From Diphasiastrum complanatum (Eukaryota; Streptophyta; Lycopodiopsida; Lycopodiales; Lycopodiaceae), in the NCBI GenBank assembly GCA_029204225.1, contig MU832062.1, positions 1 through 64,000 of the forward strand: a stretch of 64,000 nt of DNA, in the 5' to 3' direction. Below the pieces are notes generated by a model, which did not search any database, was not told the DNA's origin, and saw only the letters and a program-made list of their open reading frames with translations. A program made the position numbers and the translations under genes. Positions 1 to 64,000 of the stretch are shown piece by piece. Positions within the stretch are counted from its first letter, which is position 1; the number at the start of each line of letters is the position of its first letter.

Positions 1-1509
1 ATAAAGAAAGGGGCACATATGTAGAATGTGTGAGAGATGAGCACTACATAGAAAAGGGTAATGTGGGAGAGAGATAGAGAGAATGTAGGCTGTTGTAGAG
101 AAAATCATGGGTGCTACATTGTTAGATAAGGCCCAACCTTGCCTTGCACCCTTGATCATGAACGAGTGCGAGAATAACGTACTACCAATCGTGACTTAAG
201 GTGCATGCGATAAGGCCATACTCTTATCAAATAATCCAAAATGCATGGGACGTTCCATGATGTATTAAGCATTTTAACCCTCGAATGAAGGTGAAGGCAA
301 GACCCTTGCATGCACCCTTGGAATGCTTAATACGCAGGATCACAACCTAATTGCCATTATTCACTCAAGAGGTGGAGGAAGGTGAGGACCCTATAGTGAG
401 GGATAGAATATGCTCCTCCTTTAGAAGAGGTATCTTTGTTCCGTCAAAGTTTTGGACTACTCGCTAGGGGCGTGGGGGTCTAGGCCCCTAGATTGGTCAG
501 TGGTCACCGCCAAATCAGGCATAATCGGCAGCTTGGGTGACCGACCGATTTTCTTTCCGTCAGCTCTTGCGCGTGACCGGGACCGCCGATGCTTCTCCGC
601 TTTCACTATTTCTTCTTGTTGCTGCATCTGCCTTCGATCTATTCTTCGCCATCTCCTCCACCAGCCTCGTCCTGCTCCTGCTAATCTCGTGTCATCTCAT
701 CTGCAGGCACAGCGGATGATGGAAGAAAGCGCAGCGACGGATATGCTTTGATTTTTTTTTCGTAGCACCATTTAATGTCTCAAGGTTGATCTCGTGCGAC
801 GACAAAAAATCCGAATGTCTAATGAGGCTTTTTCTCTCGTTTTTCTGTTCCGTTTTGCATTTGTGTGTTGGTAATCATCTGCAAGCGTGTGGGGGCGTTA
901 TTCTGTCATCCCTATTTTAGGTTCAGGCTGTTGAAGCGGTTTTCCTTTAGGCTATATCTACTGCATCAAGTTTTAACTCATCACAAGAGGTTTGGGTTAG
1001 AAATTGTCGTTTGGTAACGGTTATTATACTTGCTGCTGCCTCATTTTTCTTCGTGTTCTAAGGACTGATAGGTGTTCAGATGGTGATTTGATCCGTAACG
1101 AGTTTGTGATTTTAACGAGATTCAGATTTAAACACAATTGAAACTTGAAGGTATCTTCAAACCTGCCTACCTGTTAGACGCTGGAAGATTATATAAGGAA
1201 TGTTATGGAAAGAACTGTCTCAAATCTGAGCTCCATCTGATTTTGAGTCGGTAATTGCATATAGGGAAGCTAATATTGAGGAAGGTACAAGCTGGCTGCA
1301 TTTTATTCTGATCGATCGGCACTTGCTCATCTAGTCGAGCGCAAATTTAGTTGGCTTTGTTCTCAGGATTTGGTTTTTCTGTTTCCATAATTCACTCGCA
1401 TAGATGGTGACTTTTCAGTAATCTGGGTAGTAGGAGCTAATGTCAGAAAAGAAGCAGGGTTAGGCTATAGCTGCTTCAGTTCCTTGCAGATTTTTTTGGA
1501 AGGTGTAGC
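1..1509. other. Upstream region and probable 5' leader of the HSP20-like gene
   Basis: No convincing protein is encoded here. The 560-720 stretch is rich in C and T, as plant 5' leaders often are. A good splice acceptor (TTCCTTGCAG, ending at 1489) lies 20 bases before the ATG at 1510. I infer a leader intron ending there, with its 5' leader exon somewhere in 560-760. The donor is not fixed. Short open frames at 452-751 show no recognisable domain and are not called. Confidence 0.35.
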
Positions 1510-2301
1510 ATGACAGCACCGAAGCCGCCTCCATCATATCCCCTGAAGAGGCGAAATATGACTGTCTCATACGACATAAGCTCCACACTGTCACCAGGAT
1601 ACTTCTCGGCACTTCAAGTTCACAAAAAGCTCAAGCGCATGCCTCATCTATTTCCTCGGGTATTAGAGCTTCCCTGCGCCGCCGATGCCCCTGTGGAGGT
1701 CTATGAGAACGAGGATTGCTTTACATTTTCGATGCGACAGACAGGTCTGATTAGTGAGGAGATAAAGGCAGAGGTTATTGAGATAGTTCCGGGGGCTGTG
1801 AAGGTCGCGGTCGGAGGGATTGAGGAATTACTACAAGAATTGGTGGAAAGGGAAGCGATCTTTTGGCGATTCAGGCTCCCTGCTTCTACAATACCAGAAG
1901 CCAGCACAGCCTTGTACGAAGATGAAATATTAACTGTCACTGTTCCAAAAGTTTCTTCGACGGAAACTAAAGATCCATCAAATGAGAATGACACGGTTGT
2001 GGCTAATTTTACGCATGACGAAGGGGGGGTAATAGAGCAGCAGCAGCAAGAAGGGAGGGTATGTGAGAGCAAGGAAGATATTCAAATAGGCGCGCCAGTG
2101 AGAAATCAATCAGATAATGAAGTCAACTCAAAGGATGAGCCCCGTTTGACTATTGTGAAGCTTCAGGCATTGAAAATTGAAGAAAAATGTGAAAGATGCA
2201 GGCATGGCGACACTTGTAAGGACAGAGCAAGACTATCAAATGGAGGTCAGCAAATTCTCATTAGAGGAGACGTTTTTGGATCGCCGCTGGTAGTAACATA
2301 G
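1510..2301 (+). CDS. HSP20-like (alpha-crystallin domain) protein
   Basis: A 263-residue open frame. Residues 58-147 read as an alpha-crystallin/HSP20 fold: a VEVYENEDCFTFSM strand, then FRLPASTIPEASTALYEDEI followed by LTVTVPK, which matches the conserved last strands of small heat-shock proteins. The C-terminal IxI tail motif of classical oligomeric sHSPs is not evident. Instead there is an acidic, Gln/Ser-rich tail and a Cys cluster at 227, 230 and 236 (CERCRHGDTC). This resembles the divergent 'HSP20-like chaperone superfamily' proteins of plants more than true sHSPs, so a chaperone or co-chaperone role is only inferred. The first ATG is used; a second in-frame Met is at residue 17. The frame has no intron. 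No signal peptide or membrane segment is seen, so it is probably cytosolic or nuclear. Confidence 0.72.
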   Translation: MTAPKPPPSYPLKRRNMTVSYDISSTLSPGYFSALQVHKKLKRMPHLFPRVLELPCAADAPVEVYENEDCFTFSMRQTGLISEEIKAEVIEIVPGAVKVAVGGIEELLQELVEREAIFWRFRLPASTIPEASTALYEDEILTVTVPKVSSTETKDPSNENDTVVANFTHDEGGVIEQQQQEGRVCESKEDIQIGAPVRNQSDNEVNSKDEPRLTIVKLQALKIEEKCERCRHGDTCKDRARLSNGGQQILIRGDVFGSPLVVT

Positions 2302-5141
2302 TGTTATTCCTTTTGATGCTTACATTAGCTCTGGTTGTGCTGATTATGCTTTATCTTTTGTTTTAGCTTGCTTTATTTGCAGACTGCTATGACCAAGCAA
2401 TCTAGACCGCTGAGAGGAAACAGGACAAGATTCTGCTTTATTATTTTAGTCGTGCTTTTTGTTAGCCTGAGATTCAAGTCATAAAAAGAACTGAAAAATG
2501 AAAAGGCTTCTCTATATGTACAAGACTCGAGGCGTTGCTTTGCACTGCAAAACTGTGCTTCATATGTCATAGTTTAATAATTACTGGTTACACCGAGCTT
2601 TAGGTGTTGACTTCATCTCCAATTAAGACCCTACACAGATTTTTGCTGTCTACAAGGAAACCTTGAATGTACTTGTTGAGATATAATTCATGCTTTATGA
2701 AAGTATTCTGCTGATCAATGCATCTGTGCTTTTTTTGATTAAGGAAGACCATATTTTGCTTAAGTTTGCCTTTTTGTTTGGCTACAAAGCTTCTAATATG
2801 AGTTTTCTGAAGATGAAGCTGCATGTGTGGGTAGACATTCTTGAGCATGCAAAGGCTTTATTTGTACTAAGCAACTGAAAGCCAACGGTGGTGACATTCC
2901 CATCTTTGTAGATTCTGTATTTTTGGAACTTTAGCATTTCATGACCGGCTGTCTGTGAAGAAGACTATACTGGAACAAGAACTTTCATATTTCCAAGCTA
3001 AATGGCAAAGCCAAAGCATTTGAGCAGTCGATTGATTTGTAATCAAATATTGGTTTGTATGCTATTTTTTGAAGTTCCAGAGATTGTTTAGTACCTAAAT
3101 CCAACATAAACGTCCAACAATTGTCACTGGTAGTGCATGAAAGAAGACTTCAACTTGATTAGTATCCTATGAATTTACAAGAAGTAAAGCACTATTGAAC
3201 AAAAGGTTCAATCCTTTATAGGGAGAGATGACCTTAACCCTATAATCTGATGTGACTGAGGTACCTTTTGTGAATCCAAAGCAAGTAAACTGAGAGAGCA
3301 AACCATGTGAAAGGCCCTTAAAAAAATCAAATTCATCTCAATGAAGATAGAATAACCTAGAGGCTGTCTAGAGAACAAGTTGATCCATCAAATATCAAAC
3401 ATTGCAAGAGGTCCAAATGCATCAACTTATCTTGACCATGTAGAACTGCCATCTAAGGGAGTGCTTAACATGGATAGAGGAAGTGTGTCCTAAAAGGATG
3501 TGCTCAGCTGATGTGAGAGGGAGCACATCGTGTCGAGAAAGAGAGGCCCAAATTCAGACTTCAGGAAATTACGGCATTGGACAGACGATAGTAGAAAATC
3601 TTCTTGGTGAAAAATGGGCACACTTCGTTGGGGGGTGTCTTGGTGGTTGCACAGTCATTGCACAATGCATACATTGGGAGCCATAGTTACAATGTGGCAC
3701 ACTTTATCATTAGTGGGCTTATTTGTTAAGTTAGTATCACATTTTGTTTTCAAAATTTGAAACTGCTCACACTATTCTTTGGGGAAACAGTTGCTTTTTT
3801 GTTGTCCCAATTTGGGAAGCCCTCATTTTGGTAGAAATAAAATAGATGTTAGAGACATTCGTTTATAAGTAGACTGACTTCGAGACTTTGACCTCTTAAT
3901 CTAAGAATTCTTTTTTGGAAATCTTCATGGGAGATTTGCGTGTGCTATCTACAGTTTATAGTATTCATCAAGCATTTTCTGTTTGTCATTCGTTATTTCT
4001 TTATTCTTTACCTAAAGCTTTTGCTATAATGGTGAACTCAACTTGGTATCAAGGCATTTTCTTGGCTTTCTTCTGATTAGTTCTCATTTGCTGGTTTTTT
4101 CCATCCTTTCTACTTTTATGCATCCTACATTTCCGTCCTGTATTTCCATGAACCGCCTCACACATTTCTCCCTGTTACGTTTCTGCCCCCACGTTTATCT
4201 CCTACATTCTTCCCTCTACTTTTTTTTGCTGTTGTTTTATTTTTATAGCATGTTATCATTCCCTTTTGACCTCTTTTGCCTACTTTTGTGCCTTTGCATG
4301 GTTACTATTCTGTTTTTACAACTTGTTACCATTCCTTTTTGGTTTTCATTTCATTCTGTGGTCTTGATGCCTGCTACCACCCTTCACAACCTGTTTCAGC
4401 TCCATTGCAGTTCCAGTTTCATCCCCTTTTCCCCCATTACAACTTCTTTTCTATTTTCATCCTTTTCTTTGAGCCTTTTCCCAGTTCTTCTTCCCTGTTC
4501 CAGCCATGTTTAAAGTTCTCTACGTCTATTTGTTGCTAAGCATGCCTACTAGTTGTGGTTCTTCTATTTCCATTGATGTCGAACACTAGTTGGATGATTA
4601 TGATCGTTAGTTTGTTGACTTGGAGCATCAATTGATGTCTTACCCTTTGTCGGTCAAATGAGTATTTTTGTTCATGCTCAATTTTCACCACCTATTGTTG
4701 TTGATCCTACTCCTATTTCCCTGGTCCTATCATTATAAATTCTTCCCACTAATAGTTTTCCTTGATCACTTCTTACATATTTTTGAGGTAAGGTGCTATC
4801 TTCTGTCTACTCTGGGTCTTTAATGGGCAATTAGATGGGCAATTGGTTTCAAGTTGGACACTCACTTCATGTTATCAACTCATATTGTTTACAAGGTTCA
4901 ACTTGCGTTTGTTTACTTCGAAGATCATGTCACCACCTAATACTGCACACGGATGATGGACCTTATTACTTGCAACCTGTGTGGCTTGCCACTCAACGTG
5001 TCCATTTTGTAACCTCCAACGGATAGGTCCAGTCTCTTAATATGGTGAGTGCTTTGTTGAATTTGTTACATCTGCAAAAGGGAAGAGGCAAGGTAAGTTG
5101 TTCAAACTTGATACTTGTCTTGTTGCTAACCAAGTTGGATG

Positions 5142-5143
<2 letters not shown>
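2302..5143. other. Spacer downstream of the HSP20-like gene; no supported gene
   Basis: AT-rich sequence with only short open frames lacking recognisable domains. The first few hundred bases are probably 3' UTR. A pyrimidine-rich stretch at 4050-4510 yields a Phe/Leu/Ser-rich frame that is best explained by composition. TGGTATCAAGGC at 4044-4055 resembles the initiator-Met primer site of LTR elements, but no LTR end or gag was recognised beside it. Confidence 0.4.

Positions 5144-5175
<32 letters not shown>
5144..5175. repeat. (TA)n microsatellite
   Basis: An uninterrupted alternating TA run flanked by GTATG and CACATAC. Likely length-variable. Confidence 0.9.
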
Positions 5176-5181
<6 letters not shown>

Positions 5182-5506
5182 CAGATATTTGGAGTTTTTA
5201 TGTGAAAGTTATGGCCATTTTAGTGATATCACTTCAATTTTAGTTAGTTACAATGTTGCTATCTGATGTTCTATGTTTTCGGTTGAGTCTGGAAAATATG
5301 GGGCCATGGATTAGAGCTTTGTTTTAGCTTCAATCTGAATCAATTTTCATCCAATTTGATTAAGATTTGGCAAAGTTAAGGTGATTATTGTAAACTAGCT
5401 CAATTCTTATCTTTTCTGGAATTCTTATTATCTTGAAAGGGTTTTTTGTTTTCTATTTTCAGTTTTTTCATTTTTCACTTTTTATCAAAATATTAAAAAA
5501 CAACAA

Positions 5507-5528
5507 GCACGCTCCGTGCCTTTGCTAG
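5507..5528 (+). other. Helitron-like 3' terminus (tentative)
   Basis: A 5-bp stem (GCACG/CGTGC) with a 3-base loop is followed five bases later by CTAG and then T. Plant Helitrons end in a short GC hairpin followed by CTRR and insert between A and T. The hairpin is shorter and nearer the end than usual. No matching 5' TC end and no Rep/helicase frame was found, so this may be chance. Confidence 0.25.
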
Positions 5529-5940
5529 TGAACATACTTTTATTTCTGTTCCTTCGTACGTGCGCAGCCCCTACCTATCCTCGCTCCTCTTTTGCCTCTA
5601 TCCCCTACCCTCGTGCCCTTACACCCTCTCCCTCTCTCCGTACGTTAAGAACATGGTTCTAAGGAGCCAAGGAATATCAGTTTGATGAGTGAAGTGACAA
5701 TTTGCAGTTCCTTTGGTAATTCTTGGAGGAGCTTATAATAGTTCAATGAGCATCAATATTCTAATTTTTCTAATTCTAAGTGATTGCGAGATGCGTTTGA
5801 AATGAAATTTTAGAAATGCAACATCGTAGAAAAATATAATAATTTTAATTTGAAAACAATATATATTGACCACAATGGATCAGTTTATGACAAAATTATT
5901 TGTGACATGTACAAACTTTATTCATCATCGCAAGATTCAA

Positions 5941-8185
5941 TCAGCCAATACATCTTGCAACTCATCTTCGCTAAGATGATTTTCATCATCACTATCGAAA
6001 TCAAAACCTCTCAATATTGTCCTCATGCAAAGAATCATTGTTGTCCTCTTCATCATCTGAGTCGTCGATCATGAAAATCAATTCTCGGATTTTCAATATT
6101 TATAAAACTCGAAGATATATGTACATCTTCATCAGATATACTTGTGTTGTCCATATTTAGATCTTCCATTTCATTCTCAACATATGCATTTTCGAATACA
6201 TGTCTTGAGCGTGGCTTAATTTGAACCATAGTTGCAGCGAATCTCGATTCGCTGGGTCTGCGATTCGCGGGTCGCGATTCTGCGAATCGTGATTCGCGAC
6301 CTAGAATCGCAAAATATTTTTTTTTTTTTTTTTTTTTTTTTGGAAAAATAGCTTATTGTTGAAATTTTTTTAGGGGATCAATGGTCAAACCAGCGTTTTG
6401 CCTCTCAGAAGTGCAGTAGATGAGGCACAAACAGATCTTATTTTCAGTAGCTATCCGGTTGTCATTTGCTCTGGTTTTCAGTAAATGTTAATGCTACATT
6501 TTGGACTATCAACTGTATGGATGATGATCACTTTTGCAATTGGTTCACTGGAGATGTGAGTGCAATGTACATACAGTTGGGGGCATAAATATTGGGCCCT
6601 TCTCGGCGCGCATTTGGACCCCATTTTTATCTACAGGGGGGCGGTGGCATTTTTATCTACAATGTCTATACAGCAAGAAGCTCTAGGGGGTTCGGGGAAC
6701 AGTAGCCCCCCGGGAAACGGGGGGTTCAGGGGGGCAACGCCCCCCAACGGCGGGGTCCGGGGGCTGTCGGTAGACCCCGGCCCCGACGGTAAGGCCTCTT
6801 CATGATTTGGCCTTCCAACTCCTCGAGTGAAAACACACTTTTTGGTGTTTCGCACCCGAAACAGTCGGCAAACTACACAATCATATTCCCCTCGATCAGA
6901 GCTTTCATCTGATACCCATATTGCCTAAAAAAATTTCAAAAAAAAAAACAATCGATTCTACACGATTATGGGAAAATCTCGAATCGCGAATCGGAATCGC
7001 GATTCTGAATCGCGAATCGGAATCGCGATTCTGATCGCGATTCTGAATCGCGATTCGGGAATTGCGTTGCAACTATGATTTGAACAACATATCACCAATC
7101 TTTGTTTAGTTGATCTGGTTGAAAAAATACCTGCACATTTAGCAATGTTAGGATTAGATATTTTTTATGCTCACATTTTAATTCACAATAAATAGATGTA
7201 ATGAAAAAGTAGTGTAGATGATTATTATAACTTTGATCATAATTGACAAAAAGAAAACAATGACGAGGCAACACCAATGTGTCTGAAAAGTCCATGCTTA
7301 ATGTCTTGGTTGAATCGATAGCAAAAAGTCCACTACAATCTTTTTTTACAGTTGCATTTGATCCTCTATAGTTGATTTTGAACCATTTCACCTCAAACAA
7401 CAAATACTTATCCAATTCACCAAAGCACACCTCATATATGGCTTGTATGGTTCTTACATACTCAAGCTCTCCAGAAATTGGACTTTGATCTCGAGCACTA
7501 CTCCGACTTTCTTGATGGAGGGATGCCATCACACCACAATCATAAGTTCATCGTTTCATATCAATTGATTCAATGTGATGATGACGACCATATGCCCACA
7601 TTGCACTATACTTTCAATACTATCACATGTTGATTATAATTAAAACAATAATCAATCATCGTACAAATTAAAATTGTTCACTTAAAAAAAATAGAGTTAT
7701 AGACAAACCTTCCAATCACATCCTCTTGCAAATTCCCATTCTGTGTCAGATGTGAATTGTCCCTTTGATCTTGCTTGTTGGAGTGTATCAACCATCCAGT
7801 CTATAGTGCATTGGTTGGGCAATGGCTCAAGATCATGTGAAGGTGTAGCTTGACCTCTACGCCTATTGTGTTGGTGTCGATTTCTAGTCAATACCCTCTT
7901 TTTTTTTTCTTCATATAATTCCAACCATTTATCCATTACTCCTGAATTATATAGCATGAAGGTTGAAATTTTTTCTCTCAAAATAGGTGTCATTTTTTGA
8001 AGACTACTCATACCTTGAGGTTTTTCACCTTTCACCTCATTGCTTTCCTCATCATGCCATAGTCGTGGAGCAAATGGATCTATTTGAAACAAAACTTCGG
8101 TAACATAAAATAGAGATTCTTGCACTAACCATCCCTCTGACATGCTTCCCTTTGGCCTTGTCTTCTGACGCACAAAATCTTTCAA
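5941..8185 (-). pseudogene. CACTA (En/Spm) TNP2-type transposase, C-terminal half
   Basis: Read on the minus strand from 8185, the frame opens with LKDFVRQKTRPKGSMSEGW, the hallmark of the DUF4218 region of plant TNP2-type transposases. A DUF4216-like block follows (LLFEVKWFKINYRGS, VKKDCSGLFAID) at about 7450-7250. After an intron ending near 7130 comes VFFQPDQLNKDW, then YVVQIKPRSRHVF, and an acidic tail ending at a TGA at 5941-5943. The tail is interrupted by an 851-bp MITE at 6227-7077. At least one in-frame TGA (just after NKDW) and one frameshift in the acidic tail show the gene is dead. The N-terminal half lies 44 kb away at 50051-52201 on the other strand. The cut at 8185 is a codon boundary. 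Family assignment is firm; boundaries are approximate. Confidence 0.78.
6227..7077. mobile_element. hAT-like MITE with perfect 8-bp target duplication
   Basis: 851 bp bounded by inverted ends CATAGTTGCA(G/A)CG and flanked on both sides by ATTTGAAC (6219-6226 and 7078-7085). Eight-base target duplications and short inverted ends fit the hAT superfamily. Both subterminal regions are arrays of GATTCGCGATTC-type palindromes (6240-6310 and 6960-7055), the kind of place where a transposase could bind. The interior holds a run of 25 T (6317-6341), an A-rich counterpart near 6936-6949, and a GC-rich insert (6690-6790) with G runs and the hairpin GGGGGGCAACGCCCCCC at 6729-6745. It has no transposase frame, so it is non-autonomous. 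It sits inside the CACTA coding sequence; removing it and one target copy restores the surrounding frame YVVQIK. Confidence 0.88.
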
Positions 8186-8990
8186 CACTACCACCTGTAG
8201 AGCATTTGTTGGATGCAGCAGAGAATGTGTGTTTCCAGGGAGGTGTTGAAAAATTCCCACATTTCATTCATTTTTTGGTGGAGATGTGTTGTAAGTCAGG
8301 CGGGGCGTTAGTAGACCACTTCATGGGATGTGGTGGTTCATTGTACGCAGCTGCTAGCACAAACATGCACTGTATTGCAATGGAGAAGGACAAACATTTG
8401 CTGGAGTTGGCTTCCAGGAGATATGGTGAGGGCATTTTTTGATCCAATTGTTGCTTTCTACTTTGTTGTCTCGCTTCACATTTCTAACATCCTTTATTAT
8501 TTTTCAGCTACTTTGCTATAGCTTGCCAATGTGTTTATACAAATGATGTTGTGGTTCGTTTGGGGAGTCTTCATTTGTCCTGTTAAGAGAGCATCAAGTT
8601 GGACTATGCTGTTTTGTTTCATGTTACGAACTACTTTACAATTGTTTAAATAGCTTAATGTTCATATTCATTGCATTGAGTTACTCAAACAGAGACCCCA
8701 ATGGCTTCATCCCATACATACGACGTAGAAGCAGGGGCGGAGGATGAGGCACAAATCAATGACTGGGACATAGAAGAGTTCCAAGGATGGTAATAACATA
8801 TTTATTGTATGATATTTAAAGATGTTGCAGGATAACGCAATGCATCGCTACTTTAATAATAGGAAATTGCCTATTTATGCACAGTCCTTAGCCAGAGAGA
8901 TGGAGCATTCGTATGACACGGTTCGTGTCGAGAAATCAAGGAAGCATCCAAGATTGTTGTTTGTTGACGACGAGTGTGTGAAGGATTGAG
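8186..8990 (+). pseudogene. N-4/N-6 DNA methylase-like gene, C-terminal half
   Basis: The frame LPPVEHLLDAAENVCF, then FPHFIHFLVEMCCKSGG, then ALVDHFMGCGGSLYAA and CIAMEKDKHLLELASRRYG (8186-8425) matches the end of beta-class amino-methyltransferases: a helix before motif I, the FxGxG AdoMet loop (here FMGCGG), and the acidic residue after the next strand (MEKD). A splice donor (ATATG|GTGAGG) follows at 8425, and plausible acceptors lie at 8507 and near 8690. The frame MASSHTYDVEAGAEDEAQIN (8701 onward) and DNAMHRYFNNRKLPIYAQSL (near 8830-8985) may be later exons, but their phases do not all agree. After the 8508 acceptor the phase gives a TAG. It begins abruptly at an inversion junction; the matching N-terminal half is at 52202-54209. 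Host gene or transposon cargo is unresolved. Confidence 0.55.
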
Positions 8991-9714
8991 TTAGATAGCA
9001 CATTTTTCAAACAATTGTTTTTGTGTTCTATCATTTTTTTAAAAGTGATTTATTGAACCGGTAGTAGCCGATGAATCTAGAAGTCATGTATTTTTTGAGA
9101 AATGGATATTCGGTTTTGAATATAAAGTTTGGTTTGGTATCTATTGTAATGAAGGCTTAGTTATAAAAGGCATTAATATGGATAGTGTAGTCTTGGACAT
9201 GTTCTTTGCGTCGTTTTAGTATTCTCTTGGGAAATGATTTTGGTATTCGAATGTTTCTCTTTTATGCTCTGTGGGCTTTGACCGAGGTTGAAACTCTGTT
9301 CCATTTTCATGAGACTGTGTTATCTTTTCAAAAAAGTTACATCACAGCACTGTTCCATTTACTTGATACATCACCACTCTCATTTAAACGCTCCACCCTA
9401 CACCATAGTATCACAATCCAGCTCCGTACGAGGGTCTTGCATAAGGGAAACATATTGCTTGCATTCCTCCAAAGCAAAATGTTACAGAAAAGTGTAGCCT
9501 AAGAGCCTCGCAATCGTTTCTCAACCATAAAAATGTTTACAAGAAACCTCATGTAAATACATATTACATCAACTATGAATTCAAGAAGATTTGAGCTATT
9601 ATTTTTTTCATGCATCTGTTTGTAATTCTACATTTGTGCTGGAAAAGTGGCATATACCATACATAGTAGTAAGAATAAATGATGGACGACGAAGGTAAAT
9701 AATATCCACATACC
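8991..9714. other. Spacer without recognisable gene
   Basis: AT-rich sequence after the methylase-like remnant. An open frame at 9206-9502 shows no known motif. No repeat structure stands out until the CACTTA-type tract begins. Confidence 0.3.
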
Positions 9715-11115
9715 TTAATAAACCACACCAACATCAACGCTTACATTTAAACTAAGTTGCACTGTCACAGTCACCACACTATCACACTCACACACCTACA
9801 CTAGCACTAACACACCTACATCCACACTCACGCTTGCACTTAATTACCCTTGCACTTATGCTAATTTACACTCATAATTATAATTGCTTACACTTACACA
9901 CTAACACTTATACACTTGCACTAACGTAGTCTCGCACTTACACATAGATTTGTATTCACACTTGGACTAATACTTATTTACGCTTGCACCTAGACTTATA
10001 TTAAAAATCTTGTACTTGTTTACATAAACTAGCACTAGCACTTGCACTTAGTGATGCAACTGAAGATCTTAGTGATTGAAAGTGAGTGGGGCATTGGAAA
10101 CTATAGATCATGTATCGAAAGTTAGGGATGATAATTATGTCCTATCTCCTCCACCATATTCGCTTCGGACTAAAAAATACACTAACTTATTAACCCACAC
10201 TGACGCTAATGGTTGCACTTAAACTTACTTACGATTACTTACACACACACAACACTAACACTTACCCCCTTACACCTATGCGTACAATTGCACTTACCCA
10301 CTTACATGTGTACTTACGCATGCACACCAAAACATACACTACTACACTCACACTTACATCCACTAGCACATTGACTTATATTTGCACGCTTAGTTATATT
10401 CGCACACCCTCGCTTACACTTACTTACACTTAAGCACTAGCACTTACCCTTACGTTTACACGCTTAGACGTATATTCACACGTACACGTACGCTTGCACT
10501 TACTTACAGAACAGTTATAATTTCTGTTCTATCTCCTCCACCTTATTCAATTCAGATTCAGAATTAAACTTAAATACACCCACGGTGCAATGATAACACT
10601 TATACTTAAACTAACCTGCACTCCCACATTCACGTCCACACTCACACCTACACTTAACTACCCTTGCACTTACTCTAATTTACACTTTACACTCACAATT
10701 ACAATTGCTTACACTTACCCACATATATTCACACGTGCACATACACTTATAACACTTACACACTAACACAGTCTTGTGCTTACACGTAGATTTGTATTCA
10801 CACTCAGGACTACTTATATTTACTTGCGCTTGCAATAGACTTATGTCAAAACACTTGTATACATAACTTGGTGAACTAAGTTCAACGAGTGAGACAATGG
10901 GTAGTGTAGAACATGTATCAAATAATGTGCACACTAACACGTACACACATATGTTCTAACACATACACCTTAACCTTACATCTACTGACATTAACAATTA
11001 GACTTGTATTCACACACTTAGACTTGTACTTACTTATGCTTACACTTACACACACACACACACACTCATTTGGACTATACATAAGCCCACACTTTACTTA
11101 CACTTACGCAAACTT
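9715..11115. repeat. Degenerate CACTTA/ACACTTAC tract with higher-order duplication
   Basis: About 1.4 kb dominated by variants of CACTTA, TTACAC and ACTAGCACT, strongly depleted of G on this strand. It also has a longer period: the segment near 9834 (ACTTAATTACCCTTGCACTT, then AATTGCTTACACTTAC, then AGATTTGTATTCACACT) recurs in the same order from about 10646. Two linkers also recur: CTATCTCCTCCACC at 10142 and 10529, and a segment ending ATCATGTATC/AACATGTATC near 10110 and 10905. The period is therefore roughly 0.8 kb with many indels. Open frames here are composition artefacts. Confidence 0.75.
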
Positions 11116-11189
11116 ACATTTAAAAAAAAACTCGCAAACCTTTTACTCGTAGATTGTCCAGACTCAGTGTCTAGTTTGCATTGTTTTTA

Positions 11190-12880
11190 TGATCAATCAA
11201 TCAATCACTCTTGTGAGGCATTAAATGAACTCATTCAAGGTCCAAAGTAATATACTTTCACATGGTATCAGAGCCAATTACAAGATCATAAACCATTGAT
11301 CTAATACAAATCCATATTTAGCAAGTATTAGTGCTAAAAACTAGTATTGAGAGGGCGAGCTAGAATCTACATTTTGGGGAGGGAATATGATTTCAGACTT
11401 GGTAGGGATCCAAATCCGTACTATCTCCACGTGTGGGCACTTCTGAACCTGCATTTACTGCATGATATTCATTTGATCCATAAAAATTCAATTTGTGAGT
11501 TCTTGATGAGATTTTTGGTGCTAATCTTAGGAAAGACTCCAAGTTTGAGTGACCATTAATTAGATTTGAATTTGATTCATGACATCTAATTAATCTAGGC
11601 TAAAATTAAGACCTTTTTAAGTGATGTACAGGTCTTGAAAGTACATCAAGAAGAGTGAGGTAGATTGAGTCAATTCTTTTGTCCAAAAATAGCCAAGATT
11701 GGCAAGATTTGATTGTAAGTAGATTTCACATAATCTAATCTTCATTCCATCTTTGTGAGGGAGTGCTAGAACTAAGTTTATAACTCCATTTGTTGGATTA
11801 TAAATCTAATTTGAGTGAAACACTACAAAAGAGACGTTTGTGAGTTTCTAGAGTCAATCAAATCAATTTCTCGTTTGTGGAAATCACTAGTAAGATGAAA
11901 TCTATTGGAGCTTACCTTCTAGAAGCTAGTGAGAGATTGAATTCTACAAATTATGCTATTTGGAAGGTTAGGATGGAGTCACTAATGGTGCTCCAAGATT
12001 TTTATAAATTTTTGATTGAAGATGAAGATGAACCTCTAGGTGCACAAGAGTTGATCAGATACAAGAAAAGATCTAGACTAGTACTTCACTGTGTGAAGAT
12101 GAATGTAAGTAATGATCTTTTGAGAGAAGTATCATCTTGTACTAGTGCTAAAGAGGCTTGGGATTATTTGAAATCAATCTATGAAACAAGCCACACTTCT
12201 CCTCATGCTTAGAAACCAAATATTGCACAACATGAGAAGAAGTGAGGAGAGTGCACAAGACTATGTGCTTAGAATCAAGTCTCTAAATAAGGAGTTGGCT
12301 TCCATTGGAGAGAAGATTCATGATGGAGATCTTGTACAAGTGATTTTCAATGGCTTAGGAGATGAGTTCTCCAATATGGTTCAAAGTTTTGCCATCCAAG
12401 ACACTTGCCATCTATTGATAAGCTCCATAGGTGCTTGTGCCGAAAGAGTGTAGGATGCTCCATGCAAAAGCAAGGATGGATTCCTTATCATTGCAAGAAG
12501 GAGATGAGAGAGTAAATTTATCATTCAAGGGCAAGAAGAAGACAAATGGATCTAAGAAGGATCAAGAAAAGGAGGCCAAGGAGGAGGATCAAGCATCAAG
12601 TTCAAGGGAAAGAGACAAGTCAAAGCTAAAATGCTTCTTTTGTGAAAAGAAAGGGCATTTTGCATCCGAGTGCTACAAGAGGCAAAGAGCACAAGAGGAA
12701 GAGGACAAACAAGGAAACCATGCACATGAAGAGGAGGAGGATGAAGGAGATTTATTCTTGATGGCATCTACATCCTCACCAACAAGCAATGGCAATTCAA
12801 GAGACACTTGGTGGATTGATAGTGGGGCTAGCCCCCAAATGTCTTGTGAAAAGGACTTTTTCTGCCAAACTTGGCATTTT
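11190..12880 (+). mobile_element. Ty1/Copia element, 5' part only (family A)
   Basis: A fossil of the same family as the element at 17740-23609. A degraded LTR end (…TTTCACA, to 11262) is followed directly by a primer site complementary to initiator-Met tRNA (TGGTATCAGAGCC, 11263-11275), a leader of about 0.6 kb, gag from about 11890, a CCHC zinc knuckle near 12630-12670 and the first residues of the aspartic protease (WWIDSGAS) near 12810. Integrase, reverse transcriptase and 3' LTR are absent. It is broken in several places and is clearly older than the full-length copy. Confidence 0.85.
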
Positions 12881-13054
12881 GCATTGATGAACAACATACT
12901 TGCATGGTACAATATTTGTAGCAAGCCTAAAGTCAAGATGGATTGTTTTTCCATTTCAACACTCTTTGTAGATTGATAATAATGAGCAGATACAATTGGA
13001 ATGGAGATGACATAGCTAGTAGACATTTTGACTATTTCTTTGCTATGATGAGCA

Positions 13055-13270
13055 TGTGAAACTACTGTACTTTAGGAACATAAATGGATCTACAAAAGAT
13101 CCACAAGAGTGATTGGATGCTTGCTTAACAATCTATCAAAAAACTAGACACAAAAAAATTGATCTAGATTGGCAATTTGACAAACAACAAGCATTAACAA
13201 TCAAAAGCATTGATTAACATTGAAATCCGAGACCACACGTGTGCAAAAACACACTGATGCACGCACTAAA
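13055..13270 (-). mobile_element. LTR fragment of Copia family A, inverted
   Basis: TGTGAAACTACTGTACTTTA and the following 200 bases are the diverged reverse complement of the 3' end of the family A LTR (compare 23400-23609), including the shared CACACGTGTG block near 13234. It starts with the LTR terminal TG. No internal sequence is attached. The 12880-13054 stretch between it and the gag piece is unassigned. Confidence 0.7.
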
Positions 13271-13793
13271 TGTCATTTGGTATTGTGCACCCACTGTCCT
13301 TAAATACCAAGCTTACTAGGGACACCCTTAATTAGTATTAAGGCTAGGGTTTAGGGCTAGGGCACATGGTGTGTGGGGCAGGTGGGTGGCACACTCACAG
13401 GTGGCAAGGGTCCGCATGGGCATGGGGCAGCGCGGCACGGGCTAGGGCAAGGGTATTTTTGGGCAGTGGGGGGAGGCATGGTGTGCATGACGAGCATGGG
13501 CGGGCATGGACACGAGGCAACGGCGGGCTTGGACAACCGGGGGGGGGTGGTACGACGGGCACGGGAGTGGGCAAAACTATTCAAAAGAGAATCTTGAGGC
13601 ATGACACACCTCAATCGCATTGTGATTTCAATGAAAACTGACAAAGCAAGTGAATTTTTTTACCTTCATATCTACTTGCATAGTTTTCATCATAGCATCG
13701 GTAGGATCTGCTCCCAACAAGTGAGTTACCCCTATTTACTTTTCTCTTATTCTTGTTATGTTATGTTCTTAACCCATGCCATGCATAGTTGTC
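13271..13793. other. Spacer with a G-rich low-complexity block
   Basis: 13325-13580 is rich in GGG, GGGCATGG and GGGCAGG, with one run of 9 G near 13541. It sits in an otherwise AT-rich setting. Both strands give open frames of about 90 codons made of Gly/His or Pro/Cys, which are artefacts of composition. GGGTTTAGGGCTAGGG at 13347-13362 is only telomere-like. Confidence 0.4.
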
Positions 13794-14262
13794 CATGCTC
13801 AGCATAGAATCATGTTCGCAGCATAGCCTTCTATGCTCAACATAGAAGTCTATGCTAAGCATAGAAGACCAGAGAAGTCTATGCTCAGCATAAAAGTCTA
13901 AGCTCAACACAGAAATCTATGCTCAACATAGAAGTCTATGCTTAGCATAAAATTCTATGCCTTGCATAGAAGTGTGTTGTCAACATAGGAGTCTACGCTC
14001 AACATTGACTCTCGAGGCTCGTTGTAGACTCATGTTTGGGATGGAAGTCGATGCTGAGCATTGGTAGAAACAAAAACAAAAAGAAGATTTCAAAATTTTT
14101 TTCATGAAAATTGTACCACATAGACTTCTATGCCAAAGCATAGAAGTTCAAGTCAAGACTCAAGGTCTATGCTAAGCATATAAGTCTGTGCTATGCATAG
14201 ACTTCTATGCTCAACATAGACCATCGAAACTCGGTTGGACTTCTATGCTTAGCATAGAAGAC
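13794..14262. repeat. Palindromic minisatellite, TCTATGC-N3-GCATAGA type
   Basis: A run of about 15-20 imperfect units, each a near-palindrome of the form TCTATGCTNAGCATAGA followed by AG or a few bases, so units repeat about every 20 bases. A 14060-14120 stretch is largely free of it. Isolated units recur outside the block (CTATGCCTAGCATAG near 16516). Each unit can fold on itself and neighbouring units can pair. Confidence 0.8.
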
Positions 14263-17200
14263 TTATAAGAAATTATTTTTTAACTGAATTACTTAAAAAA
14301 TCATGAATTTTTCTTAAAAAAATTGAAATTATTAATGAGTTTGTTGTCAAAAAACAAATTTTTTTCTAATTTTGTATGATTTTCTTCTTTTTGCAGCCTT
14401 TTTAATATATTTCATCTTGAATATTGATCATGTCAAAAGTCACTTTTAATTTTTTTTGGAAAACCAAGAGATGTTCTAATAAGATAAGAGCAAGTTTATG
14501 TTTTATGTTACTAAGGGATTACATGATACTTGCCCCAAAGAGCTATTTATCTGGGTAGCAAAAAAAACAAGAAAAGGTGACACAATGTTTATGTTGAAGG
14601 GAGAGTCCTTGAGGATCAGCCAGATGATGTGGAGCAAGATAAAATGTGCAGAATTTTTATTAAGAAAATAAGAATGTTGTGGCTGCTTTGGGTGTGGAAA
14701 AGGACCCAGTTTAATTCTAGAAGTTCTAAGGCTGTTGCTTTGGCAAAAGGTAAAGGGCAATCCTCGAGCGATTCTTCCAACAAATCCCTTACACCTTCAG
14801 CAGAGACAACTAGACCTAATCCAACATTAGCCTCCAAAAAAAACATTTGTCCTTTCTAGTAAAGTTGCACCAGAGGCCGAGCCAGGAATTAGAAGTTGTC
14901 CTAAACAAACAGTAAAAAGACACAGAGTTGTCCAATCTGAAGAATAAAAAATGAAGAATGAAGAATATGCTTATAATCTCCCTGGGTCCTCCATCAAGCC
15001 CCTTGGAAGCTCTTATGAAATTTCAAAAATACATGACCAAATTCATTTAACTAAGAAAATAAGAGAAACTACTATAATACTAGATATTGACCAATGTCAT
15101 AGACCCCCAATTGATCTAGTAATTGGAAAAAGGCCAATAGAAGTCTGTGAATCCAGTGAGACGCATGTACATAATTTAAAAATTAAATTTAAAGATCATA
15201 CTCTAAGCAATAGTTACTCTATTTGTTGTTCTAGTTGATTCTAGCGAGTGTCCCTCTATAGATAGCTTTGATTTTGCTGCTCTAGATTTTTTTGTCCTCG
15301 GTGGTATCTATAGCTTACAAGCTCGTAAGTAGATTGCCAAAGAATAACCATCACACATACCCTCCTTTCATAGTGTCTCGACTGTTGCATTTGCTGGATT
15401 GACTGTCGATGAAAAAAAGCTCCTCACTTGGAACCACAACATTGACCAGGACTATAGAATGAAAATGACGGTCATCCAAAGAATTCGATTCTTTCACAAA
15501 GAGGATTTGAGGTGTGTAAATGATGGAGAAGTCAAAATACTGGAGTTAAAAGCACTATGTGCTCAAGAGACTGCCTTGTCTTTCGATTTAAAGGATCATG
15601 CACAAATTTTAACGAAATATGACAATTTTTTTCAGCTTGCATTTTGAAGTGGTCAAACATTTTACATATCTAAGCATTGCATAGTTTTCCTCTGTTTAAA
15701 GGATTTAAAATGAATGATTTGTTATTTTATTTTCATATTTTGTTCATTGTTTCAGTTTTGGTCTCTTGTTGACAAAATATTTGATAAATGGGAGAAGTTT
15801 GAAATTAAGGGCCAACTTGTTCAAGGTGCTTCAAAGTCCAAGAAAAAAACTAGCGCTGGCTCTCAAAGCGTGAAGCCCATTGCAACTGATATGGGTATGT
15901 CAGAAGGAAAAAATATACAGGGAATCAGCTCAATTGAGCTAATTGTAAGTGTTCTAGCGAGAGTTGCTGATGGTCAACTGTCTTTAGCTAAGATGGGCAA
16001 AGAATTCCAAAGGTAGAAAATATTATATACTTACTAAAATAAATTTGTGTGAAATCTAACAATTAAAACACATTTTATTGATTTGATATTAACAATCAAC
16101 ATTTTATTTTCAGACACAAATTATTATGAAAGTCCAAGAAGCCCTTGTCACAGGGTTAAACTACAAGGATTTTGATGAGTGACAAAGGGTCTTTTCCTTG
16201 AGTTCAAGGAATGAGACTATTAGCCCATTTTTTATTCTTTTTAGAGATATGGTGCGTTTTTAACCATGCTAATAAGCATAGAGTCAATGTTTTAAAGAGA
16301 TGCCTTTACAAATTCCTAGCTATATATTACCATTCATTTTCATGCTAAAGCAAAGGCTTTCATTCTAGCTTGGCAATCAGCAAGTGTCTAGAAAGCTTTG
16401 TTAGAAGTTTGTAATGTTGGCATAGAAAATCTTGTTTGGTAAGTTTCTATTACATCAAAATGATTTTTAAAATGTTTCAAGCTAATATTGCTTTGTAATA
16501 TGTTTTTTATATGTTCTATGCCTAGCATAGAGATCTATGCTATGGAACTATACTCAAATTTTAGATTTTAGATGCATTATCTCTTAAAGTTTTATTTGAA
16601 CTAAAAATGCATTGTGAAAGAATTCTATTTACTTAATTTTATTACAAATTTTAGTACTGTTCTATTTTAAGCATAGAAATTTGTTTTTAAAATTCTTAAT
16701 ATTTTAACTAAATCTTATATTACAAATCTTTTGTGCTAGGATTTATAATATTTGATCTCTTTCAATCAGAAAACAACATATGATGGCTAGCATGTTTTCA
16801 GGTAAAAAAGACTATTATTCATATGCCATTTCTTTTGTTAACATTAACTGTTTTGCATAAATAAGAACTTATGATTCCATATATTGGATATCTTATCAAA
16901 GAGGACCACAATGTTCTTTCTTGGATTTTTAGCAGAACAAGCCATCCAGATATCATAAAGGATCATATGAATGGTACAACACTTAGTGTTTCTAAAAGAG
17001 GTGATTTTTTTTATGGAATGGCATTTAGCTGGAGACTTGAAGACATTGAAAAGTATGTTCAATGTATCTCATGGAGCAAACTCGAAACATCCATGTCTAT
17101 ACTGTATGGAATCATCAAAAGACATTTCAAGGAGCATAGGACTTTCAAGAGATATTGAAGATCCCAAGTTGAAACCAGTACTACCAATTCCTCTAGAGAA

Positions 17201-17280
17201 TGTTCATATTTGCATGCTTCATGATCATAGAGAAATTAATATACCTTCATATTTTGTTTGCATGGAATACTAAGCCAGGT
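14263..17280 (+). pseudogene. Decayed transposase-like region of unclassified family
   Basis: Many short plus-strand frames separated by gaps. Support is best at 16871-17273: HLAGDLKTLKSMFNVSHGA followed by NSKHPCLYCMESSKD, with a CxxC pair, then LPIPLENVHICMLHDHREI. This order (GDLK..L...A/GNSK.PC..C) is one I associate with uncharacterised transposase-like proteins in other eukaryotes. I cannot name the superfamily. Frames at 14629-14859, 15399-15647 and 15714-16016 could be other exons of the same element, but nothing in them is recognisable. The region is broken many times. A possible C-terminal piece of the same family is at 62651-62908. Confidence 0.4.
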
Positions 17281-17739
17281 CATCATCAAAACAAGCAATA
17301 GCTCAATTAGAGGAAGTGTTGTCAAAAGCGGGTCTTCATAAAGGACATGTTAAAATACAAAAAGATGAAATGCTTTCGGGAAAAGCAGGAAACATACCTA
17401 GTAAACCAAGCATAGGAGGAGCCAAAGCTTGTCAATTTTTTAAAAGTTGACAAGGATCCAATACTTGATTTGGAAAGATTTAAAAATCCAAGAACTCTTG
17501 GACATAGGTGGCCAATTCTTGGTTTCCCATTCAGTAGTTAATAAAGCGAACTTTACATTCAACATCGTCAATCATGAAAAACCCTTATGGAATTCCTCCA
17601 GGAATTCCTCCAGGAATTCAGCCCAAGTCACCGGTTTCACACACAGTTTCCTCCACCCAGAGGAGGCCTTGCTCTCAAGAAACAACAAAATCGACAAAGA
17701 TTCGATTTTTTCTATTGGGACATTGGGTAGCTGAAAGAG
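17281..17739. repeat. Older repeat, left part, split by the young Copia
   Basis: 17500-17739 (GGTTTCCCATTC, AGTTAATAAAGCGAA, GGAATTC repeated, CACCCAGAGGAGGCC) resembles 39970-40190. The continuation after the Copia element (23610-23700: CAACAG.TTATCCA, CTTCGGGGCGTTAAC) resembles 40195-40260 (AACTTTGGGGCATTTTAAAC). One older repeat was therefore cut by the insertion at AAGAG. A short tandem GGAATTCCTCCA doublet lies at 17590-17616. Confidence 0.6.
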
Positions 17740-18430
17740 TGTGAAAAATTGCCTACATTGGCAAATCTAGCCATGTAGAATATTGTACATTTTGTCAATA
17801 TTGTTTGTTGGTTACTTGAATGGCCAAAGTGCCACTTGTACATACACACCTAAAGTAGGTTACCACGAGTCAAGAGGAGTGGTTGTGTCTATTTGGTAAT
17901 GATTCCTACTTTGTAGGATCTAGACCATGATTTATGATGAGATTTGTACCTACCATGCACCTACCAAGCATGACTCTTGGATCTAGGCTAGGGTTTTCAC
18001 ATTAGGGCAAGAAAGTGGAGTCTACTTCCTTATTACATGCTGGATTTTCACCTAACTTTGCAAAGGAAGTGTGTTTTACTATGTATTTCCATTCTCCATA
18101 GTGAGTAGATAGAAACTTTTTGGAGCCTCAAGGAGAAACTCGAGTTTCCTCTCATTGTATGGTGATTACTCTATTTTTCCAATGAAACCCAGCTTTGGCA
18201 CTTTGTAAACACTGTCTACAGGCCGTACTACAGCCTTATTTCCACACGTGTGGAGTTGGATTAGACTATTTGATCAATGCTTTGATTGTCTCTACTTGTT
18301 TCCTATCAAGCTGCTAAACTAGATCTTGTTTTCTGATGACTAGTTTCTGATAGATTGTTTAACAAGCATACAATCACCTTGTGGATCATTCAAAGATCCA
18401 TTTATGGTCCTTAGTACTGTACTTTTCACA
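17740..18430 (+). repeat. 5' LTR of the young Copia element
   Basis: Begins TGTGAAAAATTGCC and ends GTACTTTTCACA. It contains the palindrome CACACGTGTG, shared with other family members in the window. Confidence 0.95.
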
Positions 18431-18442
18431 TGGTATCAGAGC
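18431..18442 (+). other. Primer binding site (initiator-Met tRNA)
   Basis: TGGTATCAGAGC immediately follows the 5' LTR. It is complementary to the 3' end of plant initiator-Met tRNA, the usual Copia primer. Confidence 0.9.
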
Positions 18443-21400
18443 CAAGTACAAGGCCATTGATCTGTGTTTGAATCTAATCCAGTTTTAGCAGGTTTTGGTG
18501 CAAAAAGCTAGTATTGGAAGGGCGAGCTGGTATCCAGTTTTTGGTGAGGGGATTTGATCCCAAACTTTTTCAGGATCAAAATCCGTACTGTTCACACGTG
18601 TGGGCATCTCTGAACCAGCATTTAATAACCCATATTCATTGGATCATAGAAAATTCATATGGTGTCAGTTTGATGTAATTTTTGGTGCAAATCCTAGGAT
18701 AAGCTACAAGATCACTTGCCATTGATTGGTTTTGAATTTTTTTTCATGAAAACTAATTAATCTAGGCTGATTTCAGACCTTCTTAAAGTGGAAACCAGGT
18801 CTTGAAAGTACATCAAAGTGAATGAGAGAGATAGAGTCAGTTTTTGTCCAAGAATAGCCAAGATTGGCAAGATTTGCTTGAGTGTAGTTTTCATCTCATC
18901 TTATCTTCATTCCAGCTTGTGAGGGAGTGATAGAATTGTGATTACAAATCCATCTGTTGGATTAGAAGTCAACATTTGAGTGAAACACTGCAAGTTAGAA
19001 ACCTTTGTGAGTTTCAAGTCCAAACAAATCTATATCTTGTGTGTAGAATCTTGCTAGTAAGATGGGATCAGTGGGAGCCTACCTTCTAGAAGCTAGTGAG
19101 AGGTTAAATTCTACCAATTATGCTATTTGGAAAGTGAGGATGGAGTCACTAATGGTGCTCCAGGATCTTTATGAGTTTCTAATAGATGATGAAGATGAAC
19201 CTCTAGGTGCACAGGAATTAGTGAGATACAAGAAGAGGTCTAGGCTTGCACTTCACTGTATTAAGATGAATGTAAGCAATGATCTTTTAAGGGAAGTATC
19301 ATCATGTAAGAGTGCTAAAGAGGCTTGGGAATCTTTAAAATCTATCTATGAGTCTAGTAACACTTCGAGGGTTCTCATGCTTAGGAATCAGATTCTACAA
19401 AGCATGAAGAGGAGTGATGAGAGTGCACAAGATTATGTGCTAAGAATCAAGTCTCTTAATAGGGAGTTAGCTTCCATTGGAGAGAAGATTCAAGATAGTG
19501 AGCTTGTTCAGATTGTCCTAAATGGTCTAGGGAGTGGCTTTACAAATTTGGTCCAAAGCTTTGCAATCCAAGACACTTTGCCTACTATAGAAAAGCTACA
19601 CAGTGTATTAGTAGCTGAAGAGTGTAGGATGTTGCATACCAATGCAAGAATGAATGCTATTTCTCTGCAGGATGGTGATGAGAAAGCTAATTTCTCATTC
19701 AAAAGCAAGAAGAAGACCAATGGCAAGAAGAAGCACTTCAAGGAGACCAAGGAGGAGGATGAGGCTTCAAGCTCAAAGGGCAAGATCAAAGACAAGTCCA
19801 AGTACAAATGTTTTTTCTGTGGAAAGAAAGGACATTTTGTATCAAAATGTCTCAAGAAGAAGAAGGCACAAGAGAGCAAACAAAGCAACATTGCACATCA
19901 GGAGGAAGAGGAGGATGAAGAGTCATCCTTGATGGTTTCCAACAAACCACCATCATCCAAGAGCAACACCAATGATTCTTGGTGGATTGATAGTGGGGCA
20001 AGTTCCCACATGACATATCAAAAGGACATATTCTCCACCTTACTTTCTTACAATGACTTACATAGATCAATCTATACTGCAAGTAGTCAAGAATGTAAGA
20101 TAAGTGGAATAGGAACAATTCCCTTGTATGTGGGATCATCCAAAAGGATGAATCTAGATAATGTTCTTTATGTTCCTAAGTTAACCAAGAATTTGCTTAG
20201 TGTTGGCCAGTCAATGGATAATGGCCTAGATGTACAATTTAAGCATGGAGTTTGTTCCATCCTTAGAAATGATGAATGTATAGCCAAAGGCTTTAAGCAA
20301 GGTAGATTGTTTAAGCTTGATGCTAATATTGCAGTGGAGAGTGTTAACTTGGCAAAGGTGGATCTATCAAAGGTGGAACTGTGGCACAAAAGGTTGGGCC
20401 ACCCCAACTACAAAGCCATGGAATCTATGGCTACAAAGGAGCTTGCAGTTGGACTCCCCAAGCATTTGTCAAAGTGTGGGAAGAGATGTGAAGCGTGCAG
20501 CCTCTCAAAGGCTCACAAGCTACCCTTCTCAAGATCTACATCAAGATCAAACTCTCCTCTTGAACTCATCCATTCGGATGTTCATAGTTTTTCACATGAG
20601 TCTAATGGTGGTGCCAAGTACTATGTAATCTTCATTGATGACTATTCTAGATTTTGTTGGATGTACCTCTTGTCTAGCAAATCAATGGTGTTTGATTCTT
20701 TTGTAAAGTTCAAGACTTTGGTAGAAAATCAACTTAGTACCAAGATTAAGGTATTAAGGAGCGATAATGGAGGTGAATATGTCTCCAATAAGTTGATTGA
20801 CTTTTGTATTTCTAATGGCATAAAGAGGGAGTTGTCATGTCCATACACCCCTCAACAAAATGGAGTGAGTGAGAGAAGAAATAGATCTCTTTGTGAGTGT
20901 GATAAGGCCTTAAGGCTAGATGCTTCTCTATCCAAACCATTTTGGGGTGAAGCAATAACTTGTGCTAACTATTTGTGCAATAGATTGCCAAACCAAGCCA
21001 TTGGAGGAATCACACCATTTGAAGCTCTATTTGGAGAGAAGCCCAATCTCAAAGATCTCAAAGTTTTTGGATCCACTTGCTATGTACACCAATCCTTGGA
21101 TAAGAGAAGGAGGTAGGGATGTTATTTTTTTATGAAGGACATGCTTGTGATTTGGATGATAATGCTACTAATCATCTTGATGCCAAGGATCATGCTAGGA
21201 TGGAGGAGGAGCTTCCAAGTGAAGAAGAACTTGAGGATCCACCTCAAGATGCAAGAACTCCAAGAACTTCAAGAAGATCTACAAGGGCAAGATCCGAGCC
21301 ATTGAGGCTCACCTATGATGGTCAAGGTGATCAAAGGGAAGGCTCATCATCTTTCACATCTTACACCTTTCTTACTTCAATGTTAGATGAGCCAACATGC

Positions 21401-22918
21401 TATGAAGATGCTTGTAAGTCTAAAAGTTGGATGGATGCTATGCAAGTAGAGTATGATGCTCTTATTGAGAATCATACTTGGGATCTTGTGGATCTTCCTC
21501 AAGGGAAGAAACCTCTTGATTGCAAGTGGGTATCTAGATTGAAGTATAATCAAGATGGATCAATAAGCAAGCATAAAGCTAGGCTTGTTGCCAAAGGTTT
21601 TTTACAAACCAAAGACATTGACTATGATGAGACTTTTGCTCCTGAGGCTAAGCTTGTTACTATTAGGTTGATCATTAGTCTTTCTACAACCTTCAATTGG
21701 GAGCTATTCCAACTTGACTTCACAAATGCATTCCTCAATGGTTATTTGGAGGAAGAGATCTACATGAGGCAACCCGAGGGCTTCATCAAGGCAAAGCATG
21801 AAGGAAATGTGTGTTTTTTGAAGAAGAGCCTTTATGGGCTCAAGCAAGCACCTCGAGCACGGTACTCTAGGCTAAACTCTTTTCTCATTTCCATCAATTT
21901 TGTAATGAGTGACTATGATCCATCATTGTATATAAGTTTTCATGATGGCATGATCATTATTCTTGTTTTGTATGTAGATGACATTATCTTGAGTGGTAAT
22001 TGCTTTAGCAAAAGAGTTTAAGATGGTAGATCTCGGCCTATTGAGCTTCATTCTTGGAATAGAGGTTATTAGAGAATGTGATTTTAGCTTCATTTGTCAA
22101 TATAAATATGCTACATCCATCCTAGATAGATTTGGAATGAAGAATTGTAAAGGCATTGAGACACCAATGGAGCAACATGTAAAAGCATCTATTGGTTGTG
22201 ATGAAGCATCCTTTGAGGACATCACATTATATAGAAGGCTTATTGGCTCCTTGATCTATTTAACTATAACTAGACCTGATCTTAGTTATAGTGTTGGAAA
22301 GTTAAGCCAATTCATGCAAAGTCCTCTAGTTTCACATTGGAAGATGGCCAAAAGAGTTCTTAGATACATTTCATTCACTAAGAACTTTGGTATTTTGTAT
22401 AGAGGAACTAATCTTGGCTTAAGAGCCTATAGTGACTCAGATTTTGCAGGTGACAAAGTAGATAGAAGATCAACAAGTGCCTTTGCCACCTTTCTATGTG
22501 ATGGAGTAGTATCATGGCTTTCCAAAAAGCAAGATACCATCTCCCTATCTTCCACAGAATCCGAATACAAGGCCTTGACATCAACATGCAAGGAGGTCTT
22601 GTGGCTCAAAAGGCTATTGGTGGAGCTTCACGTCATGGAGGAGGAGATCCCTATCATCTATTGTGACAACCAATCAGCCCAATCACTTGCACTAATCCTA
22701 CATTCCATGCAAGGAGCAAACACATCGAAATTGCTCATCATTTCGTGAGGCAAAAAGTGCAAGCTAAAGAGATCAAGCTCCAACACGTGCCATCATCAAG
22801 TTGCTTGGCTGATTTGTTTACTAAACCTTTACCTAAAGATTCATTTGTCAAGCTTAGATCTTCAATTGGAGTTATTGATAAAAGCATTGTGATCTCCAAG
22901 GCTAGATTTGAGGAGGAG

Positions 22919-23609
22919 TGTGAAAAATTGCCTACATTGGCAAATCTAGCCATGTAGAATATTGTACATTTTGTCAATATTGTTTGTTGGTTACTTGAAT
23001 GGCCAAAGTGCCACTTGTACATACACACCTAAAGTAGGTTACCACGAGTCAAGAGGAGTGGTTGTGTCTATTTGGTAGTGATTCCTACTTTGTAGGATCT
23101 AGACCATGATTTATGATGAGATTTGTACCTACCATGCACCTACCAAGCATGACTCTTGGATCTAGGCTAGGGTTTTCACATTAGGGCAAGAAAGTGGAGT
23201 CTACTTCCTTATTACATGCTGGATTTTCACCTAACTTTGCAAAGGAAGTGTGTTTTACTATGTATTTCCATTCTCCATAGTGAGTAGATAGAAACTTTTT
23301 GGAGCCTCAAGGAGAAACTCGAGTTTCCTCTCATTGTATGGTGATTACTCTATTTTTCCAATGAAACCCAACTTTGGCACTTTGTAAACACTGTCTACAG
23401 GCCGTACTACAGCCTTATTTCCACACGTGTGGAGTTGGATTAGACTATTTGATCAATGCTTTGATTGTCTCTACTTGTTTCCTATCAAGCTGCTAAACTA
23501 GATCTTGTTTTCTGATGACTAGTTTCTGATAGATTGTTTAACAAGCATACAATCACCTTGTGGATCATTCAAAGATCCATTTATGGTCCTTAGTACTGTA
23601 CTTTTCACA
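22919..23609 (+). repeat. 3' LTR of the young Copia element
   Basis: Same length as the 5' LTR and almost the same sequence. It is followed by the second AAGAG target copy. Confidence 0.95.
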
Positions 23610-23759
23610 AAGAGCTCAACCAACAGTTTATCCAATCTTCCACAAACTTCGGGGCGTTAACCGAAAAAAAAAAACTCCAATTTGCCTTAGGCCCTTACCC
23701 CCATACCCACCTCTTTGCATGCATGCTAAAAACATTAAACTTAATCTAACTCCCTCAAA

Positions 23760-23827
23760 CCCCCCCCCCCCCCCCTTCCCCCCCTCCCTCCCTCACGACC
23801 CTGCTAGCCCGAGACCTACTAGAAGAC

Positions 23828-23895
<68 letters not shown>
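23760..23895. repeat. Poly-C run and (AG)n microsatellite
   Basis: A run of 16 C (23760-23775) is followed by C-rich sequence and then about 33 AG units (23830-23895). The open frame across it (Pro-rich then Arg/Glu repeats) is an artefact. Confidence 0.95.
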
Positions 23896-23898
<3 letters not shown>

Positions 23899-24884
23899 TG
23901 GCCAATGCTAGGAAGATGGATTTTTTCTTCCTTTTCTCATCTCCATCTATGTGCATGCATGTCATAGTAAGGAGGTGCACCCTCATAGAGCGCGGCCAGG
24001 CGCAATCTAAGAGGCTATTTAGTTTTTTATTTTTTTATTTTTTTTAGTTTTTACAACGTTTGTGATTCAAACAAATTTTCTGAAGTTTCCAACACCCAAT
24101 CTCTGCTGTTTTTTGCAGATAGGATGTCAGTTAGAACGTTTTTCTCTTTGCTTAGCCTTACTTGCTTTCACAAATGCATAAGCAAGTTTCCTTTCACAGA
24201 GTAGCAAGCCCATATTTCTTCACAATCGAAAATCAGGGTAGATGTTGTCAAAATTTTTTCTAAACTAAGATGTGCAAATTTGCATTCTATTTTCCACAAA
24301 ATAGGCTTTCATTATGACCCAAACTATTCCAAGAATGGCCTTATTGGCTCATAAACCTGCAAACCACCATTAGCTTGCTAGAAAATGCAACAAAAGCCTG
24401 TAATTCCATTAGAAATTGCCATGCAAATCCTGTAGGTAACCCACCAACACTCATAGCAAGTGGTTAGTCCATTTGTGCCTCTTTTCTGGCTTTTTTTCTA
24501 CCGATCTAAACCAAAACCGGCTCCAGAAAAGGCAAAGGACAACCAATATTAAACACATAAACCACCATTATGTGAAGAACAAAAAACCGTAAAAACCAGT
24601 ATTACCTCTATTTGAACCCATAGTGCTCATAACAAAGCAATCGACAACATAAAGGAATTGAAAACTGGAATTACTTCCAAAAACCAATTCAAAGTGCCTT
24701 AAAAATCAAACTAACTATAAACCTGGTAGTACTTTTACCACACAATTAAGTATGCTTTGAAAAAGAAAATCAACAGGAAGAGCAATCCAAAATTCTCCCT
24801 CTTTGTTACTTACTCCACCGAATCCTCAAAAAACATCGAGATTTCTTCTCAAGCACTTTTGATGGCAAAACTTGCTTAGAATTG
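23896..24884. other. AT-rich sequence, probably leader of a minus-strand LTR element
   Basis: No open frame with a recognisable domain. It lies directly on the internal side of the primer site at 24885-24896, so it may be the untranslated leader of the element whose 5' LTR is at 24897-25191. Confidence 0.35.
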
Positions 24885-25191
24885 GCTCTGATACCAATAT
24901 AAAGTCCTAAACCAAGGATCCTATTCTAAGCATGCCAAAACAAGCAACCACAAAGGGTATTGATGGTGGACAAACCAACCCAACCAATCCTAGATCGAAT
25001 AGATCTAGCCCCCAAGCTATGGATCAATCTCAAGAAGGAATGAGACATCACACCAGCAACACATGGCTACTAGTCTCAAAATCAAGGATACCTCTACAGC
25101 CTGTCTAGGCATGTCATTTAATTCTCCAATGACTCAGTGATACTGATCTCTAGCATGGAGATGCTACCCGGGACCAGTTGTGGGCATGACA
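24885..25191 (-). mobile_element. 5' LTR and primer site of an LTR element (family D)
   Basis: On the minus strand an LTR begins TGTCATGCCCACAACTGGTC at 25191, ends near 24897, and is followed by TGGTATCAGAGC (24885-24896). About 295 bp long, it is a shortened relative of the 549-bp LTR at 40455-41003, sharing GCTTGGGGGCTAGATC and TTGGTTGGGTTGG. A fossil; no gag or pol was recognised with it. Confidence 0.7.
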
Positions 25192-25764
25192 GACACTATC
25201 TAGCATCCACTCTTTGATATGTTGGAAATTAAGTCCATAGTTGTCTCCTTGGTGAAGGACTAATTTCTATTTCAAGATTCTTCCTACATGTTTATTGATC
25301 GTTGATCTAGGGTTAGGTGAAATCAACTTTGGTTCTACGTCTGCTCATTTGTAGGAATCACAAGTTAGACAGCCAAACTATTTGAAGAACATCTACAACG
25401 GGCTTCCGGCTGATCTCTAGCAAAGGGTAACCAATCCTATTATAATTTCAAGTTCAAATGTTAAGTTCAATTATTTGAAGTCATTGAAGACTTGGCCATC
25501 TTCGAGGAGTAGGACTTCCAAGAATTAGCATTTAGAACAAGTCTGCAGAAGTACACTAAGTGTCGAAACAGTCTGCAAAAGTGAACTATGTTTTTAACAG
25601 TGTCAGCTTTTTCACATTTCTCCGAAATGTGACACTTCAGCATAATTCAACAGTTTAACTATTTTTCAATAGTGTCGGGTTTTTTTGCACTTCTTCGAAA
25701 AATGCGACACTTTCCTTCAACTTTTTCCTTTCAACTATTTTGAAGAAGTTAAACTGTTTTAAAG
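25192..25764. other. Spacer with short inverted motifs before Copia B
   Basis: No gene. 25600-25760 is rich in short complementary strings (ACAGTTTAAC and GTTAAACTGT; AGTGTCG and CGACACT), so it can fold. It may include eroded outer sequence of the adjacent Copia B LTR. Confidence 0.3.
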
Positions 25765-28700
25765 ACACTATCGCATTTTTTAAGGCCATTGTTGGCTTTT
25801 TTAAGAGCACTGTCGGCTTATTCGCAAAATCCCGAAGAGAGAAAAAAAAACCTGACAGTCATCTATTTTCAACAAGGAACATTCTAGGCACTTGCCAGAA
25901 TTTGAGAAGTGAGAGAACGCCACTTCACGTAATAAGAATTTGCAGCGTCCTCGTCCGCATCAACATTCCCTACGGGTTGACCATGTATAGTTGTCACACA
26001 AGCCAAATACTTCCAAGTACAACGGCTTACCTAATCAGGTGACAAATATTTACTATAATTAATACATGGATGAATTCTATAAATGGATTATCCAAGCACA
26101 CTCTATGTGATGCTCCGTCCATGAGACGAATGATTTTGAGCCTCCCAGTTATGCTGTTGTTGGATCTTCAGCATCCACACCGGCTATAGCTCCAACTAGC
26201 ATGACTATGGCAGTCTCCCAACTAGTCTACGCTATGGCTTCTCCAATTAGTTTGGATATGGATGCAAGAAAGACACTCATGAGCATGGTCGTGAGTATTC
26301 TGATGGGTAAGATCCACTCTTCTAAATCTCTTTTCTCTACTTAGCAACTAAAACCAAATGACGGCTTAACCTAAAAGATAAAATCCTAAACTAAATCTCC
26401 TCCTCTAAGGCTTACCCTACTACAGAAGGGAGGACCTGGATTAACTTAACTTGTTGCAAGATCAATACTGTACAATACAATGTGAAGTAACACAGTACAT
26501 GAAACCACACAAGGGAGAACACTCAGAGAGAAAGATAAGCATGTATTGCAAATGAGGTTCTTCTCAAAAATGGACTCTTCCATGCCTATTTATACTTGGA
26601 GTGGTGGTCACTTACAGAAATGCACTATGGGACAAGTAAGCCACAAAGACTAACTTAACTTTGAATCACACTGGTACCATGGGACAAACCCCGAATAGGC
26701 CTTTGTGACTAACTTTTACTTAACTTGAAATTACATATCTATGTGCAGTGCCCATGGCAATTTAAACTTAGAACTAAATAACTTAAGCCAGTACGGATAC
26801 CGTAAAAGCCTAAACTTGTTGGGCAAGTTCTACGTTTAAATCCCATCCTGCTTGTATTTTTGAAGATGTTCCACAAGATGGCTAGAATATTCCTTGGAAT
26901 ATTAGCCTACATTATCCCCTCCATTAAGAACTTGGCGGTCCCATGCCAAGTGCAATGTTAAGACCCCGCTCCTTATGGTGTTGGAGGAGTCAAAGTCGGT
27001 GCAGCTTGTAGATGTGGAACTTTTTTTTTAAAGTGCTGCTCCGTAGGAGATAAAGCTTTGAAGAAGTACGAGCATCTCCAAAAGATTTGGATTGAATTAG
27101 GTTGGAGTTGGCTCGTTGATGACTTGCTTCCAATTGCTCACGCAAATGATTCAATGGATGAGGTACACGAGCTTAGTATTTCTTGAGACATGATGTGAAT
27201 CACACAAGGGGTTACTGAACGGCAGTGAGATGAAGATGGAGTGGGTGTGATAGGGGGTGTTGTAATCTCGAAAGTGGTGAACATGGATAGATGGAAGGGA
27301 CTGGATGGATCAAAATTCCTTTGCTCATTATTGTCTTTTGAAAGCACTTTTGTCAGCATAAGTTTTCCATTTGACGTTTCTTGCAGCTGTTTGAATTTTT
27401 TTTTTTTTGGACTTAAGACGTGGCTCATAATCGTTGTTGGAAACCTCTAACATCCTTGAGTTTGTTGCTTCAATGCCAAACTATGTGAATGGTATGTTGT
27501 AGATGGCGTAGATTTGTCTGCTTCATGAACACAAAGGTACAGAGGTTGATAAAGTATTGTCTCCGAAAATAATTTGTTGATAGATATCTCCTCTTTTGAC
27601 GTTGAGCAACTTCTTTGAGCTCTTTGCACAATTTGAGAGCTCTTTAAATTGTAGCAATTGTATGTAGAGACTTGTATGACATTTTTTTTTTCCATACACA
27701 TAGTCATGTGCTTTGGAGTTATCAAGAAATTGATCTCTTTTGTGACGACACAACTGGCATTTTATTGGTGAGAGCCTCTATCATTCTTGCTTTATTCCCT
27801 TGGAGTTTTTAAACAGCATCAATGGTCTTCTAAAGATGTCGTAGAGTTGTTTGCTGTACAAAGTGTTTCAGTTCATAACCCAGAGCAAGTTCAAATCGAT
27901 CCATCAGGTGGAAATGAAGACTTGAGACAAGGATGGGGGAAGTGAGATGAAGCTGCAAGATGTATTATATGGTGGAACATGAGAGAATGAATGGATGGAA
28001 AAAAGGAATGAGATGGGTCTTGTGTGGATTTCCATATCTGTCCATAATATAATCAATGCTCTTTGTACAATTTTCCACGGAATCATCATTGCTCACCTTT
28101 GAAAATAGCTTTGTTATTGAGGTTGTGCACTCATCGCTTCAATCTCTGATTGACGGGAGATTCCTTCAGTTTGCGTAGGCCTATGGGATGTTGCTTGTTG
28201 ATGACTTGTGCTTCTTGTGGCCTCCACAGATGATCAAATGAATGATGTAGAATAGCAGTAGTATATGCGTGAGACACGATTTTGTCCACTGCTCAATGTA
28301 CATTCGTCCAATGAAGCATCATTGTTGGCGTTGGTAGGAACACTCATCGTTTGCGTCGGTTTGCATGTAGCGTTTTCCTTTGATTTGACTTGAGAGCCCT
28401 TCACTGGTACAATCTGTCACTTTATTGATGATTTGATGGCCATGGTGAGGCAATTGGAAAAGCGTGGATATTGTAGCGCTTACGTAAAACCAACTGCTTA
28501 TTGATGATGGCAGTGGTGGTGTTGTCGCAAATATTCCAGCTTGTTGGAAGATGCATCTTTTGCTAGATCATGGTTGCAGTCTAATAAGGTGATCCTTTTG
28601 TTGCCAAATTGAGCATTTGTTGTTGAAGTCCTTGATTGCTCTTTTTGTTCATATTGAAAGTTGATGAAATCATTGGTAAAGATGTAGAGATATATCCCAA

Positions 28701-31700
28701 TGAAAATTCATGTGATACTGCGACTGCAGAAGTAGAATAAAATTGCCGATGAAATATCACCGATAGTGCTTCTGCAAAAGAAAACACACAAGCAAACAGG
28801 CAACAACAAACGACATAGTTGACAGGACAAAACTTGAAATAAGAGAGCAAATGAAAAATTGTAGCAGATAACTCTATAGAAGGATTTGCATGACACTCTT
28901 AGACCAAACTCTTGCAATCTAGTATCGAACTTGGCACAAGGCCATAGCTACAGTGTTACAAAAGAAAAACAAGTGATAACATATAACATTTATGTAGCAT
29001 GTAATAAGACAATTATTTCTTAGATTACTTTCACTCAGATAAAACAAACGGGTTATCATCTAGACACAAAACTCATGATTCATCAGGCGGTAGCTCAAAA
29101 CTTGGCTCCAGGGTATGATATCAATTGCTTGGTCATAGAGACATAATGAAGACACAGATCTGAGGTGGTACATTCTCGATCCGTGGATGACAAAAGAATC
29201 AATAAGACTAGATGAGCCTAGACACATCTAATGCTATTAATTTTAGTAAGGTGCAAATGGATCAACTTGATGAGCAGACACATTGGTATCTTTGAGATAA
29301 TACATCACTGGGTCTATGTAGTCGGAATCAACTTGTGTGATAGACGATGTAGCAATATAATGACTCTCTACAAAAGACTGTTGTATTGGATGAGGAGCGA
29401 TCGGCCTTGGATAAGAAGACACTGGTTCAGAATGTAAAAATGGTGTAGGATGGTTCATAGAACCAAAGGATCGAGGTTGATGAAAAACTGGGCCTATTGG
29501 CCTTGGTTGGTATTGTCTTGGCCTGTGTGCGGATGCATTGGCAGTGTAGTTCGGTGCATAATTTGTAGGTCCAGGTGGTCGGTACGGATGGTGTAGCGGT
29601 CTTGGTGCCTGCTGATAGTACATTCTTGCATGTGGGAATGCGTTGGTAGCATACCATTGAGCACACACAGGGCACCATATATTTCCATGGATATGGAAGG
29701 TGTTTTCGGCCACATCCTTTAGCATTTTGGAACTCTGAACTTCTCCATTTGTGTTTGGTGTGCCCGTTACCAACCTTCTAAATGCTGAAGGATATCGATC
29801 GTGCTAGTTGAGGCGGATTCTTCAATATGTGAAGTCTCGTGTTTAGCCAGCCCCTTACCCTTTTTCTCACGATAATCGTAATCCTTATCAGACCCTTCAT
29901 CTTCTTCTCGGATGGCATCATCCATCACGTCCTTTAGCGTCATGTAAGAGTCTACGAGTTTCAATTCTCTCCTGATGGCCTTGGGTAACTTGACTAGGAA
30001 TAATTTAATGGCCATTTTTTTAGTGATTTGACCATCGACACAGTCTACTTTAAGACGCTTGAAGTGCTCGATGGAGGTGCGTACTGATTCTTTGCTTCAC
30101 ATCTTGATCTGAGTCAATTGGATATAAGGGCTTTGGGTGAGCTTGGAAACCTTTTGATGAGTGCTGCAATGATGGTCTCCCAAGATGTGTTGTTTGGGCC
30201 TTCAAGATTTAAAAACCATTCCTTGGCATCACCCTGAAGAATCATAGGGAACAGTCTCACCTTTTCGGTTTCAGAGCTGTCACCATTAAACTTACAAGTG
30301 TTGTTGAAATTCGGAGAAATCTCACTAGGTCTGATTCCTCGTCGTACTTTGGCGCATCTATTTGGGGTATTCTCTTCTCTACCCGCAGTGGAATTCAGGG
30401 GCCTTGCGTCTTGATCTAAGTGGTTGTCACTACTCTTTAGAATGGTGGTGTATGGGGCGAGGGTGCAATCGTTTTCTTGCTTACTCTATGGCTTCCTACT
30501 AGTGCACGTCCAAGGCGTTTCCTACTGGAGGTGTCTAAGGCCTCTCCCAGTTAGAATAAGTAGTATTGGATTGCTTCGGTGGGATGTCTATGTACAAGGA
30601 TGGGTGGTGAGAACTGTCAGACTAGAAGTATGCGTAGCCATCGTCATTGCACTGGCAAGGATTGATGCTAAATTGCAGAGTGAACAGAGTTAAGATGCCA
30701 CACAGCTGGGATGGCCGATTGGTCGAATACGTTTGAGAGATGCTAGACAGCTGGGCGAGTGGGTAAAGCCAAAAATGACTCGTACAACACGGAAATGACT
30801 GGCACAACACAAAAAATGACTCGCACACTGTTTAAATGGTGAGAAACTCGCTCACAGATCGGAAGAAGATAAAAAATAGCTTGAAATGACTCGCACACCT
30901 GAATTCTATTGTGCAAATCATGTTAGTGCTGAAAAGCTCTTCGGAAGTCCAAAAATCAGACCTTAGTGTTAAAATCCATGTGAGGCTAATTTTGAGTACT
31001 CGCACAAGTCCAAAAGATGGATCTTAATACCTCCAAATGCCAAAAATGGTTGTGCGAGTAGTGTAATAGCCCAGCTCCGACATTTATCAGTGATTATACC
31101 GGTTTCTCAGCCCAAATAGTGGATCTTAATGCCTGGAAAGTCCAAAAAAATTTGCCCTACTTGTGCACTTCTGCCCAGCCAAAAACACAACTCCTTTGGA
31201 GCGGATCTACACACCATTATCTTTTCAGGGGAGAACAGAATCTGATAGGCTGTTTTGATAAATCTTAGGGTCTGCACTACTTCAAAAATGGCGTAGAGGC
31301 AATGCACTACTTCTGAGGGCAGAAGATGGGTTGATTTTGCTACTAGAAATGCACCTATCTATGTCCAGAAAGTGCGTTGATATATGAATTGGAACTATGC
31401 CTCTTTCTAGATAGAAAAGTGCGTTGGACTTGCAATGCAAAAATGTGCTAGTTAGTAACAATACTTTCCATCAAAAGAGTGATCTCTGACAGAGAAATTC
31501 CTCAGCCATAAGCATGATTATCAGAGATTTGTAATCTTTAGAAAAGTGACTGACAGTAGATACACATTGATGCAGATGTTCAAAGGGATGCAAGTGTGAA
31601 CATTGTGCTTTGGCTTCATAGCAGCTAAGAAGTTCAATTCAGAAATGTGACAGGTGTAGGAGGTAGGAATGGACAGACAAGAACTGGGTCTGCATAGCAC

Positions 31701-34700
31701 TAGCCATTTGAGTGTAGTTTTCAATGCATAGTGAAGTCCAAGTGAGTTTGGATGTGTAGTATTTTGATTTGCATTATGCATGAAGAACTTGATGGTCTAA
31801 GACTTTGTGATTAGACCTCACAAGGCTAAAGATTGTGTCCTGGTCTTGTTCCAAACAACAAGATACATTATGACCTGCATCGCTGTACTAAATCCATGTG
31901 ATTGGAACTCCAACGTTGGAAGAGCTTTTGAGGACAACAATAAAACGTGGAAGGGAGTAAAAAAGGATGCTAAAAGAAGAGGCGAAGAGTAAGGATGCTT
32001 AAAAGATGCTAAAATCCACAGTCCATGGCATCAATAACCAAAACCACAACATCTGATCTTCGAATAGCCTGAAGAGTACGATTTACTTACGCTTGATCCC
32101 TGTCGTATCAGCTGCAGTATCTGCACAAACATAATCTAACAAATCCCCTATTCCCATCCCTGAGATGACAAAAATTGGTACAGGCTGGATGCGACTGAAA
32201 AATAGCTAAAACAATGTGCTAGACAACACAAAAAATCAATGGACAGGCCCGTGGACAAGAGACACATGAAAACACCTGGAAACTAGCTGTTTGTGTTCTA
32301 TACCTTATACCTTGAATGCACCCACTACAGATCCACGCTTCCAAAGCACTTGAAAAAATGTGTTCTATACCTTATATACCTTGGATGCACCCGCTACAGA
32401 TCCACACTTCCAAAGCACCTGAAAAAATGTGCTCTATATTGGATGCACCCGCTACAGATCCATGCTTCCAGAGCACCTAAAAAAACTTAGGAGCCCGCTT
32501 TGCTCCTTTGAAAATAGTAGATTGCTTTGAAAACACCCCTCCTCTCCTTGAAAAATGTGTGGCTATAGGATGGTGTAAGGAAGTAAGATGGATATTAAAA
32601 ACAAGTAAGAAAAAAAAAATGTAGGAAGGATGCGAAAAGCAAACAAACAAGATCGAGAAGAGCAACTAGAAACGTATAAAAAGCAAAAACAAGAACAAGC
32701 AAAAATTGTAGCTAGAAACGGAGAGAAATTGAGAAAAAGAGCAGCGCCAATGTTGGATCTTCAGCATCCACACCGGCTATGGCTCCAACTAACATGACTA
32801 TGGCAGTCTCCCAACTAGTCTACGCTATGGCTTCTCCAACTAGTTTGGATATGGATGCAAGAAAGACAGTCATGAGCATGGTGGTGAGTATTCTGATGGG
32901 TAAGATCCACTCTTCTGAATCTCTTTTCTCTACTTAGCAACTAAAACCAAATGATGGCTTAACCTAAAAGATAAAACCCTAAACTAAATCTCCTCCTCTA
33001 AGGCTTACCCTACTAGAGAAGGGAGGACCTGGATTAACTTAACTTGTTGCAAGATCAATGCTGTACAATACAATGTAAAGTAACACAGTACATGAAACCA
33101 CACAAGGGAGAACACTCAGAGAGAAAGATAAGCATGTTGCAAATGAGGTTCTTCTCGAAAATGGACTCTTCCACTCCTATTTATACTTGGAGTGGTGGTC
33201 ACTTATAGAAATGCACTGTGGGACAAGTAAGCCACAGAGACTAGCTTAACTTTGAATCACACTGGTGCCATGGGACAAACCCCGAATAGGCCTTTATGAT
33301 TAACTTTTACTTAACTTGAAATTACATATCTATGTGCAGTGCCCATGGCAATTTAAACTTAGAACTAAATAACTTAAGCCAGTATGGATACCGTGAAAGC
33401 CTAAACTTGCTAGGCAAGTTCTATGTTTAAATCCTATCCTCCTTGTATTTTTGAAGATGTTTTGCAGGATGGCTAGAATATTCCTTGGAATATTAACCTA
33501 CAGCCTCCTTTACGTTAAAAACTTGGCGGTCCCATGCCAAGTGCAATGTTAAGACCCCGCTCCTTATGGTGCTGGAGGAGTAAAAGTCGGTGCAGCTTGT
33601 AGATGTGAAATTTTTTTGATCAGACGATGGCTGTCTTTGACGCTTGAGGAACTCACTATTATTTTGTTGCATTGTCAATCCATTCAGAACTAAACTTCTT
33701 ATCAAATCCATTTCCATTAATACCACACTCAAACCATTTCTAATCTCTTCGGTGGACTGTACTCATTTTGTTTTTGTGAGTATGAATTAAACTATAAGAA
33801 CCTGTTGGGCAACAGAACGTTTGAGTTGTGATTACACTTAGCATTAACAATCTATTAAACTATTTCTGCATCTAGCAGCTCATTATAGCAGGAGAGTTGT
33901 TCCGCAAATATTCTTGCTCTCTTTTCCGCTCTCGTTCTCCATACTCCTTTGCCATCAGATTGGTATCAGAGCTTAGTTCAAATAAACCGAGAGATTAAGT
34001 TTGTTCTATTTGTATTATTGTTAATATGTCTCATATTGGTAGCTCTTCATCTTCATCATCCAATGAAGCTAGAATCATTGACAAGTTCAATGGATCTAAC
34101 TTCAATGGATATTTGGGAGGTACTAGAAGGTTTTGACCTGAAAATAGAAGATGGTGATCTAGCAAAGGCATGGAAGATCAAAAATTAAAAAGCCTTAGCA
34201 TGTATCACACTCAATCTGGCCGACTCCCAAATATCTCATGTTACCACATGCAAAACCTCTAAGGATGCATTAGATTTGTTATCAAATCTCTATAAGACTC
34301 ATGATGTAACCACTAGATTACATATTAGAAGAAAGTTCTTTACGCTTAGCATGTCTGATTCTACTGCCATCACTTCTCACATCAACAGTTTCAAATCTTT
34401 ACTGGAGCAGTTATCAGCTGTAGGATGATGTGCTATTCAAGATGATAATGTCGTTATGACCTTGTTTTCTTCTCTTCCAAAGTCGTATGAACACTTTATG
34501 GAGATGATCTCCACACAACCCGACCTCACTCTTCAAAAGGTGATCGGTCATCTACTTCAAGAAGAAATGCGGAGAAAAACCAGTGGCCTGTCCATCAAAG
34601 ACAAATCCGTGGCCCTATACACCAAGAAGAAAGACTATTCCAAGGGCAAAAATCAGGTACAACAACAACAGTAGAAGCCTCACACTCAAGCTGAGAATAG

Positions 34701-37700
34701 TGGATCGCGCAAGAAGCTTTTCTGCAGATATTGCATGATAACCAATCATGACATCAAGGAGTGTTGTATCCGCATCTACAATGAGGCAAAGAAGCAACAA
34801 CAACAACAACTAGCTCCACCAATGCGACAAAATTCAAGGAGCAAGATACACACTTGTTAATGGCTTACAACAGTGGCAACAAGGACCATGATAGTTGGTA
34901 CCTGGACAGTGGCGCTACCCAACACATAACCTCTTGCAAGGAATGGTTTACAGAGTATGTAGATTACAACAGAGATCAATTCATCTACCTCGGAGATTCA
35001 AGCACCATACGCGTGTAAGGCAAAGGGACAGTCAAGATCACTTTCAACAATGATCTTTCTATTTATATCACCAATGTTCTTCACGTACCTGAGTTGTCAA
35101 AGAACCTGTTGTCAGTTTCTAAGATGACTGATGAGGGCTACATTGTTACTTTCTCATCTAAGCAGTGTACAATATTCGATGAAGATACTACTCTAACTTC
35201 ATGTACTAGAGTCGAAAATCTTTACGTACTCTCTAATTCAGTTGCATTAGCTAGCATCTCTCATAAAAATATAAACGATAATGCTATTTTGTGGCATAGT
35301 CGATTTGGACACGTGAAACAAGATCACTTTCTTATATGCGTTGTAATAATTTAGTTGATGTATTGTATTTCCCTTCTTTATTAAATAGGAAATCTTTCTT
35401 TTGTGAATCATGCATCTATGGGAAGAACTCTAGAAGCAAGTCTCCCAAATCACATTCCATTAAAACAAAGCATGTATTGGATCTTGTACATAACGATCTT
35501 TGTGGTCCAATGCCAACTCTGTCCTTAGGAGATGCAATCTATTTTATCACTTTCATAGATGATTATTCTAGATGGTCTACAGTCATGTTCATTAAGCACA
35601 AATCTGAAGCCTTTGAATGCTTCAAGAGATTCAAGGCCATGGCTGAGACACAAACGTCTACAAAAGTGAAAGCACTCCGAACTGATGGTGGCGGCCTCTC
35701 TAACGAGATGTTCGACTAAATGGATGAACATGGTATTAGAAGATAGTTCACCACTTCCTATTCACCTCAACAGAACGAGATTGTAGAAAGGAAGAACCGA
35801 ACTCTTCTCAACTCAGCCAGATCCATGCTACATCAATCACATCTACCTGTGAAGTTCTGGACAAAAGCAACTGCCACAACCTGTTACTTACAGAACAGAT
35901 CCAGCACCAAAGTCATCGACAACAAAACTTCTTATAAAGTTTGGCATGGACACAAGCCTAGTGTCAACCATTTAAATTTTTTTGGTTGTGTATATTTTGC
36001 TCACATTCCTAAACAGCTTAGGAAGAAGCTGGATCATAGGACAAACAAATGTATTTTCATTGGCTATCCTAATGAACATAAAGCTTATAAATTTTACGAT
36101 CCATCCACCAATGTAGTATTTGTCTCTAGGGTCTCAAGGACATAATACTATGATTTTAAATAGCCATCAATAAACAATGGTATGTCATTTCATCCTATTT
36201 TATGTAGCATGGAATTTCTCAATGATAATGTTTCTTCTATAGAATCTGTAGCTACAGCTACAGAAGTCGAGCAACCGACAGTACCTATCATCAGACCAGA
36301 CCAAGCCAGCTCGAACAGATATGGAGAAATTCAAGAGGAAACATCATCGCATCCTGGTCAACCAAACCTCCACAGATTTTCACGGACTCGGACAGTTTCT
36401 GAGAGGTATACGCCTCAATCATTCTGGACTTCATCAAAAGAACCAAAGACCCTAACTGAAGCAATTAACTCCAAGAATGCTGTGAAGTGGCAAGAAGCTA
36501 TGGAAAGCGAGTACAACTCACTTTTGATGAACCAGACCTGGACACTGGTCAACTTTCCCACTCACAAGAGAGTTATCGACAACAAGTGGATCTTTAAAAA
36601 GAAGATCAACTTTGATGGTTCCATTGCTAAATGAAAAGCACGATAGGTGGCTAAAGGATTCACTCAAGTCCAATGAGTGGAGTATCAAAAAAATTTCAGT
36701 CTTGTCGTCAAGATGCAGTCAATTAGGATTCTAATTGCGTTAACAACCACAAAAGACCTCGAAATGCACCAAATGGATGTCAAGACAACATTTCTCAATG
36801 ACAACATCGAAGAGGAGTTGTATACCTTCCAACCGGAAGGATTCTAAGTCAAAGGCCAAGAGCACAAAGTGTGCAAGCTGCACAAAGCAATCTATAGTCT
36901 GAAACAAGTCACAAGAGCATGGTCCGATAGAATCAACTCTTACCTCATTCAATTGGGATTTGCAAACAATTCAGCTAACTATAATGTTCATTCAAAGCAT
37001 ATAGGCACCAATTCAGTTCACATAGCTCTTTACGTAGATGATACGTTTATTTTGTCTACTGACACTTTTCTTTTGCACACTACTAAGAGTGATCCGTCAA
37101 AGGAATTTGACATGACTGATTTAGAAGCTATCCATTCTTTGCTAGAAATTCACATTACTAGAAATAGACTTCGGAAGAAGATCTATCTTAGCCAGCAGGT
37201 ATATCTAAAAGGCAGTTTTAGATAATTTTCATATGTTTGATTGCAAACCAATTGATACTCCAATGGATCCAAGTATAGTATTGAAACCTACTTGTGCTGA
37301 TTCTGATAGTGAAGTACTCGACATAGCGAAGTACCTTTATCGTTCACTCATAGGATCTTTGATGTATGCAATTCTGTGTACTAGACTAGATTTAGCATAC
37401 ACTATTAGCACGTTAAGTCAATTCATGTCTAATCCTAGGATCTCTCATTGGAAAGCATTAAAGAGAGTGATGAGATATATTCAGGGAAGTTTAGATCAAA
37501 TTTAATTTTATGATGGAAATACTATCGACCCACTCGTCTTGCGAGGCTACTCCAACTCAAATTGGGGAGAAACAGTCTCTACCAAAAAATCTATCTCCGG
37601 GTTCTGTTTCTATCTGGTAGGGGGACCGATTTCGTGGAACTCAAGAAAGCAAAAATCATTCGACTGAGACAGAGTACATCGCAGCATGTCAAGCTTCAAA

Positions 37701-38663
37701 AGAAGCTGTATGGATCAGGTTATTACTTTATGACCTACATCACACTCAAATCAATGCTACCACCATTTTGTGTGACAACTTGAGCTGTATTTCACTGTCA
37801 CTGAATCCCAGATTTCATGGCAAATCCTGGTACATAGAAATCTAGTATCATTTTATTCGGGAAGGGCACCATTGCATTTTTTAAGGACAGTGTCGACTTT
37901 TTCGCAAAATCTCGAAGAGAGAGAAAAAACTTGACAATCGTCTATTTTCAACAAGGAACGTTAAGCACTTTCCAAAATTTGTGAAGTGAGAGAAAGCCAC
38001 TTCACGTAATATGCAAAGTGAGAGAATTTGCAGCGTCCTCGTCCGCGTCAACATTCCCTATGGGTTGACCATGTATACGTGTCACACAAGCCAAATACTT
38101 CCAAGTACAACGACTTATCTAATTAGGTCACAAATATTTACTATAATTAATACATGGATGAATTCTATAATTGGATCATTCAGGCACACTCTACGCGATG
38201 CTCTGTCCATGAGATGAATGATTTTGAGCCTCCCAGTTATGCCGTCATTTTGGTTGTAATTGCTATTTTGTTGTGCTTCAGTGTAATATAGCAACAATAC
38301 GCTTTTCTATCTGTGTATAACGTAGATGAATGTTTGTTGTGACTGTTTAATCACACTTGACTCACTATCATTTTGTTGCATTGTCAATCCATTCAGAATT
38401 AAACTTCTTATCAAATCCATTTCCAATAATACCACACTCAAACCATTTCTAATCTCTTCGATGGACTGTACTCATTTTGTTTTTGTGAGTATGAGTTAAA
38501 CTATAAGATCATGTTAGGCAACCAAACGTTTGAGTTGTGATTACACTTAGCATTAACAATCTATTAGACTATTTCTGCATCTAGCAGCTCATTATAGCGG
38601 AAATGTTGTTCCGCAAATATTCCTGCTCTTTGCTCACGTTCTCCATACTCCCTTGTCCCATCA
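25765..38663 (+). mobile_element. Ty1/Copia retrotransposon, old, with a nested insertion (family B)
   Basis: Two halves of one LTR lie at about 25765-26157 and 33630-33957. Together they correspond to the 3' LTR at about 37870-38663, less roughly 95 bp near the insertion site. The primer site TGGTATCAGAGC is at 33961-33972. Internal parts in Copia order: gag about 34030-34850, protease (YLDSGATQH) about 34900, integrase (FIDDYSRW, RTDGGG) about 35280-36100, reverse transcriptase about 36420-37240, RNase H remnant about 37500-37860. It is broken in many places and its LTRs differ by roughly a tenth by eye, so it is much older than the element at 17740. A 7.5-kb LTR element lies inside its 5' LTR. 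Confidence 0.85.
26158..33629 (-). mobile_element. Gag-only LTR element nested in Copia B (element C)
   Basis: A direct repeat of about 870 bp at 26158-27030 and 32751-33629 (both start TGTTGGATCTTCAGCATCC) differs by a few percent by eye and is read as an LTR pair. GCTGT lies at both outer edges, a possible target duplication. The internal region is minus strand: just inside the right LTR is TTGGCGCTGCTC, a plausible primer site unlike the Met-tRNA sites of the Copia elements. A gag-like frame at about 30015-29243 includes LPKAIRRELKL, MDDAIREEDE and a CPVC motif. No protease, integrase or reverse transcriptase was recognised in 5.7 kb, so it resembles a large non-autonomous (LARD-like) element. 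It is broken in several places. Outer LTR ends are approximate. Confidence 0.7.
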
Positions 38664-39307
38664 TAATACATGAAATTTTTGTTTCACAAGTACTCTGCAT
38701 TTATTGACTGTTTGTAAACGACGTCATAATTGTAGAATAGCTCAAGAATGAATTTTTTATTTATCTCTCCATCTCCAGATCACCTTGTAGAGAGTTTAGG
38801 ATATCTGTGTATATACAAATTTTTGAGAGATCCATGTCATTTCAAAGTTGATTCCTGTATATAATGGAGAAATTGCTCCTGGAGTCAACCATAGAAAAAG
38901 TGTGAAAATTTGGTCCAACGTGCTTCAATCAACTGTTCCAACCGAGCGCTCCAGCAAATGTTCTACCTGAGTGCCACGACCAAGTGCTCTCACAGAGTTC
39001 TACAATCACCTCGACTTCTGCCGAATCTCTTGATCGAGTTTCAACAACATCCTTCAACCAAGGGATTCCCGCTGAAGCAATTACCCAAAGACTCAACCGA
39101 AGACATCAAGCGACAGAATAGTCGCATGAGTCCTTCATTCAATGAAAGTCCAATTTGGCTACTATCGAAGATCTAGAGCTAGCAACTGCAAGTTCCTATG
39201 TCACCAAATATGCAACAGTGAGATAATGTTCATGAAGAGGAAGTCAGATTCAGACCAGATGAGTAGGACCAGACGAACATCACCTGCCACTTCCTCCAAA
39301 CAGCTAT
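38664..39307. other. Spacer after Copia B
   Basis: An open frame at 38910-39176 has no recognisable domain. It leads directly into the TGTCATGCCC LTR start at 39308 and may be eroded internal sequence of a family D element. Confidence 0.3.
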
Positions 39308-39724
39308 TGTCATGCCCACGACTGGTCTCGGGTAGCATGTCCATGCTAGGGATCAATTGACCAATAGCCCATAAGTTAATTGTGACTATAAGGGAAGTGG
39401 GACCCTTATGTGCATAAGGTCAAAATAATGGTTTTAGGCCTAAACTCATGATGGTGGATTTGTATGGGTCTATCAGTGAGTCATTGCCCAAATAAACATA
39501 GCCAATTTGGTAAGATGGCCACTCATTACCAAAATTCCACTATCATGTTTATTGACTGATAGACCCATACAAATCCACCATCATGAGTTTAGGCCTACAA
39601 CCATTAATTATGACCTTATGCACATAAGACCCCAATTCCCTTATAGTCACAATTAACTTACGAGTTGTTGGTCTACTGATCCCTAGCATGGACACGCTAC
39701 TCAAGACCAATTGTGGACATGACA
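39308..39724. repeat. Head-to-head pair of family D LTR ends (long inverted repeat)
   Basis: 39308-39484 (starting TGTCATGCCCACGACTGG) and 39556-39724 (ending with its complement) are about 170-bp arms around a loop of about 70 bp. Each is the first part of the family D LTR, whose longer copy is at 40455-41003. The pair can form a cruciform or long hairpin if transcribed. Confidence 0.8.
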
Positions 39725-40454
39725 TTATTCTCCCCTTATTCAAGTTCTATGCTCAAAACTTAAAGCTAGGGAAGTTCTTCCTTAAGCTCCCTTCCTACTA
39801 CCACGAATTATCATCATTTGTGCGGTTGGCTGGAGGTCGGGGTTAATTAAAAAGCTTTTTTCACTATTTTTAGTGTTTTCCATCTTAGGCTTTAGGGCCG
39901 TTTGGCCGTGCGTGCTCTTTTTGCGAAGTGGCACCTTGGCCAAAAAAGTGCAAAAACTGCTAGACATAGATGTCCAATTCTTAGTTGCCCATTTTGCAGT
40001 TAATAACGCGAATATATGACTCAAAATCTTTTATTGTGATGAAAGCCTTACGGAATTCCCGCAGGAATTCAGCCTAAATCACGGTTTCCCAGGTAGTTCC
40101 CTCCACCACAAGGAGGCCTTTTCCTAAAGAAATAATAAAACTAAAAATAACCACTTTTCCTCTGGGACGTTATGCAAGCCAAAATAGCTTGATTAACGAT
40201 TTACCCAGTCATCAACAACTTTGGGGCATTTTAAACTTTTGATCGCCGGAAAAAAAATTCCGGTTGGTAGCCCAAATTGTTTTTGAATTAATGATACAAG
40301 AACTAAACGATTGAGAAATCATATAGTTACCAAGCATCTGATTCTATGGAAAAGTCGCATAGGCGATGATAATTCGTGGTAAAGGAAGGGAGCTTAAGGA
40401 AGAACTTCCCTAGCTTTAAGTTCTAAGGATAGAATTTGAATAAGGGGGGAAGAA
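39725..40454. other. Inverted pair of family D 3' internal ends with a spacer
   Basis: 39725-39810 is the reverse complement of about 40368-40454; both carry the purine tract and the last internal bases before an LTR (AAGGGGGGAAGAA at 40442-40454). The intervening 39970-40260 resembles the older repeat split by the young Copia at 17500-17739 and 23610-23700. Two element ends thus face each other. Confidence 0.6.
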
Positions 40455-41003
40455 TGTCATGCCCACGACTGGTCTCGGGTAGCGTGTCCACGCTAGGGAT
40501 TAGTAGACCAACAGCCCATAATTAACTATAAGTTAATTGTGACTATTAGAGAATTGAGGCCCTTATGTGCATAAGGTCATAATTAATGGTTGTAGGCCTA
40601 AACTCATGATGGTGGATTTATACGGGTCTATCAGTGAGTCAGTGGGGAATTGGATGACATGGCCTAGATAGGCTGCAGAAGTGTTCAATGAGGTGTCACA
40701 GTGCAGTACTAGTGGTGCATGGGCCTTGGAGGGTATAAGTATAGCTATTGGGCTTCACTAGTGTATCTTTGATTGTGAGACTAGTAACCGTATTGGGCTC
40801 TCACTAGTGTATCTTTGATTGTGAGACTAGTACCCGTATGCTGCTGGTGTGATGCCTCATTCCTCTTTGATATTGATCCATAGCTTGGGGGCTAGATCCA
40901 TTCGATCTAAGATTGGTTGGGTTGGTTTGTCCACCATCTGTTTCTCTTGTGTTGCTTGTTATTGGCATGCTTAGAATAGTATCATGTGTGTAGGACTTTA
41001 TAG
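40455..41003 (+). mobile_element. Family D LTR, longest copy
   Basis: Starts TGTCATGCCCACGACTGGTC right after a polypurine tract, so it is a 3' LTR in plus orientation. It ends near GGACTTTATA. It contains a tandem 45-bp doublet at 40751-40840 (CACTAGTGTATCTTTGATTG in each). Fossil; the rest of the element is not adjacent. Confidence 0.7.
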
Positions 41004-43575
41004 CTATAGCTGATGGATACTCAGCAGCCACAATCACCACAAGTGCAATCACCTGCTGCTAGCAGATCCAGGTCCCAATCACCCATCGGGACATTACAAC
41101 TACTAATATCATCCCCTCAATCCAACAAATAGTTGATTCTGTGGTAGCATTCCAACAACCACATTAGGCCACAGATTCAGGGGAGGGAGAAAGAGAGCTG
41201 CTTGTAACCACACAAGCAAAAGACACACTTGCAGTTGATCCCACTAAAGAAGACAAAGGCTAAGAAGACAGATGGGCAATCCAAAAGAACTCAATCAGGA
41301 AGAGCACCCTAGTCATAAACCTCGGGTTTTGAGCACCAAGGAGATGAAAATCCTTAAGGGAAATTACAAGAATTGGGAAATCACTCTTCTCCTTCAACCA
41401 CTCCTTCATCCACACCATCCACATTCCCGCCATCTAGTTCTCTTGCCACAACACATGTATCTATTTCCATGTCTGTTATATCATCCACACCATCTATTAC
41501 AACTTCCATCATCAGAATACCACCACCACCACCACCTTACCTTACATTTTTCTATTATTCCACCATCACACCATTCATCTCTTTTCAAACCCTGGTAGTC
41601 TTACCGAGGTAGCTAAAGGTCATTACAGTGTTTTGTGGAAACCAACTACCACCTATATTGGTTGGTTAGCCAGAAAGAATATTTAAGAAAGCAGGTGAAA
41701 CTGCAAGAAAAGATAATAAAAACTAAAACAGAAAAGAATCAAAGAGATCCAGCTGAAAAGGACAATAAAGGAAAGATCGAGAAACAGACAAAATCTTGGC
41801 CAAGTCTCAACAAATGATGGATCAAAAGAAAAAATGAAGATGACACCTGTAGGTCATAGTGAGCTCCACACCAAGTAATTGGTGATCAAAGCTCGACACT
41901 GCTAAGGTCTTAGGTTGCAACTGTAATATTGTCAGTTCCTTCACCTTCTCACCAAACCCCTCATCATGTTTCCCTACCATCCATCATCAACCTATTTGTC
42001 CAAATTTGTTTCTACCACCAATTTCATAACCCTTTGAAGACTGATAACCCAAGGTTTGTGCAATCTACCAATTGAAGGTTCTCCTCTTCTCGTCGAGACA
42101 AGAATCTCAATTAGACTGAGACTTTGATTGGGAGAAAAATTGAGGAAACATCCAAAAGCAGAAAGGAGAATACAAAGAGTGCCAAGGCAATCGATGAATA
42201 TGTGGCAAGACTTACGAGAAAATTGTTCGAGAAATCCAAGGAAAAGATCCAAAGGCAATTTTCAGAGGACAATATACTCAAATGATAGAGACCTGGAATA
42301 CAAACAAGTTTATACCAGTGATTAGGCCTTATCTGGGATCTATTCTGTTGGGCATAAAAACGAGATTCATCACATTCAAAGATAGGCTACAAGAAGTCTC
42401 TTGACAAAAAGAAAGCCAAAAAAGACAAAGGAAATCTTGAAAATCCATTGTAAATGTTAAAGTTGTTGCTGAGAAGTGCAACGATATTGACAAATAAGTT
42501 CTTGGTTTTACACAAACAAATGTTGATTTATGTCTTTCTAAGAATCAAGCGTCAAAGCTGAGGCATTGTAGTGGGACCTGCAACAGTATAGGGGGAGGAT
42601 AATATTAGCTGATGCCATGGCCCTGACGTGTCGATGAAGTGCCTCATCACCCAAAAAGAGCTTCTAGCAGAGATGAAGTTGAGAGCCGAGTTTGAGAGCA
42701 CAAGAATTATTAGTGCTAGGCTAAAATGTACAGTTGTGAGCCCCATGGTAATTCCCTAAAGATGGATAGCCATGTGGGAGCTAGCGATTTAGACTCTCTC
42801 AACTTGAGTTATGTTTTTTAATAAAGAGGCCTCCTATTATCAAGTAAGAGGTAGAACCCAAATCTTTATAGATTGGGGTTCACTCAGCTGTAAGAGGTGG
42901 AATCCAAAATATGATAAAATTGGGTTCACCAGCTCGTGGGTATAGATAGAAGCCTCATCCACGAGTTCCATAGCATGTGTTGTGTATTGTAATGCTGCTA
43001 AAATGTTTAATGAACATCCTTCAAACTGCATTCCCTTCCATGCTCCATCTTCATGCATTTAGTTTGGGTACTGATGTATGAGTGTGATTGTTGTTGATTT
43101 CTTCTTTTAAGGATTGGTTTGGGTTTAAAATCAAGTAGATGTGTAGGACTTGGAGACTGATCCACCATTCAACTCAATTTTAATGTTTTTCGGTTTTTGG
43201 CTCCCTGAGGAGTTCTTCTTACAATTGTTGAGTGATAGTTATAATAAGGACTTTGTAGGATTCTCATTATTTCAGTTTTGATGTTGTGTTGTTGATTCTG
43301 TGATTTCAATAGGAGTAGATTCAGTCTAATTCTCTGTTTTTTGTGTAGATTAGATTAGCAATAATCTACAGATTTTAAGAACAAAGAAAGAATTGAAACA
43401 ATTTGTAGAACCATAGAAAATGAGTTCCTGACAGATCCTATATCTAAGATGAGCTACCATTGCCAATCAAGGATTGAAATCAGGTTGTAGGTGTGTCATA
43501 TTGACAAGCGGGACACACTACCATTATACTACTGAATAGAAGCGTGACTGAGCCCATTGCCTAATAGATTTGTAG
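41004..43575. other. Long stretch without recognisable gene
   Basis: Short plus-strand frames (41272-41598, 41635-41817, 42128-42325) have no known domains; 41380-41590 is a CCA/TCA-rich low-complexity stretch. A loose 45-bp tandem pair lies at 42847-42940 (AAGAGGT.GAA.CCAAA in each copy). It may be a decayed element, but I see no LTR, reverse transcriptase or transposase motif. Confidence 0.3.
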
Positions 43576-44761
43576 TCACGTGATTCCTGGCCATGATGAA
43601 ACTCTGTCAGATAGAGAATAAGCGCTAACATCGAGTAGTTGGCCCGTTGAGAAGCATGTTTTGTGCCAAACGGAATCTGTAAACAATGAAAGATTTTGAA
43701 CAAACATTAAAAAGAGATTCTTCAGCAAGCAATTCAATATTTTTGTCATAAAATAAAACATGACTGACATAAATATGTTCATAGGGTCTAGAATCGGATC
43801 AGTCGATATCAATGCCACATTCATCATGTTGAATGGGAAGGTGATAGGCGTATCTAAAGTACAATCAACCATAGGAATGTCGCTCAACTTTGAATTGTTA
43901 TCTCCTTGACACATGGAGCAGTTACCAATGGTGGTTTTGGTCTTGCTGAACAATCCTTGTAACAATGTCCATAACCGCATTCCCGACAAAATGGAGTAAA
44001 CTTTTCTTTATTTGGACATTAAGCAATTTTGTGATTTTCACCACATCAAAGCATCCAAGTAGTGCTCTAGCCCACTCTCTAGACTGTTGTTGTTGTGTAG
44101 CAGAATATATAGTGTATTGCTCTAAAGAACCAATATCTTTTTCAGTATTGTAATTCCATTGGTCATTACCAACCAAAGATTCTGGTTCCATCATATTTGC
44201 AGAAGTAGCATGTTGTACTGGAGGAGCTAGCAAAGCTAATCCAAGGCCATGGGCCTTACCTTCAGGTCCCTTCCAATTTGGATTATCTCTATATTGGAAT
44301 TTAGCATATCTTTGTTGAATAACCCGAGGATGAAACGAACAAAAAATTATGTCATGTCCAGAAGAATTGCATAGATGACAATAGGTATCCATCATACGTC
44401 GTTTCATCATTGTGAACACTTGTTTATGGTTTGCATTATGCTCTTTCAATGCTTTCAACTTTGCATCGAACTAGAATTGCATCTTCTCTAACTGCATTTG
44501 CTGCTTCTGGCCAAGCTTTTCAAATTCATCCATCACAAACTCGGCTGTTGCATTGATGTTTATAGATGCAATAGTTGTGGATGTTGTAGTCGTTTGTTTA
44601 GCTATATATGACAGCATGCTAACTTTTGGTTCATCATCTGAATCTTCATCCTCTTCGCGTATTGCATCATCCATTGCATTTTGTAATGACGTACAATCAG
44701 CTCGTCGTTTAAGTTCCCAGCTAATCCCCTTAGGTAGAACTGCTAAGAACCACATAATCAT
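43576..44761 (-). mobile_element. Gag fragment of an LTR element (element E)
   Basis: Minus-strand frames with LPKGISWELKRRADCTS then NAMDDAIREEDEDSDDE near 44750-44630, and a CCHC-like YCHLCNSSGHDIIFC near 44390-44340. They resemble the gag pieces at 29243-30015 and 61534-61870. A minus-strand primer site at 46549-46560 and an LTR edge at 46563 could be its 5' end. Broken in several places; no pol is seen. Confidence 0.6.
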
Positions 44762-46259
44762 AATGTCATTATTAATTAGTTCAGAATCACACTCTGATCA
44801 GAGATGCTTGACCATTCAATGTAATCTCACACCCTTTCTCTCTTTCCCATATTAATTTTATATAAAAGTCAACGATCTTCCAATGACTTTCTGTGATCAA
44901 ATCTGTTAAACTTTATCACTATGCACCAATTCATATTTGTGCACGTTTTATGAATCTTGAGCATTTCTCAACCGTCGCCATGGTAAGTTTGCTGGCATGA
45001 GTCTCACAATGACAGAAATTTGCTGCATATATACAAAACTCCAACAGGCTTGCTCATATAATGCTCAATAGATTTTCATGGTCGCAAAGTGAGTTCTAAA
45101 TGCTCAGCCCACCTTTTGATCCATCTCAGCGCCAGTAAGACACTAAATGGTTCGACACCCTCCCTACGCCGAGAAAGAAACACGTATGCCACCACTCCCT
45201 TAACACTGAATTAACCTCAGTCCTTGTCATCAATCGACATAATTAAAGGTAATTTAAAATCATTAATGATCACCGTCGCAACAGTCCCTTCAGCAGACTT
45301 TTTCGAATGGAATAAACCAACTTACTTTAGCTAATATTTTCCACACAACCGAACATTCATTAATTCAAAAATCTGTTTTAATAAACTGCAATCTTATAGT
45401 GTCGGGACGTTGCAAAGTTGTAGCACCTCAATGTTCTGGCACCGCAACGTTATGGCACCGCAACGCTATGGGACCGCACCACCATGGCATCACATCGCCA
45501 TGGGACTGCATCACCATAGCATCGCATCGCCATGGCATTGCAATAGCACCGCATATACAATTTAATCCTTCGTTCACCACCATCTGCTGGCTGCAAAAAG
45601 TACCCCATACAGTATGAATGCTCCCACAAGAAACCACAACAACATGTTGACACCGAACATCTGGCAATCCCTGTTCCAGATTCCAAATTTCTGCATCTCC
45701 AGTCGTTCTCTCTGTTGCCTAACTATCATCTGGTGTTGTCTATGCCACAACAATTCTCATGAGTTTACGGGATCGCCAAATTCTCCCCTCGATCATTGCC
45801 CATTCTTCTTGATGTGGATGGCATCATCGTCTCCTTGGTACCTTGCTCAGCCATATTTCTGTAGTAAAATTAACAATATCCCGTAATCCAATTACCGTCA
45901 CTATAATAACATTGCCTTAACTTCTCGCGATATGCAACAACATCCCACAAGATATGAATCCTAATTAAAATAAAACTCAACAACTCCAAAAAACTAGTGA
46001 CTAACCCGTGTTTCTTGTTTTTTTTTCCCATGATGCAATAACCACACGTGCTACATTATGGTACACACCACCATACAAAGATTCCTTTTCCTGGCTGCCA
46101 TCATGGTTCTCCAAGCTTATGCTGGTTGAATGTGATGCCCGCCTTTATGATATCAAATAAGGAGTAAATTACTCCTCGATTAACATCGGCTGCAAAAATT
46201 CATGCCATGATCCCCCCTTTTCTAATACCTGCTTTGCTGCAAATTAGTCACAAAATCTT
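44762..46259. other. Spacer with only the minisatellite recognisable
   Basis: Apart from the minisatellite at 45410-45555, no gene or repeat motif is seen. By position it could be the long leader of element E. Confidence 0.3.
45410..45555. repeat. Minisatellite, about 15-bp units (GCATCGCCATGGCA type)
   Basis: About nine imperfect units such as GCACCGCAACGCTATGG and GCATCGCATCGCCATGG. It generates open frames on both strands (His/Gly-rich or Met/Trp-rich), which are artefacts. Confidence 0.8.
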
Positions 46260-46540
46260 GACCTAGAAAAGCAATATTGGATCCCACAATCAAGATCAAT
46301 AAAAAGCATTGATTAAACATTGAATTTTGACCCCACATGTGTGTGGTACAAACTTCAGTACAACCTATTATCAGAGATTAAGTGAAATCAAGTTTAGATA
46401 TCAAATCATTCACAAAAACTCCAAACAAAATGTGTAGAAACCTCAAGATTGCCAATGTGCTCCAAAAATTATATCTCCTTACTATGGAATGATGGATTGT
46501 ATGTACTATAGGGCTCTTCTCTATTGGGTTCTGTAGGTGT
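46260..46540 (-). mobile_element. Diverged LTR remnant related to Copia family A
   Basis: GCATTGATTAAACATTGA, then CACATGTGTG, then CTCCAAAAATTATATCTC and ACTATGGAATGATGG follow the order of the reverse-complemented family A LTR. Very old and without clear ends. Confidence 0.45.
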
Positions 46541-46548
46541 GCTTGTTA

Positions 46549-47282
46549 GCTCTGATACCACCTGTTGGGGGTCATATGTTAGCATTTGAGAAAATAATTT
46601 ATTAGCTCTGATTGATGAATATGGAATCCAAACAAGAGACAACACAATGTTAAATTATAATAGGATCTACATAAACTGTTGATTCAAACTATTTCTTAGA
46701 TCAGAGGAATATTTTTGTAGGTGTTTGAGGCAACCATGAAGGCAACGATATAATTAGGCATCTATGACAACCATGCTACCTTCAGGTTAGATATTCTAAA
46801 TGAGTCATGGGAACGAGTATCAGTAATAGAGAAAGAAATTATCGGAAAGCACTTATCAGTGCAAACACACATAAAGAAATTAGAGAATCTATATATTAAC
46901 CTGTTGTAATAACACCAATCAGATCACAATCATGTGTCTGAGAATGGTTCACATTAGTAGTGCACTATGTGTTGTGATCCTATTCTGATGGTTATAGATT
47001 GAATAATATCTCTACTTATTGAATTACTTTCACTCTCTCTAATGATCTCTAATTTTGTGGAATTAGATACTCTGATACAATGGAGTTCACGGAGGAACTA
47101 TGATTCACGCTTCCGCTATTTGATTGACTTTGATTCATCTATGGTGGATATTTCATCATTCTATCTGTTTATGTTATTGTATATATAAATACATCAATTG
47201 TGGTGGTCGTGGAGATTACAACTGTACCGTTTAGTGTAAACTATGTAAGTAATAGTCGTGAAGTGGTGCAATAAATGCATAA
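46549..47282 (-). mobile_element. Primer site and LTR edge of a minus-strand element
   Basis: GCTCTGATACCA (46549-46560) is the complement of the initiator-Met primer site. Two bases later TGTTGGGGGTC (46563) looks like the end of an inverted LTR. The far end of this LTR is not clear; it would lie somewhere before 47283. It is probably the 5' end of element E or another lost element. Confidence 0.5.
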
Positions 47283-48510
47283 TGTGAAAGATTTCAGATC
47301 CTTAAGATCCAATCTACTTGAATGATATTTGGTTAGAAAGAGAAATACACTACCAATTTCACCAATGTAGAAAAATCAGCGTCTACACAATTTGAGATGC
47401 AAACACTAATAGAACTTGATCAAACTTGAATGAAATGATTATGTACTGTTGCTGTCCATACAAAACCAGCAAGCTACTGTATTTCACACGTGTGGATCCA
47501 AAAATAGCAAATATAGATCATTCTACACATAGAATTGCAAGCAATCACCAAGATAGTGCACCAATGGATAGTAGAACCCAAGAGAACCATGTATAAGCAT
47601 GAAATGAGATAGATAAGAGAGAAGATGACTCTCTCCATGAGTTACATCCTTTTATAGCAGGTTCAAACCCTATTTGGCCACTTGGCTTTCCCACCAAAAT
47701 GCTAACCCTACCAATTTTGGGTCTAGATTCAATGTACCCAACTTATTCAAATTTAATCTACTCAAACTCGCATTCTATCTTTCCCACACTTTCAAAAAGT
47801 GTTTATTCAAATGAAATTTAGACTAATGGACTTTGAAAAGTCAACCTCCAAGTCTAAAACAAGTTTTGGCCTCAATATGCCAAATATGAAAATATTGCAA
47901 AATGTGATGAAACTAGTTGAATCTTTCACACTCCCTCTTCAACTAGTTTTAGCATAGACTTTGATAATACTCCAAGTGAAGTCCTATGCTTCATGAACAA
48001 GTCTTTTTCCCAATGATTTGGTGAAGATATCAGCTACACATTCCCTTGAAGACACATGTTGAAGCTCCACCTCCTTTGCAATGACTCGCTCCCTCACAAA
48101 ATGATATTGTATCTCAATATGCTTGCTCCTCGCATGAAAGATAGGATTGGATGCCATTCTTTGGGCTGATTGATTGTCACAAAAGATGATTGGGCTCTCT
48201 GAAAAATCCAGCAAGTGAAGATCCTTGATCATCCTCTTGATCCATACCATCTCCTTTGTGCAATGTATAAGAGCTTTGTACTCGGCCTCACTAGATGACA
48301 ATGAGATAGTGGCTTGTTTCTTTGACATCCATGATATAGCTCCATCACCTATGAAAATACAATAAGAACTAATGGATTTCCTATCCATTATATCTCTAGC
48401 ATAGTCCGAATCTGAAAATCCAAAAAGATTAGGTGATGATCCCTCATACAATATGCCAAAATCTCGAGTTCCAATGATGTACCTCAAAACTCGCTTTCCT
48501 AGCTTCCAAT
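47283..48510 (-). mobile_element. Copia remnant: 3' LTR plus RNase H end of pol
   Basis: An LTR of 648 bp (47283-47930) with matching ends TGTGAAAGATT...AATCTTTCACA. Next to it on the internal side is a purine tract (GAAGAGGGAG on the minus strand), and from 47984 to about 48490 a minus-strand RNase H/pol end: GFSDSDYA, SLSSSEAEYKAL, CDNQSAQ, HARSKHIEIQYHFVRE. This motif order is typical of Copia. The rest of the element is missing beyond about 48510. The LTR sequence differs from families A and B. A fossil. Confidence 0.88.
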
Positions 48511-48944
48511 GCTCCTAGCATAGTTTTTGCCAATAGAACTTTGATCCATCATAAGAATGATCTCCTTCCTAGGAATATATCTCCTTTCAAGGATCATGTA
48601 ATTCTCAAAATAGAAACAACCATAATTGATATAGAGAATAGTGTCCACTTGGGATGCTTCGCTATTTCTTACATCAATTTTACATGTAAAAATGTGACTA
48701 GAACATGAAGAATCAAATAGAATGTAAATGAAATGATTCCACCATGCTTCCAACTCTGAACTCTCTGGAAAAATACAGCAAACAAACAATAAATGTGAGT
48801 GATAAACTTTTGCTTGCATGTCTCCTCCTCCTTTGTCCTTTGTTGCCTTGTATCCACCATGATACTCCATGAATGAGCCTCCATCTTCATCTTGCCACAA
48901 GAAACCATCAAACCTTGGAAATCCATGAGTAGGTGAGTACATTA
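48511..48944. other. Spacer between Copia remnant and SET-domain frame
   Basis: A minus-strand open frame of 155 codons (48499-48966) overlaps this stretch but has no recognisable motif and is probably antisense noise. It may contain the promoter side of the SET-domain frame. Confidence 0.3.
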
Positions 48945-49085
48945 ATGATGATTCTATCCATCTCACAACACCTCACACAAATTCTACTATGGATTCTATT
49001 CATTCCACGATATCACCACACATCGATTCTATCCATCCCACGACACCTCACATCGATTCTATCCATCCCACATCACCTCACATAC
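48945..49085 (+). repeat. 30-bp tandem repeat coding for DSIHPTTPHI
   Basis: Four to five units of about 30 bp (GATTCTATCCATCCCACGAC then ACCTCACATC). The last three, inside the frame from 48989, give DSIHSTISPHI, DSIHPTTPHI and DSIHPTSPHI. The period is a multiple of three from the second unit on. Confidence 0.85.
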
Positions 49086-49885
49086 CTTGTGTAGAATCTC
49101 CTCTTCTTCCTATCCCATCTAGATTTACTCCATTAAAAAAAAGAACACGACTTGGATGCATTTTGACAAGATTTGAAAATGAACAACCAAATTTATGTAT
49201 TGTTGACTTATCCAAGAATGTTTTAAATTCATTGACTGGGTCTCCCCTTCCTCCCTACCTAGATGCATTGGTTAAGCCCTTTGATAGAAAGAAATATTCA
49301 TGTTGGCCTGATAGAGTACCACTACCATTATGTGGAACATCATTTTCATATTGGGGTCATATGTACATGATCAAGCCAAGTGAGCACTTTCCTAATGCGG
49401 GATTGGGTTTATTTTCTTTGACTAGCATTGATGTCCCCTTGAATAGTGTTGTCACATTAATGCCTTATGCAGGACCTCAATACAATTGGCGTGATTGGCA
49501 TGCTCTATGTCGTCACCAATGGAGAATATAGGTTTATGGCTTGAATGCCAATGCTTGTTCTTTGGAAGAGCTACATGTGCAAGGAGAGAATGTTTTGAAA
49601 TCACATCGTATGTACATTGATGGGCGTCTAGAAAAATATGGCAATATTGCTGCATATATAAATAATTCCATTGGGCACCCTTCATTAACTAATTGTGATT
49701 TCGAGGAATGCACCAATGGAAAGGAAGAATACTTTTCTAGGAACTCAAAACGTACATACGTAATGGTATGTGCGATAAGGCCCATTGAATGTGGTGAAGA
49801 GCTATTCATCATATATAGCTTCAATTGCCCTCTTCCAAGATGTGTACAAAAGGCTTTGAGCCAAACTCAAGCATGTACCTTGTGA
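48989..49885 (+). pseudogene. SET-domain protein (methyltransferase-like), one in-frame stop
   Basis: An intron-free frame of about 298 codons interrupted once by TAG at 49529-49531. The N-terminus is a DSIHPTTPHI repeat. The SET fold starts near HFPNAGLGLFSLTSI (the GxG AdoMet-binding region) and continues with NSVVTLMPYAG. After the stop come YGNIAAYINNSIGHPS and LTNCDFEE, matching the RFINHSCxPNC motif in form, then CGEELFIIYSFN, matching ELxxDY. Several usual catalytic residues are replaced (INNSIGHPS for INHSCxPN), so lysine methylation is doubtful. It lies 166 bp upstream of the TNP2 N-half on the same strand, so it may be cargo of that CACTA element or a host gene next to it. Confidence 0.6.
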
Positions 49886-50050
49886 ATATCAAAATACATT
49901 TTATCTATTTAGTGAGAGCAAGTTATGTTGAATGTGAATTAATTGTTTTTTTTATATTTCATATTGCATGCCTTAATTTAAGATATGGTGTTTGATTTGC
50001 ATGTCTTAATTTTAGTTTTAATTTTCATGAATGACAATCTTATATGTTAA

Positions 50051-52201
50051 TTGATGAATATGTTAATTTGTTTCCCATGTTTGAAAGACTATGGATTGTC
50101 ATCTAGCTCTAGTGACGATGACAACAACCACTCCATATCCAAAACAAGATTAGCATACGATAAGCCGCACATAAATCAACTATCATGTCGTGAGCGTATG
50201 GGATTGAGAGCCATGATGAAAATAGATGGCTTCAGAATCAAGATCAAGTGCTGAAAATGATTTTTGCATTCAAGATGAAGTTGAAATCATGAACAATTTG
50301 ATAAATAATGTCTATGAGCATCATGATGTGGAAGAACACACTGAACATGATAGTGAATCATTTATTAGTGTCGAGGAAAAAAAATTGAGAGAAGAATCAA
50401 ACATAGCATTATATCCTAGAGCAAAGACAAGGTGTTACGACACTTTCCAATAATCCCACAATTGCAACGATTGTTTTGTTGCAAGTCTCTTGCAGAACAT
50501 GTGCATTGGCATGCTAGTCATCGTTCTTCAGATGAGATCATGAGAGTACCTTCAGACTCTCCTGCATGGAAACACATTGACAAAAAATATCCATGTTTTG
50601 CAAGTGAAACAAGAAATATAAGATTTGGACTTGCAACAGACGAGGTTAACCCCCTTGGAAAAATGTCAAGCACATGGTCTACTTGGCCAATGGTGTTGGT
50701 CAACTATAACATTCCACCTTGGCTAAGCATTAAAAAAGGACATCTCATGCTAGCACTTCTAATTCCTGGAAAACATAAAGTAAAAAATATGTACATCTAC
50801 TTTGCACCATTGATTGAAGAACTAGAACTACTATGGAAGGGAGTCCAAGTATATGACATCTCACGTCCACTTCAAGACACAACATTTTTGTTGCATGTGA
50901 TTTTAATGTGGACTATGCATGACTATCCAGGATTGGGCGATTGTTCAGGTGACTAGAAAATGAAATCACTTGTAATGTTTGTATATTTATTTTTCATGCA
51001 TGCAATATTTATTCTTTAAAAGAATTCTATTTATAACACGAATTGCATTTGATTCTTTTAGGTTTTACAACTTCTGGATATCATGTGTGTCTCATTTGTG
51101 GACCAAATATTGATGCTTGCCACTCACGTCATTTAAACAAAGTTGTGTATGAAAATCATCGCAAGTACTTGCATGATGAAAATCATTCATTTTGAAATGC
51201 TCATAGAAGAGGCTTTGGAGGAAGATTAGAAACAAGAATGCCTCCAAAGATAATGTCCGTGGCAAATTGGCACAAACTTTGGATTGAATCCGAGACTAAG
51301 CCAATCAATGGTATGAAAAGACTATCCATCTTTCATTGTTTACCATATTGGAATAACCTTTTGATCAATCACTTGCTTGATCCTATGCACATATTACAAA
51401 ATGTGGGTGAATCAATATGGAAACACTTGGTGGGCGACAAGGACAGTATTTCTGCCAGGCATGATCTACAAGAATAAAAAACAAAAAAAGATTACTGGCC
51501 AAAATTATGTACTGATGAAAATACCTATAGTATTCCAAGAGCCCCTTGGATTCTTACGAAAGAAGAGTATAAGTACGTACGGTCATTCATTTGCGAGATG
51601 AGAACACCAATAGGTTTTGCTCATTCACTACGAACATCATTCACAGTTGTAGGAAAACTCCATGGTCTAAAATCTCATGATTGGTTGAAGATGGTCGAGT
51701 ACATATTTCCAATGTGCATTCGTGGCTGTCTAACTGATCAACTTCGTGATGCCATTTACAAATTAGCATCTGTTGTCAGGTACTTAATTTTTTTTTTTAC
51801 ATCGATATCTTATGAAATTTCATGTTTTTTTTCTAATACAAGTTTGATAAAATAATATGAATGTACTAAAATCTAGTTATACTACAAACATGATGTAGAC
51901 GAATGTGAGGTAAGGAGATTCGTGAGATAGACGTGCAAACAAAACAAGAAGATATGGTGGAGGCTGTATGTATGCTTGAGAGGGATTTTCCAACTTCTAT
52001 CCTAGACATACAGGTGCATCTGCTTGTGCACTTGGTCCAAGAAGTTGGTATTGTCGGTCCTGTGCACTCAAGGTATAATACACTTGAATTTGATTTTAGT
52101 GGTTTCAATAAATGTAGTGTGATTCTTTCAGATTATAAATAACAGAATGTTCTCATTGATGCGTTAAAATTTTCTGTAGGTGGATGTTTTTTTTTGGAGA
52201 G
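50051..52201 (+). pseudogene. CACTA (En/Spm) TNP2-type transposase, N-terminal half
   Basis: The TNP2 core is unmistakable: FPIIPQLQRLF, WHASHRSSDEIMRVPSDSPA, FGLATDEVNPLG, WPMVLVNYNIPPWL, MLALLIPG and WTMHDYPGLGDCSG (50432-50949). After an intron (CAG|GTGACT to TTTTAG near 51060) come HVCLICGPN, LPYWNNLLINHLLDPMHI, LHGLKSHDWLKM, FPMCIRGCLTDQLRDAI and, after another intron, VHLLVHLVQEVGIVGPVHS. A last intron (52073-52179) leads to RWMFFFGE, cut at 52201. Sequence upstream of 50432 is less conserved, and part of the usual N-terminus seems lost. In-frame stops occur (TGA after DENHSF, TAA after HDLQE), so it is dead. The continuation LKDFVRQKTRPKG lies at 8185 on the minus strand. Confidence 0.88.
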
Positions 52202-54209
52202 ATTGAATCCAATGATTTTTGGCAATGTCAAACAATGTTGGGTCTACTGAATCACAAGCATTCATTGGGATCGGTGGATTATACTCTGATCAACACGTGA
52301 TGCATATACCAAGCACAGACTCCTATAGAAAATTCCACAAGTTATCATTATAGTTATAAACACTCATGCCTCAAAGAAATGATTCGACATGTAAACAGAA
52401 ACTCACTTACCTGGATTATTGAAATAGTGACACCAAAATCCATGGTACCATGCAAGATTGTGTACCGCACGACCACAAGTCAAATTCTTTCTGCAATCTT
52501 GGTAAATGTGTGGATGTCGGATATGCTTGTGATGCCCACCACAAAACCAGTGTAATCTAGAATAGAAGAAGAAAATAGTAGGGCTGCCTCAACCAAGTCA
52601 TCAGTGATGACATTCTATGAGAGAACAACACCCCTTGAGCCCTTAGGGATAAACCCTGTGGGAAAGTCTAGCAAAACCATGTCAGCATTGTATTGGATAG
52701 GTTTACCTTTTTTGAACCTATTACCTGAACAAATTGTCTTCAGGTGGCCCACTATCTCTTGTAATGCCACAAACAATGTTTTTGTTGCAGCACTTCTTGC
52801 AATCTCTAGCACATCTCCACACAAAGTAAACAACTAAAACGAAACAAGCCAAGTGTGAGCAAGCATGACATTGTAGACCAAAAACACGGCTACTAAAACT
52901 GCAATGTTGTAGGAAAAAACAGTACACGGCCACAGAAGATGGTGTGGGAGTCAACAACTCGTACTCCTCTCGGCTGATTGCAGTGTGCTTGTTTGGACAT
53001 GGAGAACTTGTCCGAAGATCATCTGGCAAATCGTCTATGATCTCCTCAACTGCAATATCTTTGCCCTTGCGTTGTCTCTTCAAGAACCATTGTTTTAAGA
53101 CCACTGGATCCTGCCCTCCTGTATCATTGAGTCAGGTCCCAAGAGTGGAACCCTCCTCAAGCTTTGTGATACCCACATCCACAATAATCGACTCTACATG
53201 CAATGTATCTCTCTGATGCTGTTTGTACAGTTTTGTCTCTTCGGAAGGGCATGTCCCATTAGGAAAATCAATCCACCAAGGATTATTTTGCACATCCCAA
53301 TCAATAAGACTTCTCTGGTTATGAAAGTACATAAATGACTCCTTGTCATCTTTATTCAGCCATAGTTTAAAAAAGGTTGGTAGTTGCGCCACCTTTTTGA
53401 GCGATACAAGATATGAATAATACCTGCGTTCAATAGTTATGAGCATATGCTTCTAAATTCCAATTCAAAAATTACTCACAATTTAATCAGTGTTGAATGA
53501 ATAGCAAACCTTTAGACCACCCTTTTTGCAGCTCCACGGATGTCTGGCTGTTCCGTCGCACCTTTGACAACTCCATGTCTTTCTGTATGGCATGGAACAT
53601 TTTTTTTCGATTCAAAAGTTTGAAATCAGTAAAATACTCCTCCATAGATGCACATCCCTGAATATCCATTGGCCCTAAAAAATGATGCAACATCCAAGTC
53701 AATATGAATTCAACTTTGATATATTGTTATGTTAAGGGTGATTTTGGATGTTGGTCCATACTCCAAGAAACTACGCAAACTTTAAGAGTAGCATAAAACT
53801 ATGAAATGAAAACGACAGTTGTTTTAAAACGACTACTCAGAGCCAAACATTCCTTTAGAACATTGAGGGATGTGTCCTTTAGGTGCTCCAACCATGTCTC
53901 CTTCGTCACCCATATCCTAAAATCCTTGTCGCTCTTTGGGATTCTAAACTGCCCAGATATGGGTCCCATGCACCAACCCAGCCATTTACACTTCACCTCA
54001 TTGGACACTGTGGAGCAACGCAAATGATGCAGCTTTTCCAAGCCAAGGAAGATTCCCATGCCATAATGTTCTGTGCTAGTAACAAGCTCAAACCACTCCT
54101 TACCAAGCGATGGGTTGACAACTCCAATTACCTTTTCATTTTCCAATACCACAAAAGCCTTGGATGCCATAGCATGAGCCACTATATCATATGAATCATT
54201 CACAACCAT
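52202..54209 (-). pseudogene. N-4/N-6 DNA methylase-like gene, N-terminal half
   Basis: Minus-strand exons 54209-53837, 53674-53518, 53423-about 52940, 52833-52411 and 52322-52202 have good GT/AG sites and mostly matching phases. The N-terminal region (SYDIVAHAMASKAFVVLENE, WVTKETWLEHLKD) is not recognised. The fourth exon carries YNADMVLLDFPTGF, which fits motif IV (D/N-PP-Y/F) of amino-methyltransferases in degenerate form, then ITDDLVEAALLFSSSI and GFVVGITSISDIHTF, fitting the following helix and strand. In-frame TGA/TAG codons (53132-53134, after RGVVLS, after KIAERI, after GICITC) make it a pseudogene, yet the frame is otherwise open. It stops at an inversion junction in AKNHWIQ; the motif I half is at 8186. 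The methylase call rests on both halves together. Confidence 0.5.
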
Positions 54210-55727
54210 TCAACTTTCTCATGTAAAGAAAATTGTGTAATCTGTGAGATAATGGAAGTACCAAACTGTGTGGTCTATGTGGCAATTCAGGTATCAAACC
54301 ATCATTGTCATGAACAATATCTACTTTTAAGAAATAAAATCATATTTTTGTGGATACATTACAGTTAAAAAATTCAAAGCATAAAACAGAAAATGTATTT
54401 TGACACATTTGAGAACCAAATTTTGACTAAGAACATTATCTCAGAATATTTTTTGTAGCTTCCAAACATAGCACACTCAATGAAATAGCAAGATTTTCTT
54501 TTTGTAACCTTGAAAGATAGCACGTCGTTGTGCCAAGTGCAACGGAAAAAAAATTGCAATTAAATTTGTATTTGCAACCTCCAAAGATGGCACGCCGGCG
54601 TGCTAAGCGAATCAGCCCAAAAATAATAATAAATAAACAAATAAAATGTTGGCTTGATTTGCTTAGCACGCTGGCGTGCCATTTGGAGGCTGAAGAAAAA
54701 AATATATTTCAAAATTGTCTTAGTTTGGGATTTTTAACTTTGTACCAAACAACAATTCTTAATAATAAACATTCAAGTAATGTCATAAAAAAGGTAGCAC
54801 ACCTTGTGCTATCTTTTTGTTGAATCAAGACAAGAAAGAAACTCGCAAAAATGAAGTCTAGACACTTGATGGTTTTCAAAACTTATCAGGACTTAAATTT
54901 GTATAATAGATCTATCCTTTTGTAGTAGCTGAGACAACCTTAGATGGAATGTGTCGTTATCCACATGGCACTTGCTAGGTGCATTATGTATTGTATGAAT
55001 AACATTTCCCATAATTGGCTGAAGGGAGTGCAACTCATGTGTAGGATAGTTGTGATTTTCTTAATGTCAAAAGTTGATTATGCTAATTAACATATCCATC
55101 TTGTTGATAGTATGCAATGCTTCATGGTATATCATGTGCATGATTTGTAATGAATAGGTGTGAATGCTAATGGGTGATTAGCTTGAGATGTACCACATGA
55201 GTACATTTTATGTTTTTCAAAGTTTTTTCTACTCATGAGCAATTAACCTAGAGGGAATAAAGTGCCCTCCCAAAGCCACCTCCCTACCCATGGAATCACA
55301 AAATCAAACTTGGGTGCTCATCCCAACTCAAGCACAATACACCAACTCTCCACTTGTGGGATTATGACTATCCATGGCGTTAAGCCCCGCCATCCCAAGG
55401 TAAACAACTAGATGCTGTCCTTACCAAACATGAGAATATGCATTCAGAAAAAGCTTTGTAGTGGATTGAAAACACAGTGCTTGGACATTGATTGCCCTCT
55501 GGATAAGGGCAAGGAACAAAAGCAATCTCCAACCAATTTTTGACAAGAAGGAAGGATTTTGTGCACGATCCATATAATTTTCAATGTCTTTACAAAATTT
55601 AGAACCTCAGCCAAAACAGAAATAATTCAGTGTGGAAGGAGATGGGTGATCGTATACGGTACGATCGAGAATATGGATGATCATGTATGGTGTGGTGTGC
55701 AGACGAGAGACGGATGCAGCCAGGAAT
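54210..55727. other. Spacer between methylase-like pseudogene and invertase
   Basis: AT-rich and without a gene. It holds the hairpin at 54574-54692. 55560-55727 includes the probable invertase 3' UTR. Confidence 0.4.
54574..54692. repeat. Hairpin with about 42-bp arms (foldback)
   Basis: CCTCCAAAGATGGCACGCC / GGCGTGCTAAGCGAATCAGCC on the left pairs with GGCTTGATTTGCTTAGCACG / CTGGCGTGCCATTTGGAGG on the right, with a few mismatches and a loop of about 35 bases. A related direct copy (TTGAAAGATAGCACG) begins near 54509. It could be a tiny foldback element or a small-RNA precursor. Confidence 0.7.
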
Positions 55728-58700
55728 TTATACATGGTACACATTTGCAGCGATCATGTGCCACGCCTCTAGAGTTTGCAAAATGATGGGCTCACTGCCG
55801 TTGTTGAACAGGAAAACATGAGCGTTTTCGTGAGTGGCTAGAGTTGGGTAGATCCGTGAGGTGATGCAGGCTCGGCCGCCCTGCACAAAAGTCTCCACAA
55901 TGGAGTGATCAACCTGCACAGTGCACCCACACGGATAATCACTTCAATAAGTCAGTGTTACTCAAATCTATTCAAGTTTTGTTTTGCAAGAAGTAATTAA
56001 TCTACTATCAACAATCATTTAAGCTTTAAGCTTTCATATATTGTAATGCTGGCAATTACAATAAGTCTTAGAGATAAGAAATTCTCGTTCGCCAGCTTCT
56101 TGACAGTTGTTCCATAAACTGTGGCGTCAATGCCTTTTGCCAGGGAAGCCCTGTCAATGCACATCCCTTATTTAAATTTCAGATTACATGTACTTTTCTT
56201 TTTATCTACAAAGCTACAGATCTCTAACCATTTAAATTTTAGAACAATCCAAATCAGATTTGATGCATTGGCTTAAGAAGACAATTTGAAACTTGGGCTT
56301 TCTGGGGAAATTGAAATTCATCAACAGCCAAATTACGAAAGGTACCTGCTATGATCACTACAAACTGTGGTGATCCACTCTCCATTTGGCTGTAGTGCAA
56401 GATAGAAAAACACTGCAGTGTGTTCATGTAGATCGTCTGTCGCAAGAACAAGCAATCCAAAAGGTCCAAAAATACCCCTGTGCTCGGCACCTCCTTGTCT
56501 GCAGTCATATTGCTCGGTATACGGAAGCACATCTAGCAGGTCTACGTTGGGATACTTGAAAGTGACTTCTACGTCAAGCTGTAGAGTCAGAAGGAGCTTT
56601 AATAAAGAGAGTTGCCCAAGTTCGTCATATCAATGTATTTTCTGATAATATCTGAGATATTGCGTATCAATCATTGATCACAGAATCCATACAAGAATTT
56701 AATATGTTACATCAGCAAAAGTAAGGTTTCCTCTTACAAATGTCCACTTTACCTGAGCTCCAGAAGCTCCATTCACTTTCACAAGCGCACCACCCTGTAG
56801 CACTATATTCTGCTCGGTTACTTTCTCGCCACGAAGAGTCTCAACTTCTTCAATAGGCCACTGTATAAGGTTTGATCCGGTGATGCTGTCAAGTACCAAA
56901 CTTCTTGGAATCGTCTGCCATGATCGAAACGTAAATCATCAAAAAATCATTGTATGCAGTAAACAACGGACTCGAGGCAAAAAAAAATGACCATCGGATT
57001 GCCCCACTTTCGTTTGCAATTATCAGAACTGATTGTATTGTTAAAAGCTTAACCTGTGTTTGAACAAGAAGTAAACTTGCTACAAATTAAGACGTCCTAC
57101 CTGCACAGATGCCCAACCTTTGGCAACATCATCTTCCACACTGTCAGACTCATTCGCCCAACCCCACAAGATACGTCTTTGCTTCACTGGGTCATAGAAA
57201 GTCTTGGATGCATAGTATTTGCCATAATCATAGCGCAACCCAATCCCCACATCTGTCGTTGGATTATCTGCAGTAAACGTATGAGACTTTGTGGAATAGG
57301 TTCCAAGGGCGTAAAAGTCGTGTTTATTGTCGTCCAAGCTTGCCTTCAAAATGTATTTCACTAGTTGATTGGATTGAACTTTTGACGTATCCAATCCATG
57401 GTTGTGGATGAGGGAAACAGGGTAGAAATCTACACATTCCCACATGCCTGTGCTGGGAACGTGATGAAGGAGATTCTCTTGCAGAGTCCAGCTGTAAAAG
57501 TCGGAGGTTTGATAAATTAAGGCGACTCCTGTCGTCCCTTGCTTGGAACCTATTGCAATCCGCCATAGTCCGTCCGATTCCAACCATGCTGTAGTAGGAT
57601 CACGGAAATCCTTACTGCCAATACCTGGGGGTGGCACCAGAATGGGGTTCTGAGGAATTTTCATCCACCTACGAAGGAGAGGATCGGTTAATTGCTCTGG
57701 AACAGCCATGCTCTGCAACTGCACCGATTCGTTTGATGAACCGGTGTAAAAAATTACAGGTCTTCCGTCAGGAAGAATGGTGGCAGAACCTGACCATACT
57801 CCGTCTGCATCGTACCAGTGGTCTGGGACAAGAGCTAAATTCAAATGGAACCAGCGAATCAAGTCAGTTGACACAGAATGCGCCCACGTGATATTGCCCC
57901 AAACTGCTGCATCAGGATTGTACTGATAGAAGAAATGATAATAACCTTTGTAGAACATTGGCCCTGCCAAGAAACAAGGATCATCCATTCAGCTGGCTAT
58001 TCATTAGAATATGTTACAACTACAAGAAGTCGTGCAGTCCTGTAAATTAAATACGAGTTCTTAAAAAGAGCGGCCTTGTGGAAATCGTACCATTTGGATC
58101 TGCACCAAGTGATGTCATTTGCGGCAATGTGACAAGGAATTTGCAAACGAAAGCAGAACAAAAGTTCTGTTAGTCGATCATAATAATTCAATTCAATGCA
58201 GTCTGATAACAGGTGCCACTAGCCTTCCAACTCATTTCAATCTGATTACAGGTGCAACTATTCTTCCAATTCAAATCAAGTATGATGACAGGTGTTCCAA
58301 TTCATTTCAATCTGATTACGGTTGCAGCTATTCTTCCAGTTCAATCTAACATCACTCCTGTTATAACAGAGTTAAAATATAGTGATATAATAAAGGGAAA
58401 CCGAGGGTACATCTTGTTGTTTCATGCAACACATCAAAGCTTAGCACCTACCGTTCATCCAATTCTTTTGGGGCTGAAAATGAAATGCAGTACGCTGCTC
58501 CAACAAAAAGGTTGGTGGAGGTGCTTGATGTGGCCAAGATAGTAATGATAGAAGAGCAAGGCACACCACAACTCCAAAGCCACAAAATATAGCTGCCAGG
58601 AAAGATAAATGCACTCGGGTACTGTCGCGTTTATTTGCGTTCTCGGTTGAACGTGAGTTAACATCTGGGAGCTGCGAGTAATAGGTGCCGTCATTCCCAC

Positions 58701-58794
58701 TGGCTAGGGGAGTTTCAGTTTGAGCATGCCCAGCTGTTTGATCCTGACTTTCTAGATCTTTAATAGGCTTAGCATCTTCCGCTGCAAACGCCAT
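55728..58794 (-). CDS. Acid beta-fructofuranosidase (vacuolar-type invertase), 7 exons
   Basis: Hydrolyses sucrose to glucose and fructose (GH32). Exons on the minus strand: 58794-58452, 58099-58091, 57963-57101, 56914-56753, 56578-56346, 56150-56060, 55913-55728. All have GT/AG borders and compatible phases, giving 1887 bp and 628 residues. Exon 2 is the 9-bp plant invertase mini-exon coding the middle of NDPNG (residues 114-118, nucleophile D115). FRDP is at 237-240 and WECVDF at 292-297 (acid/base E293); V after EC is the vacuolar form, P the cell-wall form. VDHSIVETF spans the last intron. A charged N-terminus is followed by one membrane segment (about 62-86), as in vacuolar invertase propeptides. 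A later in-frame ATG at 57988 lies in an intron and is not a start. No break is seen. A fructosyltransferase is possible but less likely. Confidence 0.93.
58091..58099 (-). other. Invertase mini-exon (9 bp)
   Basis: CAG|ATCCAAATG|GTACGA on the minus strand. It supplies D-P-N of the catalytic NDPNG motif and is one of the smallest known plant exons; too short for any open-frame search. Confidence 0.93.
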
Positions 58795-58900
58795 TGCACC
58801 TAATTAGCTCTGTGGCCAGCCGATCGATTCGAATCGCAGAAGCAAGTGAGCTACAAGCATAATAGCGAGCAAGAATCGTCAATGCCACAGCAGCCTAGGT

Positions 58901-58914
58901 GAAATATTTTTATG
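58901..58914 (-). promoter_or_regulatory. Possible TATA element of the invertase gene
   Basis: On the minus strand ATAAAAATATTTC lies about 107-120 bases before the invertase ATG, a usual TATA distance with a short leader. No other core element was recognised. Confidence 0.3.
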
Positions 58915-61533
58915 CGATAATCATAACCAAATTTTGTATGCAATTGTCATTTTGGATTGAAAACTGTGATTTGATTTCTTTGCATGGCTCAAAGCCCCGA
59001 GTAAGTCTATCCCAAGCATGACAAACAATCATCTCTGACAAAGAACCGAGATATGGGATAACCAATTTCAAGTTTTCTCGGAAGACAAGCGGCTCACGGT
59101 CAGTCTCGGGACAATATCCTTGTGAAGCTCCAGTATCCAAGCGAGCGTACTCCACCGAACCATAAACGTGTAAACCCTTTGAAGCACTCTGGCTTGAGAA
59201 GGCCACCAGAGGCTCGTGGCCTGAAGAGGATGACAGTATATGCAGCAGAGCCTTAAATACCATCGAGGAATTGATCATCGGATTGCCTCTACCACCTTTC
59301 CAGCTGAAACATAGCTGCACAAGCTAAAATAAAAGTCATTATAAAATGGAGCACGTTTGCAAGCTGCACGCTGGAGGGCCCGTCCCGGGTGATGTTCTGA
59401 GTAGATATAGTTGAAAGCTACTCTTTGTGAGTAATATATTCTAGAATTCTCAACGAAGAAAAATTATTGAGAATTTAAAACTCCTAATGCTTGATCACCA
59501 ATGGATGATTATTCAACTATTCCGGTGACCTGTCTAATGGTGAAAATTCCTCCTAGCTTATGAGAGACTCAGCTAGTCACTTATAAGATTGCATTCTTGA
59601 TCGTGCCTTGCAATATTTGATGGTCAAAATTTAGAGATGTCAATATTGTTAATTGCAGAATGTCCACCACGGACAATCCGCCAGTAACTTGAACTTATCT
59701 TTCCTCATGCCAGTCCGCCTGTTTGAACTTATCTTTCCTTGCTTATGCATTACAATGCCATGACATAACGCTTCACGTAACTTGTTAGTATATATCATCC
59801 TACAGCTCGGAAATAACTTTTCATAGTTCTACTATTAGGCTATCATGGCTAGTGGGCAGTTTAGCAATATGCTTCTAATTTTTTCTTGGATCAGACTTTT
59901 CCCTGGCTATTTAAGTAGTAAATCGTGGCAAAGTTTATCATTAGGAAATACAAAATCGAAGTCTGAACTGGCCAGCCTTATTATCGAGAACTGAACTGAT
60001 ATATTTTGAAGGCACTGTTAGGGGTTAATCTACAAACCAAGGTACCTCGAGGCACCGAGGCAGCCGGCCACAGATCAGAGGCGAATTTTTTCTGATCTAT
60101 ATATCCAATCAAATTATTTCAGTAGTTAATCTTTCATCTCATCCCAAGAATTATTGCTGTAGATCACATCCTTCTAGGATCTTCCCCCTCCAATCTTTCA
60201 TTTCGATCAGATCAGACTCTTCTTGGATCTAACTTGCATTGTTCAGACACACACACGTATCATTGAAACAAATACTCAATCACAATTTACAGCATTCAAT
60301 TCACAAAATAGGATCAAGCAACTCTTCAAGGATTTTAATTTTCTAGTCAAGAGCAAAACCTTACAATATAAAATTTGGATTCTACATTTGATATTTGAAC
60401 TTAGACACTCCTTTGATTCCAACCTCATTCAAATATGACGTGTAAACTAGTTTTGATAGAAATGGACCACTGTATATGTCACACACTTTAGGATGACTCT
60501 TTGATGGTAATCATATATGGATATCAATTCATATTAACCAAAATTCTACCACTAGACCTATATTATTCTAGAACCATGAGTTCTATTTATGTCAGTGTTA
60601 TAACTAAAAGCCTAAATCACCATTTCCTATGGAGAAAATCCATAATCATGATCTATAGGCTAAAAGTACATCAAGATATGAGAAGCCACCTACTTGGAGG
60701 TCAATTCCACCACCTAGAAGCATAAAGCAAAGAGATCCACCAAAAGGGTGCAAAAAGCAAGAATCCCAACTCCACCTTCTGATTGATGTGAAGCAAGCTC
60801 TAATACCACTATAACGATCACCAAGTGAAGATCTTCAATAATCTTGTCACATGCAAACCAAAAGGACACCTGTGGAGCAAAACCACCCAACTAACAGGAA
60901 ATGGCTAGTCAATACCCTAACCACTTCACCCCCAAGGCAAGGTGAATGGATACAAGAGTAAAGCAAGTTGTCTAGTCAAGCAGCCCTTCATGTAGTCGTA
61001 GCTACAAGCTTTCAAGTTGTAGACTTGAAACTCCTTAGAGTTTTATATTTTTGCTCTATAGTTTAACAAACATAACATTATTTTTTAACAATTTTCTTAA
61101 TGCAGATCCATCCTTAGACTTAGAATGGATCTTGAGCTCTATCACACTCAATTTTCATAGTACTAGAAGATGGGCAATTTAGTTTAAATTATGTACATCT
61201 ATATGGAAAGATATAAAGCTCAAAATTCATCATTTCAGTTGAGTATAACAATTTACTAGAAGCGTCCATTTTTCTCATTAACTTAGTTTGTAACTATTTA
61301 ATTTATATGCTTTTTAGTTATTGGTAATTGTAGAGGCAAGGTTGGGGTAGATTAGTGTCATTTTGCCATTGAGTATTAATCCTAACATTGTAAATCTCCT
61401 TTGATCATGATTTTTCGACATTGTGATTTTGTTGGCATGTGGGACACCAAACATTATCATGTCTGGGAAATTTATTGATAGTAGACATTTGGGATGTAGT
61501 ATAGGTTGTCAATCTGGGCCTGATGGGTCTTAT
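58915..61533. other. Upstream region of the invertase and long AT-rich spacer
   Basis: A 136-codon minus-strand frame at 58910-59320 has no recognisable domain and overlaps the probable promoter, so it is not called. GCTCTAATACCA at 60797-60808 resembles a decayed minus-strand Met-tRNA primer site, but no LTR was recognised beside it. Otherwise nothing is seen. Confidence 0.35.
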
Positions 61534-62460
61534 TCATGGTCTCAAGTTGTTGTAACAAAAACTAAGTGAAAACATCGGATGAGTTTCCATCACCTTGGGC
61601 TCTGTGGCTTTGGTCAATAGTAATGGTCCTTGAACGTTGGAGTTGATACTCCTCATTTGAGCCTTCATCTTCTTCTCAGATGGCATCATCCATGGCATCA
61701 CATAAGGTAGCATAGATTTTTGGTAGTCTAAGTTCACGCCTAATGGATTTTGGAAGGCCATCCATGAACCATATTAGCACGGCTTGATTAGGTGCTAGAT
61801 GAGCACGACATTCAGTTTTAAGGCATTTGAGGCGTTCAATGTAATCTCGTACCCTCTCATCCTTCCTCATTTTTATCTTACTAAGCAGTGAGAATGGACT
61901 CTCCAGGAATTTGATTTTTTAAATCATTTGATGAATGAATCATTGAGGGATTCCCACTCATTTTGTTCATGTCACTCAAGATTGAAATACCATTCTCGAA
62001 TTGCATCAATGAGAGTCATGCTAAAGAGCTTGAGTTTCTCTTCCGAGGTTGTCTCTCCATAGACTTCACATGCTTCCTCATAAACTTGAAGATAATGTGC
62101 GGGGTCGTTGGTACCATCATACTGTGGTAGATCAAGTCCAGGGCTCGTCGATTATGCCAGGATGGCTTCTAGCATTGGTACAACATAGGCGAAAGGATTG
62201 GGCATCCTTTGAGCTCTTGGGGCCTCAATTAGTACTGCATTCTCTTGTGGTAGATTAGGATTATTGGCAGCCATGCTAAATTGTTCTTGGAGGTTCCAAG
62301 GTGGAAGATGGCTAGTTTAAGGTCCCTGACCTCCAAGTGAACTCTCCTATTCCTTTGAGATCTAGATCTAGTCTTTTGACCTGATCTTAGCTGTATCCAG
62401 ACAAGGTCCCTTTCTAAGTTGTACCTTAGGAAATTTTTTCTATGGGAGAGCAACAAGGCT
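61534..62460 (-). mobile_element. Gag fragment of an LTR element
   Basis: Minus-strand frame with RKDERVRDYIERLKCLKTEC, HLAPNQAVLIWFMDGLPKSI and RRELRLPK...CDAMDDAI near 61870-61680, typical of a retrotransposon gag. It is related to the gag pieces near 29.8 and 44.7 kb through the shared ...RRELK... and DDAIREEDE signature. The rest up to 62460 is decayed. No LTR or pol was recognised. Broken in several places. Confidence 0.6.
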
Positions 62461-62650
62461 ACTTAGATTTGGGAATTCAAGATCTAAGTCCTAGGAAACG
62501 GGGAATGCAAGAACTCAAGAATATGAAAGTGGGGAATGTGGATCTAGGAATCAACTTGGAAAAATGAAAAGGATATGAAGGTTGGGAATGTTGAAAAGGA
62601 GAATTTTAGAAGAGTATCTCAGATCTGGGAACTAGACCTTGGGGACCTGA

Positions 62651-62908
62651 TTATGGGATCCTTGAATAATCAAGTTTGTCTATAATAGTGTTACACCGAA
62701 ACCTTACCATATAGTGTGTTATATGATCTGCTCCCCATGCACTTCGAACTGCATCCACAAATTCATTGGTTGTTTTCCGTATCATTTGTACATCAAGATT
62801 TGAAAATTGATCTTTTCTCAAGTATTTCACCATGTTGTCTAATTTTCCCCAAACTTCTACTTTGAGTGGCCGAGTAAAACCTATTTTTTCAAAATATTGA
62901 GTTGTAGA
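62651..62908 (-). pseudogene. Transposase-like C-terminal fragment, unclassified family
   Basis: Minus-strand frame LKVEVWGKLDNMVKYLRKDQ, DVQMIRKTTNEFVDAVRSAW, GADHITHYMVRF. The (A/S)WG...T.YMH-like ending is one I associate with the C-terminal part of uncharacterised transposase-like proteins that also carry the GDLK...NSK.PC..C block seen at 16971-17273. Family membership is inferred from memory. It is cut off by a Copia family A end at 62909. Confidence 0.35.
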
Positions 62909-64000
62909 TGTGAAAGTACTGTACTTTAGGACCATAAATGGATCTAAAAAAGATCCACAAGAGTGATTGGATGCTTGCTTAACAATCTATCAGAAAACTA
63001 GTCATCAAAAAGTTGATCTAGATTGGCAGTTTGACAAACAAGCTTATCAATAGATGGCAAAGTGTCTAAGATGGCAAAATTTTGAACCAAATTTGCAAAG
63101 TCATCTCCTAGACCATTAAGAACAATTTGTACAAACTCTCCATCTTGAATCTTCTCTCCAATGGAAGCCAACTCCCTATTTAAAGACTTGATTCTTGTAC
63201 ATAATCATGTGCACTCTATTCACTTCTCTTCATGCTTTGCATAATCTGATTCCTAAGCATGAGAACTCTTGAAGTATTACTAGATTCATAGATTGATTTT
63301 AAAGACTCCCAAGCCTCTTTAGCACTAGTACATGCTGATACTTATCTCAATAAAACATTGCTCACATTCATCTTCACACAATGAAGTGCAAGCCTAGATC
63401 TCTTCTTGTATCTAGCTAACTCATGTGCACCTAGAGGTTCATCTTCATCCTCAATCAAGAACTCATAATGGTCTTGGAGCACCAAGAGTGACTCCATCCT
63501 AACCTTCCAAATAGCATAATTTATAGAATTCAATCTCTCACTAGCTTCTAGAAGGTATGCTCAAAACTCACAAAGGTCTCACGTTTCTAGTGTTTCACTC
63601 AAATTTGATTTCTAATCCAACAAATGGAATTATAATCGCAGTTCTATCACTCCCTCACAAAGCTGAAATGAAGATAGGATGAAGTGAAAACTACTTTCAA
63701 ACAACTCTTGCCAAAAAATGGGTTTGATTGTCTCTAGAAACTCACTAAGGTCTCTCTCTTGTAGTGTTTCACTCAAATTAAATTTATAATCCAACAAATG
63801 GACTTATAATCTCAATTCTAGCACTCTCTCACAAATTTGGAATGAAGATAAGATGATGTGAAATCTACTTACAATCAAATCTTGCCAATTTTGGCTATTT
63901 TTGGACAATCACATGACTAAATCTCCCTCACACTTTTTGATGCACTTTTAAGACCTATAAAACAAGTTTAGAGGACCTGATTTCAGCCTAGATTAGTTAG
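62909..64000 (-). mobile_element. Copia family A element, internally deleted, running off the window
   Basis: Minus-strand element whose outer LTR edge is TGTGAAAGTACTGTAC at 62909. About 130 bp of LTR is joined directly to gag (about 63060-63540; NYAIWKVRMESL, LIEDEDEPLGAHEL), followed by the leader up to the window edge. Most of pol and the LTR are missing. The leader holds a tandem duplication of about 176 bp (from about 63562 and about 63738). Broken in several places. Confidence 0.8.

What the first reader, a model, noticed from the sequence alone, without database searches (positions are those of the whole stretch)
8186..52201. A 44-kb inversion that cut two genes at once
Four half-genes pair up perfectly. 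The TNP2 transposase stops at 52201 (+) after GPVHS-RWMFFFGE and its continuation LKDFVRQKTRPKG starts at 8185 (-). The methylase-like gene stops at 52202 (-) in AKNHWIQ and continues at 8186 (+) with LPPVEHLLDAA. Flipping the intervening 44,016 bp rejoins both on one strand, and both reading phases agree at the same blunt split. TTCAA/TTGAA at the two junctions suggests microhomology. TNP2 relatives usually have a few more residues at the join, so a small in-frame loss is possible. Two genes being rejoined by one operation is hard to get by chance.
Basis: partly seen in the sequence, partly recalled or inferred. Interest (0 to 1): 0.92.

Follow-up and report, generated by a model that had tools for sequence, protein, structure and literature searches.

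The report
Small inversion splitting two repeated genes
In a large plant-like genome, a 44,000-letter piece of DNA was cut at two places and put back the wrong way round, splitting a jumping-gene enzyme and a DNA-methylase-like gene; it looks like a clean but ordinary repair accident.

Summary
The core observation holds: one flip rejoins both broken genes. Both have unbroken copies elsewhere in the same genome: the TNP2 halves are adjacent in 16 of 16 distinct fetched places, and the methylase-like halves in 24 examined places, with 1 of 22 upstream-half hits not examined. CATGAA (6 bp) is missing from TNP2 and ACCATTT (7 bp) from the methylase-like gene. No inverted repeat was found linking the breaks, and at most 1 bp is shared at each join, so two breaks closed by end joining is the best reading. 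Misassembly is unlikely: C10 holds a collinear near-copy (155 mismatches in 85,112 columns) with the 8189|8190 join; C10 lost 1,812 bp over the other join. Both genes are members of multicopy families, and both copies carry stops. Side lead: 150 of 150 scored matches (1,605 first-look candidates) exceed the Pfam cut-off for N6/N4 DNA methylase in this genome (no plant among its controls).

The parts
8190..52204 (.). inverted segment, 44,015 bp
   Evidence: both end positions set by alignment to uninverted family copies
8189..8190 (.). junction A: TNP2 3' half (-) joined to the downstream half of the methylase-like gene (+); present in C544 and C10 (C10 has G at the base matching 8190, C544 has A)
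52204..52205 (.). junction B: TNP2 5' half (+) joined to the upstream half of the methylase-like gene (-); seen only in C544, because C10 lacks C544 51497-53308
48950..52204 (+). 5' part of a CACTA-type TNP2 element (Transposase_21), degenerate: in-frame stops at 51193-51195 and 51475-51477, nine-T run at 52187-52195
6155..8189 (-). 3' part of the TNP2 element, interrupted by an insertion at 6227-7077
52205..54125 (-). upstream half of the methylase-like gene copy (apparent introns, in-frame stops); homology to many other copies begins near 54125
8190..8793 (+). downstream half of the methylase-like gene copy with the AdoMet-binding-like motif (PF01555 positions 170-219); last exon and stop at 8791-8793 read by eye; family homology goes on in the 3' flank to about 10209

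Best explanation
Two double-strand breaks about 44 kb apart on one chromosome, one inside a CACTA TNP2 transposase and one inside a methylase-like gene copy, were repaired by end joining with the middle piece reversed. Six bases were lost at one break and seven at the other. The inversion is older than the split of the two assembled copies (C10 and C544) of the region. Shown: the ancestral order from family copies, the base-level losses, junction A in both assembled copies, no inverted repeat found at the breaks. Inferred: that the two breaks happened together, that non-homologous end joining (not a replication-based switch) closed them, and that C544 is an allelic haplotig and not a recent duplicate.
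For: TNP2: the halves are adjacent in 16 of 16 distinct fetched places (17 loci, L008 and L016 being one place), 6 bp apart in 15 of 16 (12 CATGAA, 2 TATGAA, 1 CATAAA; the 16th, L020, is altered by a small deletion at the spot). Methylase-like: of 22 hits of the upstream half that reach the break, 16 have the downstream half next to them by coordinates, 7 bp net between them each time; 5 of the other 6 were fetched and all 5 continue through the break, 1 was not examined; 8 of 8 copies fetched, 3 of them at places outside the 22, have ACCATTT between the halves. Some of these places may be haplotigs of one another. C10 and C544 are collinear with 155 mismatches in 85,112 alignment columns of seven blocks over 3 kb and both have junction A. 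C10's 1,812-bp deletion over junction B leaves its flanks in the inverted order. No similarity between the +/-3 kb surroundings of the two breaks (E up to 0.01, word size 9, low-complexity filter on), and no repeat pair of 100 bp or more joining them in the self-comparison of C544. No N in the fetched C544 and C10 stretches.
Against: Junction B is seen in one assembled copy only. No reads could be mapped. No related species and no uninverted allele was available. At most 1 bp shared at each join is also compatible with replication-based template switching. The ranking of TNP2 relatives by identity does not correlate between the two halves (Spearman 0.14, p 0.57, 19 rows of which three pairs are the same place twice); identities span only 0.95-0.98, so the test has little power.
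Confidence: 0.92

Rival explanations
1. Assembly artefact: the contig was misjoined twice and the inversion does not exist in the plant.
For: C544 is a small 89-kb contig and junction B is in that contig alone among the 40 scored matches.
Against: C10 carries junction A and the inverted order along the segment, with SNPs and indels of its own; each join lacks a few bases that the family copies have, as repair would leave and a plain misjoin of intact sequence would not.
Confidence: 0.03
2. Inversion by homologous recombination between inverted repeats, such as two copies of one element in opposite orientation.
For: The region is repeat-rich and both broken genes are multicopy.
Against: The breaks lie in two different families, and no similarity was found between the two 6-kb surroundings at the sensitivity used.
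Confidence: 0.01
3. Aberrant CACTA transposition, a transposase acting on ends of different elements, made the inversion.
For: One break is inside a TNP2 element.
Against: That mechanism is expected (recalled, from no call) to put breaks at element ends, yet family homology runs from the break for at least 190 bp on one side and 205 bp on the other and 6 bp are lost; the other break is in an unrelated gene.
Confidence: 0.02
4. Replication-based template switching (FoSTeS/MMBIR) gave the reversed segment.
For: At most 1 bp shared at each join is tolerated by such models (general knowledge).
Against: No copied insert or extra segment at either join; simple end joining needs fewer steps.
Confidence: 0.06

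Closest known systems
Simple-breakpoint chromosomal inversions repaired by non-homologous end joining
   Same: two cuts, reversed middle, losses of a few bp at the joins, little or no homology
   Different: nothing of principle; both breakpoints fall in multicopy families, so the ancestral sequence can be read from copies in the same genome
CACTA (En/Spm) transposons with TNP2, Pfam PF02992
   Same: Transposase_21 domain E 4.1e-50; many close copies, 95-98% identical in the compared parts
   Different: this copy is split by the inversion, has in-frame stops and carries an 851-bp insertion; its terminal repeats were not found
Permuted (beta-type) N6/N4 amino-methyltransferases, Pfam PF01555, as in bdelloid N4CMT and Marchantia MpDN4MT1 (PMC8885841 and PMC8566409, passages seen)
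   Same: the AdoMet-motif half matches PF01555 positions 170-219 and PHROG DNA methyltransferases
   Different: below Pfam's cut-off for this copy; the stretch 'LLDFPTGF' departs from the usual catalytic motif (motif recalled, from no call); multicopy, with apparent introns and stops; no relative at E up to 10 in about 5.8 billion proteins with a 254-aa query

Membership tests
Inversion by non-homologous end joining | ancestral order known and differs by reversal of one segment | tested here: met
   fetched copies of both families are uninverted
Inversion by non-homologous end joining | no long inverted homology at the breaks, only 0 to a few bp | tested here: met
   no blast match between the two +/-3 kb surroundings; at most one shared T at each join by inspection
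Inversion by non-homologous end joining | small losses or gains at the joins | tested here: met
   6 bp and 7 bp lost
Inversion by non-homologous end joining | dependence on end-joining enzymes | not testable with these tools
   needs genetics
Inversion by recombination between inverted repeats | inverted repeat pair at the two breaks | tested here: not met
CACTA alternative transposition | breakpoint at an element terminus | tested here: not met
   breakpoint is inside TNP2 coding sequence
CACTA/TNP2 transposon | Transposase_21 domain | tested here: met
   E 4.1e-50, residues 34-173 of window 50432-50953
CACTA/TNP2 transposon | CACTA...TAGTG ends with 3-bp target duplication (definition recalled) | tested here: inconclusive
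   no matching ends found in the window and none recognised in the two relatives L041 and L042
N6/N4 DNA methylase (PF01555) | match over the curated cut-off | tested here: not met
   22.8 bits against 26.7 for the window half; 150 other matches in the genome exceed it
N6/N4 DNA methylase (PF01555) | amino-methyltransferase activity | not testable with these tools
   needs expression and assay

The most novel reading that the evidence does not exclude
The gene cut on the far side belongs to a greatly amplified, perhaps mobile, set of bacterial-type N6/N4 DNA amino-methyltransferase genes spread over the chromosomes of a plant: 150 of 150 scored matches over the Pfam cut-off, from 1,605 first-look candidates, some of them haplotig duplicates. 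If some members are active, this plant could write 4mC or 6mA with a dispersed enzyme family; or the genes could be cargo of an undescribed transposon.
Probability: 0.25. Interest if true: 0.65.

Novelty: new member of a known kind. Interest (0 to 1): 0.27.

Why it matters
As an inversion it is a clean case at base resolution: because both cut genes are repeated, the same genome supplies the ancestral sequence of both breakpoints, so the event can be read, and defended against assembly error, from one genome. The larger interest is the side lead, an amplified N6/N4-methylase family in a plant-like genome; the plant case met in the papers seen here was the Marchantia 4mC enzyme pair (PMC8566409, passage; also mentioned in PMC8885841).

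Tried and rejected
CACTA termini and a target duplication across the inversion were looked for and not recognised, so the 'one element, two halves' test by target duplication could not be made. Whether the two TNP2 halves rank the same relatives first was tested: no correlation, low power. A protein search with an exon-joined methylase-like query gave 638 candidates, none at E up to 10. A ParB-like guess for the upstream part of a family copy ('WDGNHRLSAW') was not supported by Pfam or PHROGs. No PDB sequence matched the 84-aa half at E up to 1. tblastn against phages gave 4 weak records, best E 1e-3. NCBIfam gave only a weak match, CcrM 14.9 bits against a cut-off of 830. Literature searches were seen as listings; passages were seen of PMC9477723, PMC8885841, PMC8566409 and PMC12344493. 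No paper on this inversion was seen, and none on an amplified plant PF01555 family. The plant was not identified; a homosporous lycophyte was a guess from genome size and contig number and rests on no call.
Full report
Setting. The window is bases 1-64000 of C544, an 89,192-bp contig of a 1.745-Gb genome in 5,176 contigs.

Reading both strands around the two sites shows a TNP2 reading that ends near 52.2 kb on + and goes on at 8.19 kb on -, and a methylase-like reading that ends near 52.2 kb on - and goes on at 8.19 kb on +. The TNP2 part matches PF02992 (E 4.1e-50) and the methylase part PF01555 (E 9.8e-5, 22.8 bits, below the cut-off of 26.7); a PHROG DNA methyltransferase family gives E 4.5e-8.

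TNP2 break. The own genome was searched with 401 bp over each site; 40 matches were scored each time, of 1,266 and 585 first-look candidates. At site A, all but C544 itself and C10 stop at window 8189, one of them at 8187; at site B all but C544 itself stop at 52204. In 13 places listed by both searches the two halves lie side by side, 6 bp apart in 12 and 5 bp in 1 (read from the tables). In the 17 fetched loci (16 distinct places) the halves are adjacent in all 16; between them stand CATGAA in 12 places, TATGAA in 2, CATAAA in 1, and 1 is altered by a small deletion. Some of these places may be haplotigs of one another. The family reads LERF-MK-VLKDFV; the window lacks these 6 bp. Two in-frame stops stand further up in the TNP2 5' half, and the 120 bp around the first of them are identical in C10.

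Methylase-like break. 811 bp downstream of the break gave 49 matches (67 candidates, 40 scored; C544 and C10 included), many full-length at 88-92% identity; 2,096 bp upstream of it gave 43 (676 candidates, 40 scored; C544 and C10 included). Of 22 upstream hits that reach the break, C544 itself left out, 16 have the downstream half next to them, with 7 bp net between each time. For that count 25 of the rows were used, those that begin within 7 bases of the break, C544 and C10 left out. Five of the other 6 were fetched and all 5 continue through the break; 1 (C18:12438153) was not examined. Of 8 copies fetched, 5 are among the 16 and 3 are further places; all 8 have ACCATTT between the halves, with small local variation beside it. 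That makes 24 examined places with the halves joined and none without. The window has lost ACCATTT. At the base matching 8190, C10 has G, as do 9 of the 13 fetched copies; C544 has A, as does 1 of the 13 (L060), and the other 3 have T or C. So the A of C544 is probably a later change, but an older variant is not excluded.

The flipped segment is therefore 8190-52204 (44,015 bp). At each join one T could belong to either partner, no more. TTCAA near junction A is normal TNP2 sequence four bases from the join, and TTGAA at junction B is formed by the join. No repeat was found linking the surroundings of the breaks (pairs of 100 bp or more, +/-3 kb). This is the picture of two breaks closed by end joining with slight trimming.

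Real or artefact. C544 matches C10:30725120-30811499 in the same order along its length, with several insertions and deletions and 155 mismatches in 85,112 alignment columns of the seven blocks over 3 kb. C10 has junction A, with two differences from C544 in 401 bp. C10 lacks C544 51497-53308, a 1,812-bp deletion that removed junction B and left its outer flanks in the inverted order; no base is shared at that deletion's ends. C10 also lacks about 2,244 bp at 9517-11760; because two uninverted relatives carry homologous sequence across 9516 (L058 to about 9615, L059 to about 10209), that is more likely a loss in C10 than a gain in C544. There was no N in the fetched C544 and C10 stretches. Two copies with their own differences make a misassembly unlikely; that they are alleles is inferred. 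The inversion is then older than their split. No read data were available.

What was broken. Neither gene was a unique host gene. The TNP2 copy is one of many and has stops. The methylase-like copy belongs to a dispersed family; it has a stop where 3 of the 5 relatives displayed have a sense codon, and another where all 5 displayed have one (8 were in the script; 5 were displayed). It differs upstream of about 54125 from five fetched relatives, which share further sequence with one another there. A GH32 gene on the - strand (Pfam match at 57080-57988; extent of about 55.7-58.8 kb by eye) lies outside the segment.

The side lead. A six-frame search with PF01555 gave 1,605 first-look candidates in this genome; 150 were scored and all 150 exceed the curated cut-off, best E 1.1e-13, with matches on each of contigs C1-C24. 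Some rows on small contigs look like haplotig duplicates of chromosome rows, so distinct loci are fewer than 150; many rows have no stop inside, others have up to 13. The 14 named control genomes of that search rang in 11, all of them bacteria or archaea, so whether this number is unusual for a plant is not tested here. One member (L065) gives PF01555 at 47.8 bits and is only distantly similar to the window's gene; its database relatives are 9 short proteins without a name, the best 66% identical over 77% of the query. PMC8885841 (passages) says that the bdelloid enzyme is of bacterial origin without eukaryotic homologues and mentions the Marchantia enzyme; PMC8566409 (passages) describes MpDN4MT1a/b in sperm. 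No paper on such an amplification was seen, which cover open-licence papers only. Whether the family is mobile, expressed or active is open, and the window's own member is below the cut-off.

Verdict. A genuine, ordinary inversion, well resolved, present in both assembled copies of the region; interest low to moderate. The lead worth following is the methylase family.

Noticed in passing
whole genome G000; window members 8190-8793 and 52205-54125: 150 of 150 scored matches exceed the Pfam cut-off for N6_N4_Mtase (PF01555), from 1,605 first-look candidates, on each of contigs C1-C24 of a plant-like genome; some rows are haplotig duplicates, many are in open frames, others hold stops.
   Followed up: partly
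window 51497-53308 and 9517-11760: C10, the near-identical copy, lacks these 1,812 and about 2,244 bp; the first deletion removed junction B.
   Followed up: partly
window 6227-7077: 851-bp insertion inside the TNP2 3' half, with ends CATAGTTGCA.../...TGCAACTATG and an 8-bp direct repeat ATTTGAAC on both sides (read; absent from relative L041); looks like a small hAT-type element.
   Followed up: partly
window 17737-23609: Copia-type retrotransposon (gag, integrase and reverse transcriptase domains) between two 694-bp direct repeats that are 99.7% identical, so probably a young insertion inside the inverted segment.
   Followed up: no
window 57080-57988, - strand (gene about 55700-58800 by eye): GH32 invertase-like gene (PF00251 E 1.2e-83) just outside the inversion, apparently not cut.
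   Followed up: no
window near 54125: Homology to the methylase-like family starts at the same place in 12 of the own-genome hits (query start 176 or 177), while five fetched relatives share further sequence with one another; the window copy may have an older 5' change or a different first exon.
   Followed up: partly
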